Virus record (IMG/VR): IMGVR_UViG_3300030329_005540 | Span: 21,676 to 85,675 of that record | DNA from: a virus | Length of the DNA: 64,000 bases | Direction: 5' to 3' (one strand) | In this document: one piece after another, positions 1 to 64,000 of the stretch | How positions within the stretch are numbered: the first letter of the stretch is position 1 | How the letters are laid out: every line of letters starts with the position of its first letter | The notes under the pieces: model-generated | Told to the model about the DNA's origin: nothing | What the model saw: only the letters and a program-made list of their open reading frames with translations | Databases searched by the model: none | Made by a program: the position numbers and the translations under genes

Positions 1-1
1 T

Positions 2-2851
2 CAGCTAGCTACAACCAGAGACGTGAGAGCGTATGCTGGATATAAACAAAGCGGTACGCATTGGGATTCTAACGACCACAGGCCACCAGATTATACATTC
101 GCCGGGACAGGCAGAGTGTATGGAATATGCACTGGCTTTGATGCAAACGATACTACTAACAAGATAGCCCAGCATCAAGGATACGCCAACGCTTCTAAAT
201 ACATGTTTCTTGATCGCATGCCTGATTATTTAATGAACCATCATTATAGAGCATCTTGGGGTTACGGAAACGCTGACAGTATTTTAGATGCTAATAGATG
301 GAACGCATTTGTTTGGAGCGATTCTTTTTATACAAACAATGATCATTATATAGAAAGAGGATACGGCGCATGGAGAAAGAAGTATGACATCCCACAAACA
401 TGGCAAAGAACTTGGCCCGGATACTTAGGATATGGAGCAAGCTTAGATAAAAATTTTAGTTATATAGATATATTAACGGGATGCAGTGACGCCGCTGGCT
501 TAAGTTGCGTGGATGATAATCATAGCAAAAATCATGCTTGGAAAAATATTTTATTTGGTTGGCAGGTAGGATACAACACTGGAGAGGTTTACGATAAAAG
601 TATCTTGCGAGCAAGACATTTAATGATCAATAAGAGGCAAAGTGAAAGATACAGCTTCGCCACTTATAAAGACGTTATGGCGTTAACTAGCGATAGCGAA
701 GTCGAAAAAAGATTTTCAGAAATTCAAGATCATACTGAGACCTACGATTTTCTTCCTTATCCAGCGCAAAAAAATACTTCTTATGGCGTAGTGAATCCAA
801 CAGGAGGAGGTAGTTTAAAAGTCGATCCGAACTATTTAAATGACCCATTTAATAGAATTACGTCTACCGATTGGGTTTCCGTAGAAGACGTTAAGGCCAA
901 GGCTGAAGAGCTTGGGTTTTTATTCGAGTTTAGAAGATTGGCAGTTCCATTTAAATTACAACAATTTGATTTTACAGTTGGAGCCGCGAAGGGTCTTATA
1001 CGACCAAGTGGAATTGTCAACTATCAAAAAGATGACGGTGATGGTCGCATGCCTCTCAGCGGTCATCCTGACATCGCTACAACTCAAGGCAATGCAGGAC
1101 TAGACAACTCCTACTATTTTTATAGCGGCGTAAAAACCCCTGCTCATGCTGAAAGTACAGTTACAAAAAGAATTACCAAGCTATACCAACAATGGCCAGT
1201 GCCTAATGATTCAGCAAACACTTACAGAAACCCTTGGCCAATAGTTAATGGAGATTCAAAAGACACAGCCTTTGCCACGGCTAAACAGCATATAAACAAT
1301 ATCCGCAATGGTATTTATTGGGATAATTATTCAACATCTAATCCAGTTTATTGGATCGGAGGTTCAAATACATCTCACTTAGGAGGAGGAGGTCTGAGTA
1401 ATGATGACGACGGAACAAACGCTCAATCTATTTGGCCAGATTCAGAAACTTTTTGGTGTAGAGGCGCTGATTGTAATGCGTGTGTAGATTATCGAAATGT
1501 GTTTGGAGGAGATAATTACCAAGGAGGTGGTTGCGCTGACGGCGATAGCGATGACCTCGGAGATTGTTTCGAATGTACCGCAGCAGAAAAATTGGATGGC
1601 ACATGTATTGAATGTCCTAGATTTAGCGGGAAGTTATCTACTGACGACTACAAGCTATTAAAATTAGAAGGAGACGCTAATGATGGAGAATTTAGTTTCA
1701 CAACCACGGGCTATACTCCATTTGTTAGTTCTATGAAAACATTCATCTGGGCAGATAACAAAAGCGAAACAAATTGGGTTAAACCTGTAGGCTTGGGCAC
1801 TCGCCATATTTACAGATATAGAACAGATGATTTTTACGAACTATATAAAACTGATAGGGTGAAAGAACAGTTCGTACACCCAAATTCGAGCAATCCTTAC
1901 CGCGCCGAAACAGTAAGCTCTTGGCTTGGCAACTACATACATTTCCGCGATGAAAAACCGTGGCAAGGCAATAACACGATTAGTTCACCAATGAGCGGAT
2001 CAAGCTATGGAACTTCTTGGGGCAGCGGATTCGGAAGCGTTGTGATGCCGAATGCTCAAGCTATCGTAAATAGAGCCAAGCGTTCTGTATATCCTTGGGG
2101 GGCAAGCGACGGCTACAATGTAGACCATTATAAAATAGTTTGGCATTTGGGCTTATTGAATTATAGTACTCAACCATTGTTGCCCATTACAGTTGACAGC
2201 AATTCAGTTGAATATAAAGCGTGGATGTTGAACATTCAAGAAAGACTTTTCCCCAAGCATTATATTTTCCAAGACGCTTCTCATACAGGATGGGCTGGTA
2301 ACGGATCGCTACAATCAGGTCATGCTTCATTCGCTTATATAGAACCAGATGTTCAATACGGAGATTTTAATGTGTCTACGTTTACAGCCGAAAATGCGCC
2401 TACTTCCACTGGACAGTTCGTTTTCGAAAGCGGAATGATGACAAGCTCTCTTGACCTTTTTGATGGAACGGATGGAAATGAAACTGACGAAAGTTGGTTG
2501 GGGGTCAACAATTACCAAATAAGTGATGCGGATGGAGCCAGCAAATCTCCATTGTTATGGCAAGTTGGTCAAGGGATTTACGCTAGCGAACAGCAGACTT
2601 TTGTCAAAGACAACTCTGTGCCATCTATCTATACCGACTTTATGCCCAAGCAAGAACAGCATGTCAGCGGTGGTTGCTGGGGCAAAATAACAAATCAACA
2701 ATTCCTTGATTACCAAGGAACGCTTCAGGGCTACGACCCGCCGCGTGGAACAAAAATTGCATTACAATTTTATGTAAATAACACGCTTGATCGAACAGCA
2801 GGAGAGTTACGAGAAGCTGGTCCAGACACGCTAACTTGTTGGCAGCACTAG
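2..2851 (+). CDS. Large putative virion/tail structural protein, 5' truncated
   Basis: The reading frame is open from the left window edge to a stop at 2849-2851, so at least 949 residues are present and the N-terminus lies outside the window. I recognise no catalytic domain. The protein is rich in Gly, Asn, Tyr, Trp and Asp, as exposed beta-rich phage structural proteins often are. A cysteine cluster (eight Cys between about nt 1455 and 1620) could form disulfides or bind metal. It is the only plus-strand gene at the left side and converges on the next gene with a 4-bp overlap, which suggests the end of a structural module. Tail fibre, adhesin or capsid decoration are all possible, so the role is inference. 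Confidence 0.55.
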   Translation, partial: QLATTRDVRAYAGYKQSGTHWDSNDHRPPDYTFAGTGRVYGICTGFDANDTTNKIAQHQGYANASKYMFLDRMPDYLMNHHYRASWGYGNADSILDANRWNAFVWSDSFYTNNDHYIERGYGAWRKKYDIPQTWQRTWPGYLGYGASLDKNFSYIDILTGCSDAAGLSCVDDNHSKNHAWKNILFGWQVGYNTGEVYDKSILRARHLMINKRQSERYSFATYKDVMALTSDSEVEKRFSEIQDHTETYDFLPYPAQKNTSYGVVNPTGGGSLKVDPNYLNDPFNRITSTDWVSVEDVKAKAEELGFLFEFRRLAVPFKLQQFDFTVGAAKGLIRPSGIVNYQKDDGDGRMPLSGHPDIATTQGNAGLDNSYYFYSGVKTPAHAESTVTKRITKLYQQWPVPNDSANTYRNPWPIVNGDSKDTAFATAKQHINNIRNGIYWDNYSTSNPVYWIGGSNTSHLGGGGLSNDDDGTNAQSIWPDSETFWCRGADCNACVDYRNVFGGDNYQGGGCADGDSDDLGDCFECTAAEKLDGTCIECPRFSGKLSTDDYKLLKLEGDANDGEFSFTTTGYTPFVSSMKTFIWADNKSETNWVKPVGLGTRHIYRYRTDDFYELYKTDRVKEQFVHPNSSNPYRAETVSSWLGNYIHFRDEKPWQGNNTISSPMSGSSYGTSWGSGFGSVVMPNAQAIVNRAKRSVYPWGASDGYNVDHYKIVWHLGLLNYSTQPLLPITVDSNSVEYKAWMLNIQERLFPKHYIFQDASHTGWAGNGSLQSGHASFAYIEPDVQYGDFNVSTFTAENAPTSTGQFVFESGMMTSSLDLFDGTDGNETDESWLGVNNYQISDADGASKSPLLWQVGQGIYASEQQTFVKDNSVPSIYTDFMPKQEQHVSGGCWGKITNQQFLDYQGTLQGYDPPRGTKIALQFYVNNTLDRTAGELREAGPDTLTCWQH

Positions 2852-3555
2852 GCGCTTTTGATCCTGCCTATAAGCTCCAGCATCTTGGGCTTTGGAATAT
2901 CGTTAATGGATTCAAACGAATCGGCTTCTGGGAATTTTTCAGATATTAATTTATTTTTAATTCTGTCGAAAGAGAAACCTTTCTCTCTCATAACCGTTTG
3001 AAGCGTAGAGACAGGGCTAGCCGCGCTTGTCTCGACGGGTGCTTCAGCCAGTTTAGAGTTACCCATTTCTTCTTTAGAAACGATATTAATTTTAAGAAAA
3101 TTACGAACACAACGAACAAAAGCTCTATTCTCAGCAATTGGCCCAAGAAAATGTTTGGCAAAATTGTGAGTATTGTGTGGCGCTGCGTCTCCGATTGCAG
3201 AGAAGGTGACTTCTCGACCTTCGGTTTCGAAATTAGGTATCCATTTTATACTGCAAGTTGCGACGACGTATTCTGGGTGAGGAGACACGACGTTATAAGT
3301 TACGTCAGTATAACCACGGATTTGAGCGAGTTCTTTAATACCTCCGAGTAAAATCAAAAGATCATAATCGGACAATTTAGTTACGTCTGTTTCGCTTGTG
3401 CGGTCTTTATTCGGCACAAGATATTCTGTTTTGACCATTTTTCTCCAATCAACAAATCCATCTTCATTGAAGATATAATTTACATTGGAATCAACGATCA
3501 GTCCGTGTGTGTCTCGTTTAACAGTGCGGACTTTAGTGGTAGCTTTCCTAGGCAT
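2848..3555 (-). CDS. Conserved phage protein, possibly ssDNA annealing/recombination
   Basis: A protein of 235 residues. The middle part carries a run of conserved-looking blocks: LLGGIKELAQIRGY near residue 70, an IGDAAPHNT block near 123, and ENRAFVRCVRNFL near 143. A basic, Arg-rich helix of the last kind is reminiscent of Erf/Rad52-type annealing proteins. The C-terminal 50 residues look like a separate small helical domain after a Ser/Ala/Pro linker. A strong class A promoter ends 6 nt before the ATG, so the transcript should be almost leaderless. Its position beside SSB-like and polymerase genes fits a recombination role, but the family assignment is tentative. Confidence 0.45.
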   Translation of the reverse strand: MPRKATTKVRTVKRDTHGLIVDSNVNYIFNEDGFVDWRKMVKTEYLVPNKDRTSETDVTKLSDYDLLILLGGIKELAQIRGYTDVTYNVVSPHPEYVVATCSIKWIPNFETEGREVTFSAIGDAAPHNTHNFAKHFLGPIAENRAFVRCVRNFLKINIVSKEEMGNSKLAEAPVETSAASPVSTLQTVMREKGFSFDRIKNKLISEKFPEADSFESINDIPKPKMLELIGRIKSA

Positions 3556-3561
3556 ATGAAT

Positions 3562-3590
3562 ATACTAACACGAGCTTTAAGGATTGTCAA
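3562..3590 (-). promoter_or_regulatory. Class A promoter for 2848-3555
   Basis: TTGACA at 3585-3590, 6 nt, AAAGC at 3574-3578, 6 nt, TAGTAT at 3562-3567, then 6 nt to the ATG. The start site should fall close to the start codon. Confidence 0.8.
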
Positions 3591-4774
3591 CCCTCTTTTT
3601 TGGTTAAGATGCAGTAATTATCAAAATCATCCCAAAAGTCGTCACAATCCAGAACAGGCGCTACTTTTTTCTCAAAAGAATTCACGGGCAAGTCCCTCTT
3701 CCAAGAAGCTTTATCGTGAAAGACTTTACCCTGACTCAAAATAAACTTATTTGATTTAAAAAATAACTTTTTATCTTTTAATTTATTATCTTTATCTATC
3801 TTGTCTTTGGTAATCTGCTCTCTATGTACAATTACCCCGTAATCCATATAATTTCTTTTGTGCTTTGCGATTTGGTCTTCGGGTAATTCGCTGACAAGCG
3901 TGTACTGAATCGCGCTGCTCATTAAAAATTTAATAAAATTAGGTTCATTATCTTCTTTAATTAGATATACTATTTGATTAATATTCTGTTTAAGCTGAGA
4001 TAATATATTAGGATTAATTGGCTTGTCAGTAACGACATTAGATTTCATTACAGATAAATTTTCTGCCATACCTTGTTCATTAAAAAGGTAATCCATTCTA
4101 ATTGAAATATTATTCGGCGGCTGGATTCCATAATGTTGAATTGAAACATCAGGTACGATGTTCATCATTCCAAATGGATATGCCGCGCCAATATACTCAT
4201 AATTATACGGAGAGGTGAAATCGATACCCAACTGCTTACACACTGCCTCGGCCACTTTATCAGGCATGATAGTGTTTATTGTTTTAGGGTTTTCGTTTCT
4301 AGAATAAGAAGGCTTGTTCCCCTTTAGGTCAGCCATTAAATTAACACATTTGGAGTCCTCGCTCCAGTACGGGCCAGATTGGTTCGGGAGCGAGTTAGAG
4401 AACAGAGCCACGGTTGGAGTACCGTTTTTCGACGCAATATCCATTGTCATATCATCCACAGACAAATGGAGCTTGCTTTGCGATAATATGTAAGCTATTT
4501 GATTGGCTGATGTTTGTCCCAGAGTTAGATAGCAGCCGCGCAAAGGCGCATCGTCTTTATGGCCGACCTGCAAGATGCCGATCCCGTGAGAAGACAATAT
4601 CGGCACGAGCAAATCAACAACCTCTTGCCAATAATCATATTTTTTAGATTCGGGAGAATTGACCGCTAATAAAGTAATATAATTATCAATAGCTATCGGA
4701 AAGAACTTTTCGTAAATGAAAGGTTCTGATATTTTTGCTCCACAGCTTGTGGCGTATGATTCTACGATATGCAT
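3587..4774 (-). CDS. Glycosyltransferase GT9-like C-terminal half plus unknown domain
   Basis: A protein of 395 residues. The first 180 residues match the C-terminal, nucleotide-sugar-binding half of GT9 heptosyltransferases: a beta-strand and helix pattern ending in the DDMTMDIASKNGTPTVALFS block, where GT9 enzymes normally have a DSG-P-H-A-A motif. The N-terminal half of that fold is absent here but sits at the end of the upstream gene. The two genes share one base (TAATG), which favours translational coupling. The remaining 200 residues, rich in Asn and Lys, are not recognised. It probably acts with the upstream protein in sugar transfer; donor and acceptor are unknown. Confidence 0.6.
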   Translation of the reverse strand: MHIVESYATSCGAKISEPFIYEKFFPIAIDNYITLLAVNSPESKKYDYWQEVVDLLVPILSSHGIGILQVGHKDDAPLRGCYLTLGQTSANQIAYILSQSKLHLSVDDMTMDIASKNGTPTVALFSNSLPNQSGPYWSEDSKCVNLMADLKGNKPSYSRNENPKTINTIMPDKVAEAVCKQLGIDFTSPYNYEYIGAAYPFGMMNIVPDVSIQHYGIQPPNNISIRMDYLFNEQGMAENLSVMKSNVVTDKPINPNILSQLKQNINQIVYLIKEDNEPNFIKFLMSSAIQYTLVSELPEDQIAKHKRNYMDYGVIVHREQITKDKIDKDNKLKDKKLFFKSNKFILSQGKVFHDKASWKRDLPVNSFEKKVAPVLDCDDFWDDFDNYCILTKKEG

Positions 4775-6684
4775 TACAAATTAAGTTCGTAAGTTATGTT
4801 GTCTTTCCCGTTATGTAGATAGTCGATAAATCTTTGCGTTCTACCGAAAGGCAGTAGAGCTATCTCGAAAAAGCCTTTGTGCTCTGCGTTGCCTTCTAGC
4901 CAAGCCCAATCCTCCATTTGGGGAACGTAAGGAACTACTTTATGTATATGTTCATTACCATCTAAAATCTCCGCATTCTCCTGTTTGGTAGACACGTATA
5001 AATTATAATCAGGGTATTGATTTTTAAGTGATTTAAATATACTTGTAGATAAAAAGACATCACGCGGGCCATCTGGCATAACGTAGATCATTCTTTTACC
5101 TTCGTCATCTTCATCTAGAAACTTTGTAAATTCTACTTTTTCGTTTTCTGCATTTTCTTTTTGCGCGACCTGCCTGAAATATTTTTCGATGTCAGGGCGG
5201 CTCATGCCTCTGGCGATTTCATGCATCCAATACCTGTGACCGTCATCCTTTTCGTCAACTTCTGGACGCATTAAAATATTATGATAAAGAGCTTTGATCC
5301 ATTCTGAGTCATCTTCGATTTCCGGGATTTCCGCTTGGGGATTTTTCTTAACTTCCTCAAGAGAAAAGTCGTATTCGGTAAATGGAGCTTCGTCAATAAA
5401 CTTTTCTATGAATCCGCCGACATGCGCTGGGGAGAAATTGTCTATCGCCCATTTACGAGCTTGCTTGCCCATCTTTTGCCTCTTGTCGGGCTTCATCTTA
5501 AACACTTTGCCCAACTGCTTGCTAATCGATAACGGACTCGTGGAAGCTTTAATAAACTCTGTACCGTGCTCGCGATATTCAGACCAAGCCAACGGCAAAG
5601 ACTCTGCTCCGTCCTGACACATTTCTTCACCGCAGCTATAATCAGTCACAAGAGTAATCAACTCTGTAAGCTTCGCTTCTTGAATGGGGATTTCTTGACC
5701 GCCAGAGGTGAACGGGTGGCAGTAGACATCCATTAAATTATATACTTCATTAAGCTGCTCTTCAGAAACGCCCTCAGAAACGTTTGTAGTGGTGCAGGAA
5801 TCCTTCGCTCCGCAGTGTCCACATTGAGTATTCAATCCGTGAAAATGCTGAACAGCATAGTTCCAACACTTTCTGCAAACGTATGTAGTGATGATGTCCT
5901 GATGAGAGACTTTATACTCATCAGCCAACTTCATGATGTTCCAGCCTTCGCCAAAATGCGTATGAAGAAGAAGCTTGGAATTAGAATTGGGATTATTGTT
6001 TTGAAATTTTTTAAAGCCCTCTATTAAATTGGGTACGGATTTCCTGAGTTGGTTTCTGAAAACGAATCCTACAATAAAAGTGTCTTCCGTTATTCCAAAC
6101 TTTTGTCTAAGTTGCTTTTTAATCTGGGACGGTAATTTGTAAAAGTTCTCCCCGTCAACTGCTCCGTGCAAAGTCTTGATATGCTCGTGACCCATTTCGT
6201 TAAGAGCCTTTGTGGCGAAATCAGACCATATCCAATAATTATCTACCTTGGGTGCGACTTGCACTGCCGCTGGCAAGATAGGCAAAGAATCAAGCGTTGT
6301 CCACAGAGCCGAGGCGACATGTTTAAACCACTTTTTTTCAACTGCAAAGTCAATCCCCCAAATGTCTTGCACCGCAATGTAAACATCAGGTTTGACCTCT
6401 TGAATAACCTTGTCTAAATTATGCGCTCCATAACTAGCTAATCGACCAACGTGGGGATCGCGGCCAAGCTCTTTTTGTTCTTGCTCGCTGTCAGGGAGAG
6501 TGCCATAGCCCTTCCAAGGCGTCCTCTGAAGCTGCGGGCTTGACCAAGGGATACCGCAGCAATAATGCACAATATCGTATTTTCCAGTATCGTATAAATA
6601 ACTCAAAACGGCTTTGGCATTTCGACCAAAGCCTGTCTTGGCTAAAGCGTAATCGCTTTGAAAAAGAAGTTTCTTTTTTCTCAT
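4774..6684 (-). CDS. GT4-family glycosyltransferase fused to a GT9 N-terminal half
   Basis: A protein of 636 residues. Residues 1-440 form a GT-B glycosyltransferase: an N-terminal KTGFGRNAKAVL loop, VGFVFRNQLRKSVPNLIEGF opening the second Rossmann domain, and the GGQEIPIQEA E-x7-E-type segment. A four-cysteine zinc-ribbon insert (CRKCWNY then CGHCGAKDSC) lies near residue 270-295. The last 110 residues restart as the N-terminal half of a GT9 fold (VMPDGPRDVFLSTSIFKSLK), whose other half is encoded by the next gene. It follows the SSB-like gene directly and is read from the same promoter. The acceptor may be the virion or a host surface glycan. Confidence 0.7.
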   Translation of the reverse strand: MRKKKLLFQSDYALAKTGFGRNAKAVLSYLYDTGKYDIVHYCCGIPWSSPQLQRTPWKGYGTLPDSEQEQKELGRDPHVGRLASYGAHNLDKVIQEVKPDVYIAVQDIWGIDFAVEKKWFKHVASALWTTLDSLPILPAAVQVAPKVDNYWIWSDFATKALNEMGHEHIKTLHGAVDGENFYKLPSQIKKQLRQKFGITEDTFIVGFVFRNQLRKSVPNLIEGFKKFQNNNPNSNSKLLLHTHFGEGWNIMKLADEYKVSHQDIITTYVCRKCWNYAVQHFHGLNTQCGHCGAKDSCTTTNVSEGVSEEQLNEVYNLMDVYCHPFTSGGQEIPIQEAKLTELITLVTDYSCGEEMCQDGAESLPLAWSEYREHGTEFIKASTSPLSISKQLGKVFKMKPDKRQKMGKQARKWAIDNFSPAHVGGFIEKFIDEAPFTEYDFSLEEVKKNPQAEIPEIEDDSEWIKALYHNILMRPEVDEKDDGHRYWMHEIARGMSRPDIEKYFRQVAQKENAENEKVEFTKFLDEDDEGKRMIYVMPDGPRDVFLSTSIFKSLKNQYPDYNLYVSTKQENAEILDGNEHIHKVVPYVPQMEDWAWLEGNAEHKGFFEIALLPFGRTQRFIDYLHNGKDNITYELNL

Positions 6685-7245
6685 TTACCAGACATCCTCA
6701 TCTGAAAATTCTTCACTTTCAGTTTGAGGAGCCAGCATACTTTCTTGGGTTTCCTCAACTCTATTATATTGTACTCCTTGAGCAGACCCCTTCTCAAAAG
6801 TTTTTTGCATTACTCCGCAAAGAAATTCTTTAAGGAGTCTACCGGCGGCATAATCCAGCCCGATATAAAAATTAATTTTATTAACCGAGTCATCTAAGAA
6901 CTCTTTTTGGATACCGTAAGAGTACCCCATGCGTTTTTCGCCCATTACCCACGGCTCGAATTTCATGCGGGTAATCTGTTTAGAGCTTTTGTGGTATCCG
7001 TCCCATCTAGCGCTTCGCTCCATAGCATCCACGATGCCAGCGGCCTCCTCGGCGCTTAGTTTGATTGTGACAGAGCCCTTGGGGTTTCCTTTATTGGCTT
7101 TAAACGCGCCTTTACCCGAAGGGCCAGACTGCTTGATGATGGTAGACATCAAGAAAAAGTCGCCAGTGTCCTTGTCGTATTGCCCGTAAAACGAGCAAGC
7201 GGAGCCAGTTTGTTTATTATTTGGCTTGTAGAATTGTAAGTTCAT
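6685..7245 (-). CDS. Probable single-stranded DNA-binding protein
   Basis: A protein of 186 residues with a basic, Gly/Lys-rich beta-type N-terminal region and a Ser/Glu/Asp-rich tail ending in EEFSDEDVW. An acidic tail closed by an aromatic or hydrophobic residue is typical of bacterial and phage SSBs and recruits replication partners. The gene has its own class A promoter and lies next to the polymerase core gene, which fits. I see no diagnostic OB-fold signature, so SSB is inferred from tail, size and context. Confidence 0.45.
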   Translation of the reverse strand: MNLQFYKPNNKQTGSACSFYGQYDKDTGDFFLMSTIIKQSGPSGKGAFKANKGNPKGSVTIKLSAEEAAGIVDAMERSARWDGYHKSSKQITRMKFEPWVMGEKRMGYSYGIQKEFLDDSVNKINFYIGLDYAAGRLLKEFLCGVMQKTFEKGSAQGVQYNRVEETQESMLAPQTESEEFSDEDVW

Positions 7246-7251
7246 GATCTA

Positions 7252-7280
7252 ATGATAATATAAGCTTTATAATTTGTCAA
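7252..7280 (-). promoter_or_regulatory. Class A promoter for 6685-7245
   Basis: TTGACA at 7275-7280, 6 nt, AAAGC at 7264-7268, 6 nt, TATCAT at 7252-7257, then 6 nt to the ATG. Confidence 0.8.
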
Positions 7281-7283
7281 GTG

Positions 7284-9935
7284 TTAATTAGAGGTTTTTT
7301 CGCTCTTCGTTAGGTCTGCGAGACGGGTATATACGGTATTATCTTGTATGCCTATTGCGTCTGCAAAAACAACGTCATCCATTTTTCTACCTCTGACGAT
7401 AACGATTTGCCCTTCCTTTGGGAAGCCGTTATTCATTTCTCTGCACTCTTCCATCTTTCCGGAGAAAATCATCACTTTAATTGATTGGGTTTCATCTCCC
7501 ACAAAGAGTTTTAGATATGGTGTTTTCTTGGGCGGTCTGGATACGCCTTGGTAGGGCTTATCCTCGACTTGGCCAATAAATGTGACGTTACTGCCTTCTG
7601 GAGTTTCTACTACATCTCGCACATTAGTCAAGTCTCTGCCCTGTCTAGAAAAAATGTCAATTAAAGACACATTATAAGTATATCCTAACAAATGTTTTTC
7701 ATAATACCAATTTGCAAATCGTTCAGACTTCTTATTAATATCATAAATTTCTTTGTATCTCTGACACTTTTTACGGATAGTCGCTACGCGAGTATCTTTG
7801 ATTAGCGGTTTACCCTTGGAGTCGCTGGATTCCTTGAGGTTTTTAACTACTCTAACCAAATCATATTCATGCTCATGTGCAATTGGAATCGCCATCTTCT
7901 TTTCGCGGGGCGTCAAGATGCTCCAAAGCTGTGCTTCGTAAACTACCTTGGTACGAGACTGCTTGAATCCTTCCAACGCGCCAGCTTGAATCAGTGGGCA
8001 TAGCGTGGACAATCCAATACCCGCTTCCTCGGCAGCTTGAAAGATTTCAAATTTATTTTCGTATTCCTTTTTGAACGAATTTAACTTACTCATTGACTTG
8101 TCAGAAATTCCTTTAATGGACAACAAGCCAAATCGAATGTTATTACCTTCAATTGAAAAATCCATTTTAGATTTGATCAAGTGAGGCTGCAATAATTTAA
8201 TATCAAAATATTGAAGCTCTTTATGAATTTTGGAAATTTCATTAATCGGATCAGGCTCGTGCCTCGTCATCTTGAGAAGACTCAAAAAGAATTCCTTGGG
8301 ATGTTTGAACTTGAGATAAATCGTGGTCGCGGCTAAAGCTGCGTATGCGATGGAGTGAGATTTATTGAACGAATAGTTAGCTGAATCTTCCAAGACTTTC
8401 CATAGAATGTCTGAGATTTCGGGTTCGAGTTTACTCTCCTTAACCTTTTCGCTGATTTTCTTTTTCCATTTCCTAACTTCGGAAACTTTTTTCTTGCCGA
8501 CGATCCGCCTGAGAATCTCTGCTTCGTCAAGAGTAAACCCGATCTTATGAGCCATCTGCATCATTTGCTCTTGATACAAGGCTACTCCTCCTGTCGAAGA
8601 CAAAATATCATCGAAGAAGGGGTGAATTGACTGCTGGGTTCCAGTATTCGCATAGTTAGCGTACTGGTCAACGAAGGCCAACGCTCCGGGTCTCGCCAAT
8701 GCAAGAACCGCACTCAACTCTTCTAAATTTTTAGGTTTAACCTTTTGACAAACGTGGAAATTGGTATCTGCTTCAATTTGAAACAACCCGTGTGGAGTTC
8801 TTAAATTCTGAAGCTCCCTGTAAATGAAGGGGTCATTGAGGTCAATATCATCGATATTAATCCCAATGGTTTTACATGCGTCATCAACCACCGAAACGCT
8901 TCTCAAACCGAGGATATCGAGCTTGACATTAAACTCGGAAATCCAGTTCATGTCGTAAGATGCTACGCTGCCTTTTTTGTCAGAGGTAAGCTCTGTTGGG
9001 CAGCTATCCTTCATCATGTCATACGAAATAGACACTGCGGATGGGTGAACCCCTTTGTTTTTAATCAGCCCTCTGAGCTTTAGCGCGATATTGTAAACGT
9101 CACTGTTGTCATCACACCACTCTCTAAACTCATCTACTTCTTCGTATGAGGATTCAAGACTTTTAACTTGACCAAAGACTTTGGGAATCAGCGCAGATAC
9201 ATTGTTCATATCTGCATCGCTGTGGTCTGCTACGATTTTACCGCACTCTTTCATCAAGAGCTTGGTACTCAAGGTGTTGAAGGTTAAAATCTTGCTGGTC
9301 TTGCCGTCGAATTTGCTTTCAAGATATTCGATTACCTTTTGTCGGTTATAGTAACAAATATCTAAATCAACGTCACACATAAGCGAGCCGTCAAGATATG
9401 TTACGCCATCGACAACCTTTTTCTTGGCGCGAATCTTCGAAACGAACCTTTCAAAATACAGCCCATATTTCACTGGATCGATTCTAGTAACGCCGACGAA
9501 ATACAAAACCAAACTACCTGCGGCAGAGCCACGCCCAAGACCCGTGGGAATATCATTCTTCTTACAGTAGTTGACGACATCCCATACAAGAAGCACGTAA
9601 TCAATGAAGCCTAACTCTTTTAGAGTATCTAGCTCGTACTTGACTCGCGAAACGTACTCGTCATACTCTTCAGTACCTTTTTTGAGATTGATTTTTTTAA
9701 ACCCATTAAGACAAAGGGCTCTGAGGAAATCGTAGTTGTTTATATCTTCGCTGACTTTAGCGCGATGCTTTTCTTCAGCGGGGATTTCAAACGAGGGCAA
9801 GCGAACACCGTGTAGGTCTAGCTTGACTCCTTTAAAATTATCTTGAAAGTTGGCTGCGCTCAAATTACCGACGACGTTTTTTGTTTTTCGACGTGGACTT
9901 TTTCGCGGGTTGGATACTTTTAAACTCATTATCAT
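7284..9935 (-). CDS. dnaE: DNA polymerase III alpha, polymerase core (lacks PHP domain)
   Basis: A protein of 883 residues, the replicative family C polymerase without its usual N-terminal PHP domain. It starts in the linker before the palm (LPSFEIP). GLGRGSAAGSLV follows near residue 136 and the catalytic MCDVDLDIC block near 190, which keeps the Asp pair of DnaE; the third Asp lies in KLDILGLRSVSV. Fingers and helix-hairpin-helix regions follow, and a C-terminal OB fold (VTFIGQVEDKPY, then KLFVGDETQSIKVMIFSG). Cellular DnaE is about 1,160 residues. The missing PHP part is a separate protein at 12409-13173. The start overlaps the upstream gene by 71 nt, and a later non-ATG start is possible. 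Confidence 0.93.
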   Translation of the reverse strand: MIMSLKVSNPRKSPRRKTKNVVGNLSAANFQDNFKGVKLDLHGVRLPSFEIPAEEKHRAKVSEDINNYDFLRALCLNGFKKINLKKGTEEYDEYVSRVKYELDTLKELGFIDYVLLVWDVVNYCKKNDIPTGLGRGSAAGSLVLYFVGVTRIDPVKYGLYFERFVSKIRAKKKVVDGVTYLDGSLMCDVDLDICYYNRQKVIEYLESKFDGKTSKILTFNTLSTKLLMKECGKIVADHSDADMNNVSALIPKVFGQVKSLESSYEEVDEFREWCDDNSDVYNIALKLRGLIKNKGVHPSAVSISYDMMKDSCPTELTSDKKGSVASYDMNWISEFNVKLDILGLRSVSVVDDACKTIGINIDDIDLNDPFIYRELQNLRTPHGLFQIEADTNFHVCQKVKPKNLEELSAVLALARPGALAFVDQYANYANTGTQQSIHPFFDDILSSTGGVALYQEQMMQMAHKIGFTLDEAEILRRIVGKKKVSEVRKWKKKISEKVKESKLEPEISDILWKVLEDSANYSFNKSHSIAYAALAATTIYLKFKHPKEFFLSLLKMTRHEPDPINEISKIHKELQYFDIKLLQPHLIKSKMDFSIEGNNIRFGLLSIKGISDKSMSKLNSFKKEYENKFEIFQAAEEAGIGLSTLCPLIQAGALEGFKQSRTKVVYEAQLWSILTPREKKMAIPIAHEHEYDLVRVVKNLKESSDSKGKPLIKDTRVATIRKKCQRYKEIYDINKKSERFANWYYEKHLLGYTYNVSLIDIFSRQGRDLTNVRDVVETPEGSNVTFIGQVEDKPYQGVSRPPKKTPYLKLFVGDETQSIKVMIFSGKMEECREMNNGFPKEGQIVIVRGRKMDDVVFADAIGIQDNTVYTRLADLTKSEKTSN

Positions 9936-10107
9936 CCATTTCAGTTAAGGCTTCATTTACATACTCTATAGAATCTTCATCTTGAAATTTATAAAAGATA
10001 TCAGCCTTTTTTTCACTTCTATCGTGTCGTAAAGTAATCAGAAAATAGTCAACTTCCTTCTCTTCCAATTCTTTAATTAAATCTAAAATTTTATCTAATC
10101 TTTCCAC
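9865..10107 (-). CDS. Small charged protein upstream of the polymerase core
   Basis: A protein of 80 residues with a GTG start. It is Glu/Asp/Lys-rich, with a helical N-terminus and a strongly basic tail (KKSTSKNKKRRR). A textbook class A promoter ends 6 nt before the GTG, which supports both the gene and its start. It overlaps the polymerase start by 71 nt, so the two may be translationally coupled. I do not recognise a family. A polymerase-associated role is only inferred from position. Confidence 0.55.
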   Translation of the reverse strand: MERLDKILDLIKELEEKEVDYFLITLRHDRSEKKADIFYKFQDEDSIEYVNEALTEMDDNEFKSIQPAKKSTSKNKKRRR

Positions 10108-10113
10108 GGTTTT

Positions 10114-10142
10114 AATTTAGCATGCGCTTTGATTGTTGTCAA
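10114..10142 (-). promoter_or_regulatory. Class A promoter for 9865-10107 and the polymerase core
   Basis: TTGACA at 10137-10142, 6 nt, AAAGC at 10126-10130, 6 nt, TAAATT at 10114-10119, then 6 nt to a GTG start. Confidence 0.8.
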
Positions 10143-10144
10143 GA

Positions 10145-10783
10145 CTATACATCTACCATCCATTTTAACTTGTTCCAGATTTTTAAATTTAATTTTAAAT
10201 CTACAAGAGCATTATGAAGATTGTCGTAATCATGATCAATTTCGAACTCTTTGCCCAAGGCCGTCATATTCGTTCTGATGCCCTTTTTGCGCGTGTGGTA
10301 GACCTTGTACTGGTAAGTGATCAAATCGTCGTCAGAACGCAATTCTAGGCCCATTTTGACCCCTCTGGCGAGGCAGTTGGTGTCGATGAACTTGCTTGTT
10401 AAATGAGTATAATCTTTACCCATGTATTCGTAATATCCCTTAATTAAATAAATATCAAAACCAAGCACATTATGCCCGACGATATAATCAGCATTGTCTA
10501 ACCAATCTTCAATTGTGGGGAACGCTTCTTCGGGAGGAATGCCCAGCTTGTCCATTGTGGCCTGACTGTATCTGGTGATACGCGCCGCACCCTCGCTGAT
10601 CTTGAGGTGCGTTTTCCATTTAACGTAGAAGTCTTTTTCCGCAATACTCTTGTCGCCCTGAACCTTCAGCATTGAAACCTGCCACGGCAAATTGTTGCAG
10701 GGGTTGAGGCAGAGGTTAAGAGTTTCGCAGTCGATAAAGACTAGCGTTTTCTCTTTGTCAAATCTGAGTAAGTGTTCGTCCAT
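10145..10783 (-). CDS. DnaQ-like DEDDh 3'-5' exonuclease
   Basis: A protein of 212 residues of the DEDD exonuclease fold, likely the proofreading subunit of the phage polymerase. Visible motifs: FIDCETL near residue 17 (Exo I, D-x-E), HNVLGFDIYLIKG near 119 (Exo II), and HNALVDLKLNLKIW near 190 (Exo III, with His and Asp). It sits between the two halves of the polymerase gene, as expected for an epsilon-like partner. The PHP domain at 12409-13173 appears inactive, so proofreading would depend on this protein. RNase T-like nucleases share the motifs, so the exact role is inferred from context. Confidence 0.85.
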   Translation of the reverse strand: MDEHLLRFDKEKTLVFIDCETLNLCLNPCNNLPWQVSMLKVQGDKSIAEKDFYVKWKTHLKISEGAARITRYSQATMDKLGIPPEEAFPTIEDWLDNADYIVGHNVLGFDIYLIKGYYEYMGKDYTHLTSKFIDTNCLARGVKMGLELRSDDDLITYQYKVYHTRKKGIRTNMTALGKEFEIDHDYDNLHNALVDLKLNLKIWNKLKWMVDV

Positions 10784-10786
10784 TAT

Positions 10787-12253
10787 TTATCCTACAAATG
10801 AGTTTCTTTTATTGAGGTTTCCAATTTTATCAAATACGCCATGAGTCTCTGCTATAGCTGTAGTCGCCCAACGAGGCTTTAAATTAGTATAATGATTTAA
10901 CTTTACGACTTCTTTTATTGTTTTCGCGTAATCTATAGGAACAATATGATCTACATGCCATATCTCTCCGCGATTTTCAAGCGTCCAATGATCGTGGTCG
11001 AATTCTGGATGGTCAAATAAATATTCGATGAATTTGTCAAAGCGCAGCCCTATTATTTCTTCGGTTTTAAAGCATTTTTTAAAATCTTTCGCTCTGAAAG
11101 AGTTCCCAATCGTTATCCTCGTTTGGCGTATAAATTTAAAAACTGGGTCTTTCATCATTTTATCTATATATTTTTTATTAGAGATTCTTACCCTTTCCTT
11201 AGCTTCTTCGGCTGGAATCCAAGATTTTCTCCCAGTTATGTCTGTTGCTCTCAGTTCCAACTCAGCCCGCTTTGACTTTATAGCTACAACTGTTCTATGA
11301 GGTAAATATTTTTCATGAAGTTCTCGATTAGATATGAGTTTGTTCAAATGCTGTATTTCCCAATCTTCCCACGGCTGTATATCGCTGCATATCGGACACC
11401 CGTACTTCGAAGAGAAAAATTTTATATAAATATTATCCGCGCCTTCTTGTTCTTTGTTGTATTCTGTTATTTCGTCACAATTCTTGCATTTGATCTTAAG
11501 GTATTTCTCCCAACCTAAAAAATCGGTAAGCACTTCAAGGTGCGGCAGTTCTGTTATTCTTGTGTTAAAGGTCTCTACTTCCTTCTCTAACCCACGTTTT
11601 TCTTTTCCCTCTTTTCTACATTCGGGGCAGCATTCTATTCCTCTCCTCCCGTGGTCATGTAATGTCTGAAAAAAGTAACTATTATGTTTTTTGCAAAGAA
11701 TTTTTACTTTGTCTTTTACGTTGCCAGTAAATTCAATTTCGTCGTATCCGAAAGCATTATCGTGTATTTTTTCTAATTTGGTTTTTATCTCTTTGAGTCT
11801 TTTATCTTTAGAGCTATCCCATTTTGCATTCCTCGCGTCATGCATCTTTTCCATCTTCGGGTGACACGTCGGGCACTCGTCGCCTCTATTTAAGATATAA
11901 TCGTTACCACTTGTAAAATGTTCAGTATGCCCACACTCCTTAAATAAAATTGTTACTGAAGGCTTTGTTTTGTGCGTTCCGTGAGTGTAGTCTACTACTT
12001 TTAAATTTGGATACTTTCCCTCAAATTCTTCAATAAATTCTTGTTTGATTTTTTCTTTACGGACTTCTTCTCTACATATTGAACAAGGGACTTTGGCTTT
12101 AAGATGTTGTTTTCCGTGCTGAATGAATACATGGTCATGCTTTACACAACGGATTTTTAATTTTTGATATTGGTTTTCGTATTTGGTTAAATATTCATAA
12201 TCATCACCAAATTTTTTTTTGGCATCATTAATAAATTTTTTATTTCTATCCAT
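10787..12253 (-). CDS. Zinc-ribbon-repeat HNH endonuclease, probable homing enzyme
   Basis: A protein of 488 residues. The N-terminal two thirds hold four zinc-ribbon-like CxxC units (for example VPCSICR, DECPTCH, ECCPECR, YGCPICS), each preceded by a Cys-Lys-x-His or Cys-Gly-His element, as in proteins that scan DNA. The C-terminus has an HNH core: HVDHIVPID near residue 434 and NHYTNLKPRW about 25 residues later. Such genes are commonly mobile in phage genomes. It lies exactly between the PHP and polymerase-core halves of DnaE, which suggests it was involved in the split (inference). Confidence 0.85.
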   Translation of the reverse strand: MDRNKKFINDAKKKFGDDYEYLTKYENQYQKLKIRCVKHDHVFIQHGKQHLKAKVPCSICREEVRKEKIKQEFIEEFEGKYPNLKVVDYTHGTHKTKPSVTILFKECGHTEHFTSGNDYILNRGDECPTCHPKMEKMHDARNAKWDSSKDKRLKEIKTKLEKIHDNAFGYDEIEFTGNVKDKVKILCKKHNSYFFQTLHDHGRRGIECCPECRKEGKEKRGLEKEVETFNTRITELPHLEVLTDFLGWEKYLKIKCKNCDEITEYNKEQEGADNIYIKFFSSKYGCPICSDIQPWEDWEIQHLNKLISNRELHEKYLPHRTVVAIKSKRAELELRATDITGRKSWIPAEEAKERVRISNKKYIDKMMKDPVFKFIRQTRITIGNSFRAKDFKKCFKTEEIIGLRFDKFIEYLFDHPEFDHDHWTLENRGEIWHVDHIVPIDYAKTIKEVVKLNHYTNLKPRWATTAIAETHGVFDKIGNLNKRNSFVG

Positions 12254-12257
12254 TGTT

Positions 12258-12416
12258 TTATTTCACCAAATACCCACCAATGTTTTGAGAAAGAATTTTA
12301 AGAGTATCTAATTCTTTTTTTCTCTCTTTTTCATCTTTAATTTTTTTAATTCTATCATATTCATCACAAATATAATCTACTGTAATTTTTTCTTTTACTT
12401 GTACTTTCTTAGGCAT
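12258..12416 (-). CDS. Small charged helical protein
   Basis: A protein of 52 residues from the ATG at 12416, overlapping the PHP gene by 8 nt. An upstream ATG at 12452 would add 12 residues. It is Lys/Glu-rich and probably helical (DEYDRIKKIKDEKERKKEL). No family is recognised. Its place between the PHP-domain gene and the HNH gene hints at an accessory or remnant of the polymerase split. Confidence 0.45.
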   Translation of the reverse strand: MPKKVQVKEKITVDYICDEYDRIKKIKDEKERKKELDTLKILSQNIGGYLVK

Positions 12417-13173
12417 TTTTCTCGCTCCAGCTTTCCATGCAGAATTGGTCACTGCACATATGTTCTAGTTCGGGTTTACTCAGAGTGCTTCGGTTATTAA
12501 TGCATCTGAAAGTCAAATAAGCTTTAAAATCTTTTTTATCCTTATAATAAATACTCTTAGTTTTAATTGTATTGTAATCGTTCTTCTCGCAGTAACTCTT
12601 CACCTTCTCTTCGACCAAGTAATCGAATGGCAAATCATTACTCTCCAAGAAAAACGTTGGCTCGGTAAAATCAAAGTTAGGAACACAAATAGAAGATGTT
12701 AATAGGTTCTTATAAATAAAAGAATCATAAAAAGGAATACATAATTGTAAATCATTATTATCCCAATATTTTTCTAGAATTTGAAAGTCTACTCGCGGTA
12801 CGTAATAAAAGCCTAACTTGTGGGAATCTGAGGCGATTTTGATGAGCCGTTGATATCCTTCAGTATTCTTGCACAGAATGACATATTTAGAAGACTTGCT
12901 CACGGCGTCTTCCGATTTCTCTTCTACCGTTGGGCAAACTGTAACTCTGAGGCCGAAAACCAGATCGATTTTCTTTTCGGATAGACTGTCGTATGCCTGT
13001 AAGAATCCAGACATAGAATCTTCCACCATAAAAATCTTACTTAAATTATTTTCTACGGCGATATCTACAATCGAATCGGGGCCAGACTCTTCTGAAGAGC
13101 CAGCTTTTTCTAAAGTTAAGATACTTCTGCCAAGAGAGTACTGAGACTTGAACAATGGTAAAATGTCATCCAT
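12409..13173 (-). CDS. Stand-alone PHP-domain half of DNA polymerase III alpha
   Basis: A protein of 254 residues that matches the N-terminal PHP region of DnaE from its first strand to the KSIYYKDKKDFKAYLTFRCI block, which precedes the palm in full-length enzymes. It stops there. The usual metal ligands look degraded: the HS-x-x-S motif reads KSQYS, the TDH motif reads VEDS, and the G-x-E motif reads GLR. It is therefore probably a structural, non-catalytic PHP, as in E. coli. I chose the ATG at 13173 because a class A promoter -10 box overlaps the upstream TTG alternative at 13191. The polymerase core is encoded at 7284-9935. Confidence 0.8.
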   Translation of the reverse strand: MDDILPLFKSQYSLGRSILTLEKAGSSEESGPDSIVDIAVENNLSKIFMVEDSMSGFLQAYDSLSEKKIDLVFGLRVTVCPTVEEKSEDAVSKSSKYVILCKNTEGYQRLIKIASDSHKLGFYYVPRVDFQILEKYWDNNDLQLCIPFYDSFIYKNLLTSSICVPNFDFTEPTFFLESNDLPFDYLVEEKVKSYCEKNDYNTIKTKSIYYKDKKDFKAYLTFRCINNRSTLSKPELEHMCSDQFCMESWSEKNA

Positions 13174-13181
13174 TAAAAACG

Positions 13182-13210
13182 ATTTTAGCAAGAGCTTTAC
13201 GTTGTGTCAA
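13182..13210 (-). promoter_or_regulatory. Class A promoter for the PHP-domain gene
   Basis: TTGACA at 13205-13210, 6 nt, AAAGC at 13194-13198, 6 nt, TAAAAT at 13182-13187, then 8 nt to the ATG at 13173. Confidence 0.8.
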
Positions 13211-14236
13211 TCAAAAATCGAAAGGATCATCTTGTTTTTGTGAAACTTGACAATGAGCGGGACATCCCCCGTAATGACGGAGTTCTATCTTTTGGCCGCT
13301 CTTAGGTTTTCCTAGCTCTGATTTTTCTTTGGATATTTTCAACTGCTTCCCGTTTTCATCTAAAAGCACGTGATAATCAAATGGGAATTTAAAAGAGCAG
13401 TGCCACATCACAGACCCGTCTTTTTTTAGTTGTCCGGGCTGCTTCGCAAATCCGCAGCTTAACGGCCCTCCAAAAACCTTGTCTGGCGGGTACGGTTGAT
13501 GAGCCGCATAGTTGGCCTTGGCATCCTCCTCCGTAAAATTATTAATAATCTTATACAAATCCGCGAGGTAATACTCGAAGCCCGCGATTTGATCTTTCGA
13601 GATTTCTATTTCTTGCACAGGCTGTTTGGGAAACTTTAAGAATAAGAACTCTGCGATGATCTTCTTTGATTTAGGCCACAATTTTTTCGAAGCCAAAGTA
13701 TATGTCATGGCTTGTAGATTAGCGGTTATCTCCTGCCCTTTGAATTTGCTTTTGCTGGTTTTGTAATCGACGAGTTTGATTTCTTTTCCGTCTTTGTAGA
13801 CTATTGGCTTGTCGATAAAGCCCAACACCTTATACTTCGGGTCTTCGCTTTCCAACAGGAATTCAACTTCGCCTGATTCCACAACGCCTCCACTATCTTC
13901 ACCGAAAAAATCTTGATTTAACCCCACGAGGATCATGGCGTCACACATTTCATAGTTCTCGTCGGTTAAGAACTGTTCTCCCTCTCTCTTAAGAGCTTTA
14001 CGGACTAGCCTACATATTGCTGGGCTAGCCTCGATAGTGCTTTGCTTCACTATGGCGTCATAATGAGGCTTGTGGCGAGGGTTTAAAAGAACTTCAAATA
14101 TTAAATGGCAAGCAGTTCCTCTTACCGCTCCATCATTTTTGGGCTCCGGTAAACGAAGAATATATTTGCACCAATATTTCCAAGAGCAGTCTTCTAGAAG
14201 CTTGGCTCTTGAAGCTGATAGTATTTTTTCTTCCAT
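13211..14236 (-). CDS. PD-(D/E)XK nuclease, RecB/Cas4-like
   Basis: A protein of 341 residues with the RecB-type nuclease order: GTACHLIFE near residue 41 (motif His), GFIDKPIV near 137, LVDYKTSKSKF near 152 (catalytic D-Y-K), and NLQAMTYTLA near 170 (the trailing Q-x3-Y). Cysteines near the N-terminus (DCSWKYWC) and four near the C-terminus (SCGF, HCSF, GGCPAHC) could hold an iron-sulfur cluster, as in Cas4/AddB nucleases. It lies in the helicase-primase operon and overlaps the primase gene by 43 nt. A role in end processing or recombination is likely. No other Cas-like gene is present, so it is not read as CRISPR. Confidence 0.8.
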   Translation of the reverse strand: MEEKILSASRAKLLEDCSWKYWCKYILRLPEPKNDGAVRGTACHLIFEVLLNPRHKPHYDAIVKQSTIEASPAICRLVRKALKREGEQFLTDENYEMCDAMILVGLNQDFFGEDSGGVVESGEVEFLLESEDPKYKVLGFIDKPIVYKDGKEIKLVDYKTSKSKFKGQEITANLQAMTYTLASKKLWPKSKKIIAEFLFLKFPKQPVQEIEISKDQIAGFEYYLADLYKIINNFTEEDAKANYAAHQPYPPDKVFGGPLSCGFAKQPGQLKKDGSVMWHCSFKFPFDYHVLLDENGKQLKISKEKSELGKPKSGQKIELRHYGGCPAHCQVSQKQDDPFDF

Positions 14237-15117
14237 GATAAAATTTCCTCCTTAGTCATTTCTCCAAAGTCGCAAGACCCTTCTGGGATAGCGACATGGA
14301 TTTGCTCGGGATCGAAGTGTCTGGCTAATTTAGCGCAAGCTTTTTCAGCAGCTTGATTACCAGCCGAGCTTTTTTGTTCATCATTATTAAAAGCAATAAA
14401 TATATGATCTATGTCAATTCTGAGAAGGTAGCTGATCACAGCTACGCTCACTTCGAGTCCGAAAGTAACCATCGTATTTTTAATTCCGCAGTCCCACAAG
14501 GCGAGCATATCTCCTATGCTTTCAACTAGGATAACCTGTTTCTCGCTTCGTAAAATCTTATTGTTAATTTGAAGCGGGTATTTCCACTCACTTTTTACGC
14601 CTATGTGTTTCCACTTTGGGTTACGATCTACTATCGATCTCCCAGAAACGCCAACCAATTCTTTTTTGTAATTATAAATTGGAAAAATGTACCTGTCTTT
14701 CATCTTGCCTACGCCCACAACCCCGCCTTCAAAAACAGAAACAGTATCTTCCGACACGCCTCTGTTTATCCAATAAGAATGATCTTTGCTTAATTTTAAA
14801 AGGCATTCTTTATTGAACGTTTTGATTTGTTTGAGCGTGGGTTTGACTACGGCCTCTTTTCTTTCAGAAGAATAAGATGTATTGGACAACCATTTTTCGG
14901 CATCATTTACAGATTCGAGTTTAAGAGATAGTTGAACCAAATCTTGTAAAGAGCCTTTGATGTTACGGCTAAAGTCGATAAAGTAGCCCGTGTCCTTTCG
15001 CACACTAAGAACAGTATTACTGCTTGAGTCTCGATAAAGAGGCTTCATGCGGTAATTTCTACTGTCTTCGGTAATATTGCTATAACCGAGGCTTAATAAT
15101 ATTTCTTTAACGTCCAT
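14194..15117 (-). CDS. DnaG-like primase with TOPRIM domain
   Basis: A protein of 307 residues. The N-terminus resembles the CHC2 zinc-finger fold (PLYRDSSSNTVLSV, then GSLQDLVQL), but the zinc-binding Cys residues are absent. The middle fits the primase core (YIFPIYNYKKELVGVSGRSI). TOPRIM motifs follow: VILVESIGDMLAL with the catalytic Glu near residue 197, and IAFNNDEQKSSAGNQAAEKA near 243, where the usual first Asp of DxD is Asn. It starts one base inside the helicase stop codon and should be co-translated with it. It should make primers for replication with DnaB. Confidence 0.85.
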   Translation of the reverse strand: MDVKEILLSLGYSNITEDSRNYRMKPLYRDSSSNTVLSVRKDTGYFIDFSRNIKGSLQDLVQLSLKLESVNDAEKWLSNTSYSSERKEAVVKPTLKQIKTFNKECLLKLSKDHSYWINRGVSEDTVSVFEGGVVGVGKMKDRYIFPIYNYKKELVGVSGRSIVDRNPKWKHIGVKSEWKYPLQINNKILRSEKQVILVESIGDMLALWDCGIKNTMVTFGLEVSVAVISYLLRIDIDHIFIAFNNDEQKSSAGNQAAEKACAKLARHFDPEQIHVAIPEGSCDFGEMTKEEILSWKKKYYQLQEPSF

Positions 15118-16610
15118 TAGAATTCTGTGGGGCCATCGTTTTCGCTATGGTCTACATCTTGACCGCGCTCACTTTGTTCTTCCACGATATCCCGTAAAGA
15201 ACCTCTTTCTTCAACTCCGAAATTCTCACAGTTGAAGTTCAGATAATTGCTGTACCATCTTATCGTGCCGTTTTCAGAAGCTCTACGAACCAAGTCGTGA
15301 TGCCCTGCGGCTTGCTGGCCCTGAAAGCGTGTTTTGAGAGGTATCAATTTGTGCGAGCCTCTGGCTTCTCCATCTTCACCAATTTCATCTAACGTCTTTC
15401 TTCTAAAGATGCCTACAAAACTGGCAAACCATTGAAGTCTATCAGACAACGAAATCGCAGATGAATCATCCACCATCGCGCCGCTAGAACCCGCTTCGCC
15501 GCTTCTGTTCATTTGCATCGCTGTAATAAGAGGGGCGTTGATTTCTTCGGCTACCTTTTTCAGCTTGTCAACCTTGTCACCTATAGCTTGGTATTCTCCC
15601 CAGTTTTGAGCTACTCTTTCACCCGTTAGTTTCACATAATCGTATGCAATGATGCATGGATTACCTCTACCAACATGAGTTAAGTACCATCGGCGTATCA
15701 AGGACACGATTTGGTCTACGTTTTTATTTCCTACGAAAGCGTGATAACACTGATACCCTTTTTCTTTTATAGCTTTCAATCCGCTCCGAGTTCTAGCTGT
15801 AAGCTCCTCGCTTTTGCGGAAGTTACCCGTTTCTAAATACCAAGGGGAAACATTTGTAAACGCCGACGCCATTCTAAATTGAATGTCCATCGTAGCCATC
15901 TCTGTGTCCAGCAAAAGAACTGGAACATTATTGAGATGTCCTGTTCTGATACATAAATTATTAATCCATGTAGTCTTGCCTTGTCCGGGTCTCGATACAA
16001 TCGCGTATACGTTTCCGGGTCTTAGTCCTCCGTACAAATTGTTAAACTCTTGCCAAGGCGTTTTAAATCCAAAGTCCGTTTGGGGGTTATTGCCTCTCTC
16101 TTCAACTAATTCTTCAATTCCGTCGAACAAATCGACGGGTTCATCATCTAATGCGTATTTTCTCATATTTTCGTTATACATTTCATCGCAAGATGCGATT
16201 ATTTCATCTACTCCGACATTGCCGCATTTGCGTACAAACTCGGAAACATTACTCACTGATTCTAAAATCTCTCTTCTTATCTTATATTTTTTAAGTTCTT
16301 TAGCCGCCTCTACGGTAGCTTCTTTTGTGATATAAGTGAAAGAAATCTCATCAATGTACCTATAAATTTCAATATCGTCTTTGAAAGTAATTCCTAAATT
16401 TTGAATCTTCTCCGAAAGAAGTACCTTATCCAGTTTTTGACCTGCTGCTAGAATGCTACGAATAACACAAAATATTGTATTATGAACATCAAAGTAAAAA
16501 TCTTTTTCAGTAATAAACTTCTCAAGATCGGGGAAGATAGACTCGTTGTTAATTAAACCTCCTAAAACATGCTTCTCAATCCGCTGCGAATAAATTTGTC
16601 CTTTTTCCAT
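15117..16610 (-). CDS. dnaB: Replicative DNA helicase, DnaB family
   Basis: A protein of 497 residues, close to the usual DnaB length. An N-terminal helical domain (EKHVLGGLINNESIF) is followed by a RecA-type ATPase: Walker A SRPGQGKT near residue 208, VLLLDTEMA, Walker B region PCIIAYDYVKL, and APLITAMQMNRSGE near 360. A C-terminal acidic tail follows. It unwinds DNA at the fork and recruits the adjacent primase. A class A promoter precedes it, and primase and nuclease follow by overlap, so this is a small replication operon. Confidence 0.95.
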   Translation of the reverse strand: MEKGQIYSQRIEKHVLGGLINNESIFPDLEKFITEKDFYFDVHNTIFCVIRSILAAGQKLDKVLLSEKIQNLGITFKDDIEIYRYIDEISFTYITKEATVEAAKELKKYKIRREILESVSNVSEFVRKCGNVGVDEIIASCDEMYNENMRKYALDDEPVDLFDGIEELVEERGNNPQTDFGFKTPWQEFNNLYGGLRPGNVYAIVSRPGQGKTTWINNLCIRTGHLNNVPVLLLDTEMATMDIQFRMASAFTNVSPWYLETGNFRKSEELTARTRSGLKAIKEKGYQCYHAFVGNKNVDQIVSLIRRWYLTHVGRGNPCIIAYDYVKLTGERVAQNWGEYQAIGDKVDKLKKVAEEINAPLITAMQMNRSGEAGSSGAMVDDSSAISLSDRLQWFASFVGIFRRKTLDEIGEDGEARGSHKLIPLKTRFQGQQAAGHHDLVRRASENGTIRWYSNYLNFNCENFGVEERGSLRDIVEEQSERGQDVDHSENDGPTEF

Positions 16611-16619
16611 ACAACGGAT

Positions 16620-16648
16620 ATGATAACACCTGCTTTAGCTGGCGTCAA
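16620..16648 (-). promoter_or_regulatory. Class A promoter for the helicase-primase-nuclease operon
   Basis: TTGACG at 16643-16648, 6 nt, AAAGC at 16632-16636, 6 nt, TATCAT at 16620-16625, then 9 nt to the ATG. Confidence 0.8.
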
Positions 16649-16661
16649 GAGAAATTTTGAA

Positions 16662-16916
16662 TTATTCTGCTTCTTCTTCGCCTTCTTCGGGCTCGATGAA
16701 AGACGCTACTAGGGACTCCACGTTGACTTCTTCCATAGTTTTGGACCAAGTACCTACATAGTTTTGTAGTGCGAGAAGCTCTGTCACAGTATCGCATTGC
16801 GAATGAGCAACAGGCGTACCGTCAGCATCAATAGTAAACAAAATAAATCCGCCGTTAGAACATTCATTAATTTGATCTAACGTCTTTTGTGGGAATGTAA
16901 AATTTTTATCACTCAC
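16662..16916 (-). CDS. Small acidic protein of unknown function
   Basis: A protein of 84 residues with a GTG start. It has an acidic tail (EEGEEEAE) and a possible beta-type middle (GGFILFTIDADGTPVAHS). The GTG is supported by a class B promoter motif whose last base is 7 nt upstream. Family unknown. Confidence 0.6.
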   Translation of the reverse strand: MSDKNFTFPQKTLDQINECSNGGFILFTIDADGTPVAHSQCDTVTELLALQNYVGTWSKTMEEVNVESLVASFIEPEEGEEEAE

Positions 16917-16922
16917 AATAGT

Positions 16923-16931
16923 ATTTACACT
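16923..16931 (-). promoter_or_regulatory. Class B promoter motif (AGTGTAAAT)
   Basis: AGTGTAAAT followed by 6 nt and a GTG start. The block is nearly identical to the one before 54009-54329, with AATAGTGTAAATA in both. Confidence 0.6.
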
Positions 16932-16932
16932 A

Positions 16933-17349
16933 TTATAGTGTCACATCAAAATGCTTTTCAAAGAATTCTTTGTTTAGTTTATTAAGTTCACCCTCGTTTA
17001 TTTCAATTAATTTAAATCCATTTTTATCAAGCCAAGAAGCTTTTTCAAAGTCTCGTTTTATTGCTTTCAAATACTCTAATCTAGAATTATTATGAAAGAA
17101 TTTATTGAACTCTGTATGCTGACGACCCTGAACTTCTACCGCGATTTTCTTAGTGGCGTTGAGTATATCTACCGTCATGCGTGAGCCATAAACAGGAAAC
17201 TCTTCGTAAACGATATGGTTCTTCCAAAATTGTTTAAGAAATTGTTTTACTTGAAATTGTATTTTAGAACGAGATTTAGCATCCCATTTTATGAGATACT
17301 TAGTAACCTTTCGGCTTTGGGGTCTACCGTGTATATTGATTAATCTCAT
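16933..17349 (-). CDS. Small PD-(D/E)XK-type endonuclease
   Basis: A protein of 138 residues. The core TVDILNATKKIAVEVQGRQH near residue 59 fits the nuclease pattern (Asp, then E-V-Q), and GFKLIEINEGEL closes the fold, as in Vsr/DUF559-like endonucleases. The basic N-terminus could bind DNA. It overlaps the phosphatase gene at one base. It may act in repair, junction cleavage or host DNA attack; which of these cannot be told from sequence. Confidence 0.6.
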   Translation of the reverse strand: MRLINIHGRPQSRKVTKYLIKWDAKSRSKIQFQVKQFLKQFWKNHIVYEEFPVYGSRMTVDILNATKKIAVEVQGRQHTEFNKFFHNNSRLEYLKAIKRDFEKASWLDKNGFKLIEINEGELNKLNKEFFEKHFDVTL

Positions 17350-18041
17350 TATTTACCCGTGAAGAAAGCTGGAGCTAAAACTTTTTCAGCTAAGTATATA
17401 GAGAAATCATTATCGCTTGGGAAATGGACTCCTTCATAGATTCTGGAATCCGCCACCATTTTAGCGGCTTGCAAGAATTGATTCTTAAAAGCTGGATACA
17501 TATTAGAGCAAATAAAAGCTGCAAAATATGCAGATAATGTGTGTCCGCTTGGATAGGACGGAGTGCTTGCTGTGCCTTTTTGGATGGCGTCGTTATATTT
17601 TATATCGATGCCGTGATGAGGGGCTAGTTGATACGGTCTAGGTCTGTTATAATATAGTTTTAACTTCATCGCCAATGTATCAGAATCCTGCATAACTAGC
17701 CTTCTGATATCGTCATCCGGAATCTTTTCTCCAATTAGCTTTTCGTGCAGATCGTATACGAATCCAGCAGGGGCAGCATCCATCTTTTCAAGACTAGAAG
17801 TAAAATCCTTAGAATGTTTTTTTTGTTCTATGAATTTTTTAATATATAAAAGCTCCTGCTTGGTTTGCTCACTTGAATTCGAAGGTGGCGGCATTTTCAG
17901 CAGATTTTCGATGCTTATGTCTAAGTGGACGAGCTTTCTCTCGGAATAGTCTTTGCGAGGATTTTTACCATCATAAACTAACTCGTCTAGTTTTTTAGCC
18001 TTAATATCCTCAGAAAAATCTATTTCGAAATTTTGCTTCAT
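17349..18041 (-). CDS. PAP2-superfamily acid phosphatase
   Basis: A protein of 230 residues with the three-part PAP2 signature: KLYYNRPRPYQ near residue 127 (K-x6-RP), YPSGHTLSAY near 164 (PSGH), and SRIYEGVHFPSDN near 198 (SR-x5-H-x3-D). No signal peptide or transmembrane helix is evident, so it is probably cytoplasmic, unlike most class A acid phosphatases. The substrate may be a nucleotide or a sugar or lipid phosphate. It is encoded just upstream of a nuclease. Confidence 0.88.
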   Translation of the reverse strand: MKQNFEIDFSEDIKAKKLDELVYDGKNPRKDYSERKLVHLDISIENLLKMPPPSNSSEQTKQELLYIKKFIEQKKHSKDFTSSLEKMDAAPAGFVYDLHEKLIGEKIPDDDIRRLVMQDSDTLAMKLKLYYNRPRPYQLAPHHGIDIKYNDAIQKGTASTPSYPSGHTLSAYFAAFICSNMYPAFKNQFLQAAKMVADSRIYEGVHFPSDNDFSIYLAEKVLAPAFFTGK

Positions 18042-18073
18042 TTTTAATCCTTTTATAGATTTACACTTAAAAT

Positions 18074-18481
18074 TGGTGGAGGCGGCGGGAATCGAACCCG
18101 CGTCTTTAGAACCATCGGCCTAAATATGCTACAAGCTTATCCGGTTTAATACGATACGTGTCTGAAACCGGCAACTTCACGTAAAGTTTGGTCTATCTTT
18201 TTTTAAACTACTGGAGACTCAACCAGACTCAACCAGTGTTTTGCTCGTTATCGACGCCCTAGCTCCTTAACGAGCATCCAGAGTAGGACGGGTAGCTACG
18301 CAGCTACAGCAGCCTCTTCAGCCCAACCAAACTGAGCGAGAATCGCATCAGCTTCGTCAAGCGAAGGAGCCATATCAACATTATTGGCAGTTGAATACCT
18401 TGATAGATGATTTAAGAGGCCGACTATCATCCTCTGCTTGCAATTCGGCGTAAGACCCCAAATCGAATCCAGTACGCCCCC
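18074..18481 (-). ncRNA. ssrA: tmRNA (ssrA) with an unusually long tag
   Basis: A 408-nt tmRNA on the minus strand that rescues stalled ribosomes. The 5' GGGGGCG pairs with the 3' CGCCTCC followed by ACCA, and the encoded CCA is at 18074-18076. The 3' T-arm (GCGGGTTCGATTCCCGC) and the 5' GGATTCGATTT region are typical. The tag frame most likely resumes at GCC (18386-18388), four bases after a conserved-position A, and stops with TAG at 18296-18298. It reads ANNVDMAPSL, DEADAILAQF, GWAEEAAVAA, 30 residues instead of about 10, with a normal AVAA-type degron end. A promoter at 18489-18516 would start transcription exactly at 18481. Confidence 0.95.
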
Positions 18482-18488
18482 ATATAAA

Positions 18489-18516
18489 ATTCTACACTTA
18501 TTTATTTAATTTTCAA
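18489..18516 (-). promoter_or_regulatory. tmRNA promoter
   Basis: TTGAAA at 18511-18516, 16 nt, TAGAAT at 18489-18494, then 7 nt to the tmRNA 5' end. It overlaps the 3' end of the HNH gene. The GTGTAGAAT context also resembles the class B motif. Confidence 0.6.
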
Positions 18517-19176
18517 TTCTTTTTTCGTTTTACGCGCAAGATCATTGTTGGCCCAAACACCATTTAATTGCTCTGGCCATTTTTCAGGATCATAGTCGTG
18601 TCTTTTTACTGAGTTTTTATGGTTGCTTATAACTTGTAAATTATCTTGATGATGCGCCCCTCCTTTGGCTAAAGGTATTATATGATCCACTACATATTTT
18701 CTACCTGCTTTAGAAGATCGGCGGCGAGCATCCTCGTAAAAGGCTTTCATTTTTTCTTCGTCTGAATCAGGCAGTATGGCGTTGATTTTTATAGCCGCTC
18801 TCTTTTTTGCCAAAGCGTTCATTAATGGCCTATTGTTTTTTTTATAATTAGAATTATACTCGGCAACGTGATCAGCATTTTTTCCGCGCCATTTTTTCAT
18901 GGACTTAGCTCGTTCTTTACTGTTCTTTTTCCTATATTCTTTTACCCTCTCTTTGTTTTTTTCACACCAAATTCGACAATATTCTCTATTTTTTTTTCTA
19001 TTTTCAGGCCTTGCGTTGTACGCCCTTCTGCGGGCACGTACTTTTTCTTTTTTCTCTTCTGGTAAACTATGAAACCTTTCACGATCCTGTTTTGCTCGGC
19101 ATGAGCCACAGGTCGCTCTGTGTTTTCCGAATTTCGAAGTAGGCTTTTCTTCTTTGCATCTACGACAAATCTTCAT
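18502..19176 (-). CDS. HNH endonuclease with N-terminal zinc finger
   Basis: A protein of 224 residues. The N-terminus has two CxxC pairs (MKICRRCKEE, TCGSCRAK), then a long Arg/Lys/Glu-rich helix, then the HNH core KYVVDHIIPLAKGGAHHQDNLQVI near residue 163 with HKNSVKRHD closing it. It follows RecA by two bases and sits between recA and ssrA, a position typical of a mobile homing endonuclease. It could cut an unoccupied copy of this site in related phages (inference). Confidence 0.88.
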   Translation of the reverse strand: MKICRRCKEEKPTSKFGKHRATCGSCRAKQDRERFHSLPEEKKEKVRARRRAYNARPENRKKNREYCRIWCEKNKERVKEYRKKNSKERAKSMKKWRGKNADHVAEYNSNYKKNNRPLMNALAKKRAAIKINAILPDSDEEKMKAFYEDARRRSSKAGRKYVVDHIIPLAKGGAHHQDNLQVISNHKNSVKRHDYDPEKWPEQLNGVWANNDLARKTKKELKIK

Positions 19177-19177
19177 A

Positions 19178-20272
19178 TCAAGATTTCTTTAAAGTGTCTC
19201 TAAATTTATTAAACAAATACTTGCCAATTTCTTTATTCTCTTCGAAGTATTTTCTAAGGTTATCAATACCTTGGTGCTGTTGTTTAAACTCTAAGCCGGT
19301 TTCTTGTTTGACCTCTTCGATAAGTTCTTCTGAAACAGTCACCCAAGCACCAGCCTTTTTAGCCATGTCCCAAGCGAGCATCATATCAACTACCTCGTAC
19401 TCCACCCAAATACTTTTACCGCCGACGCGGCCATAGCGAATAGGGTATCTTACTTCTATCCCCGTTTTTTCATTTGCGCTTTTACGGAAAACTACTTTAC
19501 AATAATGACCAAGGTGATCGCCCTTACCATTCGGCTGAGTAGTGATTAAATCTTTTACGTAGCGAGGCTGAAACTCTAAAATCCAATCACTGTAATGTAA
19601 TATTGCGTTGCCTCCAGAAGCATTGGTCAATCTTGGGTCAGTTTTTTCATACGGGTTAATACTAACTTTGCTTCTAACTTGAGAAATCATATAACAAATA
19701 TGTCCTCGGGTAGCTAAACCCAACGCCATTCTTTTTAGGAAGTCCGATGTCAAAAGAGAACCGCCAGCTACTTTAACTGCTTCGTCAGACCCTTTTTCTA
19801 AATCACCTCTGGGAACCAAAGCATCCATAGAGTCAATGATAAACATGTATCTTGTATCAGAAGGATTATCTTTGACCATCTGCCGAATAAAATCAATAAC
19901 GGTTTCGTAAACATTGCATTTGAACACGAACCACTTATTTTCATCTGTATCTACTCCCGATCTCTCTACCATATCTGTAGACAGTCTTCCTTCGGACTTG
20001 ATGTAGACGACCATAGAGTTATCCATTTTTTGAAAGTTGCGGGCAAAGGATAACGAGCACGAAGTCTTTCCTCCTTCTGCTACTCCTGAAGCTCTAATTA
20101 TTCCGGGTTTAATACCGCCGCCCATTTCAATGTCCATTAAAAGGCTGCCGCTGGATATAGTATATTCTCTCTCTTCTTCGAAATTATAATGATCCCCTTT
20201 ATGTTCTTTGAGGTACGCTTGAATTTGCTCTAGGGGAGAGGTCGATACGGTCTCTGTTTTCTTTTTTCTCAT
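19178..20272 (-). CDS. RecA/UvsX-like recombinase
   Basis: A protein of 364 residues with the RecA ATPase order: Walker A GVAEGGKT near residue 62, YMFIIDSMDALVPRG near 142 (Walker B), an L1-like segment, and YMISQVRSKV near 193 followed by the TNASGGNAILHYSDWILEF L2 block near 212. It forms filaments on ssDNA for strand exchange and recombination-dependent replication. It overlaps the small gene upstream by 4 nt and shares its promoter. Confidence 0.92.
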   Translation of the reverse strand: MRKKKTETVSTSPLEQIQAYLKEHKGDHYNFEEEREYTISSGSLLMDIEMGGGIKPGIIRASGVAEGGKTSCSLSFARNFQKMDNSMVVYIKSEGRLSTDMVERSGVDTDENKWFVFKCNVYETVIDFIRQMVKDNPSDTRYMFIIDSMDALVPRGDLEKGSDEAVKVAGGSLLTSDFLKRMALGLATRGHICYMISQVRSKVSINPYEKTDPRLTNASGGNAILHYSDWILEFQPRYVKDLITTQPNGKGDHLGHYCKVVFRKSANEKTGIEVRYPIRYGRVGGKSIWVEYEVVDMMLAWDMAKKAGAWVTVSEELIEEVKQETGLEFKQQHQGIDNLRKYFEENKEIGKYLFNKFRDTLKKS

Positions 20273-20625
20273 TTTAAAAAGTCTAATAGATTTTTGGGTT
20301 TGGATTCTATCTGTTTATCTTCTCCTACTTTTTCGTCGCCTAACTGAAAAACGACGGGATCAAACCCTTTTAGGTCAATATTTTTTTTGTATTTAATTAA
20401 ATACGTCTTACCTTCGTCGCTTAAAAACCAAGCAAGACTATTCAACTTAAAGGGAAGATACAGTTTTGTCCAGAACTTTTCTTCAGAAATATACTCAAAC
20501 AACTTTTTAGCGATTGCCATCTCGCGTTTAACAACGCCGCGATTATTCCACACCTTTTCCGGCTCTTTGCAGAACTTGGAAATTAATCTTTGATATTTAT
20601 TGGGCCTCCGCTTGGATTTTCGCAT
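20269..20625 (-). CDS. Small basic protein upstream of recA, possible recombination accessory
   Basis: A protein of 118 residues: a basic N-terminus (MRKSKRRPNKYQRLISKF), an aromatic middle (KFWTKLYLPFKLNSLAWFL) and a C-terminal LLDFLK. It overlaps recA by 4 nt, which suggests coupled translation, and it has a class A promoter located inside the end of the preceding gmd gene. I do not recognise the family. A RecA loader or ssDNA partner is one possibility from context only. Confidence 0.55.
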   Translation of the reverse strand: MRKSKRRPNKYQRLISKFCKEPEKVWNNRGVVKREMAIAKKLFEYISEEKFWTKLYLPFKLNSLAWFLSDEGKTYLIKYKKNIDLKGFDPVVFQLGDEKVGEDKQIESKPKNLLDFLK

Positions 20626-21686
20626 TGTAAATCATATTTTACCATACGCTTTACAAGATCGTCAAATGAAATTTTCGGCCTCCACCCTAATTCAGACATG
20701 GCTTCGCTTGGGTCTCCCCATAATAAATCAACTTCAGCGGGTCGATAAAACTCAGAATTAACCTTGACCAAGGTATATTTATGTGGCCCCGCCAATCTGA
20801 CATATTTTTCCTCTAAGCCTTCTCCCTCCCAATCACATGGCCCGAATCCGGCGGCAGCAAAAGCTTTTTCTACAAATTCTCTGATAGAATGAGTCTCTCC
20901 GCTAGCTAAAAGATAATCTTTAGGATCGTCTTGATTGAGCATCAACCAAATACCCTTTACGAAATCTTCGCTGTCGCTCCAATCTCTTTTCGCGTCTAAA
21001 TTGCCTAATTCAATTGTGCTATGTTTTTTACACTGACCTTTTCTATCGCTCCAAGTTCTGCTAAAGTTGTTAATTTGAAAAAATAATTTAGCCACGCCTT
21101 TGGAAATTTTTCTAGTAACGAACTCTTCGCCACGCTTTGTGCCTTCGTGGTTGAACAAAAGGCCATGAACTGCGTACATATCATAAGACTCTCGGTATAC
21201 TTTAACAAGGTGAGCCGCCGCGCATTTAGATGCCCCATAAGGACTGCGAGGTTTCATTGGGTGCTTCATGTCTTGGGGGGAATAGTCTACGTCGCCAAAT
21301 TGTTCACTGCTCCCTGCGCTATAAAATCTACAATCTGGTTTATACTTGCGGATTGCTTCTAAGCAGCGTATGACTCCTCCGGTATTAGTGTCCAATACGT
21401 GAAGAGGCATATCCCAGCTACATCCAACAAAAGAATTTGCTGCGAAATTGATAAAATAATCAGGTTGAATTTCTTGAACTAATTTGTCTATACTAATTTC
21501 ATCGGTTAGGTCTCCATAAACTAACTGAAAATTTTCATCATCTAAGAAACTCTTACAGTTGACGAAGTTCGGGTTAGAGCTTCTTCTAATCATGCCGAAT
21601 ACCTTATGACCCCTATCTCTAAGGAGGTACTCGCACATATTCGCCCCGTCTTGGCCCGTTATACCTGTAACTAAAACTTTTCTCAT
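20583..21686 (-). CDS. gmd: GDP-mannose 4,6-dehydratase
   Basis: A protein of 367 residues, standard Gmd length. It is an extended SDR: TGITGQDGANMCEYLL at the N-terminus (nucleotide-binding GxxGxxG), SAGSSEQFGD near residue 126, the YGASKCAAAHLVKVYRE catalytic Y-x3-K near 150, and LLFNHEGTKRGEEFVTRKI near 178, diagnostic of GDP-mannose dehydratases. It converts GDP-mannose to GDP-4-keto-6-deoxymannose, the substrate of the next enzyme in the operon. It is the last gene of the glycan operon. Confidence 0.96.
   Translation of the reverse strand: MRKVLVTGITGQDGANMCEYLLRDRGHKVFGMIRRSSNPNFVNCKSFLDDENFQLVYGDLTDEISIDKLVQEIQPDYFINFAANSFVGCSWDMPLHVLDTNTGGVIRCLEAIRKYKPDCRFYSAGSSEQFGDVDYSPQDMKHPMKPRSPYGASKCAAAHLVKVYRESYDMYAVHGLLFNHEGTKRGEEFVTRKISKGVAKLFFQINNFSRTWSDRKGQCKKHSTIELGNLDAKRDWSDSEDFVKGIWLMLNQDDPKDYLLASGETHSIREFVEKAFAAAGFGPCDWEGEGLEEKYVRLAGPHKYTLVKVNSEFYRPAEVDLLWGDPSEAMSELGWRPKISFDDLVKRMVKYDLQCENPSGGPINIKD
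20636..20665 (-). promoter_or_regulatory. Class A-like promoter for 20269-20625 and recA
   Basis: TTGACG at 20660-20665, 7 nt, AAAGC at 20648-20652, 6 nt, TAAAAT at 20636-20641, then 10 nt to the ATG. It lies inside the 3' end of gmd and lets recA be transcribed independently of the glycan operon. Confidence 0.7.
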
Positions 21687-22648
21687 ACGCTTCTTATTTT
21701 ATTAATGTTATCTTTATACCAATTATAAGTGCTGACAAGTCCATCTTCTAAAGAGATTTTATGCTTCCAACCTAATTTATTTATCCTTTGATTATCTAGT
21801 ACTCTTTTAAGGGTTCCGTCAGGTTTCGATAAATCGAATGTAATTTCGCCCTCGTATCCAACTGTCTTTGCTATTAGATGGGATAGGTTTTTGATAGAAA
21901 TTTCTTCTCCCGTTCCGATGTTAAGTTGAGAAATACCCTGAGAATAGATATCTTTAGCTGATACATTTTCGAGAGCGTAAACACACGCATCAGCTAAATC
22001 GTCTACATGCATAAACTCTCTCATGGCTTCGCCAGTGCCCCAAACCTCGACGCTGGGAGCGCCTGATTCTTTCGCCTCGTGAAATCTTCTGATGAGAGCC
22101 GGGAGAACGTGTGAGTTTTCCGGGTGGAAATTATCGTTCTCGCCATATAAATTCGCGGGCATAACAGAAAAGAAGTCTTTTTCGTACTGTTTGTAATAGC
22201 TCTCGCACATCTTTATACCAGCGATCTTAGCGATGGCGTAAGGCTCGTTGGTTGGTTCGAGAGGAGACCTAAGTAAATACTCTTCTCTAATAGGCTGATC
22301 TGTAAATTTTGGATAAATACAAACGCTACCCAAAAAGAGTAGCTTTTTAACCCCTAGCTCATAACTAGAATTAATTAAATTATTTTGTATTTGTAAATTT
22401 TCATAAATAAAATCTGCGCGGTATACGTTATTGGCGTGAATGCCACCGACTTTCGCAGCAGCGTCAATCACGATATCAGGCTGGCAACTCCAAAGATAAC
22501 GATAGACTCCTTCTTGATCAAGGAGGTTAAGCTCTCCTCTAGTTTGAGTCATGACATTATTGTATCCCTTGGACTTAAGCCGTCTAAGGATAGCAGACCC
22601 CACCATCCCACGATGGCCCGCTACAAATATTTTATCTTCTTTATTCAT
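21683..22648 (-). CDS. fcl: GDP-L-fucose synthase
   Basis: A protein of 321 residues. The N-terminal VAGHRGMVGSAILRRL is the Fcl/WcaG NADP-binding loop. GSVCIYP near residue 107 and EPYAIAKIAGIKMCESY near 135 give the catalytic Ser and Y-x3-K. It performs the epimerisation and reduction that turn the Gmd product into GDP-L-fucose. It overlaps gmd by 4 nt, so both are made together. Confidence 0.96.
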   Translation of the reverse strand: MNKEDKIFVAGHRGMVGSAILRRLKSKGYNNVMTQTRGELNLLDQEGVYRYLWSCQPDIVIDAAAKVGGIHANNVYRADFIYENLQIQNNLINSSYELGVKKLLFLGSVCIYPKFTDQPIREEYLLRSPLEPTNEPYAIAKIAGIKMCESYYKQYEKDFFSVMPANLYGENDNFHPENSHVLPALIRRFHEAKESGAPSVEVWGTGEAMREFMHVDDLADACVYALENVSAKDIYSQGISQLNIGTGEEISIKNLSHLIAKTVGYEGEITFDLSKPDGTLKRVLDNQRINKLGWKHKISLEDGLVSTYNWYKDNINKIRSV

Positions 22649-22649
22649 A

Positions 22650-23603
22650 TCAACGAGACAATATTCCTTCTATTGTTTTAACATAATTAGGTACAATTAC
22701 TTCCCAACTAAAATTATCTTCTGCATATTTTCTAATATCTTTTCTCATAGAAATAGATTTTTGTCTATTTAATGCTATTGTTTTTCGTATAAAGTCTTCG
22801 TCTTGGATTTTATCTTCTGGAATTACATCAATAAATGGTAAATTAGTATCTAAGTTAGCCGTTGTGTATTCCGATATAACCAAACCCAACCCCGCCATCA
22901 ATCCTTCTAGACATGACAATGAATGAGCTTCCCCATCGCTTAATAAAATCATGTTTGCATAATTAGTTAAATTATTATATAAATATTCTTTATCCCATTC
23001 ACCTAAATATTCTGGGCTATTAATATCAAATCTATCATCTGCATGATTTCCGGCGAAATCAATATTCATCGCCTTACCTTGGAATAAATGCTGCCTTTTT
23101 CTGTAGTCTATTTTAGCGAGGTATATTGACGTATTTGGTTTAGAGCAGTTTTCGTCAAATCTAAACAGATCGTTTCTGGCTCCGTTGGGCGTGACAAAAA
23201 CATTTTCCTCTGGTATGCCTTTGAGCAGCATAAAGGTTTTTTTAATGCCTTCTGAAAGAGCAAAAACGTAACAAGGAACTCGGTTATAATAGTTAAAGAC
23301 CTGAGAATAAGCGCCGTGCTTCGCGGGCTGCTCTAGATATGCGTAATGACATGTCGCCGCTTTATGTGGACACTTCAGGTAGTCTAACAGCGGAAGATAA
23401 TCATCGTATTGTAAATGTACAAAATGAGGGTTGAAAGAATTAACATCCTTGATGACCTCGGTTAAATCAGGCTTGTTAAAGATCGCTACCTCATGCCCTA
23501 GATCGAGAAGTCCCTCTGAATAATCCCAGATTAAAGACTCAATTGCGCCCCAGCCTTTCGGCGGGATAGGCATCAGACCCGGCCCTATTATACCTATCTT
23601 CAT
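22650..23603 (-). CDS. GT4-type glycosyltransferase (paralog 1)
   Basis: A protein of 317 residues with the GT-B fold: MKIGIIGPGLMPIPPKGWGAIE at the N-terminus, FVTPNGARNDLFRF at the hinge, IYLAKIDYRKRQHLF opening the C-domain, and SDGEAHSLSCLEGLMAGLGLV as the donor-binding E-x7-E region. It is a close paralog of the next upstream gene, probably a tandem duplication with changed specificity. It is shorter than most GT4 enzymes. Confidence 0.88.
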   Translation of the reverse strand: MKIGIIGPGLMPIPPKGWGAIESLIWDYSEGLLDLGHEVAIFNKPDLTEVIKDVNSFNPHFVHLQYDDYLPLLDYLKCPHKAATCHYAYLEQPAKHGAYSQVFNYYNRVPCYVFALSEGIKKTFMLLKGIPEENVFVTPNGARNDLFRFDENCSKPNTSIYLAKIDYRKRQHLFQGKAMNIDFAGNHADDRFDINSPEYLGEWDKEYLYNNLTNYANMILLSDGEAHSLSCLEGLMAGLGLVISEYTTANLDTNLPFIDVIPEDKIQDEDFIRKTIALNRQKSISMRKDIRKYAEDNFSWEVIVPNYVKTIEGILSR

Positions 23604-24535
23604 TTACCTAAAATCCCTTCGTATTTCTTCATGATATTAGACCAATCAAAATTATCTATTGCGTATTGTCTAATTTCTGAGCGCATTGCTAAAGAGGTCA
23701 CTCTATTTTCTTCTATGGCGCTTCTCAAGTAATCAACGTCATTTACTTTTTCTTCTGGAATTACTGTGATAAATGGTAGATCGGTGTCTAAATTAGCGTG
23801 AGCAAATTCTGAAAGAACCAGACCCAAGCCCGATGCTAACGCCTCTATTCCTACTACCGGATGAGCTTCAGCAGTACTTAGCAGCACCATATTCGCGTAT
23901 TCAGTAAGCCCTTCGTATATCTGTTTTTTTGTAAGCTCGCCAATATATTCACCCTCGGCGGGATTAAAGCTTTGGTCGTGTACTCCTCCTGCAAAATGGA
24001 TACCCAAGCCCTTGTCCTGTACTAAGGTTTGTCGTTTGCGTGGTTCAATTTTAGCTAAATAAATTGATTTACAAGGATATTTTATATTATCTTCTTTGAA
24101 GTTGTACAGCTTCGAGTCAACCCCATTAGGTAATACAATTACTTGATCTGAATCACACCCCCTTTCAATAAAAGCATTCTTAATCCCCTCTGAAAGCGCT
24201 ACAATTTTACACCCGCTGTCCTTGCAATCAGTATAAATCCAAGTATATTGGGGCTCTGGATTTTCTAAAAAAGGATAATGGCTAGTAACAAATTTGTTTG
24301 GGCATTCAATATGATTCATCAGATGCGCGTAGGCGTCGTAATGAAGGTGAACGGCGTCGTAGTCTTTCGAATTAGCTTGTTTTACGATCTCGTTTAAGTC
24401 TTTTGTGTTGATTATGTCAACATCGTGGCCGTTCTCAACTAGCTTGTTTCTATAATCCCATATTAATATCTCTACCGCGCCCCATGAAGTCGGGGGAATA
24501 GGCATCATTCCGGGGCCAATCAGCGCAATTTTCAT
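23600..24535 (-). CDS. GT4-type glycosyltransferase (paralog 2)
   Basis: A protein of 311 residues, colinear with the downstream paralog: IALIGPGMMPIPPTSWGAVE, VLPNGVDSKLYNF, IYLAKIEPRKRQTL, and STAEAHPVVGIEALASGLGLVLSE. The two genes overlap by 4 nt. The nucleotide-sugar donor is unknown. It belongs to the glycan operon. Confidence 0.88.
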   Translation of the reverse strand: MKIALIGPGMMPIPPTSWGAVEILIWDYRNKLVENGHDVDIINTKDLNEIVKQANSKDYDAVHLHYDAYAHLMNHIECPNKFVTSHYPFLENPEPQYTWIYTDCKDSGCKIVALSEGIKNAFIERGCDSDQVIVLPNGVDSKLYNFKEDNIKYPCKSIYLAKIEPRKRQTLVQDKGLGIHFAGGVHDQSFNPAEGEYIGELTKKQIYEGLTEYANMVLLSTAEAHPVVGIEALASGLGLVLSEFAHANLDTDLPFITVIPEEKVNDVDYLRSAIEENRVTSLAMRSEIRQYAIDNFDWSNIMKKYEGILGK

Positions 24536-24536
24536 T

Positions 24537-25502
24537 TTATAAAGTTATTTTAAGCCATTCTTTTAAAATGGCTAGTTCTTTCTTTTGTACGATGTCGTGT
24601 AAGTATAAATTGTTATAAAGTCCTAATAAATCTTCAGGTTTTTGAGGATGAAAATCTTTTAAAATTTTAATAACCTTCGGGGTGTGAAGATATACGGGGA
24701 TTTCGTCAATAAAATCATCGAAAAATTCATGAGCATTTCGTTCCTGATACACCGTAGCGTGGTTATGACCTATTCTGCCTCCGTGCATCCAAATCATTTT
24801 TTGAGCTACGTAAGAACGTAAAATGTCGCAGTATCTAAATGCGACGGTGCATGGTACATATAAATTATAGAACGTCTCTGGGCTTATCCAGATAGTATTC
24901 TGAGTATTAAACGGCGCGTAAACTTCTTCACCTAAAACAATTTGCTTTCTTGTTTTAAATTTTACTTTATTGTTTCTAGTTAGTCTATAAATTGCATCTA
25001 CATCAGGCTCAATGTCCGCTAACCCCTGCCAAACATGAACGGGTGCGTCATTCTCTTCATAGACATGTCGCTGTCTCTTATTAACTAAACTTAAGTCGTA
25101 CCCACGCGGCCATATTTTTTTGCTTGTAAATTCTTTTAAAGTATTTGGCCTTTCGGGTGACACCAGCACCTTGCTAGTAGAATATTTTTCATAGTTACCC
25201 CAGCTTTTATAAGGTATGTTGTCGTCATCAGTCTCCGCTATGATTTTGTATCCATTTTGAATCGCGTATAAATACCCTAAATTTTTGCGGCAATAATGAT
25301 TGTTGGGTATTAACTTAGATAACTTTGAAGAGACTTCTTCTTGCTCCTCCAAGCCTAGAAAAGTTAAGTCGTTTCTTTGACGGTAGCTGCTCTCGCTTGT
25401 TTTTAAGTCTCCGACAACAATTAAATCATATTCGCTTTTAGCGAAAGCCTCTATACATTTATTGGGCTCATTTATTGTTGTGATTATAATGCACTTTTTC
25501 AT
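24537..25502 (-). CDS. STELLO/DUF288-like glycosyltransferase
   Basis: A protein of 321 residues. The N-terminus (CIIITTINEPNKCIEAFAKS, LIVVGDLKT) followed by RKNLGYLYAIQNG and the acidic IAETDDDNIPYKSW near residue 95 resembles the DUF288/STELLO family, GT-A-like proteins with a Asp-rich metal site. A later DILRSYVAQKMIWMHG segment also fits. It ends just before the paralogous GT4 genes. Substrate unknown. Confidence 0.7.
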   Translation of the reverse strand: MKKCIIITTINEPNKCIEAFAKSEYDLIVVGDLKTSESSYRQRNDLTFLGLEEQEEVSSKLSKLIPNNHYCRKNLGYLYAIQNGYKIIAETDDDNIPYKSWGNYEKYSTSKVLVSPERPNTLKEFTSKKIWPRGYDLSLVNKRQRHVYEENDAPVHVWQGLADIEPDVDAIYRLTRNNKVKFKTRKQIVLGEEVYAPFNTQNTIWISPETFYNLYVPCTVAFRYCDILRSYVAQKMIWMHGGRIGHNHATVYQERNAHEFFDDFIDEIPVYLHTPKVIKILKDFHPQKPEDLLGLYNNLYLHDIVQKKELAILKEWLKITL

Positions 25503-26530
25503 TTAAAGTTTATCATATGTTTCAGAACAGCTTGAGGATTTTCCACGCAGGATTCAAAAGAAGATTGTATGTCCTCTAATTCTGAATTGTTTGTGACTAA
25601 ATTGATAATAGACCTATCCTCCGAAAACAGTGCAACGCATTGAGGCAGCGTCAAGTTGTTTCTCCTGACATTGATAATATCCAACTCTTTAATTCTCATT
25701 TTGTGAGGATTCAAAGACACGTAATCTTCCGAGGGGATTCCCATTATTGCGACCTTACCCCCAAGAGAAGCGGCGGAAAAACAATTGTTAATTGTGATAG
25801 CTTTACCGGCGGCGTCGATACATATACTCGTACCTTCGCCATTCGTTAAGTCTTTAATCACGTCTAAACATTTTTCATCTGCGATCACTGTTTCAGTAGC
25901 TCCATAATTTTTAGCCATCTCAAGCCTACTATTTAAGGGGTCTACCATTATAACTTTTTTGATACCTACCTTCTTAGCGACGAGGAGTGCTGAGATGCCA
26001 ATCATTCCTGCTCCAAAGATGGTTATAGAATCTCCAATTTGAGGATTGACTCTATTCATGCAATGCACGGCGATGCCTATTGGCTCCATAAGGGAGGCTT
26101 CTTCAAAAGACATTGCGTCAGGAATTTTTTCAAGCTGCCTATCGCTTAGTATCGCGTAATCTCTAAACGCGCCTAAATCTGTCGCGCCCATGAATTTTAC
26201 GCTGGAGCATAAATTATGCCTTCCTTTCTCACAGCACTTGCATTTGTTGCCGCAGGACAGTCCCGGCTCTATAGCTACTCTGTCGCCCTCTTTAAATCTT
26301 TTGCTCTTACTTTCTACCACGATTCCCGCTGGCTCATGACCCATTTCCATTGGCATCTTTTGCTTAAAGCTACCTAATCCGCCATGTAGATAATAATTAA
26401 GGTCTGACCCGCATATACCAACGGCCTCCATTTTTACCAAGCAGGTCGAGTCTTGTAGAGATGTCGTAAGCGTTTGCTCAGAAAGCTCCATTCTCCCTAT
26501 ATCAACTAATTTCGCTACTCTAATCTTCAC
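25499..26530 (-). CDS. Zinc-dependent alcohol/polyol dehydrogenase (MDR family)
   Basis: A protein of 343 residues from the GTG at 26530, which overlaps the upstream stop as GTGA; a further upstream ATG would add ten residues. It is a medium-chain dehydrogenase: VGICGSDLNYY near residue 37 (catalytic Cys), MGHEPAGIVVE near 62, a structural zinc site with four Cys (CGNKCKCCEKGRHNLC) near 88, and ITIFGAGMIGISALLVAK near 163 for NAD(P). It likely oxidises or reduces a sugar-derived hydroxyl in the glycan pathway, perhaps making the keto substrate for the adjacent aminotransferase. Confidence 0.88.
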   Translation of the reverse strand: MKIRVAKLVDIGRMELSEQTLTTSLQDSTCLVKMEAVGICGSDLNYYLHGGLGSFKQKMPMEMGHEPAGIVVESKSKRFKEGDRVAIEPGLSCGNKCKCCEKGRHNLCSSVKFMGATDLGAFRDYAILSDRQLEKIPDAMSFEEASLMEPIGIAVHCMNRVNPQIGDSITIFGAGMIGISALLVAKKVGIKKVIMVDPLNSRLEMAKNYGATETVIADEKCLDVIKDLTNGEGTSICIDAAGKAITINNCFSAASLGGKVAIMGIPSEDYVSLNPHKMRIKELDIINVRRNNLTLPQCVALFSEDRSIINLVTNNSELEDIQSSFESCVENPQAVLKHMINFK

Positions 26531-27657
26531 TGTGAATCTAGTTCCTTTAGCACCTCGCACACATAATCCGCCTCGGAATCAGTTAATTCCGGGTAAAGCG
26601 GAGGACAAATGTGCATGTCGCTTATATATTCTGTGTTCGGGAAGGATTCTTTTGCAAATATTTTTTCATATTTCGGTTGTTTATGCACTGGAATTTCATA
26701 AACTTGCCCTGTTAAGGATATTCCGCGTTCTTTACAGTGGTTTTTTAACCTCTTGCTTTCTTTGCTGCTGGCGTGGCCCCATTTACCGACTTTTAAAATT
26801 AATTTATAATAAGAACAAAAACCTGTTTCTTGTTTTACTACTTCATAATTAGTCTTTTTTAAATTCCTTTCATATATTCTGACTAAATGGTTTCTTCTGC
26901 GTATTCTTTTCTTTACTCGTTGTAATTCTAAGTGGCCCATGAGTCCTGTGAACTCGCTAACCTTGTAATTGTTTCCGTCTGGATTTACGCATAAGATGGA
27001 GCCATCACTGGGTCTGCCGAAGTTTTTAATCGACCTCATCTTTTCGTAAAGCTCGGAGTCGTTAGTCGTGATCATGCCGCCTTCCCCGGTAGTCATTACC
27101 TTGGTCGGGAACATGCTAAAGCATCCAACTGACCCGATGGAGCCCGCCGTATAGCCGTCTATGTTAGAACCGTGGGCGTGGGCTGCATCTTCAACCAGCG
27201 GGACATTATTCTTCTTGCATATCTCTACGATTCTTTTAATGTACGGCGAGATTATGCCTCCTATATGCACTAGGACAACCGCTCCAGTTTGCTCGGTTAT
27301 CTTTTCTTCTAGCGAGCTTGGAGACATGCAGAACGAATCTAGCTCGGCGTCAACCAGAACTAATTCGCCGCCAGCATTTTCTACGGCTAAAGCAGTGGCG
27401 AAAAAAGTATTGGATGGAATTATTACTTCTTTACCTTTAACACCGATGGCTTTGAGGGCGACTTCAATGGCCGTGGTTCCTGAAGATATAGCTAGAGCGT
27501 GTTCGGCGTTGCTTAATTTAGCAAAACCCTTCTCGAACTCTCTAACGTATTTGCCTTCGCTTAATAAATTATTACCTGATAAAATTTCAGTGCTTAATTT
27601 ATTCCAATCGTAAATAAATTCATCTTCGAACTCAAGTTTGAAAATTGGTATATTCAT
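26527..27657 (-). CDS. DegT/DnrJ/EryC1-family sugar aminotransferase
   Basis: A protein of 376 residues of the PLP-dependent sugar aminotransferase family. Visible blocks: SSGTTAIEVALKAIGVKGKEVIIPSNTF near residue 58, VEDAAHAHGS near 155, and GCFSMFPTKVMTTGEGGMI near 177 with the PLP-binding Lys in PTK. It transfers an amino group to a keto sugar nucleotide. Dehydrogenase, epimerase and glycosyltransferases sit around it, so an amino sugar is probably part of the glycan made here. Confidence 0.93.
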   Translation of the reverse strand: MNIPIFKLEFEDEFIYDWNKLSTEILSGNNLLSEGKYVREFEKGFAKLSNAEHALAISSGTTAIEVALKAIGVKGKEVIIPSNTFFATALAVENAGGELVLVDAELDSFCMSPSSLEEKITEQTGAVVLVHIGGIISPYIKRIVEICKKNNVPLVEDAAHAHGSNIDGYTAGSIGSVGCFSMFPTKVMTTGEGGMITTNDSELYEKMRSIKNFGRPSDGSILCVNPDGNNYKVSEFTGLMGHLELQRVKKRIRRRNHLVRIYERNLKKTNYEVVKQETGFCSYYKLILKVGKWGHASSKESKRLKNHCKERGISLTGQVYEIPVHKQPKYEKIFAKESFPNTEYISDMHICPPLYPELTDSEADYVCEVLKELDSQ

Positions 27658-28544
27658 TTAAGAATCTTGCTATATTTGCTGAGTATTATATTTATCTGTT
27701 CTTTAATAACTCCTGAGTATTTTTCAGATGGGTCTCTCCTGCTGGTGTCACAATGCAAGAGCATCACTTTGGAGAATTGTTTTTCGTATGAATTCTTGCC
27801 CCAGAAATTTCCATCTTGAAAAATTAAAGGCATATGCTCATCACCCATAAAGCAGTGGTTTATTGCCCCACTTAATAAAATGGCTTTATCTTTGTTTTGA
27901 ACAACATGACTAAAGAAAACCTCATCGGTTAAGCCTTGAATATATTCGTCATCAGAAGAATAAACATCGTCGTAAATTTCTAAAACTTCTCTAAAAATTT
28001 CCTTGTTGTCTTCAGTGGTTTCAAATACGAAGCATCCCCCCGTAAGTAAAAAGTGCTTTTCATTTAACCCTATTCTTTCTTTTACCTCTTGAAACGCCGC
28101 CTTGTTTCCCGCAGGGACAGCCATCGCTTCAAAATGGCGAAGCGTAGGAACCCAAAAGTGGGGAGACGCGCCGACTTTACCGTTTAAATCTTTTACTATT
28201 AGAGGCAGCGTATTGTTTATGAATAAAGTATCCGTATCTACATACGCGCCAAACTTGGTTTCAATCTCTAACGCAGCTTTGTATTTTTGCTTCCAGAATA
28301 AATAGCCTTTCTTTCCGGGTTTTTCAAAGTCTATTTCATTCGGCTTGTGATGCACCGTTATTTTGTTGGAGATTTGATACTTCGATTGTATCTCGTCTGA
28401 ACTTAGAGTTTCCCCTATCTCCCAAATCAAAAACTCTCCACTGAACCCTACGTCTGTAAGACTAGTCATGCTAGCTAGCATGTTTTTGTAGTGCTGCTGG
28501 TCTCCCCCAACCACGTAATAAACTGTCGTATTAGAGTTTCTCAT
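27654..28544 (-). CDS. GT-A glycosyltransferase (GT8-like)
   Basis: A protein of 296 residues. It opens with a GT-A Rossmann pattern, followed by WKQKYKAALEIETKFGAYVDTDTLFINN near residue 85-110 with the D-T-D metal motif, GGCFVFETT near 167, and a C-terminal MLLHCDTSRRDP. The order resembles GT8-type and related enzymes. The substrate is unknown. It overlaps its neighbour by 14 nt inside the glycan operon. Confidence 0.65.
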   Translation of the reverse strand: MRNSNTTVYYVVGGDQQHYKNMLASMTSLTDVGFSGEFLIWEIGETLSSDEIQSKYQISNKITVHHKPNEIDFEKPGKKGYLFWKQKYKAALEIETKFGAYVDTDTLFINNTLPLIVKDLNGKVGASPHFWVPTLRHFEAMAVPAGNKAAFQEVKERIGLNEKHFLLTGGCFVFETTEDNKEIFREVLEIYDDVYSSDDEYIQGLTDEVFFSHVVQNKDKAILLSGAINHCFMGDEHMPLIFQDGNFWGKNSYEKQFSKVMLLHCDTSRRDPSEKYSGVIKEQINIILSKYSKILK

Positions 28545-29307
28545 ATTTTACATCAGCCTTTTTCATTAAGTTGTCGAATTCTTCTTTATCTAAGCGCTTT
28601 AACCCAGCCCATTCCATAGTAGAATTAAAGGCGTCTACATCCTTGAGTAAAAGTTCGATTCCGATGTTATGCGTGTCATCGTCTTCCTCTAAAAATGGTG
28701 GACAATAATAATAGTCTCTCAGCTTGCCCGTAAATTCCTCACAAAACCATCTACCTGAAGGAGAGTTATGTTTCCTACCGCTTTTTTCTTCTCTTTCTAA
28801 AAATAAAAATTTAGGTTTTTTAAATGCTAGTTTCCACAAGGGGATCGCCGCAGAATTTCTTGGGTCTTTCCACCCCCAAGGCTTAGAGTAGTCTGGTTCT
28901 CCTCCCCAGAATTCGCTTAAGCATTTTTCTAATTGTACATTTCCCCACGCTGGGTTAACGCCGCCCATAAGTTGACTAGCGTTAAGACCATCACCTGACA
29001 ATCTCTCAAATACTATCTTGATCGCATCAGAGTTCTCTAAAACAGATAAATAAAAATTCCATGTGCTGAGATGCATCATCTCGGTGTCGTTTGTATAAGG
29101 CAGGAAATTTTTTAGCGCAGTACAATTAATTTTAACCATTGCGTCTGACTCGTGCAATACTCGCTTGCCTTGCTCGTCGTCTCTTTTGCCTAGCGCATCC
29201 CCCGCGTCAACCCCGGCAAATAAACCATTCAAGCGTAAAACTTTAGTTGCAAGAGAAGTTCCTCCCCCGTGTGCTCCGCATACGATAATTGGATTTTCAA
29301 ATTTCAT
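28531..29307 (-). CDS. Sulfotransferase-like P-loop protein
   Basis: A protein of 258 residues. The N-terminal IVCGAHGGGTSLATKVLRLNG has the shape of a sulfotransferase 5'-phosphosulfate-binding loop, and WGWKDPRNSAAIP near residue 143 fits the downstream K/R-x-P-R region that binds the 3'-phosphate. It lies next to a clearer sulfotransferase and shares the operon. The window also encodes an APS kinase at 61854 that could supply PAPS. The acceptor is likely a sugar. Confidence 0.6.
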   Translation of the reverse strand: MKFENPIIVCGAHGGGTSLATKVLRLNGLFAGVDAGDALGKRDDEQGKRVLHESDAMVKINCTALKNFLPYTNDTEMMHLSTWNFYLSVLENSDAIKIVFERLSGDGLNASQLMGGVNPAWGNVQLEKCLSEFWGGEPDYSKPWGWKDPRNSAAIPLWKLAFKKPKFLFLEREEKSGRKHNSPSGRWFCEEFTGKLRDYYYCPPFLEEDDDTHNIGIELLLKDVDAFNSTMEWAGLKRLDKEEFDNLMKKADVKYEKL

Positions 29308-29887
29308 AATTAAAAATCTTATAATCTTTTTTGTAAATTCTTTTGATTATATTTTCTGCTTCTTTACTAGCTTTATATTCTTTCACCCCCTTGTTTTCAT
29401 GTCTTAAGTTGTTATCTACTCCAAGTTTATCCGTAATAAATTTGTAATCTTCTTCAATTGTTTCTAATTTACCAAGATAATCGACTATAACTTTCTCTTC
29501 TTCATCACATAAGAAATAATACTGGGGAGCTAAATGATCTATCAACTGCAATGGATCAGACTTGTTTAAAAAATTAATACAAAACTCATCAAAATTATCA
29601 GAGTTATCTACAGCAGAAAACACATCCTCATCAACAGACTGTCTTTGAAATGTTTTAGAATTTTTAAAATAATTATACGCCGAAATAGCGCGAGCCAAAG
29701 GGTTTCTACAGAACCCAAAAACAAAATATTCTTCGTATATTTTTGGATACGCAGACTTTAAGAAAAGAGCGGGGAAGTGCCCTCCGTAAGTGAGTCGATC
29801 CCATCCTAGGGATTCAGCTACGCTGCGACCAGCAACCTTGGGTACGTGTACGAAAATGCATTTTTTATTGTGACAAATATGTTCCAT
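29297..29887 (-). CDS. Sulfotransferase (family 2-like)
   Basis: A protein of 196 residues. CIFVHVPKVAGRSVAESL near residue 10 is the PAPS 5'-phosphosulfate loop of carbohydrate sulfotransferases, and FGFCRNPLARAISAYNYF near 58 is the 3'-phosphate motif (R-N/D-P-x-x-R-x-x-S). It is shorter than the vertebrate members and close to bacterial sulfotransferase family 2. It would place sulfate on the phage-made glycan. Confidence 0.85.
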   Translation of the reverse strand: MEHICHNKKCIFVHVPKVAGRSVAESLGWDRLTYGGHFPALFLKSAYPKIYEEYFVFGFCRNPLARAISAYNYFKNSKTFQRQSVDEDVFSAVDNSDNFDEFCINFLNKSDPLQLIDHLAPQYYFLCDEEEKVIVDYLGKLETIEEDYKFITDKLGVDNNLRHENKGVKEYKASKEAENIIKRIYKKDYKIFNYEI

Positions 29888-30714
29888 TACTTAGCTAACG
29901 TCGGTTTTCTATTCTTGAAATCTTCGTTATTAATATCGTAAATTTTAGCTAAATCATCGATAGTAAAATCAATTTGAGTTTTATCAGGGTCAAGAGAAGC
30001 GAGGTTCGCGTTTAGTGTTTTGACATGGCTTTTGTCGTAATCATTCCACTGGATATAGTTACCTTTAATGAGAAGGTCTTTTTCGAATTTAGAAATAACG
30101 TTCTCCACGGGTACAAAATTTTTATACACGGGGTCTCCTTGCTCCGATCTAACCTTGTCTTCAGCAGGGCCAGTGCGACTGTTTCTAGTGGCGATATTTT
30201 GAAAGATTAATTGTTTCCTAGGGAATAATTTGTAACAAGCGTACATGGCGTACCACATTGATTTACCGGAGCTATGAAATATAGCGGGGAACATTACCTC
30301 TGCGAAGCTCCTAGAAAATATATGAACGCATAAATCGTAGCACGCGATAGGGTGAACAGGCTTATCTGTTTGAACTTTTGATAAATGCCATCCGGGTCCG
30401 CCTAAAGTTCCAGAGACAGGTTTGTATTCGTCGAAATTATCCGCAATAGTTTGAGCTATGTTTTCCCCGTAGAATAAAACATCGTCATCTATAAAAATGT
30501 AATATTCGTACTCGTCCATTATGTGATCGTATAAGATGCTTCTACCCTCGGTCCAACAAGCGTCAGGATGACAAACTTGAGCATTTGGGTCATCAAGTTC
30601 TTTCCAATTCAATCTATAGAAATCACTAACCTCGGTATTAAACTGAGACTTATGCTGAAGGGTGAAATCATCGTTGATGGTTTTGCCTTGTTCTAGAACA
30701 CAGAACTTTTTCAT
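29887..30714 (-). CDS. Putative GT-A glycosyltransferase
   Basis: A protein of 275 residues. YEYYIFIDDDVLFYGENI near residue 70 carries a Asp-rich metal-binding motif at the end of a hydrophobic strand, as in GT-A enzymes, and TEGRSILYDHIM precedes it. GTLGGPGWHL near 103 and CVHIFSRSF near 128 are typical acceptor-side loops. It shares end bases with both neighbours. Family not assigned. Confidence 0.6.
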   Translation of the reverse strand: MKKFCVLEQGKTINDDFTLQHKSQFNTEVSDFYRLNWKELDDPNAQVCHPDACWTEGRSILYDHIMDEYEYYIFIDDDVLFYGENIAQTIADNFDEYKPVSGTLGGPGWHLSKVQTDKPVHPIACYDLCVHIFSRSFAEVMFPAIFHSSGKSMWYAMYACYKLFPRKQLIFQNIATRNSRTGPAEDKVRSEQGDPVYKNFVPVENVISKFEKDLLIKGNYIQWNDYDKSHVKTLNANLASLDPDKTQIDFTIDDLAKIYDINNEDFKNRKPTLAK

Positions 30715-31442
30715 TTTTCACCTCCTCTAAATCTTGGGAATTGCTCCATGTTCTTATCGAGATGGACTATCGTTTTTTCAACAGGCATAGTCCAATTTTG
30801 AGGGTATGCAAATCCTGCATGTAAGGTAGAAACTAATTCGTCGTTCTCAGAAAAGTATCTGTTTAGATGTGACTCATCATGCCACGCGGCGATAACTCCA
30901 TTTTCCAAATCCTTTTTCACGCAAACGTGAAGCTCTTTTATCATTTGACTTATGTGAGGGTTTTTACCTCCCCAAAAACATCCCTGCCTGTATTTAACAC
31001 CATGCTCTTCTGTTTTGGGAGTATAAGCCGTAGACTGCTTGTTACTTTCGTACTCGCATATTCCAGAGCCGTACATAAATTGCCCCGGATGATGAACCCC
31101 GAAGAAGTGATCATACCTATTCAAAAACGAACTAGGAATAAGCTTACTCACTACCATGTCCGCATCTAAGAAAATGACATCGCTAAATTTCTCAAGCTCA
31201 TCAATGACTCCGTACATGTACTTGAATCGCTTAAGAGTGATATACGGCCAAGGCTCATGCTCTATTTTTCGAACCGCTACGTTGTCTTTTTTAAAGACTT
31301 CGTTCTCTACGTCGTCTGTAAACGCATATATAACCTTCTCTTCATCCGGAAGAAAAAGGCTCATAACTCCGTCGTAGTAGTCGTCGAAAAAATCTACGTA
31401 CTTGTTAGTTCCAATAAATATAAATGCTATCTTCTTTTCCAT
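30711..31442 (-). CDS. GT6-family glycosyltransferase (ABO/alpha-1,3-Gal(NAc)T-like)
   Basis: A protein of 243 residues with the hallmark blocks of family GT6, the family of human ABO A/B transferases: AFIFIGTNKYVDFF, WPYITLKRFKYM near residue 66, VIFLDADMVVS near 89, HHPGQFMYG near 117, YRQGCFWGGK near 152 and AAWHDESHLNRYF near 186. The D-A-D metal motif is kept, whereas many bacterial GT6 enzymes carry Asn there. It transfers Gal or GalNAc in alpha-1,3 linkage, usually to fucosylated galactose. The adjacent GT11 and GDP-fucose genes fit that acceptor. Confidence 0.93.
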   Translation of the reverse strand: MEKKIAFIFIGTNKYVDFFDDYYDGVMSLFLPDEEKVIYAFTDDVENEVFKKDNVAVRKIEHEPWPYITLKRFKYMYGVIDELEKFSDVIFLDADMVVSKLIPSSFLNRYDHFFGVHHPGQFMYGSGICEYESNKQSTAYTPKTEEHGVKYRQGCFWGGKNPHISQMIKELHVCVKKDLENGVIAAWHDESHLNRYFSENDELVSTLHAGFAYPQNWTMPVEKTIVHLDKNMEQFPRFRGGEK

Positions 31443-32281
31443 GACTCTGGGATTATATCATCTAAATAATTTTCTCTGTATTCTTTAGGACAAATAAGCT
31501 CTAAGTGTTGTGGCGTGAACCACTTATCAGGAGCAAAGACCTGTTTATCATCATTGCTGTTTAGCCATGCCGCCCACCAACTATATGTAGAATTAGATAT
31601 AATGTTTGTGCGACATCTACTCATTAAAAATAACTCGATTAAATCTTCTTTAAAATATTTAGGCGCATCTACTTCTGCGGTTTTAGTATCGCTAATTAAA
31701 CTTAAATCATGTGCTCTTTCAGAAATAAAAAAAGAATTTTCAACTTCATTGGAAAAAATATTTTTACAGTGATTTATATCATCCGAAAAGAAGAGGACTT
31801 TCGACGCGCCGCTCTCTTTAATGCACGATAGAAAGTAATCTTCGTTTAATGGGTGATATACAGTAGATAAAAGTCTATAATCGCCGCATCTAATATGAAC
31901 CGATACGGTATCCTCTTCGAAGACGAATCCGTATTTTTCTTCTATGATTTTAGATATCTCGTCGCTGGGAGTGAGATAGTTCCGAATCTCTTCCTCGCTG
32001 TCTTTGAAATACTTTTCTGATTGAAAATACCCAGATAAATCTATAGACACTTCTCCAGAGCATTCTAAATCAAATCCTTCATAAGTGCAGCCACTCTCTT
32101 TTATTTGCAAATCCGCATGTTGAAATCCTGTGGGAATTTTATTTTTTAGATGTTTGTTAACCGCCCACTCTGGGAAGCTATAACTGTGACCGTTTTTATT
32201 GGCTATACCTATGGTGGAGGCGACTTGAAAAAACTGGTTTCCAAGTCTGCCCATGTTTCCTAATCGAGAAAATGTAATCAT
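31427..32281 (-). CDS. GT11-family alpha-1,2-fucosyltransferase
   Basis: A protein of 284 residues. GRLGNQFFQVASTIGIA near residue 12 is motif I of GT11; VSVHIRCGDYR near 135 is the GDP-fucose-binding H-x-R-x-G-D-Y motif; VLFFSDDINHCK and NIISNSTYSWWAAWL near 225 are the remaining motifs. It adds fucose in alpha-1,2 linkage to galactose, which creates an H-antigen-like acceptor. Gmd and Fcl in the same operon make its donor. It overlaps the GT6 gene by 16 nt. Confidence 0.95.
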   Translation of the reverse strand: MITFSRLGNMGRLGNQFFQVASTIGIANKNGHSYSFPEWAVNKHLKNKIPTGFQHADLQIKESGCTYEGFDLECSGEVSIDLSGYFQSEKYFKDSEEEIRNYLTPSDEISKIIEEKYGFVFEEDTVSVHIRCGDYRLLSTVYHPLNEDYFLSCIKESGASKVLFFSDDINHCKNIFSNEVENSFFISERAHDLSLISDTKTAEVDAPKYFKEDLIELFLMSRCRTNIISNSTYSWWAAWLNSNDDKQVFAPDKWFTPQHLELICPKEYRENYLDDIIPESWKRR

Positions 32282-32282
32282 T

Positions 32283-33242
32283 TTATTTTGGGGAATTTAT
32301 TGCGATCCACCTAAATAGTTCGTGCTCGGGCTCCCAGCCTAGCTCTTTTTTTGCTTTCGTAATATCCGCGCATGTAGTTTTAGGCTCAAAGCGCGGCTCG
32401 ATGTGTTTGATTTCGTTGTGTATATATTGCGCTATTTTTTTAATAGAGTGTTTTTCTCCAGAGCCAATATTGTAAATGTGGTGTCCGTCTGGCAAATCTG
32501 TTTCGGCAGCCTTTACGTTGGCTCTCGCTACATCTTTGACGTTTACAAAGTCTCTTTCTTGCAGCCCGTCACCAGTGAGAGATAAAGACTGGCCGCTTAA
32601 CAACTGTCGAAAAAATATTCCCATTACTGGAACGTATGATCCTTGAGTCGGCTGTCCTTCTCCGTAAACGTTAAAATACCGAAGCGATACGCTATTTAAT
32701 CCGTAAAGTTTTGAAAACAATTCTAAGTACTGTTCTCCTACCAGCTTGTGCAATGCATATGGACTCATAGGGTCTAGCCTTCCATTTTCGTCAGTAGGTG
32801 TGAATTCAGGATCGCCGTAAACTGATGACGACGAACTGAATATAATCTTTTTTACGCCAGCGTTTTTACACGCCCAAAACAAATTCAAACTTCCATTAAT
32901 GTTTTCCTCATGATATTTGATGGGGTCTTTGATAGAGGGGTCAACCCTCGGATGCGCGGCTAAATGAAAAACATATTCAACATCCTTTAAAACTTCGACT
33001 AGCTGATGAGAAAAAATAACGTTCTTTCTAATAAATTCGACACTAGGTAAATTTTTATTTCCGCGTACCTCGTTACCGAATCTAAAATTAAACGGTAAAG
33101 TGGAATCGCCGGGGGAAGCCGCTCTTTCCGTAGTTGAGCAGTCGTCAACAACCGTTACGTCATAACCGCTCTTTAAAAGAGCTTCTACAACGCTACTCCC
33201 GATAAACCCTAGTCCTCCCGTAACTAATACTTTAGTTTTCAT
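32283..33242 (-). CDS. NAD-dependent sugar epimerase (GalE-like)
   Basis: A protein of 319 residues, extended SDR fold: VLVTGGLGFIGSSVVEALLKSG at the N-terminus, VFHLAAHPRVDPS near residue 90, SSSSSVYGDPEFTP near 130, the YALHKLVGEQYLELF catalytic Y-x3-K near 154, and LRYFNVYGEGQP. Closest in pattern to UDP-glucose/UDP-GlcNAc 4-epimerases. It could make UDP-Gal or UDP-GalNAc, the donors used by GT6 enzymes. Confidence 0.88.
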   Translation of the reverse strand: MKTKVLVTGGLGFIGSSVVEALLKSGYDVTVVDDCSTTERAASPGDSTLPFNFRFGNEVRGNKNLPSVEFIRKNVIFSHQLVEVLKDVEYVFHLAAHPRVDPSIKDPIKYHEENINGSLNLFWACKNAGVKKIIFSSSSSVYGDPEFTPTDENGRLDPMSPYALHKLVGEQYLELFSKLYGLNSVSLRYFNVYGEGQPTQGSYVPVMGIFFRQLLSGQSLSLTGDGLQERDFVNVKDVARANVKAAETDLPDGHHIYNIGSGEKHSIKKIAQYIHNEIKHIEPRFEPKTTCADITKAKKELGWEPEHELFRWIAINSPK

Positions 33243-33969
33243 TTTTTTCTTTTTCCTTTTCGTATATCCTTTTTCTCAAATTGCTGGAAGAATAAGAATG
33301 CGTACTCCTGTCGTGAAAATATTCTTCTTTAGCTATTCCTTTACCCGTGTATTCCTTGCCTTCCCAATCGGTTCCCAATACTCTTATATCGGGTTTGACA
33401 GTTAGTAGTAATTCAATTAAAGATTTCTCGGTATCGTATAATCTAATTTCATCAACATACTTGCACGCCGACAAAGACTCTCTTCTTTCTTCTAGAGATT
33501 GAATAGGTTTATTTTTTTCTGGCCTGTCAATAGTCGGGTCTGTTTGAAGCCCCGCAATAAGCTTGTCACATTTTGACCTTGCGTCTTTGAGCATTATAAA
33601 GTGCCCAGCGTGTAAAAGATCAAAGCAGCTACAAACGAAGCCCGTCCTTTGTTCGGGAGGCGGTTGGGGAACCAACTCATTACGCAAAGCTTGAGTGTTT
33701 TGAGCATTGGTGCTTATAAGTCTATCGCAGTCAGGTATTCCTTCGTTGATTAATTCGTGATATTTAACCTCCCAATCTTTCAACCATATCTTGTTATAGT
33801 TACTCCAATCCTTTCCTCCAGCTTTTGAGCGAGTGCTGTAAATTTTAATTACATGCCCTTGCTCGTATAATTTATTAATATGATCAATCATGTAAAGATA
33901 AGGCTTTGCGTCGGGGAAAAATTCTTCCTCTGTGCAAATAGTCCCATCTAATTGAAAGCAGTAAGTCAT
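33232..33969 (-). CDS. HAD-like phosphatase fused to a cytidylyltransferase
   Basis: A protein of 245 residues from the ATG at 33969, which overlaps the kinase stop as ATGA. Residues 1-95 are HAD-like (CFQLDGTICTEE, then IKIYSTRS), but the first motif reads F-x-L-D-G-T, so the usual nucleophile Asp is missing. Residues 105-235 are a nucleotidyltransferase: VCSCFDLLHAGHFIMLKDAR holds the H-x-G-H motif, and THSYSSSNLRKRI resembles the R/I-S-S-T-x-L/I-x-x-R block. It may activate a sugar or polyol phosphate with CTP, downstream of the GHMP kinase. Confidence 0.8.
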   Translation of the reverse strand: MTYCFQLDGTICTEEEFFPDAKPYLYMIDHINKLYEQGHVIKIYSTRSKAGGKDWSNYNKIWLKDWEVKYHELINEGIPDCDRLISTNAQNTQALRNELVPQPPPEQRTGFVCSCFDLLHAGHFIMLKDARSKCDKLIAGLQTDPTIDRPEKNKPIQSLEERRESLSACKYVDEIRLYDTEKSLIELLLTVKPDIRVLGTDWEGKEYTGKGIAKEEYFHDRSTHSYSSSNLRKRIYEKEKEKNEN

Positions 33970-34922
33970 AACTCCGTTGCGCTTGCGCCGTACCAATCAC
34001 AGGCAATTTTAAAAGTGATTTTATTCAAGTCTTCCTCCTGCTTTAGATCATAATTTTTATCAGTAAATACTAAAAAGTATCCTCCACCACCAGCGCCGCA
34101 TAGCTTGTGAGCTTTAACTTGGCTAAGTTTATCCAATTTCTCATCTATTTCAAGTATTTTTTGATTTGATGCAATAGAATTTGACGTTTCCTTCTTTCTC
34201 GCCCAGCCTTCGTTGATAATTTCGAAAAAATCGTCAGGCTTATTTCTAGTAATTGACTTTTCCATTTTTTGTACCAGAGGTAAAAGCGCTTCGACTTTTT
34301 TAAGATCGAGGGTTTTTAGTATATCTGTAGACTTCCTGCTGACTCCGGTATAAACGAGATACTTATTGTAATCTTCGATAAAACTCTTACCGAAAATCTT
34401 ACATCTGATTTTATTATTTGGGTAAAAATCTAATTTTTTAAACCCGCCAATCCCGCAGCCATAAGAATCTTGGTATCCGGTTAATGGGTTAAAATTTCTC
34501 TCTAGCTCTAGCGCGATTTCACATATTTGCCCTTGGCTTAGATTCAATTGATTCTGCAAACTGGCAGCTTTTATCAGAGCTATTAAATAAGCCGAGGAGG
34601 ACGCTAAACCTGAACCGTGTGAGAAGATATCAGAAAAGAATGAAATGCTCGTAGGAGGCAATTTGAAGCGATCTAGACACTCTCTAGCGATGTCATTATG
34701 AATCTCTGAAACAGAAGAGACTTCCTCTTTTTGGGAATATTTTATAATATATTTATCATCAACTGCATTATAGCCATTTTTATCAGTAAATAGAGTTACG
34801 TATGAATATAAATTACAAGGAAAACTAATTACTGATCCGCGCCCTTTATAATCTATAAACTCCTGTAAGTCGGTTGAGCCTCCAGCAATAGAGACTCTTA
34901 ATGGACATCTGGAAATTATCAT
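33966..34922 (-). CDS. GHMP-family sugar kinase (HddA-like)
   Basis: A protein of 318 residues. ISRCPLRVSIAGGSTDL at the N-terminus is typical of D-glycero-D-manno-heptose-7-phosphate kinases and related sugar kinases. The ATP loop HGSGLASSSAYLIALI lies near residue 102, and the C-terminal KLCGAGGGGYFLVF is motif 3. It would make a sugar-1-phosphate for the adjacent cytidylyltransferase. Fucose-type kinases share this fold, so the sugar is uncertain. Confidence 0.85.
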   Translation of the reverse strand: MIISRCPLRVSIAGGSTDLQEFIDYKGRGSVISFPCNLYSYVTLFTDKNGYNAVDDKYIIKYSQKEEVSSVSEIHNDIARECLDRFKLPPTSISFFSDIFSHGSGLASSSAYLIALIKAASLQNQLNLSQGQICEIALELERNFNPLTGYQDSYGCGIGGFKKLDFYPNNKIRCKIFGKSFIEDYNKYLVYTGVSRKSTDILKTLDLKKVEALLPLVQKMEKSITRNKPDDFFEIINEGWARKKETSNSIASNQKILEIDEKLDKLSQVKAHKLCGAGGGGYFLVFTDKNYDLKQEEDLNKITFKIACDWYGASATEL

Positions 34923-35890
34923 ACAAAATTTAATCTTACTTTATTTAAAAAGTCCATCGTAGCTAAATATCTTTCGTCTCCCTCTAATCTCCAATTATCA
35001 TCAGTCAACTCTCCTCCGTTTTTGTCCACCATGAATTTCCATATTTGATTAAGGTGGAAGTTTTGAAAGTGGAACTGGAGACCGTATCTAATCACGTCGG
35101 CGGCGTCAGCCTGATTACCTTCGTTCCAGAGGTGTTTGGCGTATTCGCCTATCTCTTCGGCGGGGCGATAGAAATTTAATTTGTTAACCCAAAATCTAGA
35201 CTTCTCTTGCTGCCTTATTCTCACGAGCCTTCCAACGCAAGTGTATTGGTCATCGTTGTGGAAAGCTAGCATTTGATGGTTGTGCGAAATCTTAAACCCT
35301 GAGTCGCGACACTTCTGAGAAAAGTCGGTATCTTCATTATGCTTACCTTCTTCATAATCTTTTAGAGATTTCATGTTGGCGCGTTGTAAGCCTGTCGAAT
35401 ACTCAGTGTTCCACTTGCATTTTTCAAAAACGTACCTTTTCATTATCCAAGCTTGACCACCTGACATATAAAGATAAGGATCATCTTCATTCTCGTTTAG
35501 AACGCAGTGGCCGTATTTAGGACTTTGATAGCATACGTGATCCCAGAAGCGAGTACCGTCAGGGAGCCTGACTTGGGAAGTTAGGATATCGTAATCTGAT
35601 TTATAATTTAATAAATTTTTATACCAATCTGGTGATAAAATCATATCATCGTCTAAAATTACGATCTTTTCCCCTTCAGAAGCTTCGCAAGCCCGATTTC
35701 TCATCTCTCCGAGAAGACCTTTTTTGGCTGCTGATTTAGCTGAGACTAATGTATATCCCTCTCCTTTGGGGTAATCTCCAGCGATTAGAATTTCATAACT
35801 GTCAATTTGTTGGCAATGTATTGATTTTAAAACAAGGTCAGTTATTTCTTGTTTTTTGCCATTTGATACTATTACAAAAGAAAAATCCAT
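34919..35890 (-). CDS. GT2-like GT-A glycosyltransferase
   Basis: A protein of 323 residues. SFVIVSNGKKQEITDLVLKSI starts a GT-A fold, and KIVILDDDMILSPDWYKNLL near residue 95 holds the metal-binding Asp cluster. GGQAWIMKRYVFEKCKWN near 145 and HNEDTDFSQKCRDSG near 180 (E-D-x-D) are the acceptor and catalytic-base regions of GT2-like enzymes. It is the first gene of the glycan operon. Confidence 0.8.
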   Translation of the reverse strand: MDFSFVIVSNGKKQEITDLVLKSIHCQQIDSYEILIAGDYPKGEGYTLVSAKSAAKKGLLGEMRNRACEASEGEKIVILDDDMILSPDWYKNLLNYKSDYDILTSQVRLPDGTRFWDHVCYQSPKYGHCVLNENEDDPYLYMSGGQAWIMKRYVFEKCKWNTEYSTGLQRANMKSLKDYEEGKHNEDTDFSQKCRDSGFKISHNHQMLAFHNDDQYTCVGRLVRIRQQEKSRFWVNKLNFYRPAEEIGEYAKHLWNEGNQADAADVIRYGLQFHFQNFHLNQIWKFMVDKNGGELTDDNWRLEGDERYLATMDFLNKVRLNFV

Positions 35891-35902
35891 ATACAGTCAT
35901 AA

Positions 35903-35931
35903 ATTATAGACCATATATGGATATGATTCAA
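35903..35931 (-). promoter_or_regulatory. Promoter of the glycan operon with central palindrome
   Basis: TTGAAT at 35926-35931, 17 nt, TATAAT at 35903-35908, then 12 nt to the ATG. A perfect palindrome CCATATATGG (35911-35920) lies in the spacer and could be an operator. The class A AAAGC element is absent, so this operon may be controlled differently from the replication genes. Confidence 0.65.
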
Positions 35932-35932
35932 C

Positions 35933-36217
35933 TTAATTTTTAAGAGCGTCTAATTTTTCCTCCAAACGATCAAATCTATCGTTCATTCTCTCGGAGAACA
36001 TCTTGAAATCTTCTCTGCTAACGTATTTTTCGGGAAGCGAGACGACCAGATCGGTATACTTTTCTTTAATTTTGTCCACATCTTCATGGTGTTTAACCAT
36101 TAAGCCGTGGTGTTCCTCTTTAATCTCATTGATGTGGCCAATGATCATCTTAAAGACCCAACCGCCCATCAGTGTAACAACACCGACTGCAATATTGACA
36201 AGTATTTGGTAGTCCAT
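35933..36217 (-). CDS. Membrane-anchored coiled-coil protein
   Basis: A protein of 94 residues: a single N-terminal membrane segment (ILVNIAVGVVTLMGGWVFKMI) and then a charged coiled coil to the C-terminus. This layout recurs in small phage membrane proteins, including some near lysis genes, but no lysin is adjacent. A class B promoter motif ends 6 nt before its ATG. Confidence 0.7.
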   Translation of the reverse strand: MDYQILVNIAVGVVTLMGGWVFKMIIGHINEIKEEHHGLMVKHHEDVDKIKEKYTDLVVSLPEKYVSREDFKMFSERMNDRFDRLEEKLDALKN

Positions 36218-36223
36218 GTCATA

Positions 36224-36231
36224 TATTACAC
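36224..36231 (-). promoter_or_regulatory. Class B promoter motif (GTGTAATA), leftward
   Basis: GTGTAATA followed by 6 nt and ATG. It is divergent from the motif at 36265-36272, with an A/T-rich tract between them. Confidence 0.65.
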
Positions 36232-36264
36232 ATAAACTATCTGTACTTTTTTAAAAAAATAAAA

Positions 36265-36272
36265 GTGTAATT
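36265..36272 (+). promoter_or_regulatory. Class B promoter motif (GTGTAATT), rightward
   Basis: GTGTAATT followed by 6 nt and ATG. The block through ATGCAT is almost the same as the one at 48547-48566. Confidence 0.65.
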
Positions 36273-36278
36273 AATTAC

Positions 36279-36521
36279 ATGCATTTTTACGCATGTCCAT
36301 ATTGCTGGCCGAAGCAACGCGGTAGAGAAGGTAAGCTGATTGTGGTAAAATCAGCAGGGGTTCCTTGCGACCATAAGGGGGGCTTTTTTGATAAGGAAAA
36401 AGATTGCAGGGCTGAAAACTACAAGTGTAAAGAGGTAATGCACTGCACTTACTGCTCTACCGAGTTCAAAATAACTGAGGAGTTTCTATCTCAGCAAAAA
36501 AGAAAAATTAAAGACGGCTAA
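36279..36521 (+). CDS. Small zinc-finger protein
   Basis: A protein of 80 residues with three Cys clusters (ACPYC, CDHKG, then MHCTYCSTEF) that should bind one or two zinc ions; the last resembles a treble-clef or ribbon. A class B motif ends 6 nt before the ATG. It converges on the ribonucleotide reductase gene with a 4-bp overlap. Possible nucleic-acid or protein binding; family unknown. Confidence 0.65.
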   Translation: MHFYACPYCWPKQRGREGKLIVVKSAGVPCDHKGGFFDKEKDCRAENYKCKEVMHCTYCSTEFKITEEFLSQQKRKIKDG

Positions 36522-37540
36522 AAATCTTCTTCTAACACTCCAGAATTCTGATAGTCTTTCACCTTCCTTTCAAAGAAATTGGTCATCGCTCCCGTATCAA
36601 CAACTTCGGAAAGCCAAGGAAATGGATTCTGATCACTGTCAAAACGGAAGTCGATGCCAATTCCTTCAAGGCGTCTATTGCCGATGTATTGCATATAGTC
36701 TACAAACATTTCGGCGTTCAGTCCCAAGATACCCCTTGGAAGAACATCTGAAGCGTACTGAACTTCAAGTTCTACTGCTTTTTTGATGTGCTCTACTGTT
36801 TCAGCCTCGAATTTTTTTGTCCACACCGATGGATACTGTTCTTTAATTGTGTTGATTAAATACGTGCCAAACTGAATATGGAGGCTTTCATCTCTCAATG
36901 TGTATCTAATTTGATCTGAAAGTCCGGGGAGTTTGTTTTGACGACCTAACGCAAGCAGCATCGCAAACCCACTAAAGAAAAACGTTCCTTCGCAGACAAT
37001 ATAGTATGTGATTAAGTTCCTTAAGAATTCTCTTTTACCCTCGATTGTTTTAGTTGAGAATCCTTGCCTATTTACATCAGAGGTAATTTCCATCAGGAAA
37101 TCATCCTTCGCCTTGATAGAAGGAATATTTATATACGCCTCATATACTTCTCCGACTTTCAAAGAGTAAGAATCGCAGCAAGTTACCACTGTCCAGTTAT
37201 GAAGAGACTCCTCGTAAGCTTGGCGTAAAATGTATTGGCGACATTCTGGATCAGTCACCCATTTAGCAACAGTGAGTAAAAGGTTGTTACCTACTAAGGA
37301 TTCGCTACCCGCGAAAAAACCGAGACACCTTTTAACTAAAAGTTTTTCGTCTACGGACAGCGTGTCTCCTTTCCATTGGTCTATGTCATCGGTCATGTTT
37401 ATCTCTGAAGGGCTCCAGTTATTAGCTACGCCCTTTAGAAACAAATCCCAAACGAATTCGTGTTTGTGTGGCAGGATTTGATTCACTCCTGCGATTTCTT
37501 CTCCTAAGATTAATCCTTCTTTATTCATAGTTCCCTCCAC
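36518..37540 (-). CDS. nrdB: Class I ribonucleotide reductase beta subunit, R2c-like
   Basis: A protein of 340 residues, or 336 from an internal ATG. It is a ferritin-like R2 with metal ligands visible: FFAGSESLVGNN (E80), YEESLHNW (E111, H114), and RDESLHIQFG near 220 (E, H). Two features point to subclass Ic: the first ligand is Glu instead of Asp, and the position of the radical Tyr (H+4) is Val118. Such R2c proteins, as in Chlamydia, use a Mn/Fe centre instead of a tyrosyl radical. It follows the alpha subunit by three bases. Confidence 0.93.
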   Translation of the reverse strand: MEGTMNKEGLILGEEIAGVNQILPHKHEFVWDLFLKGVANNWSPSEINMTDDIDQWKGDTLSVDEKLLVKRCLGFFAGSESLVGNNLLLTVAKWVTDPECRQYILRQAYEESLHNWTVVTCCDSYSLKVGEVYEAYINIPSIKAKDDFLMEITSDVNRQGFSTKTIEGKREFLRNLITYYIVCEGTFFFSGFAMLLALGRQNKLPGLSDQIRYTLRDESLHIQFGTYLINTIKEQYPSVWTKKFEAETVEHIKKAVELEVQYASDVLPRGILGLNAEMFVDYMQYIGNRRLEGIGIDFRFDSDQNPFPWLSEVVDTGAMTNFFERKVKDYQNSGVLEEDF

Positions 37541-37543
37541 CCA

Positions 37544-40018
37544 TTATTGGCAACTTTCACATGTTGGGTCTAAGATACTGCAAGCTGTTGAAGCAGAAAG
37601 AGTATCATTAGAATCACTTGAGTTAATATCACCACTGTCACTAGCAGCTTCAGTTTGTGTAGATTTTTCGATTTCACTCGCGCTCTTATTTCTGAGGTAA
37701 TACGTGCTCTTTAGCCCTCTGTCTCTAGCATGCATGTAAAGATCGTTTAAATATTTTAAGGAACTTTTATTATTAAAAAGATTTAAAGATTGCCCCATGT
37801 CGATCCATTTTTGTCGTGCAGCAGCGCAGTCGATAAGTAGGAACTGGTCATGGTCAAACGCGGTTTTATACCTATTTTTAATTTCTGGTGGCAAATCACC
37901 GTTTAACCGCAGGACATCTCCATTGACGGCTTTGATCATGTCTACTAGTCGTTGATCCCAAATACCCATCTCCTTGCACTCTTTGACAAACCATTCGTTT
38001 GTGATCATGAGGTTTCCGGATTTATTTTCATATACGAATAGAACTGAAAAATCTGGCTCCACGCTTGGACTACATCCTTGAATATAAGAAATTGTGGCGG
38101 TGGGAGCAATAGCCATAGTATTGCTATTTCTCATGCCGTGAGACTTGATATGACTCCTCAACTCTTTCCAATCAACTTCTTTGCAATACTTTTTACCTCT
38201 GTGGATAATTGGTTTTTGCCCTAAGTATTCCATCAGATTTTTGTAAGTGTCTATTGGCAGTACGCCCTTATCCCATAGAGAATCCTCGAAGGAAGAGTAA
38301 CTGCCTCTCTCTTTAGAAAGCTTGGAGGAATTAAGCAAACAGTGGTAAGAAATGAACTCGTATAATTCATCTGAAAATTTAACTGTTTCCTCATCGGAAA
38401 AGCCGAGCTTGTAGCTGTGAAACACGTCAGCGAGCCCCATAACTCCTGCACCCACGGGCCGATGAGTTAAGTTGGCTTGGCGAGCTTCTTGAGTTGGATA
38501 AAAATTAAGGTCAATAACATTATCCAGCATTCTCATTTGCGTGGCGATTGTTTTAGCTAGAAGTTTAAAATCGAGCTTTCCATTTACTTTCAAATGTTCT
38601 TTGAGATTAACTGAGCTTAAATTACATACTGCGGTTTCTCCAACCTCAGTTTTTTGACCATGCTCGTATTTCGATGAGCGAGTGTGCAGGAAAATTTCCG
38701 TGCATAGATTAGAGCTATTGATTATCCCTACGTGAGAATTAGAATACCTCAAGTTGGCATTATCTTTAAAAGTCATCCAAGGATGCCCTGTTTCAAATAA
38801 CACTCGAAGCATCTTCTTCCATAGTTCTTTGGCTTTTATGATTTTGAAATTAGTGATTTCTCCCTTATCCGCCATCTTGCAATAAGCGGAATACCTCTTG
38901 TCGAACTCGTCACCCCAATGATTATGGAGATCAACATCGCTTGGGGAAAATAAATACCAATCTTGATCATCTCTCACTTTCCGTAGGAAAAGATCGGGTA
39001 GCCAGTTTGCTGTGTTTATATCGTGACAGCGACGACGTTCATCGCCAGTGTTTTTCTTTAAGTCTAAAAAATCTTCAATGTCAAGATGCCAAGGTTCGAG
39101 GTAAGCGCATCCTGCTCCGGGGCGCTTGCCGCCTTGGTTTACAGCTACTAATAAATCGTTAAAAATTTTCAACCAAGGCACGAGGCCGCTTGAAGTACCA
39201 TTCGTGCCTTTGATATGTGAGCCAGCCGATCTAAAGTTCGTAACATCAAAACCTAAACCTCCTGCATATTTCGACTTGCGAGCCTCTTGCCAAGCTCCTT
39301 CAAAAATTCCATCAATGGAATCCTCAAATGTATTTAAGTAACATGAACTAAGTTGACTCCTAACGCTGCCACTGTTGAACAGCGTTGGCGTGGAGCAGCA
39401 CATTCTGAAAGAGGAAAGAACTTCGTAAAATTCAATCGCTTTTTGTTCTCTGTTCTCTTCATTCAGGGCTAGCCCCATTGCTACGCGCATCCAAAAAGAT
39501 TGAGGAGATTCTAATCTACGCCCATCGCTATGATGAAAGTAACGATCATATAGAATTTGTAATCCAAGATATTTGAATTTAAAATCTCTTTCTAGTTTGA
39601 GCGCTTCGGATAATTTTTTGAGATCGTACTTTAAAAGGTCTTCGTTTAAAATGTTTTTATCTACAAGAAGTTTTACGTTCTTGATAAAAGACAATCTGTA
39701 TTGATGATCGAATGCGTCTTTGTCTACGCTGCTTCCAAAAACCTCTTTGTGAATATTTCCTAAAAGTAATTTCGCCGCGACGTGAGAGTAATTTGGTTCT
39801 TTGTCGATCTTGGTTCGCGCCGACATGATCAGAGCTTTGTCGATTTCCACGGTGGTAATCTTTTCGTAAAGCTGAACGTTGGCATCCAGAACCACTTCAC
39901 TAGCGGAGACATCTTCTAGGTCAGCACATGCTCGCTCAACACATAAATTAATTTTGTTGATATCGAGTTTTTGAAGCCTACCATTCCTTTTCTTAACGTG
40001 TGCGACCTTAGTATTCAT
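37544..40018 (-). CDS. nrdA: Class I ribonucleotide reductase alpha subunit
   Basis: A protein of 824 residues. An N-terminal ATP-cone (VKKRNGRLQKLDINKINLCVERAC) allows allosteric activity control. Catalytic regions: CCSTPTLFNSGSVRSQLSSCYL near residue 207 (redox Cys), NSSNLCTEIFLH near 427 (N-x-C-x-E active-site motif), and SYIQGCSPSVEPDFS near 644. The C-terminal CESCQ is the swinging redox pair that is reduced by thioredoxin or glutaredoxin. It makes dNDPs for phage DNA. Confidence 0.97.
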   Translation of the reverse strand: MNTKVAHVKKRNGRLQKLDINKINLCVERACADLEDVSASEVVLDANVQLYEKITTVEIDKALIMSARTKIDKEPNYSHVAAKLLLGNIHKEVFGSSVDKDAFDHQYRLSFIKNVKLLVDKNILNEDLLKYDLKKLSEALKLERDFKFKYLGLQILYDRYFHHSDGRRLESPQSFWMRVAMGLALNEENREQKAIEFYEVLSSFRMCCSTPTLFNSGSVRSQLSSCYLNTFEDSIDGIFEGAWQEARKSKYAGGLGFDVTNFRSAGSHIKGTNGTSSGLVPWLKIFNDLLVAVNQGGKRPGAGCAYLEPWHLDIEDFLDLKKNTGDERRRCHDINTANWLPDLFLRKVRDDQDWYLFSPSDVDLHNHWGDEFDKRYSAYCKMADKGEITNFKIIKAKELWKKMLRVLFETGHPWMTFKDNANLRYSNSHVGIINSSNLCTEIFLHTRSSKYEHGQKTEVGETAVCNLSSVNLKEHLKVNGKLDFKLLAKTIATQMRMLDNVIDLNFYPTQEARQANLTHRPVGAGVMGLADVFHSYKLGFSDEETVKFSDELYEFISYHCLLNSSKLSKERGSYSSFEDSLWDKGVLPIDTYKNLMEYLGQKPIIHRGKKYCKEVDWKELRSHIKSHGMRNSNTMAIAPTATISYIQGCSPSVEPDFSVLFVYENKSGNLMITNEWFVKECKEMGIWDQRLVDMIKAVNGDVLRLNGDLPPEIKNRYKTAFDHDQFLLIDCAAARQKWIDMGQSLNLFNNKSSLKYLNDLYMHARDRGLKSTYYLRNKSASEIEKSTQTEAASDSGDINSSDSNDTLSASTACSILDPTCESCQ

Positions 40019-40087
40019 TGACTTTGTAAGACAATATTACATCAAACTTTGGCCTACGGAAAGAAAAAAATGTTATAAACGAAAAAA

Positions 40088-40435
40088 TTATCGTTTCGGA
40101 TCGTCTTGATGCTTCATACCGTTTCTTTTTTCGCTATATTTTTTGAAAAAGTCTTTTTTAAGTGGATCGTGACCCATTTCTTTTTTTCTTTTTTCACTCG
40201 CAGCGGCAGACTCATCCCATAGCTGACCCATCGTCATACCCTTGTCTCTAGTTTTTTCAACAAAGTCTCTTGGTGAAAAAGCGTCCATCTTACCGTCAAC
40301 CACGGCGGCGGGGGAAGTAAAAATTCTATTCCATTTAACTCCGCAGTCATCGACGTAAACGTGTTCGTCGGTCATTCTCTGAAGAACTTCTTGAACCTCT
40401 TGGGTTTCTGGGTGTTGATATAAATAAAAAGGCAT
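40088..40435 (-). CDS. Conserved phage protein with FmdB-like start
   Basis: A protein of 115 residues. MPFYLYQHPETQEVQEVLQ followed by CGVKWNRIFTSPAAVVDGK resembles the small FmdB-type zinc-ribbon proteins found in many marine phages, but only one Cys remains of the zinc site. The rest is charged and helical. Function unknown. It follows a glycosyltransferase-like gene with one shared base. Confidence 0.55.
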   Translation of the reverse strand: MPFYLYQHPETQEVQEVLQRMTDEHVYVDDCGVKWNRIFTSPAAVVDGKMDAFSPRDFVEKTRDKGMTMGQLWDESAAASEKRKKEMGHDPLKKDFFKKYSEKRNGMKHQDDPKR

Positions 40436-41466
40436 TATAAAAAATAAGTTTTATATTCTATTGTCTCGAATGATAGTTCTCTAACTCTATCTATGGCGGA
40501 GGCTTGATCAAAAAAGCAATACTCTTCCATATACCAATACAAAAATTTTCTGTTAGATTCTCTGTTATACCATGATAAGTCTACGGCTCGATTAATTTCA
40601 ACTAATTTTCTTAAATCGTAAGTTACCCAATGGTACTCTGGGTGGCAAAATGAAATAATCGGCTTGTCATACATCATCGCCTCGAAGCCCGCGCCAGAAT
40701 TGCCGACAACCACACATTTACAATGAGGTAGGAAAGCATGAATAGAAGTAAAATCATCATAGACAATAACATTATTTGATATAGATTGTATTCTTTGTTT
40801 TAGCGGAGTTTTAATATCTGGGTTGTTCTTCTTGTGCATTGGCCCATTTGTATATGGGTGTAGTTTAACAATTATTTTATCCGTGGTAACTTTGGATAAC
40901 TCTTCGACCACCGCACACAGCTTGTCGAAATATCCACCAAAGTCTTGCCTTGTAACTACTGAATCTCCACTACATTGCCCAACAACTAAGTAAAAATTAC
41001 GATGAGGGATATCTCCCTCGTGAAAATGTTTAGCTCCCCACTTGGAAGAAAGGTTCTCCTTCCAGTGCTTTACTTTAGTGTTAAAAAAATGATCCACGTT
41101 TACAGCAGGAACGTTTTCGTAGTCTGGTCGGTCATAAGTTATCGAAGAAAACGAACCGTATCCTAACTCATCCAAAGTAGATTGGTTTAAGTCGGGTACT
41201 GTAGGCTTGAAGAACCATCGAGTTTCAACTTCGGGAGAGAAATCTTCTCTTAAAGATTCATAATAATCACAATGATTATAGATAGCTACATCGTATTTTA
41301 TTTCCGTGGAGTGAAGGCGTGTCCCATCGAAGTGGTTTTTGAAGTCTGAGTGCTTATAGGTTTCATAACCAACCTCTTCGAGAGCGTTGGCGATCCATTG
41401 CATCCTTACTAGCCAATCCGTATCGAAATCATCATATCGGTAAGGGCATATTAATGCACGTTTCAT
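40435..41466 (-). CDS. Capsule-type GT-B glycosyltransferase-like protein
   Basis: A protein of 343 residues. The C-terminal half has the order of capsular polysaccharide synthesis proteins: KIIVKLHPYTNGPMHK near residue 202, VIVYDDFTSIHAFLPHCKCVVVGNSGAGFEAMMYDKP near 240-275 (here described as a D-D-F-x-S-I, then V-V-G-N-S motif), and PIISFCHPEYHW. The N-terminus looks like a degenerate Rossmann domain. Likely a Kdo/CDP-sugar type transferase; the substrate is unknown. Confidence 0.6.
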   Translation of the reverse strand: MKRALICPYRYDDFDTDWLVRMQWIANALEEVGYETYKHSDFKNHFDGTRLHSTEIKYDVAIYNHCDYYESLREDFSPEVETRWFFKPTVPDLNQSTLDELGYGSFSSITYDRPDYENVPAVNVDHFFNTKVKHWKENLSSKWGAKHFHEGDIPHRNFYLVVGQCSGDSVVTRQDFGGYFDKLCAVVEELSKVTTDKIIVKLHPYTNGPMHKKNNPDIKTPLKQRIQSISNNVIVYDDFTSIHAFLPHCKCVVVGNSGAGFEAMMYDKPIISFCHPEYHWVTYDLRKLVEINRAVDLSWYNRESNRKFLYWYMEEYCFFDQASAIDRVRELSFETIEYKTYFL

Positions 41467-42551
41467 TTAAGGCTTTCTAAGTGCTCTAGAATTTTATCGA
41501 GTGTCTTAGAGTAGCTGAATTCATTACCTGTTTCGATTCCTTTTTGATTTACTGGATCATCCTTGACTCGTTGAATCGCTTTTTCGCAAGCCTCTAAGAA
41601 GTCTTCGTCTTTAAAGTCGAAAATATTCCCTTGATTAAACGGCGCTCCTTGTTGAAAAAATCTTCCATCAACAGCAGGAATTTTGCCGTTTGGTTTAACT
41701 AACACGGAGTTGTCCGCGTTTGCCCAAGACTTATAACCGTTGCAATCTAAAATAACCGAGTGCTTACCCAAGCAAACGGATTGGAACTCTGGGAGACCCC
41801 ATCCTTCGCCGCCAGACATTCCTATTACAATGTTTCCAGCGTTTAGATAATCATTGTACAACTCGTTTTGAGGCATGTAGCTCAATAAATTAATATTAAA
41901 ATACCGGCGACCATCTAGGGCTTGGTTGATTATAGAGGAGTTTTCCTCGGGGCTTAGGAAGTGGTTGTAAAGAGAGCAGTTTAAAAAGTATTCTTTCTTG
42001 TCTCCGTATTTTTCAGCCCAAAGTTTTAAAATTCTATGATGATGCTTTCTCTTCTCGAATTTACCAACTAAATTAAATGTAATTCTTCCGTCGTTAAAAT
42101 ATTTTTTATTAGTGGGGTAAAAGTTGTGAGTGTCAAACCCTACGGGAAGATATTCTGTTTCAGCACCGTTTTGATTAAAAACGTCACAAGCATATTGAGA
42201 CGAGAATAATGTTTTGGCGTTATTCTTTGCGATGTTTACTTCGTAAGGAGTAGGAGAATCTAGCTCATAGTAAGTTAAGAGAACCTGCTTTTCGCTGTAT
42301 GATTCAAGAGAACCGTTTAGATGCCACAGTTTAAAGATGGGGTTTTTTCTATTGTGATCTTTGGCGGCTTTCTCTAAGCAGCCTTTGAGCCATTTTTCGA
42401 ATTCGGGATCAGACTTTTGAGCCGATGGATCGACATCCCCTACGGGGAAAAGACAGGGCTCCAATCCCCTTCGGTATGCCTCTCGCAAAATCGCGAGAGA
42501 CAATTGACCGAAGGAGACGGAGTTGACAGGTAAGTGAAAAGCTAATTGCAT
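41463..42551 (-). CDS. GT-B glycosyltransferase, GT4-like
   Basis: A protein of 362 residues. Domain order: an N-terminal Rossmann domain, TEYLPVGFDTHNFYP at the hinge near residue 132, ITFNLVGKFEKRKHHHRILKLW near 155 starting the C-domain, and GMSGGEGWGLPEFQSVCLGKH near 244 with the donor-binding E-x7 loop. It is typical of phage-encoded GT4-like enzymes that modify DNA or virion proteins. It overlaps the following gene by 4 nt. Confidence 0.8.
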   Translation of the reverse strand: MQLAFHLPVNSVSFGQLSLAILREAYRRGLEPCLFPVGDVDPSAQKSDPEFEKWLKGCLEKAAKDHNRKNPIFKLWHLNGSLESYSEKQVLLTYYELDSPTPYEVNIAKNNAKTLFSSQYACDVFNQNGAETEYLPVGFDTHNFYPTNKKYFNDGRITFNLVGKFEKRKHHHRILKLWAEKYGDKKEYFLNCSLYNHFLSPEENSSIINQALDGRRYFNINLLSYMPQNELYNDYLNAGNIVIGMSGGEGWGLPEFQSVCLGKHSVILDCNGYKSWANADNSVLVKPNGKIPAVDGRFFQQGAPFNQGNIFDFKDEDFLEACEKAIQRVKDDPVNQKGIETGNEFSYSKTLDKILEHLESLK

Positions 42552-42555
42552 GTTA

Positions 42556-42843
42556 TTACATTAGCTCTTCAGATACCTCACTAGGGCTAGGATCGGCGTT
42601 GGAGACCGCTGCTTTCGCGGTATCCGCATTAAGAGGCTTGGATTTATACACCCTGTAATCGGGGTGATTATCAGACGTTTTACTCTTATTGGTAAAAACG
42701 ACTACTTTTCCTAGTCCCTCAACGTGGCCAGCCAAATAGGTCTGACCACCGTTCTGAGCCTTCCGCTTCCAGAATGCGCCAACTTCTTCGTTGTCGAATT
42801 TCTTTTGCGGATTACTTGTGGTTTTCGTTTCGGTATCACTCAT
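42556..42843 (-). CDS. DUF736-like small protein
   Basis: A protein of 95 residues. The middle block VGAFWKRKAQNGGQTYLAGHVEG, then KVVVFTNKS and HPDYRVYKSK, fits the DUF736 pattern of small plasmid and phage proteins. Polar, flexible ends. A class A promoter precedes it, and the two glycosyltransferase genes follow. Function unknown. Confidence 0.7.
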   Translation of the reverse strand: MSDTETKTTSNPQKKFDNEEVGAFWKRKAQNGGQTYLAGHVEGLGKVVVFTNKSKTSDNHPDYRVYKSKPLNADTAKAAVSNADPSPSEVSEELM

Positions 42844-42853
42844 AACAATAACT

Positions 42854-42882
42854 ACTATAAACTACGCTTTAAGGTTTGTCAA
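42854..42882 (-). promoter_or_regulatory. Class A promoter for 42556-42843
   Basis: TTGACA at 42877-42882, 6 nt, AAAGC at 42866-42870, 6 nt, TATAGT at 42854-42859, then 10 nt to the ATG. It overlaps the stop codon of the sigma-factor gene. Confidence 0.8.
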
Positions 42883-43482
42883 CTAAATTAATTCAGAAAA
42901 TTGTTTTGATTTAAATTTTGTTTCTAGCATTCTGCGACCCTTTTCGTGTAGGTTGATTGCTGTCTGCGTGCTAACCTTAATTTCTTTTCCTATCTTTTGC
43001 CAAGTCTTTTTTTGCTTAGAGTCAGCAAAATATCGCAGCATAAAAACTTTCTTTATTCTTACGTCTTTCATTTGATCGAGCAGGTTGATAACGTACTCTC
43101 TAAGCTCGTCATTTTTACCGCTCTCGTCTTCTTCGGCTTCGGCCTCTCTATGATAATTAAGCTTGTCGTCTTCCATGCACACATACTTCTTCTCGCCGTT
43201 GATTAAATTAAGGCAGTAGTATCTTGTGAAATTGCCAAGCCAAGTAGAAAATTTAACCTTCTTATCTGGATCAAATTTTAAAATGGATTTATAAATAATG
43301 AAGTCTTTTTCGTTTTTTATATCGTCGTAGGAAATACCATTTGCTGCTAAAGAGGAATGGTATCTTTTGTAGATAGTAAAGCAGAGAGGGGTATGCCTTT
43401 CGATTAGCGCTTTAAGGCTTTCTTCGCAGGATTTTTTCTTTACTTTCTTTATTAAATCTATGTCGTCTTGTTTCCCAACCAC
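42883..43482 (-). CDS. Phage sigma-70-family factor
   Basis: A protein of 199 residues. Region 2-like: LFDYK-type segment is replaced by FIIYKSILKFDPDKKVKFSTWLGNFTRYYCLNLI near residue 62 (region 2.1-2.4 pattern with F-S-T-W-L). Region 4-like: the helix-turn-helix KTWQKIGKEIKVSTQTAINLHEKGRRMLE near residue 158. An acidic linker separates the two. It should redirect host RNA polymerase to a phage promoter class, possibly one of the two motifs described here (inference). Confidence 0.85.
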   Translation of the reverse strand: MVGKQDDIDLIKKVKKKSCEESLKALIERHTPLCFTIYKRYHSSLAANGISYDDIKNEKDFIIYKSILKFDPDKKVKFSTWLGNFTRYYCLNLINGEKKYVCMEDDKLNYHREAEAEEDESGKNDELREYVINLLDQMKDVRIKKVFMLRYFADSKQKKTWQKIGKEIKVSTQTAINLHEKGRRMLETKFKSKQFSELI

Positions 43483-43943
43483 TTATATATGATGTTTTTA
43501 CTATCGAAATATTTTAATTTTTTTTTATTTTGTATAGATAATACATCAAAATCCCTACAATTAAGTAGTTTTTGGGGCATGGACAATATTTTGAGCCCGT
43601 TTTCTATGTCTATTTTTTTAGGGGAGGAATAATGAGAATATTTGAAAGGTAATTTTTCATTTATTTTCTTGGGGTTCCTGAAGCTATCCATTTCTTTTAA
43701 ATCTAATATAAAATTACACAAGTAAAAAGAATCTCCGAGTTTATCATCAACTCTTAAAAATGATGTAATAAAAGAAAATTCCCGATGAATAAGCTCTTCG
43801 GGAAATTTATAGATATTATTACTTTTATACCGGCAAGGATTGGTGTTTGTGGCCATAAACAGGGGCTTAACTTCGAATCCGTTAGCCAGCATGTGCTGTG
43901 GAACCAAATACTTATATGTGAAATCTATCGACTCTTCATCCAT
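43458..43943 (-). CDS. Unknown protein upstream of the sigma factor
   Basis: A protein of 161 residues, aromatic and Lys/Asn-rich, mostly beta-type, with no motif I recognise. It overlaps the sigma-factor gene by 25 nt and the kinase gene by 19 nt, so all three are probably translated together. A sigma-associated function is possible from position only. Confidence 0.6.
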   Translation of the reverse strand: MDEESIDFTYKYLVPQHMLANGFEVKPLFMATNTNPCRYKSNNIYKFPEELIHREFSFITSFLRVDDKLGDSFYLCNFILDLKEMDSFRNPKKINEKLPFKYSHYSSPKKIDIENGLKILSMPQKLLNCRDFDVLSIQNKKKLKYFDSKNIIYKWLGNKTT

Positions 43944-44554
43944 TCTAGGAAGTCTTCTACGTAATTATTTAGATTTTTACGTAACTCTTCCTCGGGGCAA
44001 TCTATCATCGGCCATTCCACTGTATAATCGGCAGCATCTTTTAATCGAGGATCATTCCTAGCCTCTTCACTATTTGCAGGAGGCGTAAAAACCTTATCTA
44101 TTTTAAAATCCCGCTGCTCTTTTTCTAATAAAACGAAGGGTTGGTCATAAAGAGAGACATGAACCAAAGAACCTTTAAGCTCATTTTTTAACCAGTAAAG
44201 TTCATCTTTTTCGAAATCACAATATCTTATGTCAGTAACTACCAAGTAATCGATTTCTGGCCCAACCATATTGAGTAAAGAGATTTTTTTATGAGCTTTT
44301 TCAATCCAGTATCGGCCTTGAGTTTGTTGACGTTTCTGTGTTCCGTGAAAAACTAAGAAAGGTCTAATTATTTCTTTTTCCTCGCGAGTACAAGAAACGG
44401 GATCAATACCGTAGTGTTCGATGCACCATGACCGGACATCATTTTTTAATTCGTCGGCCAAAGAAAGTCGTTTGCACTTAATTTTTTCTTTTAGAATAGA
44501 GAAAAACGTATCTTTTCCACATCCTGCTACTCCAGTTAGTCCGATTATCTTCAT
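43925..44554 (-). CDS. Deoxynucleoside monophosphate kinase
   Basis: A protein of 209 residues. The P-loop GLTGVAGCGKDTFFSIL is at the N-terminus, and RLSLADELKNDVRSW near residue 29 together with FHGTQKRQQTQGRYWIEKA near 88 and YLVVTDIRYCDFEKDEL near 124 fit the T4 gp1-type dNMP kinase. It phosphorylates dNMPs to dNDPs and links to ribonucleotide reductase and dCMP deaminase. Confidence 0.85.
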   Translation of the reverse strand: MKIIGLTGVAGCGKDTFFSILKEKIKCKRLSLADELKNDVRSWCIEHYGIDPVSCTREEKEIIRPFLVFHGTQKRQQTQGRYWIEKAHKKISLLNMVGPEIDYLVVTDIRYCDFEKDELYWLKNELKGSLVHVSLYDQPFVLLEKEQRDFKIDKVFTPPANSEEARNDPRLKDAADYTVEWPMIDCPEEELRKNLNNYVEDFLEWMKSR

Positions 44555-44644
44555 ACTTTAGTTCTACGTATATAATTTTAATTAAATTTCAATAAATTGC
44601 AACTGCGTAATCTGTTTACGTGAAACTTTCCTTTAGGAAATAAG

Positions 44645-44667
44645 ACACAAAACCCCCGTTAGGGGGC
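44645..44667 (-). terminator. Intrinsic terminator of the structured RNA
   Basis: On the minus strand GCCCCC-TAAC-GGGGG is followed by TTTT and a T-rich tail. It closes the transcription unit that starts near 44993. Confidence 0.75.
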
Positions 44668-44993
44668 TTCGTGCTTTACGTTACAAACTTTCCTTTTAGG
44701 GCCAATTTGTTTTATGCTGGAGGCAACCAGCGGACATTACACGACTAACAAATCCGTTAGAACTACCTACCATATAGGGAGAGGAACTGTGCTTAAAACC
44801 TCTGTTACGGTAGTCAACCACAACACGCCGGGGCGATGCGATGAGAGTTACTCATCAGTTTTTTTAAAACTTTCCGTGTAAGAAAGTGCCTGTCTTTCGA
44901 GCAGAGGTGATGGCGCACCTTCCGCGATGGCTGCTCTTAGATAAACCGTTCCGCTGTTAGCTCGGTGGATAAAGGGGTCGAACCTTTTTCTAT
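44650..44993 (-). ncRNA. Unidentified structured RNA, about 345 nt
   Basis: No credible protein is encoded in this 470-nt gap. A class A promoter (45000-45028) points leftward, and a terminator (44645-44667) closes the unit. Between them are several perfect stems: AAAGG/CCTTT with a 7-nt T-loop-like loop (44971-44987), CTGCTC/GAGCAG enclosing AGGTG/CACCT (44899-44936), GATGAG/CTCATC (44840-44856), CTAAC/GTTAG (44745-44765) and GCTGG/CCAGC (44716-44731). GGAAAGTTT occurs three times (44623, 44685, 44867). Spacing of GGAAAGU, a GUAAC hairpin and GUAACAGAGG is faintly like RNase P RNA, but other P RNA landmarks are missing, so the family is left open. Confidence 0.6.
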
Positions 44994-44999
44994 GAGCCA

Positions 45000-45028
45000 A
45001 CAATAAGGGAGGCTTTAGATGTTGTCAA
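45000..45028 (-). promoter_or_regulatory. Class A promoter of the structured RNA
   Basis: TTGACA at 45023-45028, 6 nt, AAAGC at 45012-45016, 6 nt, TATTGT at 45000-45005. No start codon or gene follows, so it is read as an RNA promoter. It overlaps the stop codon of 45025-45483. Confidence 0.7.
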
Positions 45029-45483
45029 TCTTTTTTTTCGTCGGGGCCAAGATTGAACCATGACTCCATATTATCTTTATCTGCCTCTGGCGTCGGTTTT
45101 ACGGATTTGTAGAGCATCACAAGATTTCCGATATCTGTATCTCGAATTGATGTTGGGTCGCACCTGTCCGTATCATCTTTGATGATGTCGCAAAAAGAAT
45201 TGATTTCTTCAGCAATGGCTTGAGCCAGCGGGGCGTGGAGGGTTATCGTTTGCTCAAACGAGGAGTAAGGTCTTTTGAGAATCCAAAATTCTTTATCGCC
45301 ATGCTCCTTTTTCACAATCATCTCATGCTTTTCTAGCTCCTCCAAGGCAGCCTCTAAACAAGCTTTATCGACATCAATATCTTCAGACAAGGGAATAATC
45401 TTCTTAAAGTCTTTTTCCGCTAAAAAAACGTCATTTTCAGCGTACCATCCATATAATTTCTCCGAAACTTCTAAAACTGTCAT
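45025..45483 (-). CDS. Unknown protein, possible winged-helix N-terminus
   Basis: A protein of 152 residues. The first 70 residues look like a small winged helix (KLYGWYAENDVFLAEKDF, then AALEELEKHEMIVKKEHGDKEFWIL), and the rest is helical and acidic. No family is recognised. It is divergent from the regulator-like gene at 45565. A TATTAT-like box lies 7 nt before the ATG. Confidence 0.6.
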   Translation of the reverse strand: MTVLEVSEKLYGWYAENDVFLAEKDFKKIIPLSEDIDVDKACLEAALEELEKHEMIVKKEHGDKEFWILKRPYSSFEQTITLHAPLAQAIAEEINSFCDIIKDDTDRCDPTSIRDTDIGNLVMLYKSVKPTPEADKDNMESWFNLGPDEKKD

Positions 45484-45550
45484 ATCAGTTATAATATGAT
45501 ATTTTTTAAGATAACTCTATTTTTTTTATTGCAATGGCGGCAATTAAACG

Positions 45551-45558
45551 TATAATAA
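45551..45558 (+). promoter_or_regulatory. TATAATAA box for 45565-45807
   Basis: CGTATAATAATTAAGTATGAAT differs from the class B site before 55076-55408 at one central base (GTATAATA instead of GTGTAATA) and has the same distance to the ATG. Confidence 0.55.
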
Positions 45559-45564
45559 TTAAGT

Positions 45565-45807
45565 ATGAATGAAGAAAAAGAGAAGCTGGGGAGAGGTAGA
45601 CCGGGATATGACTTATCTTGGCCCGAAGAAACATTTACGGCACAGCAAATTTACACAGCTTTAGAGGGTAAGCTCTCAAGAGTTTCAGTACACGCCAAGA
45701 TTAACAAGGCTCTAGAAAGAGGAGAGCTTCAGCTAGTCGGTAAAGTTAAGCCGAAAACAGGAAGACCTTGTATCGTCTACAAAAAGACGCCTGAAACAAA
45801 TGGCTAG
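45565..45807 (+). CDS. Small putative helix-turn-helix protein
   Basis: A protein of 80 residues. A central FTAQQIYTALEGKLSRVSVHAKINKALERGEL segment (described from residue 22) reads like a helix-turn-helix or winged helix, with basic ends. It overlaps the deaminase gene by 8 nt. It may be a regulator or DNA binder; not assigned to a family. Confidence 0.6.
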   Translation: MNEEKEKLGRGRPGYDLSWPEETFTAQQIYTALEGKLSRVSVHAKINKALERGELQLVGKVKPKTGRPCIVYKKTPETNG

Positions 45808-46210
45808 AATTTCTTGGAAGGAATATGCATTGCGTTTAGCGGAGACCGCTGCGCTCAGAAGTGAAGACCCCTATCGCAAAGTCGGGGCTTGCGCTTTAGA
45901 CTCTAATCGTAGAGTTTTAGCTCTAGGATATAATGGTTTAGCTTCTGGAAAAAATGCTCCAGCTTTTTCATTTTGGAATGACAGGGATGCAAGACGGCCA
46001 TTCATGATTCACGCAGAGGTGAATTGCTTGTCAATGGTAAACGTTGGTGAATGCAGACTTTTAGCGGTTAACCTTTTACCCTGCTCATCTTGCGCTCAGA
46101 TGATCGCCGCTTACAAAATACCCGAGATAGTTTATAGAGAAGAGTACGAAAGAGATACAACGGCTCATGAAATTTTTAAATTCTACGACATTATACTAAC
46201 CAAAAAATAA
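45800..46210 (+). CDS. dCMP/cytidine deaminase-like protein
   Basis: A protein of 136 residues. The zinc site is complete: MIHAEVNCLS near residue 71 (H-A-E) and LLPCSSCAQMIA near 92 (P-C-x-x-C). It probably deaminates dCMP to dUMP for thymidylate synthesis. It is shorter than typical dCMP deaminases, which have extra allosteric parts. It sits at the head of an operon of small genes. Confidence 0.88.
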   Translation: MARISWKEYALRLAETAALRSEDPYRKVGACALDSNRRVLALGYNGLASGKNAPAFSFWNDRDARRPFMIHAEVNCLSMVNVGECRLLAVNLLPCSSCAQMIAAYKIPEIVYREEYERDTTAHEIFKFYDIILTKK

Positions 46211-46213
46211 CCG

Positions 46214-46564
46214 ATGATTGATTTACTTTACGTTTTTGTTCCCGCCGCAATTTTATTAGTTTGGTTTGAATCAAACGCCTTTGTAGAGTATTGCAAATTA
46301 TTGCAAGTAGGATTAAAATTTTTTGGGATTGACGAGTACAAAAGCTGGCAAGATAAAGGCTTGTCTTATCCAGAATTTTTAGTTGTAAAAGATAATACAT
46401 TTTTTAACAGGTTGATTTCTTGTCCTATTTGTTTAAATTTTTGGTTGAATGTAGCTTTTATCCCCGTTTATAAAAATTTATATATATTTTGCGCGGGTTA
46501 CTGTCTATCATTATTGGTGTACTTTTTAGTGAAATTAGTAATGATTAAAGGGAGCGAGGAATGA
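46214..46564 (+). CDS. Small membrane protein, DUF1360-like
   Basis: A protein of 116 residues with two or three membrane segments (LLYVFVPAAILLVWF; IFCAGYCLSLLVYFLVKLV) around a SCPICLNFWLN motif. A Cys-P-x-Cys-x-x-F-W block between helices is typical of DUF1360-type phage proteins. Function unknown. Confidence 0.65.
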   Translation: MIDLLYVFVPAAILLVWFESNAFVEYCKLLQVGLKFFGIDEYKSWQDKGLSYPEFLVVKDNTFFNRLISCPICLNFWLNVAFIPVYKNLYIFCAGYCLSLLVYFLVKLVMIKGSEE

Positions 46565-46845
46565 CAATCGATGGGCCAGAGAAATTTGTAGAAATTTTAA
46601 GGAAGAACAACAAGCTTGTTGAAGTGATTCCGTGGGCGCAGCAAATCATCAATCTTCACGAGAATGTCAACGTCGGATGCAAATGCAATAAAAATAAAAG
46701 GATAAGAATAAGAGATGAATCCTATAAAGAAGTAGTAAAATTAGTATTAGAAAATAACAGCAACCTTTCATCGTTCATTAAAAAAGAGTTATCAGCAGAT
46801 GAAGTAATTTTTATGATCGACGAAAAAGAACTTTTAAAAATCTGA
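46561..46845 (+). CDS. Unknown small protein
   Basis: A protein of 94 residues, overlapping the membrane-protein gene by 4 nt. It has a CKCNKNKRIRIRD segment that could bind metal or nucleic acid. No family recognised. Confidence 0.55.
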   Translation: MTIDGPEKFVEILRKNNKLVEVIPWAQQIINLHENVNVGCKCNKNKRIRIRDESYKEVVKLVLENNSNLSSFIKKELSADEVIFMIDEKELLKI

Positions 46846-46847
46846 CC

Positions 46848-47033
46848 ATGCAAAAAGAGCTTTCCAAAAAAATGAATAGTCTTAGGAAAATGATAGGAAA
46901 GAAAGTCCACGTTACTTGCGGTAGCGGTTGGGTCGGTTATGTCTCGGATGTCGTAGACGAGCATACTCTCAATGTCACCAAAGTTACTGGTAAAGTGGAA
47001 GAAGTAAGCATTTTCGACATTAGATCAGTTTAG
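46848..47033 (+). CDS. Small SH3/KOW-like protein
   Basis: A protein of 61 residues. IGKKVHVTCGSGWVGYVSDVVDEHTL suggests a small beta-barrel (KOW/SH3-like) that could bind RNA or DNA. Starts two bases after the preceding stop. Function unknown. Confidence 0.55.
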   Translation: MQKELSKKMNSLRKMIGKKVHVTCGSGWVGYVSDVVDEHTLNVTKVTGKVEEVSIFDIRSV

Positions 47034-47035
47034 TC

Positions 47036-47064
47036 TTGACTCGGGTTAAAGCGTTTGATAGCAT
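47036..47064 (+). promoter_or_regulatory. Class A promoter for 47082-47936
   Basis: TTGACT at 47036-47041, 6 nt, AAAGC at 47048-47052, 6 nt, TAGCAT at 47059-47064, then 17 nt including an AAGGA Shine-Dalgarno element before the ATG. Confidence 0.8.
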
Positions 47065-47081
47065 TGTTTCAAGGACAAGCT

Positions 47082-47936
47082 ATGAAACGATACATTATAT
47101 TCGCTCTGATTACGACAGCCGCAGCCTTTGCTCAAAACATTACCACAGAATACGATAAGTACATGTATCGTGGGCATGTTTGGGTTTGGTGGAATCAAGT
47201 TTCTGAAGGGACTGCAATTCCGTTGGCGGAGGATTCCGAACAAGAGAACGCGCATGCCGGTGGTGCTTCTGAATTGTTTGATTTCAGTGTTAATGAAATT
47301 CCACTTCCATATTTTTTCGACAAACTCTGGAAAAGAAATTGGAACGCTAGTCACAAGTCTAAGATTATCCCAATGATTGAACACTTCTCCCCATCTCGTT
47401 TAACTGACGAGTTAGGCAAGCCTACTACTATCTCCTTTTCAAAAACCGATTGGGGTTACGGTAAAATTGGTCATAATATGGAGTATCACTGGCTCAATAA
47501 AACCACAGATAAAAAACAGTATGTTGTATTAAACGGTGTGCCTAGAGAAGTCGTCGGAGTCCATGCTTTTTTAAAAAAAGTGAATGGAGATTGGAGTAAA
47601 AACAACATGATAACCGCCAAGCGGAGTAGCTGGGTCGTGAACATCGCTACTCTTAATTTGGCAAAGCCAATGCATTGCAGTTTAAATATTTGCAACCCAG
47701 CATTCAAATGCCCCGGACATGATATTTCTCCAGCCGCTAAGAATAAAATTCGTGCCGCGCAAAGCGTGGAAGAGGAAGAGCTTCTTAAGATGGGGTATAA
47801 AAATTTGATGGATAGTAGATTCGCCAAAGCGAAATCTCTGCGAGAAAGACATCTCGGAGAGTCAAAATGGTATCTGGAAAGAGCGTCTCAGGTGAGACAC
47901 CAAGACCCTATTATCAAAGTAGTTTCGAAAAAATAA
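47082..47936 (+). CDS. Secreted protein of unknown function
   Basis: A protein of 284 residues from the ATG at 47082, chosen because AAGGA precedes it and a signal peptide starts there (MKRYIIFALITTAAAFAQ, likely cleaved after AFA). An upstream in-frame start would put nine polar residues before the signal. The mature part has many Trp, His and Lys and two Cys pairs. I recognise no domain. It should be exported to the periplasm or outside. Confidence 0.7.
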   Translation: MKRYIIFALITTAAAFAQNITTEYDKYMYRGHVWVWWNQVSEGTAIPLAEDSEQENAHAGGASELFDFSVNEIPLPYFFDKLWKRNWNASHKSKIIPMIEHFSPSRLTDELGKPTTISFSKTDWGYGKIGHNMEYHWLNKTTDKKQYVVLNGVPREVVGVHAFLKKVNGDWSKNNMITAKRSSWVVNIATLNLAKPMHCSLNICNPAFKCPGHDISPAAKNKIRAAQSVEEEELLKMGYKNLMDSRFAKAKSLRERHLGESKWYLERASQVRHQDPIIKVVSKK

Positions 47937-47987
47937 CCAAAAAATTGGAATTTATCTTGGCATGATATATGCTTTTAATATGTAGTT

Positions 47988-48341
47988 ATGACTACATTAA
48001 GATTATACAACTCATTATTCAATGGCCTTTTTGATGACTATGATCGTTTTTATAGTTTTAGAAAAAGCCCAAACATCATGATCGAAAATAGAGAATTGGA
48101 AAATTCATATGAATACTACGTACCTCTAGCGGGGTTCAAGAAGGAAAGCATCAAAGCCACCGTGCAAAATAATGGAGCCCGTGTCATCGCTAAACAAGGA
48201 GACAAAAACGCAATGTTTTCGTTTGAACTGCCTAAAGACGTGGATTTAGCCTCTTTGAGCGCGAAGCATGAGAATGGTATGCTAACGGTCACAGCAGAAA
48301 AGAAAAAATCTGCAAAAAATATTGAATTAGATATCCGATAA
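47988..48341 (+). CDS. Small heat-shock protein (Hsp20/alpha-crystallin)
   Basis: A protein of 117 residues. The alpha-crystallin domain runs from about residue 25 to the end: ENSYEYYVPLAGFKKESIKATV, FSFELPKDVDLASLSAKHENGMLTVTAEKK (here listed as two blocks), with the diagnostic N-G-x-L-T-V-x-A/T-x-K near the C-terminus. It binds unfolding proteins and is common in large phages. A TTGGCA-N10-type box lies upstream; see rejected items. Confidence 0.93.
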   Translation: MTTLRLYNSLFNGLFDDYDRFYSFRKSPNIMIENRELENSYEYYVPLAGFKKESIKATVQNNGARVIAKQGDKNAMFSFELPKDVDLASLSAKHENGMLTVTAEKKKSAKNIELDIR

Positions 48342-48344
48342 AGC

Positions 48345-48543
48345 ATCTAATCAACACGCTGATATGGCTCCTGCCCATGTCAGCGCGGCGAAGCACTCTT
48401 GATGAGTATAATTTTACTCGTTAACGCTGATCCGAGGGCATGTACTGAAATTAACCTTTAGTTCAGGCCCAGCGCCACGCTGGCGGCTGTGTTTTTGACC
48501 TTTTTGGGCATTGGCACAGAATTACCGCTGCGTGGCGTTTTTT
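48345..48543 (+). ncRNA. Structured leader with alternative stems, possible attenuator
   Basis: No convincing gene lies in this 200-nt stretch. Stems include GCTGATATGG/CCATGTCAGC (48359-48386), GAGTA/TACTC (near 48395-48411), CTGAA/TTCAG near 48445-48466 and CCAGCG/CGCTGG (48469-48483). CGCCACGC (48473-48480) can instead pair with GCGTGGCG (48530-48537), followed by six T. The two pairings exclude each other, as in a transcription attenuator. A class B promoter follows at once. Confidence 0.45.
48473..48543 (+). terminator. Long-loop terminator after the Hsp20 gene
   Basis: CGCCACGC at 48473-48480 pairs with GCGTGGCG at 48530-48537, then TTTTTT. The loop is long (about 50 nt). Confidence 0.55.
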
Positions 48544-48546
48544 ATT

Positions 48547-48554
48547 GTGTAATT
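48547..48554 (+). promoter_or_regulatory. Class B promoter motif (GTGTAATT)
   Basis: GTGTAATT, 6 nt, ATG. It lies directly after the terminator T-run. Confidence 0.6.
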
Positions 48555-48560
48555 ATTTAC

Positions 48561-48689
48561 ATGCATAGAACTTTTTGGCAAAGAGTAAAACACTGGTTTT
48601 GTAAAGTCGGGCTATGTAATTTAGACAAATGTAAATGTCCTTGCCACAATGATAAATGTTGTGGAAACCCCAATTGCAGTTGCGCGTAA
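48561..48689 (+). CDS. Cysteine-rich 42-residue protein, metallothionein-like
   Basis: A protein of 42 residues from the ATG at 48561, chosen because a class B motif ends 6 nt upstream; an upstream in-frame ATG would start inside the terminator region. Nine Cys, eight of them in the last 25 residues in CxC and CC patterns (CKCPCHNDKCCGNPNCSC), suggest metal binding. No named metallothionein family is matched. Whether it is metal-scavenging or a zinc-binding regulator is open. Confidence 0.6.
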   Translation: MHRTFWQRVKHWFCKVGLCNLDKCKCPCHNDKCCGNPNCSCA

Positions 48690-48698
48690 ATTATAGCT

Positions 48699-48887
48699 AT
48701 GCCTTTACCAAATAGAAATCCCAAGGAAGGGAAGCAAGATTTTGTTTCCCGCTGTATGAGCGACTCTAAAATGAATTCTGAATTTCCAGATTCAAAGCAG
48801 AGGTACGCCGTGTGTTTGAGTCAGTATTCCAAGGGCGAGGTTTTAGAGATAGACCTAACGGAGCATAAAGCTCCGCCAAATAAATAA
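48699..48887 (+). CDS. Small conserved phage protein
   Basis: A protein of 62 residues: MPLPNRNPKEGKQDFVSRCMSD then EFPDSKQRYAVCLSQY. This pattern is common in phage proteins that accompany or form part of prohead proteases and other structural genes. Two conserved Cys. It follows the Cys-rich gene by nine bases. Function unknown. Confidence 0.6.
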   Translation: MPLPNRNPKEGKQDFVSRCMSDSKMNSEFPDSKQRYAVCLSQYSKGEVLEIDLTEHKAPPNK

Positions 48888-48890
48888 TCT

Positions 48891-49355
48891 TTAAAAAATA
48901 ACTCTTCCGACAATTTCGTTTAGATCACATATACCGAAAACAGTTTCTTTTCTGTTATCTCCTGCGAAAAAGTAAGAGTTTTTTCTGATTGTAATCGGTT
49001 CCACGACTTCTCCAGCTAGCACCGAAGAGTAAGGGTCGCTTATTTTTTTTCCATTTATGTAGAAAAATCCTTCTCGGGTTTCTACTGTTTCATTAGGCAA
49101 GGCAATAATCCTTTTAAATAACAGTTCTTCATTTTGCAGGATTATAACTGCATCAAACCTCGCAAACGAGCAGTCTTTAGTTCGTATTTTATAAATAACG
49201 ATTTCTTTATCTTTATAGGTAGGCTCCATGCTACTGCCAGAGGTTTTAGAAAAGCGGTATTTAGAACCGAAAGTTAAAAATATAGCAGCAAGCAAAGCTA
49301 CAGCAACCCATAGAGCCCTGAGAACACTTTCTTTATTAAAGGAAAAAAATGACAT
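48891..49355 (-). CDS. lepB: Type I signal peptidase
   Basis: A protein of 154 residues, shorter than the E. coli enzyme. An N-terminal membrane segment (LRALWVAVALLAAIFLTF) is followed by KTSGSSMEPTYKDKEIVI (catalytic Ser, residue 42), LLFKRIIALPNETV (catalytic Lys, near 80), YYINGKKISDP-type strand and FFAGDNRKETVFG (box E) near 128. It cleaves signal peptides at the membrane. It is rare for a phage to carry one, and it could process the phage's own exported proteins. Confidence 0.93.
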   Translation of the reverse strand: MSFFSFNKESVLRALWVAVALLAAIFLTFGSKYRFSKTSGSSMEPTYKDKEIVIYKIRTKDCSFARFDAVIILQNEELLFKRIIALPNETVETREGFFYINGKKISDPYSSVLAGEVVEPITIRKNSYFFAGDNRKETVFGICDLNEIVGRVIF

Positions 49356-49603
49356 TATTCTTCTTCAATTATTTCATACGGGGTTCTTCTATCTAGTATA
49401 AATCCCTCGTTGTAAAGATACTCCATGATTGCTGCGACCTGCTTATCTTTGATACGAATATTAGTTTGATTAAAATAAGGGTTAAAGATGCTTACTTTGT
49501 CGCTTCTCCAAAACCTGCCAGCCTCGTTTCCTTGAACGCCACAAAAGGGGCCATAAGAAACAGACACGGGGTATTCTCCTATTATCATATGAGTAGTTCG
49601 CAT
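49355..49603 (-). CDS. Small YLYNEGF-motif protein
   Basis: A protein of 82 residues that shares the block A-x-I-M-E-Y-L-Y-N-E-G-F-I with the protein at 52621-52830, so the two are probably paralogous domains. A class B promoter motif lies 7 nt before the ATG. It overlaps the signal peptidase start by one base. Function unknown. Confidence 0.6.
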   Translation of the reverse strand: MRTTHMIIGEYPVSVSYGPFCGVQGNEAGRFWRSDKVSIFNPYFNQTNIRIKDKQVAAIMEYLYNEGFILDRRTPYEIIEEE

Positions 49604-49610
49604 CTATTTC

Positions 49611-49618
49611 TATTACAC
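49611..49618 (-). promoter_or_regulatory. Class B promoter motif (GTGTAATA), leftward
   Basis: GTGTAATA, 7 nt, ATG. A T-run (TTTTTTTT) lies just upstream. Divergent from the class A site at 49632. Confidence 0.65.
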
Positions 49619-49631
49619 TTGAAAAAAAACG

Positions 49632-49660
49632 TTGACTTATCCTAAAGACCCTGATAAATT
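49632..49660 (+). promoter_or_regulatory. Class A promoter for 49672-50145
   Basis: TTGACT at 49632-49637, 6 nt, AAAGA at 49644-49648, 6 nt, TAAATT at 49655-49660, then 11 nt to the ATG. Confidence 0.65.
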
Positions 49661-49671
49661 AGGTTAAATAA

Positions 49672-50145
49672 ATGCAGAAAAAATATTTAGATGACCCTAA
49701 TTTTTGGAAAATAATGAACAAATTGATGGAAATAGAGCTAGTAACAGTAGCGGCGAGTGGGTATTTTGACCCATTGCATGTGGGGCATATCGAGTACTTA
49801 GAACAAGCAAAGTCCTTGGGGGATAAGCTGATAGTCATTGTAAATTCTGATGATCAAGCCAAATTAAAAAAAGGAAAATCTTTTATGAGGCAAGAAGACA
49901 GGCTTAAAATCGTTAGATCGTTGAAGTGCGTGGATGAAGCCTTTATTTCTATCGACACGGATTCTAGCGTGTGTCGGTCTTTGGAGCTATGCGTTCCGCA
50001 TATTTTTGCTAATGGTGGAGATCGTAAGGAAGAAGAAATACCGGAGGCTAAGATATGCAAACAGCTTAATATAAAAATAGTAGATGGGCTTGGAGATAAA
50101 ATCAGATCATCTTCCGAGTTAGTCGAGAAATCAAAAAATGAGTAA
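49672..50145 (+). CDS. Cytidylyltransferase-like nucleotidyltransferase
   Basis: A protein of 157 residues. VTVAASGYFDPLHVGHIEYL near residue 25 has the H-x-G-H motif, and GDKIRSSSELVE near 143 fits the C-terminal S-S-T-like motif. It activates a phosphorylated alcohol or sugar with CTP or ATP, and resembles RfaE-C and glycerol-3-phosphate cytidylyltransferases. It overlaps the phosphomannomutase gene by 8 nt. The product is unknown. Confidence 0.8.
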   Translation: MQKKYLDDPNFWKIMNKLMEIELVTVAASGYFDPLHVGHIEYLEQAKSLGDKLIVIVNSDDQAKLKKGKSFMRQEDRLKIVRSLKCVDEAFISIDTDSSVCRSLELCVPHIFANGGDRKEEEIPEAKICKQLNIKIVDGLGDKIRSSSELVEKSKNE

Positions 50146-50848
50146 AGAGTATTATATGTTTGATGTTGACGGGACGTTGACTGCTCCGCGTCGTAAAATG
50201 TCCACCGATTTTCTTATGAAGTTTTTATCTTGGTCGCAAAATAAACATATCTTTTTAGTTGCTGGTAGCGATCTCGATAAAGTAAAAGATCAGTTGCCTC
50301 AAAGCGTATTATCTAGATGTGATGGAGTTTTTTGTTCAATGGCAAATGAGTTTTGGGTAAAAGGCGAATTAATTTACAAAAATAAATGGGAGCCTGACAT
50401 AGAATTGATAACTGCTCTAACAGATATAAGAACTTTGTCTAAATACGACAACAAGAAAGAGATTTGGCTTGAGATTAGAACGGGCATGGTTAACTTTTCC
50501 GTAGCGGGGAGAGATTCCAGCTTGGCGGAAAGGGAGCGATATAATACATGGGACAATAAGAATAAAGAAAGAGAAAATATTGTCAAAGAACTAAGCGAAA
50601 AATTTCATAATTTAGATTTTAGAATTGGCGGGCAAATTAGCATCGACATTTGCCCCAAAGGGAATAATAAATCTCAAGCGAGCCAGTGGGTTAGAAAAAA
50701 TCTTGGCAATCAAATAATTTTTCTAGGAGATAGCTGCCACGAAGGGGGTAATGACCGCGATATCTTTTTAGATGTACGTGAAAACGAAGGTGGCGTGGCT
50801 CACGAGGTAAAGTCTCCAGATGATACACTGGAGATTCTCGATGCTTAA
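50138..50848 (+). CDS. Phosphomannomutase, eukaryotic-type HAD family
   Basis: A protein of 236 residues of the PMM/HAD family. MFDVDGTLTAPRRKMS at the N-terminus holds the nucleophile Asp and D-x-D, FLVAGSDLDKV follows, EIRTGMVNFSVAGRD (substrate cap, R-x-G-M-N-x-S-x-x-G-R) near residue 107, GGQISIDICPKGNNKSQ near 168, and FLGDSCHEGGNDRDI near 192. It converts mannose-6-phosphate to mannose-1-phosphate, needed for GDP-mannose and so for the GDP-fucose genes. It is slightly shorter than cellular PMMs. Confidence 0.9.
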   Translation: MSKEYYMFDVDGTLTAPRRKMSTDFLMKFLSWSQNKHIFLVAGSDLDKVKDQLPQSVLSRCDGVFCSMANEFWVKGELIYKNKWEPDIELITALTDIRTLSKYDNKKEIWLEIRTGMVNFSVAGRDSSLAERERYNTWDNKNKERENIVKELSEKFHNLDFRIGGQISIDICPKGNNKSQASQWVRKNLGNQIIFLGDSCHEGGNDRDIFLDVRENEGGVAHEVKSPDDTLEILDA

Positions 50849-50854
50849 AGAGTT

Positions 50855-50944
50855 GGGCGAAGTGGTGGAATTGGTAGACACCACGGACTTAAAATCCGTT
50901 GGCCTTCAAAAGCCGTGAGGGTTCGAGTCCCTCCTTCGCTACCA
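50855..50944 (+). tRNA. tRNA-Leu (anticodon UAA)
   Basis: A 90-nt class II tRNA. Acceptor GGCGAAG pairs with CTTCGCT (first pair G-T), the anticodon stem ACGGA/TCCGT encloses CTTAAAA, the variable arm is long, the T-loop is TTCGAGT and CCA is encoded. Confidence 0.97.
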
Positions 50945-50946
50945 AC

Positions 50947-51022
50947 GCGAGTGTAGCTCAATTGGTAGAGCATCTGCTTGCCATGCAGAAGGTTGTGGGT
51001 TCGATCCCCATCACTCGCTCCA
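50947..51022 (+). tRNA. tRNA-Gly (anticodon GCC)
   Basis: A 76-nt tRNA. GCGAGTG/CACTCGC acceptor, anticodon loop TTGCCAT, T-loop TTCGATC, encoded CCA. Confidence 0.97.
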
Positions 51023-51066
51023 ATTTTAATTTGTTTTTTTCTGTGTAATCTTCTAATATTTTTTAT

Positions 51067-51142
51067 GCGGACATAGCTCAGTTGGGAGAGCAATTGGTTT
51101 ACACCCAATAGGTCGTAGGTTCGAGCCCTGCTGTCCGTACCA
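51067..51142 (+). tRNA. tRNA-Val (anticodon UAC)
   Basis: A 76-nt tRNA. GCGGACA/TGTCCGT acceptor (first pair G-T), anticodon loop TTTACAC, T-loop TTCGAGC, encoded CCA. Confidence 0.97.
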
Positions 51143-51150
51143 TTTAAAAG

Positions 51151-51501
51151 ATGAGTGCTAAAGTTGTAAATAAAGAATGGGGTTATGAGATTTGGCTTGC
51201 CAACAATCTTGATGAGAACTATTGCGGTAAAATCTTATACATAAAACCCGGCCACTCTAGCTCACTGCATTATCACGCGGAAAAACATGAGACTTTCTAT
51301 ATTTTAGAAGGTGGTTTAAGAGTGGAAACAATTAATACCGAAACAACAGAAAAAAATATGACCGTCTTAAAAGAAGGTGATACAATGGAAATTCCCAGAT
51401 TTCTCCCACACAGATTAATCCCCGCTGGACAAAAACCAGTTAAATTTGTAGAAATAAGCACTTTCCATAGAGATAGCGACTCTTATAGAATAGAAAAATG
51501 A
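51151..51501 (+). CDS. Cupin, mannose-6-phosphate isomerase type II-like
   Basis: A protein of 116 residues. VVNKEWGYEIWLANN starts as in PMI/GMP cupin domains, and HYHAEKHETFYILEGGLRVE near residue 41 and EIPRFLPHRLIPAG near 79 give the two cupin motifs with His/Glu metal ligands. It may isomerise a sugar phosphate (fructose-6-P to mannose-6-P) and feed the mutase encoded just before the tRNAs. Binding or epimerase activity is also possible. Confidence 0.85.
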   Translation: MSAKVVNKEWGYEIWLANNLDENYCGKILYIKPGHSSSLHYHAEKHETFYILEGGLRVETINTETTEKNMTVLKEGDTMEIPRFLPHRLIPAGQKPVKFVEISTFHRDSDSYRIEK

Positions 51502-51520
51502 AATAAATTAGTTTTTTATA

Positions 51521-51549
51521 TTGTCTATTTTTAAGATTTATTAAATACT
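51521..51549 (+). promoter_or_regulatory. Weak class A-like promoter for the secreted protease
   Basis: TTGTCT at 51521-51526, 6 nt, AAGAT, 6 nt, AATACT at 51544-51549, then 5 nt to the ATG. Confidence 0.4.
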
Positions 51550-51554
51550 TTATT

Positions 51555-52514
51555 ATGAAAACTATGATCCCCCTACTCCTTGGTTTCTTCATCGTTAGTA
51601 ATTCTTTCGCTGAAGATAAAGCGCGTCCCGTAGCAGAGCATCTACAAGATGTTTCCGTAACGATTAGAGCCGAGGGTAATTTCTCTGCGGGTGAAGGTTC
51701 CGGAGTAATTTTCACCCGAAAGGACAAAGATGGAAATTTAGTAAATCTAGTTTGGACTGCTGCCCATGTGATAGATAATTTAAGATCAACCAGAGAAGTT
51801 CTGGTAAATGGAACCAAGAAAACTATCGTAGAATTTAAAGACCCGATGATTGTTAAAGAGATTCGGCAAAACGGTAGAATCGTGGGCCGCTTACAAATGG
51901 ATGCAGAAGTTTTAAAGTATTCCGAAAGCGAAAACGGACATGACTTGGCCCTATTAAGAATTAGAAAATTAAATTTTGTTACGACTAGCGTGACGTTCTA
52001 TTTAGACAAAAAGATTCCCGCGCTAGGAACAGACCTTTTGCACGTTGGTTCACTGCTCGGCCAGATGGGCGCGAATAGCATGACTGACGGAATTTATTCC
52101 CAGCACGGCAGACTAATTAAGTCGCTAAACAAGCACGAATTCGATCAAACAACCTGCACAGCTTTCCCCGGATCGTCTGGAGGTGGTGTGTTTTTGAAGC
52201 ATGATGCCAAAGCTAAATACGTGGGAATGCTTGTTAGAGGTGCTGGAGAGGGCTTCAATCTTATCGTACCAGTTCGTAGAATGGTTGACTACTGCGAAAA
52301 GCATAAGATTATGTGGGCCTTGGATAAAAATGTGCCTATGCCCGCTGAAAAAGAATTAGAAGATTTACCGATTGAGCATGAGCCCAAGACGGATAAAGAA
52401 GAAAAAACAGATAAGGAAGAGAAGAGTATTATGGAAAAAGAATTTCCGTTTATGATTCGTAGATATAAACTCGCGCCAGTTACCGTGTCCGGTGAGAGGC
52501 TTCCTTTGAATTAA
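51555..52514 (+). CDS. Secreted trypsin-like serine protease
   Basis: A protein of 319 residues. Signal peptide MKTMIPLLLGFFIVSNSFAED, then a chymotrypsin-fold domain: VWTAAHVID near residue 74 (His), GHDLALLRIRK near 135 (Asp), and TAFPGSSGGGVFL near 200 (Ser in G-x-S-G-G). The C-terminal 60 residues are charged, with a TDKEEK repeat. It resembles periplasmic HtrA-type proteases without PDZ domains. Targets may be host envelope proteins. Confidence 0.9.
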   Translation: MKTMIPLLLGFFIVSNSFAEDKARPVAEHLQDVSVTIRAEGNFSAGEGSGVIFTRKDKDGNLVNLVWTAAHVIDNLRSTREVLVNGTKKTIVEFKDPMIVKEIRQNGRIVGRLQMDAEVLKYSESENGHDLALLRIRKLNFVTTSVTFYLDKKIPALGTDLLHVGSLLGQMGANSMTDGIYSQHGRLIKSLNKHEFDQTTCTAFPGSSGGGVFLKHDAKAKYVGMLVRGAGEGFNLIVPVRRMVDYCEKHKIMWALDKNVPMPAEKELEDLPIEHEPKTDKEEKTDKEEKSIMEKEFPFMIRRYKLAPVTVSGERLPLN

Positions 52515-52565
52515 AATTAATTAAAATTATTAACCACTCAATAACGGGATGTTGGGGGGTGGAGT

Positions 52566-52600
52566 AAACGCGGTGGATCGTAAGGTTCGCCGCGTTTTTT
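52566..52600 (+). terminator. Intrinsic terminator after the protease gene
   Basis: AAACGCGG pairs with CCGCGTTT around a 16-nt loop and runs into TTTTTT. The next promoter motif starts three bases later. Confidence 0.85.
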
Positions 52601-52602
52601 AA

Positions 52603-52610
52603 GTGTAATA
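52603..52610 (+). promoter_or_regulatory. Class B promoter motif (GTGTAATA)
   Basis: GTGTAATA, then 10 nt to a GTG start, directly after the terminator T-run. Confidence 0.55.
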
Positions 52611-52620
52611 ACAAATAGAA

Positions 52621-52830
52621 GTGAAAACGATAATAACAGTAAACGGCTTAGATGTTAAGGTTATTTCTAAGAAAGTCTTAGGAAATATCCTTGCGGAAAA
52701 GGTCGTAATTATAGATGAGTTTAATGATGTCGATACAATCGAAGCAGAGCTTATCGTCAAGTACCTCTATAACGAAGGCTTCTTGAAGAAAGAAGGAGTG
52801 TCTTTAGAGGTGGTCAAAGTGAAGTATTAA
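52621..52830 (+). CDS. Small YLYNEGF-motif protein (second copy)
   Basis: A protein of 69 residues with a GTG start. Shares the A-E-L-I-V-K-Y-L-Y-N-E-G-F block with the protein at 49355-49603. Both follow a class B promoter motif. Function unknown; the repeated element may be a small helix-hairpin fold. Confidence 0.55.
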   Translation: MKTIITVNGLDVKVISKKVLGNILAEKVVIIDEFNDVDTIEAELIVKYLYNEGFLKKEGVSLEVVKVKY

Positions 52831-52832
52831 GC

Positions 52833-52861
52833 TTGCCCTTTGTTAAAGCTTTTGTTATACT
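52833..52861 (+). promoter_or_regulatory. Class A promoter for 52869-53132
   Basis: TTGCCC at 52833-52838, 6 nt, AAAGC at 52845-52849, 6 nt, TATACT at 52856-52861, then 7 nt to the ATG. Confidence 0.75.
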
Positions 52862-52868
52862 ATTATGT

Positions 52869-53132
52869 ATGACAGCACAGCGTCTTCAAGAAAAGATTGA
52901 CCTAATCAATGCCTCAATCACCTTTTGGGAAGAGCAAGGTCAAAAAATTATAAACAAGATGGATAAGAATAATGATTATTCTGAGAGTAATCATCAACAG
53001 CTTTACTTATGCTTTCATAAAATAGAATTAGAAGAACAGCAATTGGATAAAGTCGAATCTGAATATAATTTATATTTGCAAAAACTCAAAAAAATTCGAC
53101 GAGGACACCACCAGAAGAGTTTTTTAATTTAA
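52869..53132 (+). CDS. Small coiled-coil protein
   Basis: A protein of 87 residues from the ATG at 52869. An upstream in-frame ATG at 52833 falls on the -35 box and is unlikely. The sequence is charged and helical (LQEKIDLINASITFWEEQGQ; KIELEEQQLDKVESEYNLYLQ split here), which suggests a coiled coil. Function unknown. Confidence 0.6.
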   Translation: MTAQRLQEKIDLINASITFWEEQGQKIINKMDKNNDYSESNHQQLYLCFHKIELEEQQLDKVESEYNLYLQKLKKIRRGHHQKSFLI

Positions 53133-53133
53133 T

Positions 53134-53292
53134 ATGACTGATAAGAAAAAATATTACGTTATAGTTTCTAGCGACAAAAAATATACCCACGGAGCCTTCG
53201 AGTATTCCCCAGAAGGCTTGCAAAAAGCAAAAGACTACATAAAAGTTATTTCAATTAGATCAGATGAAAAATTCAAAATCATCGAAAAATAA
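53134..53292 (+). CDS. Small protein of 52 residues
   Basis: Starts at ATG 53134 and overlaps the sigma-factor start by 29 nt. The sequence (KKYYVIVSSDKKYTHGAFEYS...) looks like a small beta-alpha domain. The family is unknown. It was too short for automatic calling but has a good frame and fits the gene spacing. Confidence 0.5.
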   Translation: MTDKKKYYVIVSSDKKYTHGAFEYSPEGLQKAKDYIKVISIRSDEKFKIIEK

Positions 53293-53995
53293 AGAAGCCG
53301 AAGAAGCTAAAAAATTAGAGAAGGAACTAGTCAATCGTTGTAAACTAGGCGACCCTCTAGCCTTTGATCAATTAATGAAAATTAATGGAGCCAAAATAAA
53401 AGGTTGGTGCATGAAATATTGTGCAGAAAATCAGTCTCAGGTCGATGAGGTTTATCAATTGACCATGATTAAATGTTGGAATAAAATTTCTCAATTCAAA
53501 GGTACTTCAAGCTTTTTAACTTGGGCTAACGCCATAGCAAGAAATAATTTTTACGATATAAAACGCGCTGAAGCACGTCGCATTTTTCTTTCTATGGATG
53601 CTTCATACCCATCAGCCTACGCCACTGGCTTCCGCACCGACAGCGACATGAGCGGCAGCAGCAGCATCGGCGGCAACGCTGGCCTCGCGCTCTCTGCTAC
53701 CAATCAGCTTAAATATTGTGGATACGACGTAGAAGAGTCTTCTGTCGCGAATACCATAGATGACCCCCGTGGCGAAACCCTTGGAAAAGAAAGCAAGAAA
53801 ACAAATGAAGAAGCCGCCGAAAGGATTCTTAGTAAATTATCTGTAGACCACAGCAGAGTTTTGAGGATGTTCGAGTACGACGAATTAACTTATAGCCAGA
53901 TCGCTGAAAAGCTGGGAGTATCAGAAGGCACGGTGATGTCTAGGATATATTATGCCAGAAAGAACGGTAAAAAATATTTACCTATTAAGAAATAG
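53264..53995 (+). CDS. ECF-like sigma factor
   Basis: A protein of 243 residues. Region 2: GDPLAFDQLMKINGAKIKGWC near residue 31 and QFKGTSSFLTWANAIARNNFYDIKR near 83 (F-L-T-W-L-type segment with I-A-R-N). A Ser/Gly-rich insert of about 60 residues follows. Region 4: LSVDHSRVLRMFEYDELTYSQIAEKLGVSEGTVMSRIYYARK near 195 is a clear ECF helix-turn-helix (described as two blocks). It is a second sigma factor in the window and may read one of the two phage promoter classes. Confidence 0.9.
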   Translation: MKNSKSSKNKEAEEAKKLEKELVNRCKLGDPLAFDQLMKINGAKIKGWCMKYCAENQSQVDEVYQLTMIKCWNKISQFKGTSSFLTWANAIARNNFYDIKRAEARRIFLSMDASYPSAYATGFRTDSDMSGSSSIGGNAGLALSATNQLKYCGYDVEESSVANTIDDPRGETLGKESKKTNEEAAERILSKLSVDHSRVLRMFEYDELTYSQIAEKLGVSEGTVMSRIYYARKNGKKYLPIKK

Positions 53996-54002
53996 TGTAA
54001 AT
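53995..54002 (+). promoter_or_regulatory. Class B promoter motif (GTGTAAAT)
   Basis: GTGTAAAT, 6 nt, GTG start. AATAGTGTAAATA is identical to the block before 16662-16916. Confidence 0.6.
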
Positions 54003-54008
54003 ATAAGA

Positions 54009-54329
54009 GTGGATGACGACGACTTAATAGCAGAAATAACCAAGATAGTAAAAAATGCCGAGAAAAACGGCGCAAAAATTGCGGTTAGTGAGACACCTGA
54101 TAAATTTACTTATATTATCGCCACTAAAGACTTAAAAAAGGCGGTTATCATAGGAAAAGTAGATATTAATAAAATTGAAATAGTCGTTGGTTATATAATT
54201 GATTTAAATAAGTGGAAATGGGCCACAGCCGAAGGTTTTACCAGAGATCAAATAGTTGACGACATGAGCGGAGAAGTTTTTAAGCACGTAGATTTAAAAG
54301 ACATCCCGCAATATTTTTCATCATGCTAA
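54009..54329 (+). CDS. Unknown protein of 106 residues
   Basis: I use the GTG at 54009 because a class B motif ends 6 nt upstream. An ATG at 53952 would overlap the sigma gene by 44 nt. Alternating charged and hydrophobic segments (LIAEITKIVKNAEKNGAKIAV, split here) suggest a small alpha/beta domain. Family unknown. Overlaps the next gene by 7 nt. Confidence 0.55.
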   Translation: MDDDDLIAEITKIVKNAEKNGAKIAVSETPDKFTYIIATKDLKKAVIIGKVDINKIEIVVGYIIDLNKWKWATAEGFTRDQIVDDMSGEVFKHVDLKDIPQYFSSC

Positions 54330-54505
54330 CAAACGAAAAACACGAATTGGCCCGCGAATTAGTTTCGCAGATGCTCGACAAAGCAGTTGAAGAGGATCGC
54401 TTGCACAAGATTAACGCTATTGAAAATCATAAAGCATCCCAAGCTATAGGAGATAGCTGGTGGGTACATCACCTAAAGGCTCTTGACCAACTACTCTCGC
54501 AATGA
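54323..54505 (+). CDS. Small helical protein
   Basis: A protein of 60 residues, helical, with no motif recognised (ELARELVSQMLDKAVEEDR). Overlaps the next gene by 4 nt. Confidence 0.5.
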   Translation: MLTNEKHELARELVSQMLDKAVEEDRLHKINAIENHKASQAIGDSWWVHHLKALDQLLSQ

Positions 54506-55086
54506 TGTCAGATGTAGTCATTTGCGAATACCCACTCGATTTCGACAAGATCGAGCCTGAAATGTTCTTGCCACCGATTTGGTCAAAGTTCGAATTTCAG
54601 ACTTCCTCTTTTAAAAACGATCTGTTTTGGGTTGACGAATACAATATTGAAGATGATGGAACAATATATAAAAAAGACGTAGAAAGAGAAATGGTTAAAA
54701 CCGAAGAGGGGTTTTCAGAAATAAAAGAATCTGACAAAGGCATTGAAAGGGTTGATTATACCGGCGAATTAAATTTATTTGGACTCCATTTAGAAAAAGA
54801 AAGCGACTTTGAGATAGAAATAAAATTACTTTATTATAAAGGAGAACTAAAAGAGGTTGTCTCTATTGACTCTAAAAAGGTCTGTAATAAACAGCGTAAA
54901 AAAGAAATCAAAAAATATAAAGAGTTTGCAGAGAGGGAAAAGTTCAAAAAAGAAAGCTGGTGGTATTCTTACGCCGAAATTTACAATCTCATAGTTAGCA
55001 TTCCGTTTTATATTATTAGATATTTATTTGGGCTGGCGGTAAAAATTTGTTGGAAGATAGAGAACTTAATAAGATTTAAATTATAA
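54502..55086 (+). CDS. Putative membrane-associated protein
   Basis: A protein of 194 residues. The first 150 residues are soluble and charged; the C-terminus has one long hydrophobic segment (YNLIVSIPFYIIRYLFGLAV) that should insert in a membrane. It converges with the next gene by 11 nt. No family recognised. Confidence 0.55.
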   Translation: MMSDVVICEYPLDFDKIEPEMFLPPIWSKFEFQTSSFKNDLFWVDEYNIEDDGTIYKKDVEREMVKTEEGFSEIKESDKGIERVDYTGELNLFGLHLEKESDFEIEIKLLYYKGELKEVVSIDSKKVCNKQRKKEIKKYKEFAEREKFKKESWWYSYAEIYNLIVSIPFYIIRYLFGLAVKICWKIENLIRFKL

Positions 55087-55408
55087 TATTTCTCATTGAT
55101 TTAAGTTGTCCCAACAATAGTGGAGTATTTTCACAGCGTATGTAGTCAGTTTTAATTGTCAGCGGATAGTTCATTTCGGTATCGAGCCGAACACCTTCTA
55201 TTTTCCACCGTGGTTCCACAAAATCAACCACGAAGTCTGCCCAACCACGTTTTTTAAGAAATTTGTAGTAAATATCAATAGCTTCTTTTTCAGCCTCGAT
55301 CAAAGGCGTGTAATCCAACTCCTCTTTAGCCATCATAGTAATATATCTAAAAAATAGCCCCTCTGAAGGAGGATCAGAACTTAACTCCGACACTATTATC
55401 AGATTCAT
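55076..55408 (-). CDS. Unknown protein of 110 residues
   Basis: A mixed alpha/beta protein with no recognised motif. A class B promoter motif lies 7 nt upstream. It is the only minus-strand gene in this part and is divergent from the metabolic cassette. Confidence 0.55.
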   Translation of the reverse strand: MNLIIVSELSSDPPSEGLFFRYITMMAKEELDYTPLIEAEKEAIDIYYKFLKKRGWADFVVDFVEPRWKIEGVRLDTEMNYPLTIKTDYIRCENTPLLLGQLKSMRNIII

Positions 55409-55415
55409 ACTTAAT

Positions 55416-55423
55416 TATTACAC
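55416..55423 (-). promoter_or_regulatory. Class B promoter motif (GTGTAATA), leftward
   Basis: GTGTAATA, 7 nt, ATG. A T-run lies upstream. Confidence 0.65.
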
Positions 55424-55448
55424 TATTGGTTAAAAAATAAAATATTCT

Positions 55449-55477
55449 TTGCTCTTTTTAAAAAAAATCGGTATAAT
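55449..55477 (+). promoter_or_regulatory. Promoter of the metabolic cassette
   Basis: TTGCTC at 55449-55454, 17 nt, perfect TATAAT at 55472-55477, then 7 nt to the ATG. The class A spacer element is replaced by AAAAA. Confidence 0.7.
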
Positions 55478-55484
55478 AAATTGT

Positions 55485-56057
55485 ATGAGGCTGGATCACA
55501 TTGCATATCGAGCAAAAGATAGATACAAGACAGCAAAGTTTTTTCAAGATTGTCTAGGGTATTCTATTGGTGTAGAATTTGATTTAAAATTCGATGATGG
55601 CAGCACAACAGATTGCCTCGCTTTAGTACCGCCTGAAACCCGCCATCCTGAAACTCATATGTGGAAATATAATATTTTAATGGGTGTTAATTATGCGGGG
55701 CCGGGAGACGAGTTAGACAATGTAAAATGCGAGTATCATGCCGCGCCAGAAATTTTTGTTAGCGATGGCGAGAAAGGTTCTATTGTAGGAGATTGGGTAG
55801 ATGAACGGGGAGGCGTAGGCGGAGTTCATCACATCGCTTATCAAGTAGATGATGTTGAGGCGGTTATGCATTCGTGGAAACAAATGGGCTACGCTGAGTT
55901 TTATTCTGACAAACCGTTAGAATGTCCCGGCCTTGTTCAAGTTTTTACCAAACCTTCGGAACTAACAGGGGTTATTTATGAACTTATTAAAAGAGATGGT
56001 AAAGGATTTTGTGAAGATAATGTCAAAGGACTTATGGAAAGCACGAGGAAACTATAA
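55485..56057 (+). CDS. VOC/glyoxalase-fold protein
   Basis: A protein of 190 residues from the ATG at 55485, fixed by the promoter 7 nt upstream; an upstream ATG would add 12 residues. RLDHIAYRAKDRYKTAKFF opens the first beta-alpha-beta-beta-beta unit with a His ligand, and GGVHHIAYQVDDVEAVMHSW near residue 120 opens the second, followed by YELIKRD with a Glu ligand. It has the metal site of glyoxalases and dioxygenases. Its place before an aldehyde dehydrogenase points to a small-molecule pathway. Overlapping start of the next gene follows two bases later. Confidence 0.85.
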   Translation: MRLDHIAYRAKDRYKTAKFFQDCLGYSIGVEFDLKFDDGSTTDCLALVPPETRHPETHMWKYNILMGVNYAGPGDELDNVKCEYHAAPEIFVSDGEKGSIVGDWVDERGGVGGVHHIAYQVDDVEAVMHSWKQMGYAEFYSDKPLECPGLVQVFTKPSELTGVIYELIKRDGKGFCEDNVKGLMESTRKL

Positions 56058-56058
56058 T

Positions 56059-57594
56059 ATGAGAGATTTTGAAGGAAGAAATTATATCGACGGTAAATGG
56101 GAGTGCCCAGCCGAAATGTACACCAAAATAAATCCTGCCACCGGCAAGGCGCAGGGAGCATTTCCGTCTTCGGATAAAGCTGTGGTTCGTAAGGCTCTTT
56201 TATGTGCAAGAAAAGCTTTTAAGAAATGGAGAAAAGTGAGTCGTTTTGTTCGCTCTGACTACATGAACAAAGTGGCTCAATTAATTGAGAGAGACAGGGA
56301 GAAACTAGCCACGGTTATTTCTTTAGAAACAGGCAAAACTTATAATGAAAGCATCGCAGAAGTCAACGAGGCTCTTCATATGGCCCAGTTTGCCTTCGGG
56401 TCGGGACGTTATTCTCATGGTGAAGCGGTTGCGTCTGAAATTCAAGATAAAGATTCTTACATGCTTCGTAAGCCTAAAGGTGTAATAGCTATTGTAACGC
56501 CTTTTAATTTCCCGTTGGCTATTGGCATGTTTTGGAATGCTGCGCCAGCGTTGGTAGAGGGAAACACAATTGTAATAAAACCAAGTGAAGACGCTCCGAT
56601 GTCAACTCAAATGGCTGTACAGCTTTATGCAGAAGCTGGCATCCCACGTGGCGTCATTAATTTGGTTCATGGCGATGGTGTCGCTGGTGACGCTTTGGTT
56701 CGTGGCGATTGTGATCATATTTGCTTCACTGGTAGTGCCGATGTCGGACAGCATATTCGTAAAGTGGCTGCTGAGTCTTGGCATAAAACTACCTCTTGTG
56801 AGTTAGGAAGTAAATCTGCTTGCATTATTTTCAATGACGTTGAAATGGATTTAGCGGTTGAAGCCGCTGTCGCCAGCGCATTCAAACTCTCCGGCCAGAG
56901 ATGTGTTTCTTCGGGGCGCATGATTGTGCAGAGAAGCATTGTTGACGAATTTGCTAGGCGATTCACGCAAGAAGCCGTTAAGCTCAAAACGGGTAATCCA
57001 TTTAAAAAAATTCCCTGCACTACTGGAATGCCCGAAGCTATCTGCTGGGATGAAATGGTTCCAGACGAGAGTGTTTACTATGGCCCAATTATTAACCAGC
57101 AAGGTTTTGCTAAAATAAGGAAATACAATAAGAACGTTTTTGATGATCCTCAAGCAGAGGTTCTTTTATCACCCGTGTACACAGGTGAGGGGAACAGCTA
57201 TTATAGCACTCCAATGGTTTACAAAACAGAGTGGAGAGGTGTCGAAGCGCCCTACCTCAGAGATGAGGTCTTTGGCCCCCATGTAGCAATTATTCCATTC
57301 GACACATTGGAAGATGCCATTCGTATCTATAACGATACTGAATACGGGCTTGCCGTTGGTGTTTTAACTAACGACTTCAGAAAAGCCAGAGTGCTGCGAG
57401 ACGAATGCGATGCCGGTATGATTTATTGGAATGGTGGTTCTATCGCTGCTGAATCACATCTCGCGTTTGGAGGAGTAAAGAAATCGGGCAACGGATTCCC
57501 TAGCGCCGCTAGGACATTCCGAGCCGTAACACACGAAATAAGTTGGACTGTAAATCATGCAGACAGACTGACTTTCCCACAGGGTATGAAATAA
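56059..57594 (+). CDS. NAD-dependent aldehyde dehydrogenase (ALDH7-like)
   Basis: A protein of 511 residues from the ATG at 56059, two bases after the VOC stop; upstream in-frame ATGs would lie inside that gene. Standard ALDH motifs: IAIVTPFNFPLAIGMFWNAAP near residue 145, ITFTGS-type HICFTGSADVGQ near 226, TTSCELGSKSACIIF (catalytic Glu) near 248 and LSGQRCVSSGRM (catalytic Cys) near 283, and YWNGGSIAAESHLAFGGVKKSG near 457. Related ALDH7 enzymes oxidise alpha-aminoadipic semialdehyde. A lysine-dehydrogenase-like gene three genes downstream would supply that substrate (inference). Confidence 0.9.
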   Translation: MRDFEGRNYIDGKWECPAEMYTKINPATGKAQGAFPSSDKAVVRKALLCARKAFKKWRKVSRFVRSDYMNKVAQLIERDREKLATVISLETGKTYNESIAEVNEALHMAQFAFGSGRYSHGEAVASEIQDKDSYMLRKPKGVIAIVTPFNFPLAIGMFWNAAPALVEGNTIVIKPSEDAPMSTQMAVQLYAEAGIPRGVINLVHGDGVAGDALVRGDCDHICFTGSADVGQHIRKVAAESWHKTTSCELGSKSACIIFNDVEMDLAVEAAVASAFKLSGQRCVSSGRMIVQRSIVDEFARRFTQEAVKLKTGNPFKKIPCTTGMPEAICWDEMVPDESVYYGPIINQQGFAKIRKYNKNVFDDPQAEVLLSPVYTGEGNSYYSTPMVYKTEWRGVEAPYLRDEVFGPHVAIIPFDTLEDAIRIYNDTEYGLAVGVLTNDFRKARVLRDECDAGMIYWNGGSIAAESHLAFGGVKKSGNGFPSAARTFRAVTHEISWTVNHADRLTFPQGMK

Positions 57595-57779
57595 TGAAAT
57601 ATTACTATACAGTAGAACAGCGAACTATGATGGGCTGGACGGAAGTGGCCGCTTTTACAGAAGAGTTCAACGCTCAGAAGCATGAAGCGGAGTTCAATGT
57701 CGGGTCGATGGTTAACCCTACTAGAATTCAGAAAAAAGAATTTTTAGATTACATGTATGAAGACGATTATAATGAATAA
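57594..57779 (+). CDS. Small protein of 61 residues
   Basis: Starts with an ATG that shares one base with the ALDH stop (TAATG). Acidic, aromatic (KYYYTVEQRTMMGWTEVAAF). Function unknown. Confidence 0.55.
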   Translation: MKYYYTVEQRTMMGWTEVAAFTEEFNAQKHEAEFNVGSMVNPTRIQKKEFLDYMYEDDYNE

Positions 57780-58532
57780 ATGAATGATCATCCAGAAGCA
57801 TCACAGAATCAGGAATTTCATGAGTCGAAACAATTTGCAGCGGATAACCAGTTCGTTGTATTAGTTGACATAGATGAAACTGTTTGTTTTTACGGAGAAA
57901 AACGCCGTTACGATTTAGCCGAGCCAAATCATGAAAATATAGCTAAAATAAATAAGCTCTATGACGAAGGCTGGTATGTTATATATTGGACAGCGAGAGG
58001 AGGCTCAGAAAAGTCCAAGGCGGCGGGTAGATGTTATTATGATTTTACATGGAATCAATTAATATCATGGGGCTGTAAATTTCACGATTTGTCCACGGGT
58101 TCTAAAGGAAAATATATAAAGCCCGCTTGCGATCTAGTTATTGACGACAAGTCCAAAAGGATCGAGGAGGTGGGAGAAGCGGGCTGGCAAGATTTGGCTC
58201 CAGAAATCTGTCGTCAGAGAATGGTAGTCGAAGGCACTCTCCACAACGCTTTTGCTCCTGAAGATCAAATTAGATACTGCAAAGAAATCTCTAAAGTATT
58301 AGACATGACTCCGGTTTCAGAGCCTACAACGGATTTCGCTAAAGACTACGGGTGGTGTTGCTTCATGCATTGGAAAGAGTCAGGTATGCATATCTATAGC
58401 TGGGATCATAGAAGCCCCAAGTTTTTTTCAATTGATATTTATACTTGTAAATCATTTAAAGAAGAAGACGTAATTAGATATACGCGAGAATTTTTCAAAG
58501 AGAATTTAATAGAAGTGACTTGGAAGGACTAG
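57780..58532 (+). CDS. HAD phosphatase-like domain fused to SpeD-like AdoMet decarboxylase
   Basis: A protein of 250 residues. Residues 25-130 are HAD-like: VVLVDIDETVCFYG with the D30-x-D32 pair, YWTARGG, and CDLVIDDKSKRI with an acidic motif IV. Residues 150-250 resemble AdoMet decarboxylase: RMVVEGTLHNA, then a segment ending HWKESGMHIYSWD (E200-S201, where the family is cleaved to make the pyruvoyl group), then SIDIYTCKSF. The usual E-S-H sequence reads E-S-G. It probably makes decarboxylated AdoMet for polyamines. I have not seen this fusion described; it lies right after the ALDH gene pair. Confidence 0.7.
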   Translation: MNDHPEASQNQEFHESKQFAADNQFVVLVDIDETVCFYGEKRRYDLAEPNHENIAKINKLYDEGWYVIYWTARGGSEKSKAAGRCYYDFTWNQLISWGCKFHDLSTGSKGKYIKPACDLVIDDKSKRIEEVGEAGWQDLAPEICRQRMVVEGTLHNAFAPEDQIRYCKEISKVLDMTPVSEPTTDFAKDYGWCCFMHWKESGMHIYSWDHRSPKFFSIDIYTCKSFKEEDVIRYTREFFKENLIEVTWKD

Positions 58533-58533
58533 A

Positions 58534-58704
58534 ATGAGAGACGCTAGAGATAATCAGATACAAGATTTATATGTTTTAATAAATACCATGCAGACGAATA
58601 TGCAGACTCTTTATTCTTATTTGCCTGAAGAGAAAAAGAAAGAAGTAGAAACCCCTAGTTATAAATGGTGCATGAATTGGAAACCCGGAGACGAAAGCAA
58701 ATAA
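58534..58704 (+). CDS. Small protein of 56 residues
   Basis: An ATG two bases after the previous stop and a stop eight bases before the next start make a tight fit in the operon. Residues: a helical start (NQIQDLYVLINTMQTNMQTLYS) and a Trp-containing end (SYKWCMNWKPGD). No family recognised. Confidence 0.5.
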   Translation: MRDARDNQIQDLYVLINTMQTNMQTLYSYLPEEKKKEVETPSYKWCMNWKPGDESK

Positions 58705-58711
58705 AGTTAGC

Positions 58712-59365
58712 ATGAAGTTGCTACAGTTACATAAAATAGACGAAAAATTTATGGAAGACGTAAAAGATTCGTTTAACAGACTGCCTGAAACAGATCATAA
58801 AGACGGCAAATATAGACTGCGTAGATATTCGGTTGTCGAATACAATCCTAACCTCGCGGTATTTAATTGTTTAACTGAAAACGATGTTAAAGTTCTTCCC
58901 CATAGAGATTTTTTACAAAGCGAGGATTTAAATGAACACCAAGGCGGGTTTACTCGATCTTTTGAAGATATAGAGCCTTCAGTTCTACAGAGTATAGGAA
59001 TGAAAGAAATTTTCTGGACGTTTTACAATGAAAATAATTTAAAAGAGTCGCAAGAGATAGAGATTCATCAGATGAGAGTAGTTACTCAAGAGGACGGCAC
59101 GGCGCAAGTGGCTCCCGAAGGAGTTCACCAAGACGGGTTCGATCACATAGCCATGATTGGAGTGAATAGGCATAATATAAGCGGTGGAGAATTGATGGTT
59201 TATAAAAATAAAGACGAGAAACAGTTCGTCTCTTATGCTCTCAAATCTGGAGAGATTATAATGTTAAAAGACAACGTGGTTTGGCATAACGCTAAATCAA
59301 TATCAAATATTAATAAAAACGAAATAGGATGGGGGGATTGGTTCGTTCTGTGCGCCAATGAATAA
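58712..59365 (+). CDS. 2-oxoglutarate/Fe(II) dioxygenase, isoleucine-dioxygenase-like
   Basis: A protein of 217 residues. The iron triad is visible: GVHQDGFDHIAM near residue 135 (H-x-D) and DNVVWHNAKSI near 190 (distal His), with RHNISGGELMVY between them. This order matches the 2OG-Fe_Oxy_2 family (PF10014), whose members hydroxylate free amino acids such as isoleucine. In this operon a free amino acid, perhaps lysine or a derivative, is a plausible substrate. Confidence 0.8.
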   Translation: MKLLQLHKIDEKFMEDVKDSFNRLPETDHKDGKYRLRRYSVVEYNPNLAVFNCLTENDVKVLPHRDFLQSEDLNEHQGGFTRSFEDIEPSVLQSIGMKEIFWTFYNENNLKESQEIEIHQMRVVTQEDGTAQVAPEGVHQDGFDHIAMIGVNRHNISGGELMVYKNKDEKQFVSYALKSGEIIMLKDNVVWHNAKSISNINKNEIGWGDWFVLCANE

Positions 59366-59368
59366 ATT

Positions 59369-60475
59369 ATGAAAGCATTAGTTTTAGGAGTAGGTAGGAT
59401 GGGAACTGCTATCGCTTATGCGATGGATCAATTTGGGTTTGAAGTCACTGGCATGGACGCTAATCCAGACGCGGCAAATAATATGCCATCTGGAGGTAAA
59501 TTTTTTGTTGTAGATGATGATCTGAGAGTGTCAATGGTAACACAGGTACAAGCAAAGCCTGATATTGTTATCAGCAGTTTGCCTTATCACCAAACACAGG
59601 TTGTCGGAAAGTGGTGTGCTGATAATGAGGTGCGCTATTGCGATTTAGGTGGTCGAGTTGATGTCTCACAAAATATAAATACTCACGCAAAAGAGAAAGC
59701 TAAGAAACCTATATTCACAGATTTGGGTTTAGCCCCCGGTTGGGTTAATATATTAGCTGAAGAAGGATGTAGGCAGCTACATCATAAAATCGAAAACGTA
59801 AAGATGATGGTGGGAGGTCTGCCAGCTATACCTAGCAACCCGCCCCTGAACTACGCAATAACATGGTCTGTTGATGGTCTTATTAATGAGTATAGAGACG
59901 ATTGCTTGACTCTAGAGAATGGGGAAGTGAAAACAGTTAAAGGAATGGATGGTCTTGAGAAGGTTGACTTTAGCTTTTTAGAGGGAGAAGAGTTAGAAGC
60001 GTTTTATACAAGCGGTGGCGCATCTCATACAATAGAAGCCATGAAGGCGCGAGGGGTTGAAAATTGTAGTTATAAGACTATTCGTTATAAAGGACACAGA
60101 GATGTTATTAGATTTTTAATTCGTAATGCAAATTTAGAAGAGGAGTGCTTGAGAAGCATTTTCGAGACAGGGTGTACTATTGAAGACCCTCGCTTGCAGG
60201 GGGATATAGTTTTAATAAAGGCCATAGTCAAGGGCGAAAATACCACTTGGGAAAAAGATGTTATCGTTGGTTTCGATCAACAATTTAGTGCGATGCAGAA
60301 AGCAACGGCCTTTTCTATCTCCAGCGTAGCTAAAATGATGGCCGAAGGATTTTTTGACGATAGAGTAGAGCAAAACAGGGGCGGGGATGTTAGACTTCCA
60401 GTGGTTCTCAATTATAGAGATGTTCCTTATGACGAGTTTACTAAAAATCTTGGATTATTAGGAATTAGTGCTTGA
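59369..60475 (+). CDS. Lysine 6-dehydrogenase/saccharopine dehydrogenase-like protein
   Basis: A protein of 368 residues. VLGVGRMGTAIAYAMDQFGFE is the NAD-binding loop, then FTDLGLAPGWVNILAEEG near residue 113, VGGLPAIPSNPPLNYAITWSVDGLINEY near 150 (shown as two blocks), AFYTSGGASHT near 210 and SYKTIRYKGHRDVIRFL near 231. These blocks occur in bacterial L-lysine 6-dehydrogenases, which oxidise lysine to alpha-aminoadipate 6-semialdehyde. The length also fits that single-domain group and not full saccharopine dehydrogenases. The ALDH upstream could take the product to alpha-aminoadipate. Confidence 0.82.
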   Translation: MKALVLGVGRMGTAIAYAMDQFGFEVTGMDANPDAANNMPSGGKFFVVDDDLRVSMVTQVQAKPDIVISSLPYHQTQVVGKWCADNEVRYCDLGGRVDVSQNINTHAKEKAKKPIFTDLGLAPGWVNILAEEGCRQLHHKIENVKMMVGGLPAIPSNPPLNYAITWSVDGLINEYRDDCLTLENGEVKTVKGMDGLEKVDFSFLEGEELEAFYTSGGASHTIEAMKARGVENCSYKTIRYKGHRDVIRFLIRNANLEEECLRSIFETGCTIEDPRLQGDIVLIKAIVKGENTTWEKDVIVGFDQQFSAMQKATAFSISSVAKMMAEGFFDDRVEQNRGGDVRLPVVLNYRDVPYDEFTKNLGLLGISA

Positions 60476-60500
60476 CAAATAATAAAGCGTTTGTAATAAT
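60472..60500 (+). promoter_or_regulatory. Class A promoter for GMP reductase
   Basis: TTGACA at 60472-60477 overlapping the previous stop codon, 6 nt, AAAGC at 60484-60488, then a TAATAAT box at 60494-60500 and 8 nt to the ATG. Confidence 0.75.
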
Positions 60501-60508
60501 TAATTCAA

Positions 60509-61627
60509 ATGCGAATAGAGTCAGAAATTAAACTCGATTACAAAGATGTTTTATTTCGCCCCAAACGATCTACGCTGACTTCTCGAAGCGAAGTAGGCTT
60601 AATGCGTGAGTTTACGTTCCCAAACGTAGAGACAGCTACTTGGAAAGGGGTTCCAATCGCTGCCGCAAACATGGACACGGTTGGGACTTTTGAAATGGCA
60701 AAAGCTCTTGCCCAACATCATATGCTTACTTGCATGAGTAAACATTTTGATTTAAAAAAGTGGCTTCATAAAATGAATGGTTATGGAGTTTATAAGTCTC
60801 CAGAGCAAAGAGAAGGCGGGGTTTGGGAACACAACCCAGATTCAAGATGTTCACACAATAGAATTTATGAACACATGGCTGTATCTTGCGGCATAAAAGA
60901 TGAAGATTTGGATTATTTAGATATGATATTACGCCAGTTTTACTGGCTTAAATTTATTTGTATTGACGCAGCTAACGGCTATACTGCTAAGTTTTGCGAT
61001 TTTGTAAAAAGAGTTAGAGGCCAATACCCCAATCATATTATAATAGCTGGTAATGTTGTTTCGGGAGAAATGACCGAGGAGATTATATTGAGTGGAGCAG
61101 ATATTGTCAAAGTTGGTATTGGTGGCGGGAGCGTCTGCACTACTCGCATACAAACTGGTGTCGGCTACCCCCAACTCTCAGCAGTTATCGAGTGTGCGGA
61201 TGCGGCTCACGGTCTTAACGGTCATATTATGGCTGACGGCGGTTGTGTCTGCGCTGGTGATATTGCCAAAGCTTTTGGCGGCGGGGCTGATTTTGTTATG
61301 CTCGGCGGTATGCTGGCGGGACATACTGAATCTGCTGGACAAGAAGAAGAAGTAGAAGGCGTTAAATATAAGACTTTTTACGGCATGAGTTCTGATACGG
61401 CTATGAAGAAGCACCACGGTGGCGTGGCAAGCTATCGTTCTTCAGAGGGAAAGACGATAAGAGTAAAACATCGTGGACTTGTTAAAAATACCGTAGAAGA
61501 CATTTTAGGAGGAGTGCGCTCTACCTGTACTTATATCGGTGCGAGGCAAATAAAAGACATGCCGAAGTGCGCCACATTCGTCAGAGTTACGCAGCAATCA
61601 AATGAGATTTTTGGCAAAAATGTCTAA
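60509..61627 (+). CDS. guaC: GMP reductase
   Basis: A protein of 372 residues of the IMPDH/GMPR barrel family. [16 protein letters not shown] at the N-terminus, [16 protein letters not shown] near residue 50, [14 protein letters not shown] near 150, [21 protein letters not shown] near 198 (catalytic Cys in G-S-V-C-T) and [14 protein letters not shown] near 255 are typical of GMP reductases. No CBS domain insert is seen, which separates it from most IMPDHs. It converts GMP to IMP and may divert the host nucleotide pool. Confidence 0.95.
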
Positions 61628-61850
61628 AATACAAAAGATAATCATTGAAAATCATGTAGAAGATATTTCAATTTGCGAAGCACTTGATTACTGTCAAGCG
61701 GTATTGGCCGAGGGCAAGACTGTTAAAGGCAAAAACGGAGAATTGAAATACCCTGACGCAGAATTTCGTTTAGACGGAATATCCCTTGATGTAAAAAAAG
61801 ACGAAAATGTAGATAAATTAGTGGTTTATCGTAGCGTTAAATATAATTAA
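61620..61850 (+). CDS. Small protein of 76 residues
   Basis: Start at ATG 61620, which overlaps the guaC stop by 8 nt. It has an acidic core ([19 protein letters not shown], split here). Function unknown. Confidence 0.55.
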
Positions 61851-61853
61851 AAT

Positions 61854-62366
61854 ATGATATACACACTATATGGTCAGCCAGCGTCAGGAAAGACCACTTT
61901 AGGGCGCATATTAGCGGATTACCTTAATACCCCTTTCGTTATTGATGGAGATGAATTCCGAGAGATGTTTACTAATAAAAATTATGGTAGACAGGGCCGA
62001 GAAGAAAATATTAGAAACGCCAACGCAGTAGCGACTTATTTAAATAAAAAAGGAGAACGCGACGATTGGGCGGCGATTTATTGCAAAGATAAAAGCGGTA
62101 ACAGTATTCAAGGTCGCCCAGTTGGGAGTGGCACAGATGTGGTGATGTGCTTAGTAAATCCTTACGAGCATTTAAGAAAAGAACTCAAAAATAACAATCA
62201 AGATAAAGTCATGGAAATATATTTAAAGTCTACTAGAGAGTTGAGAAAAGATTATCATGTAGAAGATTTTGAAATAGGAAGCCCTGACCACATGATTTTA
62301 ACGGATGGAGAATTGGATAATACTTGGGCAGAGCTATGGGCTTGCGTAGAGAAAGAAGAATTATGA
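61854..62366 (+). CDS. Adenylylsulfate (APS) kinase-like protein
   Basis: A protein of 170 residues. YGQPASGKTTLGRILADYL is the P-loop, FVIDGDEFREMF the D-G-D-x-x-R block, and YGRQGREENIRNANAVATYL near residue 43 the APS-binding region (R-x-x-N-I-R). The middle carries an insert, GERDDWAAIYCKDKSGNS, not seen in standard CysC. It phosphorylates adenylylsulfate to PAPS, the donor for the two sulfotransferases in the glycan operon. ATP sulfurylase is not in the window. Confidence 0.82.
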   Translation: MIYTLYGQPASGKTTLGRILADYLNTPFVIDGDEFREMFTNKNYGRQGREENIRNANAVATYLNKKGERDDWAAIYCKDKSGNSIQGRPVGSGTDVVMCLVNPYEHLRKELKNNNQDKVMEIYLKSTRELRKDYHVEDFEIGSPDHMILTDGELDNTWAELWACVEKEEL

Positions 62367-62845
62367 CAACTTTTACAAAATGGTTTCTATTAAACGCCGT
62401 AATGTTTACTGCGATTTATTTCGCTGAAACCAAAGGGGCAATTTCATTAATGGTTAAAAATGACGTTAGCTATTTGACTATAGTTATTATGACTTTATAT
62501 GTAGTCATTTCGGTAATGGTCGGAAGGCTATGTTATTTATGTGATAAAATTTCAAAGGACTCAAAAAAAGCAAAAAAAGAAAAAACATATTTATCGAAAC
62601 GCGCCGAAGTAGGCTGGTTCGCTGCCGAACATTTTTTCTCTTTGGGCCTTTTGGGTACAGTTTTTGGACTATGCGTTGCCACGGCTACTAATTTAAACGC
62701 CGAAGCACAAGTTAGCGACATCGTGTCTGGCCTGAAAGAAGGTTTACACACAGCGTTCTATACGACTATTTGCGGTATTGTATTTAGTTTGCCTTTACAG
62801 GCTCAATTGATGATTTTGAGATTTAAAGTAGAGGATAATCAATAA
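62363..62845 (+). CDS. ExbB/TolQ/MotA-like proton channel protein
   Basis: A protein of 160 residues from the ATG at 62363, which shares ATGA with the kinase stop. Three membrane segments: TKWFLLNAVMFTAIYFA near the N-terminus, YLTIVIMTLYVVISVMVG, and the pair FFSLGLLGTVFGLCVATATNL and TAFYTTICGIVFSLPLQAQL. The G-L-L-G-T-V-x-G and T-A-F-Y-T-T-x-x-G motifs are those of the MotA/TolQ/ExbB family. It should form a proton-driven channel with the next protein. Confidence 0.88.
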   Translation: MTTFTKWFLLNAVMFTAIYFAETKGAISLMVKNDVSYLTIVIMTLYVVISVMVGRLCYLCDKISKDSKKAKKEKTYLSKRAEVGWFAAEHFFSLGLLGTVFGLCVATATNLNAEAQVSDIVSGLKEGLHTAFYTTICGIVFSLPLQAQLMILRFKVEDNQ

Positions 62846-62862
62846 AAAAGAAGTAACTGCGA

Positions 62863-63471
62863 GTGAATATTAATAGAGGCTATAAAAAGTTTTTTTCTTT
62901 TAGACCATTCATCGACGTACTGTTTTGCTGTTTGTTGATGTTGGTTGCTATTTTATTTCTTTTAAAAAGCTCCGAAGAAAAAACAAAGATGCGTCCCCCC
63001 AATGTTTTGTATGAGGTTATATTGACTTGGGACGGAAACAGTGAAGATGATTTAGACATCTACGTTCAATCAGCGTCAGGACACGTTGTAAGTTTCAATA
63101 ATAGAGAAGGCGGCGAAGGAAGCTTGGTCAGCTTAAATCATGATGCGCTTGGCAAATCTCGAAATAATAGTTTAAATGTGGACGCTGAAGGAAAGGTGGT
63201 TGGATTTAACGAGGAGATAGTGGCCTTTCGAGGAGTCGTAGAGGGGGAGAACATTGTTAATGTCCATGTCTATTCCAAAAAAGATCAAGAGCCTATCGAG
63301 GCGACAATTATTCTCATAAAAGTTAAGCCTTACAAAGAAATAGTTTCAAAGAAAAGAGTTTTCGCGGCCACGGGTGAAGAAAAGACCGCATTTCGCTTTA
63401 AGACGGATAAAAATGGAGAAGTCGTAGAAGTTAATGAACTTCCAGCGAGTTTACTTAATCCTCTTGAATAG
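62863..63471 (+). CDS. ExbD/TolR-like protein with C-terminal DUF2135-like domain
   Basis: A protein of 202 residues with a GTG start. Its single membrane helix FFSFRPFIDVLFCCLLMLVAILFLL carries the P-F-I-D-V motif of ExbD/TolR, with the proton-binding Asp at residue 18. The periplasmic part VILTWDGNSEDDLDIYVQSASGHVV fits the DUF2135 pattern (x-W-x-x-x-x-D-L-D-x-Y-V). Together with the ExbB-like protein it can form a stator that uses the proton gradient. Confidence 0.82.
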   Translation: MNINRGYKKFFSFRPFIDVLFCCLLMLVAILFLLKSSEEKTKMRPPNVLYEVILTWDGNSEDDLDIYVQSASGHVVSFNNREGGEGSLVSLNHDALGKSRNNSLNVDAEGKVVGFNEEIVAFRGVVEGENIVNVHVYSKKDQEPIEATIILIKVKPYKEIVSKKRVFAATGEEKTAFRFKTDKNGEVVEVNELPASLLNPLE

Positions 63472-63473
63472 TT

Positions 63474-63731
63474 ATGAAAAAAATAATCTTAATATTGTTA
63501 GCGGGCTTGATGCTCGGCTGTAAAATTCACAACGCCCCCAACGGTAGATATTTCCCATTGGGATGGGGAGAACCACCCCAGATTCAAACTAAAGACTATG
63601 TTCTTTTACCAAATGGATACGGACATGGCAGCAGCACTCTCAAGCATTGGATTGAACTGAATATAGAAAGAGATAAAATAAACATGAAACTCAAAAAATT
63701 TCAAATCCCCTTGAGCCAAATTGCTGATTAA
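63474..63731 (+). CDS. Predicted lipoprotein of 85 residues
   Basis: MKKIILILLAGLMLGCKIH has a lipobox (L-M-L-G-C) after a short hydrophobic stretch, so the mature N-terminus would be lipidated Cys15 or 16. The rest is basic and Tyr/Gly-rich. Starts two bases after the ExbD-like stop. It may be a spanin-like or envelope component; unknown. Confidence 0.65.
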   Translation: MKKIILILLAGLMLGCKIHNAPNGRYFPLGWGEPPQIQTKDYVLLPNGYGHGSSTLKHWIELNIERDKINMKLKKFQIPLSQIAD

Positions 63732-63735
63732 ACAA

Positions 63736-63921
63736 ATGAATAAAATTATTTTAATTACGGCTATCGTTTTAGTCGGCTGTAAAAGTGTGCCCGAGCCTCA
63801 ACCTTTGCCGAAAAATTTAAAAATTAAAAATTATAAAGGCCATCATACAGACCGATACAATCACCAAATAGATAGTTTTCACCGAGAATATTATCAAAAA
63901 AATAAAATCTCGCCGCATTAA
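63736..63921 (+). CDS. Second predicted lipoprotein of 61 residues
   Basis: MNKIILITAIVLVGCKSVPEP has a lipobox (V-L-V-G-C). An upstream in-frame ATG (63721) would add five polar residues before the signal, so 63736 is preferred. His/Tyr/Lys-rich mature part. Overlaps the next start (TAATG). Confidence 0.65.
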   Translation: MNKIILITAIVLVGCKSVPEPQPLPKNLKIKNYKGHHTDRYNHQIDSFHREYYQKNKISPH

Positions 63922-64000
63922 TGAAAGCCAAATTTCCAGAAGGCTACGGAAAGTATAACGAATACGATTTCGATAACAGAATTAGTTATGACGAAGAAGC
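63921..64000 (+). CDS. Truncated gene at the right window edge
   Basis: ATG at 63921 overlaps the previous stop by one base. Only 26 residues are seen (KAKFPEGYGKYNEYDFDN), so no function can be given. Confidence 0.5.
   Translation, partial: MKAKFPEGYGKYNEYDFDNRISYDEE

Follow-up and report, generated by a model that had tools for sequence, protein, structure and literature searches.

In the synthesis of the human A and B antigens, an enzyme that adds fucose is followed by one that adds a blood-group-type sugar. The same succession is found in the O-antigen locus of E. coli O86, where a GT11 gene is followed by a GT6 gene (WbnI) and a B-type determinant is made (PMC4202792, PMC4506291). Among characterised GT6 enzymes, BoGT6a, WbnI and BgtA take Fuc-alpha-1,2-Gal as acceptor (PMC3961637, PMC4202792). 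Viruses, too, encode parts of such pathways: chlorovirus PBCV-1 carries Gmd and GMER together with its own glycosyltransferases, which act on the capsid protein, and gives rise to antigenic variants through changes in its glycan (PMC5408694). In the "LPS" clusters of the Kyanoviridae (ACG-2014f, DSL-LC02, S-8S53, S-CAM9, S-PRM1, Bellamy, SynMITS9220M01, B23 and P-SSM2), GT11 lies directly or closely upstream of GT6, with an epimerase ahead of GT11 in several of them, Gmd and Fcl in ACG-2014f and DSL-LC02, and Fcl in P-SSM2. One study states that it is not known whether the cyanophage LPS clusters are functional or represent stuffer DNA (PMC3037559).

Here, we analyzed a 64-kb window (the whole stretch of viral DNA under study) from an 85.7-kb contig that is itself a genome fragment. 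ORF calling in the window identified 17 co-directional ORFs on the minus strand at 20583-35890, spaced by -34 to +1 bases and flanked by nrdB on one side and recA on the other. The first gene (34919..35890) encodes a GT2-type glycosyltransferase (PF00535, 27.9 bits) with a 50-51% identical homologue at the matching position in two relatives, L020 and G004. It is followed by a GHMP sugar kinase (33966..34922; PF00288), which is nearest to the D-glycero-D-manno-heptose 7-phosphate kinase HddA but scores 94.6 bits against an NCBIfam cut-off of 600, and by a nucleotidyltransferase (33232..33996; PF01467, 55 bits) that resembles RfaE domain II, of the heptose-1-P adenylyl/cytidylyltransferase type (TIGR02199, 75 bits, below the cut-off). 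Next come a putative NDP-sugar epimerase/dehydratase of the SDR type, GalE/HldD-like (32283..33242; PF01370, 197 bits) and 36-40% identical to epimerases of the ACG-2014f, P-SSM2 and AG-345 clusters, a GT11 fucosyltransferase (31427..32281), and a GT6 retaining enzyme of the alpha-1,3-Gal/GalNAc-transferase type (30711..31442); the last two ORFs overlap by 16 bases. The central part of the cassette comprises a protein with a FIDDDV stretch, possibly a GT-A enzyme judging from the DDD motif (29887..30714; no Pfam match), a sulfotransferase (29297..29887; PF03567, 57.2 bits), a P-loop protein whose N-terminal GAHGGGTSLATKVL suggests a possible second sulfotransferase (28531..29307; no Pfam match), and a putative glycosyltransferase conserved across related cassettes (27654..28544; 15 homologous viral ORFs, no Pfam match). 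These are followed by a DegT/DnrJ/EryC1 sugar aminotransferase (26527..27657; PF01041, 311 bits), a Zn-dependent sugar/polyol dehydrogenase (25499..26560; PF08240 and PF00107), a STELLO-like glycosyltransferase (24537..25502; PF03385, 35 bits), and two GT4 glycosyltransferases that are 45-46% (23600..24535; PF13439, 34.7 bits) and 48-50% (22650..23603; PF13439, weak) identical to cyanophage homologues. The cassette ends with Fcl, GDP-L-fucose synthase (21683..22648; PF01370, 213 bits), and Gmd, GDP-mannose 4,6-dehydratase (20583..21686; PF16363, 356 bits). Among the loci compared, no homologues were found for the genes at 29887-30714, 28531-29307 and 24537-25502, and gene order within the 17-gene cassette is conserved in relatives. 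Considering the curated families, the overlapping genes and this conserved order, the cassette is not a chance pattern.

By combining phage-borne nucleotide-sugar and glycosyltransferase genes with GT11, the locus belongs with the cyanophage LPS-type clusters, with which it also shares homologous GT4 genes. It differs in its additional HddA-like kinase, RfaE-like domain, sulfotransferase, DegT aminotransferase and Zn-dehydrogenase, and the phage itself differs in its replication module, which has a phrog_405-type DNA polymerase, and in its tmRNA. No T4-type backbone was seen and NrdA and RecA have no close relatives in INPHARED, so that, given this polymerase, an identity as a T4-like cyanophage (Kyanoviridae) was rejected. 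A search for the T4 capsid protein Gp23 returned no match anywhere, controls included, and carries no weight. The moraphages were also considered as the parent lineage, but the paper describing them (PMC12619734) mentions glycosyltransferases and not ribonucleotide reductase, tmRNA or fucose, and the link was not made. The phage represents an uncultured marine lineage that has a variable glycan locus between nrdB and recA: across members this interval ranges from 1.4 to 16.2 kb with variable contents, while Gmd, the recA-proximal gene, is retained in many of them. A sequence-only reading of the window had correctly recognized an operon with Gmd, Fcl, GT11 and then GT6, as the ORFs and the Pfam and NCBIfam matches confirm, but its suggestion that this combination is unusual on one phage operon is not borne out by the 71 phage records with GT6, nearly all cyanophages, in which GT11 almost always precedes GT6 where inspected, nor by the presence of the whole set in DSL-LC02 and ACG-2014f.

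We then considered whether the two transferases are intact. The GT6 protein scores 65.8 bits against a cut-off of 25 for the catalytic domain profile PF03414 and matches BoGT6a (E 1e-27) and ABO (E 1.8e-15) in sequence searches. Its AF2 model (pLDDT 91) has a GT-A fold, with a TM-score of 0.86 to BoGT6a from Bacteroides ovatus and about 0.8 to the human ABO enzymes, to which it is 23-24% identical. The hallmark motifs, which the earlier reading had claimed to be complete, are all present: the DXD motif (D93-A94-D95), H118, W187-H188-D189-E190, in which E190 is the catalytic Glu, and K230, with the WHDE, His and Lys positions shared with BoGT6a, and DXD and the WHDESHLN motif with human GTA and GTB. 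In other words, this is an intact, bona fide GT6 enzyme. The phage GT6 clade represents the metal-dependent DXD form, from which most bacterial GT6 enzymes differ; BoGT6a, for instance, is metal-independent and has NAN in place of DAD. Differences are also found at the substrate sites. The donor site reads Q153-G154-C155, which is neither the L-G-G of GTA nor the M-G-A of GTB, nor the AGG of BoGT6a, and the acceptor contact Thr134 of BoGT6a is replaced by Glu131, while the acceptor residues His118 and WHDE are retained. The QGC motif occurs in 80 of 80 IMG/VR loci, a count to be read with the fact that QGC was itself one of the two search patterns. In this donor motif and the altered acceptor contact the enzyme departs from characterised ABO-type enzymes, and the A or B antigen would be no more than a candidate product; we found no report in the literature on the biochemistry of GT6 enzymes from this phage clade. 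The GT6 family also includes the fucose-independent alpha-3GT, iGb3 synthase and Forssman synthase.

The GT11 protein is likewise an intact, bona fide family member, scoring 51.3 bits against a cut-off of 23.9 for PF01531 and retaining the blocks GxLGNQ, HxRxGD (HIRCGDY) and NSTxSWW (NSTYSWW). Searches of PDB sequences with GT11, singly or as a profile, gave sub-threshold matches only, and its identity as a GDP-fucose fucosyltransferase was therefore settled by fold comparison: the AF2 model (pLDDT 84) is most similar to FUT8, NodZ, AtFUT1 and POFUT (best E 3e-7, TM about 0.5). Structure prediction thus supported both assignments, and the loss of catalytic residues that would have spoken against them was seen in neither protein. 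The linkage formed is probably H-type alpha-1,2, although this is not exclusive to GT11, as HhFT2 of H. hepaticus is an alpha-1,3 enzyme (PMC4202792).

For the supply of donor sugars, Gmd and Fcl are both present, although each falls under its NCBIfam equivalog cut-off (342 bits against 415 for Gmd with TIGR01472, 468 against 500 for Fcl with GDPFucSynFcl). The sequence-only reading had further proposed that a phosphomannomutase and a cupin feed the donor side. Both genes exist, a HAD-type (eukaryotic-type) phosphomannomutase (50138..50848, plus strand; PF03332, 119 bits) and a possible sugar isomerase (51151..51501, plus strand; PF07883, 52.9 bits; PF01050, 28.6 bits), but they lie about 14 kb from the cassette on the opposite strand, with three tRNA genes between, and hence outside this operon. 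A profile search of the 85.7-kb contig found no guanylyltransferase of the NTP_transferase type, so that no GDP-mannose-forming step of this type is visible there. The earlier proposal that the epimerase could make UDP-Gal or UDP-GalNAc is partly supported: the best NCBIfam match is galE, but at 178 bits this match is below the cut-off of 262.

To compare loci, viral contigs were scanned for GT6, for which a single-protein query found 0 and an alignment-based query 431. Of 80 viral GT6 loci, 76 have a GT11 gene no more than 3 kb away, and in 65 it is a single gene step from GT6; the two are adjacent in 25 of 31 informative clusters at 80% identity (binomial p 9e-15, which assumes independence and a null of 2/12 that we chose, and is indicative only). 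Eight records, reached through the lineage or through GT6 loci, contained both genes (4, always adjacent) or neither (4). In bacteria, GT11 was found within 3 kb of GT6 at 53 of 80 loci and in both gene orders; about one-third of the loci had none within that distance by a search model built on phage GT11 only. We know of no GT6-GT11 pair reported for PBCV-1, a eukaryotic virus whose glycan is not ABO-like. Glycan genes cluster in general, and GT11 and GT6 could be neighbours for that reason only, each modifying its own residue of a shared polysaccharide without regard to the other; indeed, both sit in dense glycan clusters, and at some loci one to two genes intervene. We find this improbable, as GT11-GT6 adjacency far exceeds that of other glycan genes at the same 80 viral loci (median of 16 same-strand genes), where Fcl and Gmd never adjoin GT6 and GT4 rarely does, and as the pairing holds in both bacterial gene orders and survives replacement of GT6. 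Such strong pairing in viruses and bacteria speaks for GT6 using the product of GT11 as its acceptor.

This replacement is seen in two phage groups, in which GT6 has been exchanged from another deep clade next to an orthologous GT11. The GT11 of the window phage groups with those of L020 and G004 in a single clade (97/91), whereas monophyly of their GT6 proteins is rejected (AU p 1e-7); likewise, P-SSM2-type phages and ACG-2014f have orthologous GT11 and GT6 from different deep clades (AU p 4e-5). While the gene set itself was already known, the consistency with which GT11 and GT6 travel together and the swapping of GT6 are new.

Taken together, we consider it about 60% probable that this is a phage glycan-biosynthesis cassette that makes GDP-fucose and in which GT11 and then GT6 give a branched terminus of ABO architecture, within a serotype-like variable locus, its most likely use during infection being to decorate a structural protein of the phage or a surface glycan of the host. 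Gmd and Fcl would convert host GDP-mannose to GDP-L-fucose, and soluble glycosyltransferases would assemble an oligosaccharide that may include sulfate and a sugar of the heptose type. GT11 would then use the fucose to cap a galactose-like residue, and the residue so fucosylated would receive a second, alpha-linked sugar from GT6, giving the ABO-type branch. With fixed flanking genes and exchanged contents, the locus would behave as a serotype-like region, in which replacing GT6 while GT11 stays would change the terminal epitope.

The two candidate targets, virion protein and host surface glycan, are two versions of the carrier step of the cassette reading rather than departures from it. In infected cells, the cassette might modify the host envelope (LPS or capsule), perhaps as a defence against superinfection, and leave the virion unaltered; we place this somewhat short of even odds. 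Cyanophage clusters of this type have been named LPS genes (PMC3037559, PMC9602691), and the heptose-type kinase and nucleotidyltransferase, together with Capsule_synth and GT9-like genes located elsewhere in the window, resemble envelope pathways. The contig has no Wzy_C/WaaL-type (PF04932) or Bac_transf (PF02397) gene, and a hydropathy scan of the 17 ORFs revealed no evident membrane-spanning protein, but host machinery could provide both functions. For an O-antigen locus of its own, the absence of a polymerase/ligase and an initiating transferase from the 85.7-kb fragment was taken as a reason to reject that reading; the E. coli O86 locus also differs in being bacterial, lipid-linked and Wzy-polymerised with an established product, whereas the product here is a predicted one. 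The same scan, by leaving only soluble enzymes, is consistent with decoration of the virion as in the chloroviruses, and the exchange of the terminal transferase resembles antigenic variation. Capsids and tail tubes are glycosylated in mycobacteriophages, according to work cited in PMC12619734. We regard this version as a serious candidate, if a little under evens, since no protein-targeting transferase was identified in the cassette and, with antibodies absent in ocean bacteria, another selective agent would be needed.

Phages are known to glycosylate modified DNA, and the window has a dNMP kinase-like gene at 43925, which could point to hypermodified bases as the glycan target. We rejected this as very improbable, because the contig has no match to the thymidylate-synthase/hydroxymethylase family, and to our knowledge no DNA-glycosylation system resembles the fucose and GT6 architecture. 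A TET/JBP search gave no match anywhere, controls included, and carries no weight.

A more general, and for now doubtful, extension of the cassette reading is that marine phages may possess an ABO-like terminal glycan locus with a conserved H-type fucosyltransferase and an exchangeable GT6 "allele" of the QGC or AGG donor-site type. By swapping GT6, which would have occurred at least once per group in two unrelated groups of phages, they would change the sugar at the terminus and with it the serotype of the virion or the infected cell. The strong GT11-GT6 pairing and the recurrent replacement of GT6 argue that phage "LPS" clusters have a function and that selection has favoured a particular structure at the terminus. 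The role of these large clusters is thereby reduced to a question about two enzymes.

Between nrdB and recA, the window carries 17 minus-strand genes (20583-35890), spaced by -34 to +1 bases, that encode, in the direction of transcription, a GT2, a GHMP kinase (nearest HddA), an RfaE-like nucleotidyltransferase, an SDR epimerase, a GT11, a GT6, an unknown protein, a sulfotransferase, a P-loop protein, a putative transferase, a DegT aminotransferase, a Zn-dehydrogenase, a STELLO-like transferase, two GT4s, Fcl and Gmd. The sequence-only reading had placed Gmd, Fcl, GT11 and then GT6 in one operon, and all are indeed present in this near-gapless, co-directional set, which is a real, intact and functionally coherent cassette. 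Its GC content equals that of the backbone (0.389 versus 0.396), and there is therefore no sign of recent foreign origin.

As proposed, the GT6 has the hallmark motifs of its family, retaining D93-A94-D95, H118, W187-H188-D189-E190 and K230; in the Bacteroides ovatus enzyme BoGT6a, which has NXN in place of DXD, His122, Lys231 and the counterpart of the WHDE stretch touch donor or acceptor (PMC3961637). Structure prediction, suggested earlier as a check, gave an AF2 model of the GT6 (pLDDT 91) that resembles BoGT6a (TM 0.86) and the ABO enzymes (~0.8), and a GT11 model (pLDDT 84) that matches FUT8, NodZ, AtFUT1 and POFUT. Both enzymes are intact. The donor-site residues of the GT6 are Q-G-C, versus L-G-G or M-G-A in the human A and B transferases, and a Glu occupies the acceptor-contact position of Thr134 in BoGT6a; any A- or B-synthase activity is thus hypothetical, as is the ABO identity of the glycan.

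By analogy with BoGT6a, WbnI and BgtA, whose acceptor is Fuc-alpha-1,2-Gal (PMC3961637, PMC4202792), host GDP-mannose would most likely be converted to GDP-fucose, GT11 would place fucose on a galactose-like residue, and GT6 would then attach an alpha-linked hexose to the fucosylated residue; the glycan may also contain sulfate and a heptose-type sugar. A phosphomannomutase and a cupin had been thought to feed the donor side. Both genes exist (the former at 50138-50848, plus strand; PF03332, 119 bits), but they lie 14 kb from the cassette on the opposite strand, and no guanylyltransferase of the NTP_transferase family was found in the 85,675-base IMG/VR record, of which the window is bases 21676-85675, so that a complete donor side is not demonstrated in the available sequence. 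The phosphomannomutase is of the HAD-type 'eukaryotic' kind, here carried by a phage. The glycan may decorate the virion, which has a precedent in chloroviruses (PMC5408694), or, about equally likely, modify the host envelope; no strongly hydrophobic, membrane-protein-type segment stood out across the cassette, and the record, itself a fragment, yielded no polymerase, ligase or initiating transferase.

The combined set had been considered unusual for a phage operon, a view that does not hold: GT6 occurs in 71 INPHARED records, and the cyanophages DSL-LC02 and ACG-2014f, like the window, carry Gmd and Fcl clustered with GT11 and GT6. GT11 is followed by GT6 with 1-4 bases of overlap in S-8S53, DSL-LC02, S-CAM9, SynMITS9220M01, B23, Bellamy and S-PRM1, and GT6 lies 0.7 to 1.5 kb beyond GT11 in ACG-2014f, AG-345-E15 and P-SSM2; in P-SSM2, the portion of the cluster that was read encodes GT11 and GT6 alongside a homologue of Fcl (49%) and an epimerase. 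Gmd, Fcl and fucosyltransferases have been described in S-SCSM1 (PMC9602691), and a 2014 paper pointed out two GT6 from cyanophages (PMC3961637). In other words, this kind of cassette is already known from cyanophages.

The pairing of GT11 with GT6 is specific. Among the closest 80 of 431 IMG/VR GT6 loci, GT11 lies within 3 kb of GT6 in 76 and one gene step away in 65; this set, nearest to the window and chosen with GT6 patterns that include QGC, is biased for motif frequency and unbiased for linkage. The four loci without GT11 within 3 kb all have short available sequence on one side of GT6. In the same 80 loci, Fcl and Gmd never adjoin GT6 and GT4 seldom does, amid a median of 16 nearby genes on the same strand. 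Bacterial GT6 loci have GT11 within 3 kb in 53/80, in both gene orders, and eight records reached via the lineage or GT6 loci had either both genes (4/8) or neither (4/8).

Within this pairing, GT6 has been exchanged beside a conserved GT11, as sequence comparison and phylogeny show. The related contig G004 (IMGVR_UViG_3300030098_006179; NrdA 79% and NrdB 89% identical to the window) follows the window's order of GT2 (51%), GHMP kinase (52%), nucleotidyltransferase (59%), epimerase, GT11 and GT6, with one extra gene between epimerase and GT11, and its GT6 has an AGG donor motif and 31% identity to that of the window. In the GT11 tree, the window, G004 and a further related contig, L020, group together (97/91); in the GT6 tree, the window falls within an almost wholly viral DXD/QGC clade (98/88), and a separate clade (99/94) unites G004, P-SSM2 and a huge phage. 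Constraining the three GT6 as one group was rejected (p 1e-7), as was uniting P-SSM2-type and ACG-2014f GT6 (p 4e-5), whose GT11 do group (97/79); both p values are optimistic, because the groups tested were defined only once the trees had been inspected. Members of the phage DXD clade of GT6 also occur on two contigs (L100, L105) filed as Omnitrophota and Pacearchaeota genomes, and may be viral sequence inside bins or host-acquired genes.

The DNA polymerase of the window belongs to phrog_405, matching annotated DNA polymerase III alpha. Of the best 80 of 165 marine viral contigs, most have an NrdA 70-81% identical to that of the window, against at most 45.5% for INPHARED records; on these grounds, the phage does not look obviously T4-like. 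The polymerase (7284-13191, minus strand) is split into ORFs at 12409-13191 and 7284-9935, between which lie a gene resembling HNH endonucleases and one for an exonuclease subunit. A tmRNA (18074-18481, minus strand; RF00023, 136 bits), also present in eight related contigs, has an unusually long, conserved tag of ~30-36 aa, AN(D/N)NVDM..APS(L/V)AEAD(A/E)ILAKFG(Y/W).EE...AA. A plus-strand metabolic island (55978-61627) encodes an aldehyde dehydrogenase, a 2OG-Fe dioxygenase, an IMPDH/GMP reductase-type enzyme, a fusion protein in which an S-adenosylmethionine decarboxylase domain follows another domain, and a saccharopine-dehydrogenase-like enzyme, a possible polyamine route. Large ORFs (526-1032 aa) around tail-fibre-like proteins, at window 23-2851 (plus strand) and at 18-10732 of the contig L006, have no PHROG or Pfam match and are probably unrecognised structural proteins.

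The nrdB-recA interval spans 16.2 kb in the window (20273-36517) and 1.4 to 8.3 kb in related marine contigs (among L180-L258) with both ends within the retrieved flank, a range that leaves out cassettes longer than that flank (in G001 and G004, for example). Gmd, at the recA end, is the most constant gene of the interval. Given this variable length, and with Gmd retained in 15 of 27 complete intervals, it behaves as a serotype region would. What is new is the strength of the GT11-GT6 linkage, the exchange of GT6 next to a conserved GT11, and the variability of the nrdB-recA glycan locus across a large lineage of uncultured marine phages.

Follow-up and report, generated by a model that had tools for sequence, protein, structure and literature searches.

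Large structured RNAs are uncommon, and several of those already known have proved to be central machines. GOLLD and ROOL are RNAs of phages and prophages whose function is unknown (PMC12286853). The RNA considered here, termed type A, lies in a window of 64 kb, i.e., the whole stretch of DNA that was analyzed, which is part of an 85.7-kb IMG/VR phage contig that is itself incomplete. The window encodes a DNA polymerase, a DnaB-like helicase, a ribonucleotide reductase, a dCMP deaminase, a dNMP-kinase-like protein, and a tmRNA. The carrier is an uncultivated virus of bacteria, and the RNA is assigned to marine phages. Host-like metabolic genes, with S-adenosylmethionine decarboxylase, 2OG-Fe dioxygenase, and IMP dehydrogenase/GMP reductase domains, are also present in the window. 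For the T4-type capsid family, no match was obtained anywhere, controls included, so that this result is uninformative. The RNA is read from the minus strand of a gap between a 152-aa ORF (ORF152) and the dNMP kinase gene (Table 1).

Table 1. Positions of the type A RNA, its elements, and other features in the 64-kb window.
Feature	Position	Strand	Remarks
ORF152	45483..45025	-	152 aa; flanks the gap
Sigma-70-like promoter	45000..45028	-	TTGACA-N17-TATTGT; overlaps 3' end of ORF152; transcription predicted to start near 44993
Type A structured RNA	44645..44993	-	about 345–350 nt; from folding, homologues, and covariation
5' T-arm-like hairpin	44971..44987	-	AAAGG-UUCGACC-CCUUU; T-loop pattern in homologues
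Helix F	44947..44968	-	4 pairs, two-sided changes in all; 92.8% paired (38 sequences)
Pseudoknot strand a	44858..44861	-	AAAC; pairs with a'; just before hairpin A
Hairpin A	44840..44856	-	6 bp, 5-nt loop; 6/6 pairs covary; 99.6% paired
Candidate CC/GG stem and conserved loop	44818..44831	-	short; near-invariant sequence
Helix B enclosing GUAA and helix D	44761..44815	-	B, 7 bp; D loop holds UUUUAAGCAC and the pseudoknot 3' strand
Pseudoknot strand a'	44784..44787	-	GUUC; in loop of helix D
Helix E hairpin	44745..44760	-	5 pairs, double changes in all; 89% paired
3' domain	44678..44744	-	strand x, hairpin G with loop pairing (CCC:GGG), R1; hairpin G and loop pairing from covariation scan
R1, first direct-repeat copy	44703..44678	-	in 3' domain, near RNA 3' end
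Terminator hairpin	44645..44674	-	13 bp; GCACGAAGCCCCCTAACGGGGGTTTTGTGT; recurs at 3' end of homologues
R2, second direct-repeat copy	44610..44638	-	just past terminator; moves with the RNA on relocation
GGAAAGTTT copies	44623-44631, 44685-44693, 44867-44875	-
dNMP kinase gene	44554..43925	-	flanks the gap
Sigma-factor-like ORF	42883-43482	-	near the RNA
tmRNA	18074-18481	-	ARAGORN and Rfam; long predicted tag ANNVDMAPSLDEADAILAQFGWAEEAAVAA
S-adenosylmethionine decarboxylase domain	57780-58532	+
2OG-Fe dioxygenase domain	58712-59365	+
IMP dehydrogenase/GMP reductase domain	60509-61627	+

A preliminary description of this stretch, made from the sequence alone, had proposed that a promoter, a series of stems, and a terminator define an RNA of about 345 nt in a gene-free gap, and this observation was confirmed. 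Taken alone, the promoter and terminator of the window are weak indicators, as 1.8 kb of shuffled sequence yields 3.6 ± 1.7 promoter-like and 1.3 ± 1.2 terminator-like sites; they become credible because both recur in homologues. Indeed, 30 of the 41 homologues carry TTGA[CT]-15..19-TANNN[TC] in front of the RNA, and 98% of the pairs in the G+C part of the terminator hairpin are kept. In single-sequence folding, the minus strand folds better than its shuffled versions (z −3.96, 0 of 100), and the plus strand folds no better than its own (z −1.12). Small ORFs are found inside the RNA interval, but the homologues show indels in that stretch while the base pairs persist; thus, the interval is not a gene for a protein.

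Related loci, 80 in number, were collected via the phage NrdA gene, and nhmmer with the window RNA as the sole query found matches in 21 of them (E 4e-28 to 5e-6). A scan of IMG/VR with a degenerate pattern of the core matched 27 stretches, and a profile search led to 41 distinct type A RNAs, including that of the window, 38 of which form the alignment used for covariation analysis. The dNMP kinase gene, used as bait by means of short exact peptides, recovered no relatives. In 84,980 prokaryote genomes, the core pattern had five exact matches, none of which was supported by the profile; one prokaryote candidate with a weak covariance-model score (L111, E 0.018) was rejected, as it lies inside a protein gene. 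No relatives of type A were found among the cultured-phage records searched. As far as seen, the distribution of type A is that of one lineage of uncultivated phages.

Related phages were compared for co-varying stems, as the preliminary description had suggested, and the outcome strongly argues for a structured noncoding RNA. The named structure comprises 36 pairs, including one pseudoknot, and 96.6% of these are standard pairs across the 38 sequences. Compensatory, two-sided changes occur in 27 of the 36 pairs, giving 299 double-change cells, where shuffled alignments have 92.3 ± 8.7 (0 of 500). Slid structures were 40–52% paired, a comparison that favors the named structure because it was derived from the same 38-sequence alignment; the shuffles, which were 77.2% paired, and the two-sided changes are independent of that advantage. 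For the core alone, with the pseudoknot included, 98.6% of the pairs are standard and the double-change cells number 217 (67.0 ± 7.6 when shuffled). A G-test covariation scan and RNAalifold concur on the core helices of the 38 RNAs.

Within the core, helix B is 98.9% paired, with double changes in six of its seven pairs, and helix D is 96.7% paired, with double changes in two of four. The pseudoknot is 97.4% paired over the 38 sequences and shows A-U to G-C and C-G to A-U double changes; in one of its pairs, G-C replaces A-U in 12 of the 38 sequences. In the window itself, three of the four pseudoknot pairs are standard. A second strand (GUG), nearly invariant in type A, is a candidate partner of the CAC in the D loop, by analogy with type B. 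The invariant parts of the RNA are GUAA, the loop UUUUNAAGCAC, and CCC..GG. The T-arm-like hairpin noticed earlier near the 5' end is real as well; its T-loop pattern (7-nt loop, pyrimidine at position 1, A at position 5) recurs in 25 of the 41 homologues, among which the sequence of the stem differs. In the 3' domain, a long-range helix between strand x and R1 co-evolves, scoring 18.2 within the same genome and 14.6 across genomes (0 of 500 permutations).

A search against the Rfam covariance models, which had been recommended with RNase P in mind, named no family for this RNA. At the gathering score, cmscan of the window and seven homologous loci against Rfam 15 returned tRNA and tmRNA only, and at E≤10 the window region and L083, a central homologue, gave chance-level matches or none. 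A literature search, incomplete in coverage, found no description of a type A RNA. Compensatory changes in 38 homologues together with the absence of any Rfam match strongly support one of the two options of the preliminary description, namely that type A is a new RNA class, orphan structured phage RNAs as a genre being already known.

Type A is encoded by a freestanding gene. Most genomes have it between ORF152 upstream and the dNMP kinase gene downstream; however, in six loci (L006, L067, L071, L095, L100, and L107) the RNA precedes ORF116 instead and ORF152 is located elsewhere. The gene upstream of the RNA, named by eye, reads as dUTPase in L006, L067, L071, and L107, the four of these six that were read. 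In several other loci, opposite-strand genes lie directly behind the RNA. No fixed link to one downstream gene was found: the dNMP kinase gene, ORF116, or opposite-strand genes come next. Where genes are inserted behind the RNA (L010, L011, L066, L098, and others), most of those that were read resemble glycosyltransferase genes, several lie on the opposite strand, and this variable gene island begins right after R2, as if at a recombination hot spot.

Relatives without a type A match often have a gap of 400–530 nt between ORF152 and the dNMP kinase gene, and in sister phages this gap contains a different structured RNA, type B (e.g., L034:5215-5650), with homologues in L003, L007, L009, L015, L017, L025, and other loci. 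Type B is 99.7% paired, with double changes in 22 of 34 pairs and 73 double-change cells against 15.9; as for type A, its compensatory changes exceed those of shuffled and slid controls. It matched no Rfam family, and the cultured-phage records searched gave short chance matches only. The two types occupy the same slot, flanked by ORF152 and the dNMP kinase gene, and share the R1/R2 duplication, and in both of them an upstream strand pairs into a hairpin loop within a longer stem, although type B has two such strands (GCUU:AAGC and CCCG:CGGG) and type A has one that is well supported. Type B is longer, has its own conserved sequences, and shows no detectable sequence similarity to type A; common descent of the two is possible.

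The two types alternate in one slot. Seven A/B changes are needed to explain the type labels on the NrdA tree, three of them forced by well-supported branches, and the closest NrdA relative of the window carries type B. Among ten long contigs, eight have type A only, one has type B only, and one has neither; none has both. In the contig with neither (G003, 142 kb, locus L046), just 125 nt separate ORF152 from the dNMP kinase gene. The lack of both types there implies that the RNA can be dispensed with, unless a third type has gone unseen or the contig is incomplete. A 668-nt gap of G003, at 38023-38690, is an example of a place where a third type may sit. The tree of the sigma-factor-like ORF near the RNA requires two RNA-type changes, in comparison to 3–6 for other genes on the same rows; it is thus the gene whose tree best tracks RNA type, which is only suggestive of a partner role.

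The direct repeat consists of a motif, roughly CCTAAAGGAAA, and a phage-specific part, and it occurs twice in both RNA types; in type B, one copy lies inside the RNA and the other near its 3' end. R1 and R2 are fast-evolving: the copies are alike within a genome and diverge between genomes, with type A alignment scores of 11.65 within genomes, 7.69 between genomes, and 7.15 when shuffled. Alternate pairing of x with R1 and R2 was considered and rejected, because x:R1 co-evolves and x:R2 does not (own 14.43, cross 14.41). The R1/R2 duplication accounts for two of the three GGAAAGTTT copies reported earlier. All three exist, with no further exact copy in the 64 kb, but one lies past the terminator and hence outside the RNA interval. 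The motif was also evaluated as a genome-wide promoter or binding motif and discarded, as there is no excess in the window and no extra repeat copies above chance in the loci.

The gene is likely to specify a structured trans-acting RNA of an undescribed class that serves as a scaffold in an RNP or in an RNA-only assembly. Host RNA polymerase would transcribe it from the sigma-70-type promoter, probably early in infection, a timing suggested by the host-type promoter, and transcription would end at the terminator. The RNA would then fold into a T-loop hairpin, a pseudoknotted core presenting the invariant loop (UUUU-AAGCAC), and a 3' domain, which the fast-evolving helix would close, and it would act as a scaffold that is either protein-bound or self-assembling, as are GOLLD and ROOL. 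Expression, early timing, and trans action, as well as the partner, target, and biochemical role, are predictions, whereas the homologues, the structure, the freestanding gene, and the alternation with type B are observed. G003, with neither type, counts against such a scaffold, and the R1/R2 duplication is left unaccounted for by it. It is conceivable, if rather doubtful, that A and B are interchangeable RNAs for the same job, one per genome, swapped several times between close relatives, with the fast-evolving, matched x, R1, and R2 setting specificity. If so, they would constitute an RNA-based allelic specificity system in phages that serves to control replication, to exclude co-infecting relatives, or to evade a host factor.

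RNA II of ColE1 is the model for the best rival explanation, which is nonetheless unlikely, i.e., that the RNA, synthesized at an origin, acts as a primer or licensing factor for downstream DNA synthesis, R1 recurring as R2 and A/B being compatibility types. The RNA is indeed near a gene-direction switch in the contigs examined and at the cumulative GC skew minimum in the contig of the window and in G008, although gene direction is a confounder of GC skew and G005 and G006 are without a clear extreme at the RNA. R2, directly behind the RNA and moving along with it, fits an origin, as do the type switching and the fast change of R1/R2 and x, which resemble incompatibility groups; yet the A+T-rich stretch after R2 is absent where another gene follows at once, and the 142-kb contig carries neither type. 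An improbable explanation is a ribozyme in which the pseudoknotted core would catalyze RNA cleavage or ligation at R1 and R2: the pseudoknot, the invariant unpaired bases, and the two motif copies as possible substrate sites would suit it, but the R1-pairing strand shows no co-evolution with R2 and no known ribozyme family matches. The terminator hairpin at the RNA end and the same-strand dNMP kinase gene downstream in most genomes recall a riboswitch or attenuator, i.e., a leader that acts in cis on the next gene, a role that is quite improbable because the downstream gene and strand differ among loci, with ORF116 next in six and an opposite-strand gene in others.

Even less can be said for an RNA of an RNA-guided nuclease (TnpB, IscB, or Cas12-like), which is very improbable. 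The succession of a pseudoknotted scaffold, an "anti-repeat" (x), and a repeat (R1) is reminiscent of tracrRNA, and a TnpB-like protein is encoded in two relatives; however, R1 and R2 are separated by a conserved hairpin and not by a variable spacer, and the TnpB-type domain, the sole nuclease family sought, is absent from the incomplete contig of the window and from seven of nine relatives and is distant where present. The TnpB/Cas12f-like zinc-ribbon proteins are located at G006:C1:109378-109581 (524 aa frame) and G007:C1:81163-81363 (505 aa frame). The other option of the preliminary description, a very divergent RNase P RNA, has virtually no standing: GGAAAG and GUAACAGAGG resemble pieces of its conserved regions, but no RNase P model matched at the gathering score (window and seven loci) or, among 4227 Rfam families, at E≤10 (window and L083), and the core helices pair differently.

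Type A defines a pseudoknotted class with dozens of natural variants, absent from Rfam and from the phage records and prokaryote genomes scanned. Since an unlike-looking second RNA replaces it in one slot, its function is testable by swapping, and the alignments can seed a new RNA family.

Comparison with described RNAs places type A as follows. Its likeness to RNase P RNA is confined to the short look-alike words GGAAAG and GUAACAGAGG, whereas its invariant parts and their pairing partners are not RNase P conserved regions. GUAAC and GUAACAGAGG, once singled out for their RNase P-like spacing, do fall within helices B and D of the conserved core, yet they are not an RNase P signature; GGAAAGTTT is outside the invariant core and varies between phages. 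A helix P4 (CR I and V, with CR IV) was likewise rejected, since GGAAAG is not invariant, differing between phages, and the core pairs otherwise. Type A resembles tmRNA (RF00023) in being phage-encoded, in its similar length, and in its pseudoknots and T-arm-like hairpin, but it has no tRNA fold, tag frame, or tmRNA match, ARAGORN and Rfam detecting nothing of the kind at its position, and the same phages have a separate true tmRNA, which scored above the cut-off in 8 of 10 lineage contigs, that of the window among them. No covariance-model match to GOLLD or ROOL was obtained for the window, the homologous loci, or L083, and type A, at ~345 nt against >800 nt for many GOLLD members, is not within a tRNA island. 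Nevertheless, GOLLD and ROOL are the nearest in kind to type A, being, like it, phage-encoded and freestanding RNAs of unknown function with an elaborate, covarying, pseudoknotted structure (PMC12286853).

Follow-up and report, generated by a model that had tools for sequence, protein, structure and literature searches.

A conserved three-enzyme phage module that may oxidise host lysine or a related basic amino acid

Metabolic genes known from phages mostly encode single host-derived enzymes, serving photosynthesis, nucleotides or sulphur. Oxidation of lysine by L-lysine 6-dehydrogenase is represented by the Pyrococcus horikoshii enzyme (PH1688; EC 1.4.1.18; PDB 3ABI). Among families that bear on the locus reported here, PF10014 includes hydroxylases of free L-amino acids, such as the L-isoleucine dioxygenases IDO and HilB (PMC3684760), and among phage SpeDs there are enzymes that decarboxylate arginine or ornithine (PMC9992855, PMC10407285). 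A preliminary description of our locus regarded its gene set as not described in a phage, and we too found no previous description of such an enzyme set in phages in the literature.

The cassette occupies positions 55485–60475 of the window, the 64,000-nucleotide stretch analysed here from an 85.7-kb phage record (IMGVR_UViG_3300030329_005540). Its five named genes lie almost without gaps on the plus strand, in the places and orientation first described. A single-domain VOC-fold protein of 190 aa (55485–56057; Pfam PF13669/PF00903) is followed by an aldehyde dehydrogenase (ALDH) of 511 aa (56059–57594; PF00171, E=1.4e-121), a fusion of HAD phosphatase-like and SpeD (AdoMet-decarboxylase-like) domains (57780–58532; PF02675, E=4e-8; phrog_1238), a 2OG-Fe(II) dioxygenase whose PF10014 assignment holds (58712–59365; E=4.4e-50), and a lysine-6-dehydrogenase-like oxidoreductase (LysDH-like) of 368 aa (59369–60475; PF16653/PF03435). 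Two small plus-strand ORFs stand between genes, one of 61 aa without a family match (57594–57779) and one of 56 aa without a Pfam match (58534–58704). Counting both, the intergenic gaps are only −1 to +7 nt, which makes co-transcription plausible. The promoter proposed upstream of the VOC gene is weak: the ATG follows a perfect TATAAT by just 7 nt, the −35 box scores 3/6, and promoter-like sites in the region (27) show no excess over shuffles (24.4, sd 5.2). The next gene downstream, also on the plus strand, encodes GMP reductase (60509–61627; NCBIfam NF003470, 527 bits, above the equivalog cut-off of 397); it has a promoter-like site of its own at 60472–60500 and is close to LysDH in a minority of relatives.

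The preliminary description proposed looking for the same gene set in other phages, and there it recurs. We searched viral contigs with LysDH alone and defined core loci as those with a LysDH at least 41% identical and at least 5 kb of upstream sequence. ALDH is present in 45/45 core loci and VOC in 33/45, and because LysDH was the sole query, this association goes beyond chance. In 38 of 40 de-replicated core loci, less than 5 kb separates the end of the ALDH gene from LysDH downstream, and the genes between the two vary. The conserved core is VOC, ALDH and LysDH-like, smaller than the five genes originally grouped. The HAD, SpeD-like and PF10014 genes are present in some loci and absent from others, with SpeD in 9/40 and PF10014 in 3/40 of the de-replicated core loci; a direct PF10014 scan of viral contigs returned nothing, and the PF10014 relatives were reached via other genes. 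Since these genes are optional, the "lysine plus polyamine cassette" first proposed merges a core, which stands, with variable cargo, which does not belong to it. Among distant members (LysDH below 41% identity), LysDH occurs without ALDH in 14 of 21 loci, and for most of these no close ALDH was found in the whole record; LysDH may therefore have a different role there. Of 50,697 deposited phage records, hardly any hold the module; the group of phages that carries it is uncultured and probably marine.

Within the saccharopine dehydrogenase superfamily, the LysDH-like protein is nearest to L-lysine dehydrogenase, as first proposed, with 3ABI ranking first by sequence (phmmer against PDB, 1e-21), by profile (8e-35; saccharopine dehydrogenase reaches 1e-17) and by fold. 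Its AlphaFold model (pLDDT 87.8) has 3ABI as the best Foldseek match (E 9e-25, TM 0.79–0.87), above saccharopine and carboxyspermidine dehydrogenases. The motifs TWS..GL.NEY, EAF.TSGG and YKT.RY.GH are common to phage LysDHs and cellular LysDH-like proteins, so that at motif level the conserved catalytic domain is that of the LysDH group. An acidic residue after the GxGxxG motif (D30) fits NAD, and the enzyme is predicted to be NAD-dependent. Counting against a simple lysine dehydrogenase role, phage LysDHs are about 30–33% identical to the cellular proteins and form a separate group.

The ALDH belongs to the aldehyde dehydrogenase superfamily, with an Aldedh domain and catalytic residues N150, E248 and C282; the N/E/C set is invariant in 26 phage sequences. 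A longer ORF (55978–57594) overlaps the VOC gene, but the codon at 56059 is most likely the true start, as the first 81 bases of this ORF fall within the VOC gene and many relatives start there. The preliminary assignment as "ALDH7-like" fails at family level, and an AASADH identity is not supported: the protein scores 257 bits on NCBIfam NF050084 (ALDH7/P6C dehydrogenase), with a cut-off of 730, whereas the L-piperideine-6-carboxylate (P6C) dehydrogenase of Legionella scores 770 as a control. It falls below the cut-off of every specific NCBIfam model.

In the VOC protein, the C-terminal motif GVIYELIKRDGKGFCEDNVKGLMES resembles 4-hydroxyphenylpyruvate dioxygenase (HPPD), and profile matches in PDB are to methylmalonyl-CoA epimerase and HPPD. 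Residues H5, H115, H116 and E166 are invariant in 27 phage sequences, of which H5, H116 and E166 are putative metal ligands. Foldseek superpositions of its model (pLDDT 78.9) are poor (TM 0.3–0.5), epimerase and HPPD both being among the matches. It is not HPPD itself, having one domain of 190 aa instead of two VOC halves and scoring 25 bits against the NCBIfam 4HPPD cut-off of 277. Neither the 2-oxoadipate dioxygenase/decarboxylase HglS (PF07063) nor a class III aminotransferase was found in eight phage records.

We favor, with moderate confidence, a model in which the VOC, ALDH and LysDH-like core is an auxiliary metabolic module oxidising a basic amino acid, with L-lysine the likeliest substrate and L-ornithine the alternative. 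The LysDH-like enzyme would catalyze NAD+-linked oxidative deamination of the side-chain amine, releasing NADH and ammonia along with a semialdehyde (or its cyclic imine). Conversion of the semialdehyde to alpha-aminoadipate (or glutamate) by the ALDH would then yield a second reducing equivalent, and the VOC protein, a putative HPPD/epimerase-like metalloenzyme, may act on that product or on the keto acid made from it. Host amino acids could in this way supply reducing power, ammonia and carbon during infection. If true, this would mean that phages use a conserved multi-enzyme module to consume the amino acids of their hosts actively as a source of NADH and ammonia. The cassette also supplies three soluble enzymes open to direct assay.

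It is possible, and we suggest it tentatively, that VOC, ALDH and LysDH were assembled as a unit within a large phage lineage, in a combination that cells do not use: a LysDH from a phage-dominated group, a dehydrogenase outside ALDH7 and a single-domain HPPD-like protein. The product may then differ from aminoadipate.

A dedicated ornithine route appears unlikely; here L-ornithine, or a different omega-amino acid, would be the substrate of the LysDH-like enzyme, and the ALDH, as a glutamate-semialdehyde (P5C) dehydrogenase, would form glutamate. It draws on the nearest cellular ALDH relatives, taken from plasmid records, which are haloarchaeal enzymes encoded near genes for proline dehydrogenase and for proline transport. 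Because proline dehydrogenase adjoins them in 5/5 annotated cases, they probably act on glutamate semialdehyde, which is aminoadipate semialdehyde minus one carbon, and such relatives, which we count in favor of the main model too, would fit ornithine/P5C as well as lysine/P6C. The phage ALDH also scores slightly higher on the P5C dehydrogenase model (271 bits) than on the P6C model (257), a difference that means little as all these scores are far under the cut-offs. Against this route, both sequence and fold place the LysDH-like protein with L-lysine dehydrogenase, and a Legionella homologue lies directly upstream of a true P6C dehydrogenase.

We give still less credence to a biosynthetic or reductive role, with the enzymes running in, or feeding, a pathway to an unusual amino acid or amine that decorates glycans, whether of phage or host, or some other product of the phage. 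The window holds a glycan cluster of about 20 kb (epimerase, DegT aminotransferase, GHMP kinase, glycosyltransferases), hydroxylation of free amino acids is an activity of PF10014 enzymes (PMC3684760), and GT4-like glycosyltransferase genes, a neighbor family we had considered as a ligase and rejected as such, adjoin ALDH–LysDH in distant relatives. However, glycan genes are widespread in these phages, most close relatives have no GT4 neighbor beside the core, and we saw no cassette-specific ligase or transferase.

The HAD–SpeD fusion (HAD at about residues 1–131, SpeD-like at about 132–250) is a single protein here and in one relative (L018), as first described, but two genes in most relatives. 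SpeD processing relies on S63, H68 and C83 (T. maritima numbering; PMC10407285). In an ungapped motif reading, Ser and Cys are kept and the H68 position is Tyr in 14/14 phage sequences. The reading set ESGxHxYxW against ESHxxIHTW, which we take to be the reference motif. The domain scores 19 against an NCBIfam cut-off of 75.65, its profile had no match in PDB, and spermidine synthase (PF01564) is absent from eight phage records, some possibly fragments. The Tyr and the missing synthase make the decarboxylated AdoMet proposed earlier an unlikely product. The catalytic motif of carboxyspermidine dehydrogenase is His-Glu-Glu (PMC10413350); a string search, not site-mapped, found HEE in 1 of 62 phage LysDHs (L077) and not in the window protein. 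A polyamine cassette, in which SpeD would make an amine or decarboxylated AdoMet while the enzyme with the saccharopine dehydrogenase fold would resemble a carboxyspermidine or homospermidine synthase, is thus very improbable despite the adjacent SpeD-like gene, the fold shared with carboxyspermidine dehydrogenases and the arginine or ornithine decarboxylases among phage SpeDs, and we reject it on fold rank and sequence (nearer LysDH), residues, rarity of SpeD and absent partners.

At phylum-wide scale, cellular relatives were sampled from four genomes. SAR202 was rejected as bacterial source or host, since its apparent genome match to LysDH (L047) and L090/L092 are one phage (94–98% nucleotide identity), which makes the match a viral contig in the MAG; tmRNA tags of that MAG did not match the phage tags. 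A Planctomycetota match (L046) is distant (35%) and without cassette partners.

Compared with known systems, the SpeD-like proteins recall the small SpeD-derived arginine/ornithine decarboxylases of aquatic phages (PMC9992855), but carry Tyr at the His68 position, a profile without PDB match and, in the window, a HAD fusion. The PF10014 protein, which has BsmA-domain PDB matches, shares family and the HxD motif with IDO and HilB (PMC3684760), yet its gene is an optional cassette part. The haloarchaeal ALDHs with a neighboring proline dehydrogenase (L131, L132, L161–L163) are 37–39% identical to the phage ALDH over full length, in a proline context where a LysDH or VOC partner was not seen nearby. 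The P. horikoshii L-lysine 6-dehydrogenase is alike in length, fold, Rossmann GxGxxG with its NAD-fitting acidic residue and catalytic-domain motifs, whereas the phage protein, of putative activity, is only about 25% identical to it. A parallel in arrangement is the LysDH-like and P6C dehydrogenase pair of Legionella adelaidensis (L138), adjacent genes with the same two-enzyme logic, to which the phages bring an ALDH from another subfamily and add a VOC gene.

The unit under selection in this cassette appears to be a VOC-fold protein (VOC), an aldehyde dehydrogenase (ALDH) and a lysine-6-dehydrogenase-like protein (LysDH), because this core is kept while HAD, SpeD, PF10014 and GMP reductase vary. 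Viral contigs were scanned with HAD-SpeD, ALDH and LysDH as queries, yielding relatives from many metagenomes; the least biased count comes from the 75 loci retrieved by LysDH alone, in IMG/VR records that are mostly fragments. LysDH is at least 41% identical in 52 of the 75, and 45 of these core candidates have at least 5 kb of upstream sequence; ALDH is present in all 45 and VOC in 33. After de-replication, the end of ALDH lies within 5 kb on the 5′ side of LysDH in 38/40 core loci and VOC lies immediately 5′ of ALDH in 29/40, with HAD (23/40), SpeD (9/40), PF10014 (3/40) and GMP reductase (9/40) optional. The genes between ALDH and LysDH differ among relatives (ClpP, HAD, SpeD, PF10014). 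Among distant members (LysDH below 41%), ALDH is missing from 14 of 21 loci, and neither a close ALDH nor a close VOC is present in three long records holding such members (G019, G020, G024). Two huge uncultured phages have VOC (50-56% identity), one together with ALDH (48%), the other with a LysDH-like protein nearer cellular LysDH; these apart, 50,697 deposited phage records gave no further LysDH or VOC matches at E ≤ 1e-5. The cassette-bearing phages are probably marine.

The window, bases 21676-85675 of an 85,675-bp IMG/VR virus record, comes from a phage, with genes for DNA polymerase, a DnaB-like helicase, exonuclease, RecA, ribonucleotide reductase and two sigma factors. All five genes that the preliminary description placed at 55485-60475 are present, near-contiguous and on one strand. 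From 55485 the plus-strand order is VOC, ALDH, a 61-aa ORF, HAD-SpeD, a 56-aa ORF, PF10014 oxygenase, LysDH and GMP reductase; within it, neighboring cassette genes are spaced -1 to +7 nt apart, and GMP reductase begins 33 nt past LysDH. The formal ALDH start (55978) lies within VOC, an alternative (56059) immediately past the VOC stop; many relatives' ALDHs begin at the codon matching 56059, which is likely the true start. Transcription as a single operon is plausible, but the promoter proposed to drive it is less secure: a TATAAT at 55472-55477 has a weak -35 (TTGCTC) at a spacing of 17 nt and is followed after only 7 nt by the VOC start codon, and promoter-like sites showed no excess over shuffled sequence in a promoter scan. 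Several relatives have AT-rich, TATAAT-like stretches just 5′ of VOC; in others an upstream gene abuts its start. A separate, strong promoter-like site (TTGACA-17-AATAAT) serves as a candidate promoter for GMP reductase.

LysDH (59369-60475) merits its lysine-6-dehydrogenase-like label by resemblance, lysine activity being a prediction. It has saccharopine dehydrogenase domains (Pfam), and by phmmer, profile and fold its best match in that superfamily is PH1688, L-lysine dehydrogenase 3ABI (predicted fold: pLDDT 87.8, E 9e-25, TM 0.79-0.87), ahead of saccharopine and carboxyspermidine dehydrogenases. NEY and LAPG (62/62 phage sequences) and TSGG (60/62) are shared with cellular LysDH-like proteins of Rhizobium, Azospirillum, Nitratireductor and Legionella, and were not found in two compared 450-aa saccharopine-dehydrogenase-like proteins. 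Several cellular genes are divergent from an Lrp/AsnC regulator gene, and the next gene after the Legionella one encodes a true L-piperideine-6-carboxylate dehydrogenase. The 62 phage LysDHs group apart from cellular ones (weak support, 87/48), with one Planctomycetota LysDH beside them (95/84), and the label "phage" is strongly clustered; the cellular sequences are mainly from plasmids plus two genomes, so this narrow sampling falls short of proving phage origin. A scan of 84,980 genomes with two short motifs, which misses divergent relatives, matched only L046 (Planctomycetota) and L047 (a SAR202 MAG); L047 was rejected as a cellular match, being a phage contig.

ALDH (56059-57594) is catalytically complete, its N, E and C being invariant in 26 sequences, but it is not ALDH7-like as had been proposed: against the L-piperideine-6-carboxylate dehydrogenase model it scores 257 bits (cut-off 730; Legionella control 770), below 13 other models. 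Among plasmid records its nearest relatives come from haloarchaea (37-39%; direct comparison gave E of about 1e-125) and adjoin proline dehydrogenase in 5/5 annotated cases. A glutamate-semialdehyde-type ALDH could fit a lysine (C6) or ornithine (C5) route alike. VOC (55485-56057) is a single domain of 190 aa with H5, H115, H116 and E166 invariant in 27 sequences; methylmalonyl-CoA epimerase ranked first in its profile search, HPPD next. Its C-terminal tail resembles that of HPPD, and the 4HPPD model also matches there. A Bradyrhizobium relative (30%) lies near NRPS and PLP-enzyme genes.

Production of decarboxylated AdoMet by the SpeD-like domain is disfavored. The domain matches Pfam PF02675 (4e-8) and reaches 19 bits on NCBIfam (cut-off 75.65); its processing Ser and Cys (for roles, see PMC10407285) are invariant, but the His68 position is Tyr in 14/14 sequences, and no spermidine synthase was found in 8 phage records. 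Phage SpeDs that have lost AdoMet activity are already known (PMC9992855). Fusion to HAD holds for the window and L018, while the other six of eight loci with both domains keep them separate. The PF10014 oxygenase retains the HxD motif; its family has members that hydroxylate free L-amino acids (PMC3684760).

Elsewhere, a ClpP-like protease gene recurs between ALDH and HAD/LysDH genes (L005, L018, L019, L024, L029, L037 and other loci) and is missing from the corresponding spot in the window. A MotA/ExbB-like proton-channel protein (62324-62845, +) precedes a protein without assigned function (62863-63471, +); members of the two families are also present at 12 related loci. The phage-encoded sigma factors are of two different types (42883-43482, -; 53264-53995, +). 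A many-gene glycan biosynthesis cluster (about 20-42 kb, -) includes a sugar epimerase, DegT aminotransferase, GHMP kinase, capsule-synthesis protein and several glycosyltransferases. A complete tmRNA gene (18074-18481, -; Rfam 136 bits) encodes an unusually long, 30-aa tag, ANNVDMAPSLDEADAILAQFGWAEEAAVAA; tags in three related phage records (L148, L149, L150) share the core APS-x-x-EADxILAxxGxxEE...AA, and those of two tmRNAs of the SAR202 MAG are short and unlike phage tags.

Judged from the sequences, the most likely order is LysDH, ALDH, VOC. LysDH would convert an amino acid and NAD+ to a semialdehyde, NH4+ and NADH, ALDH would oxidize the semialdehyde to an acid with NAD(P)H formed, and a putative VOC reaction would follow. 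The likeness of LysDH to L-lysine dehydrogenase favors lysine as substrate; the proline dehydrogenase context of ALDH favors ornithine. The window's 60509-61627 (+) encodes a true GMP reductase, and in some distant relatives (L110, L116, the latter without ALDH) this gene lies directly upstream of LysDH (31-60 nt). Since the GMP reductase reaction also frees ammonia, it is conceivable, if only as an idea, that it and the cassette serve nitrogen scavenging. In the open-access literature we found no description of a phage lysine 6-dehydrogenase or of a VOC-ALDH-LysDH gene set; we rate the cassette as a kind of phage auxiliary metabolic module, a known class.
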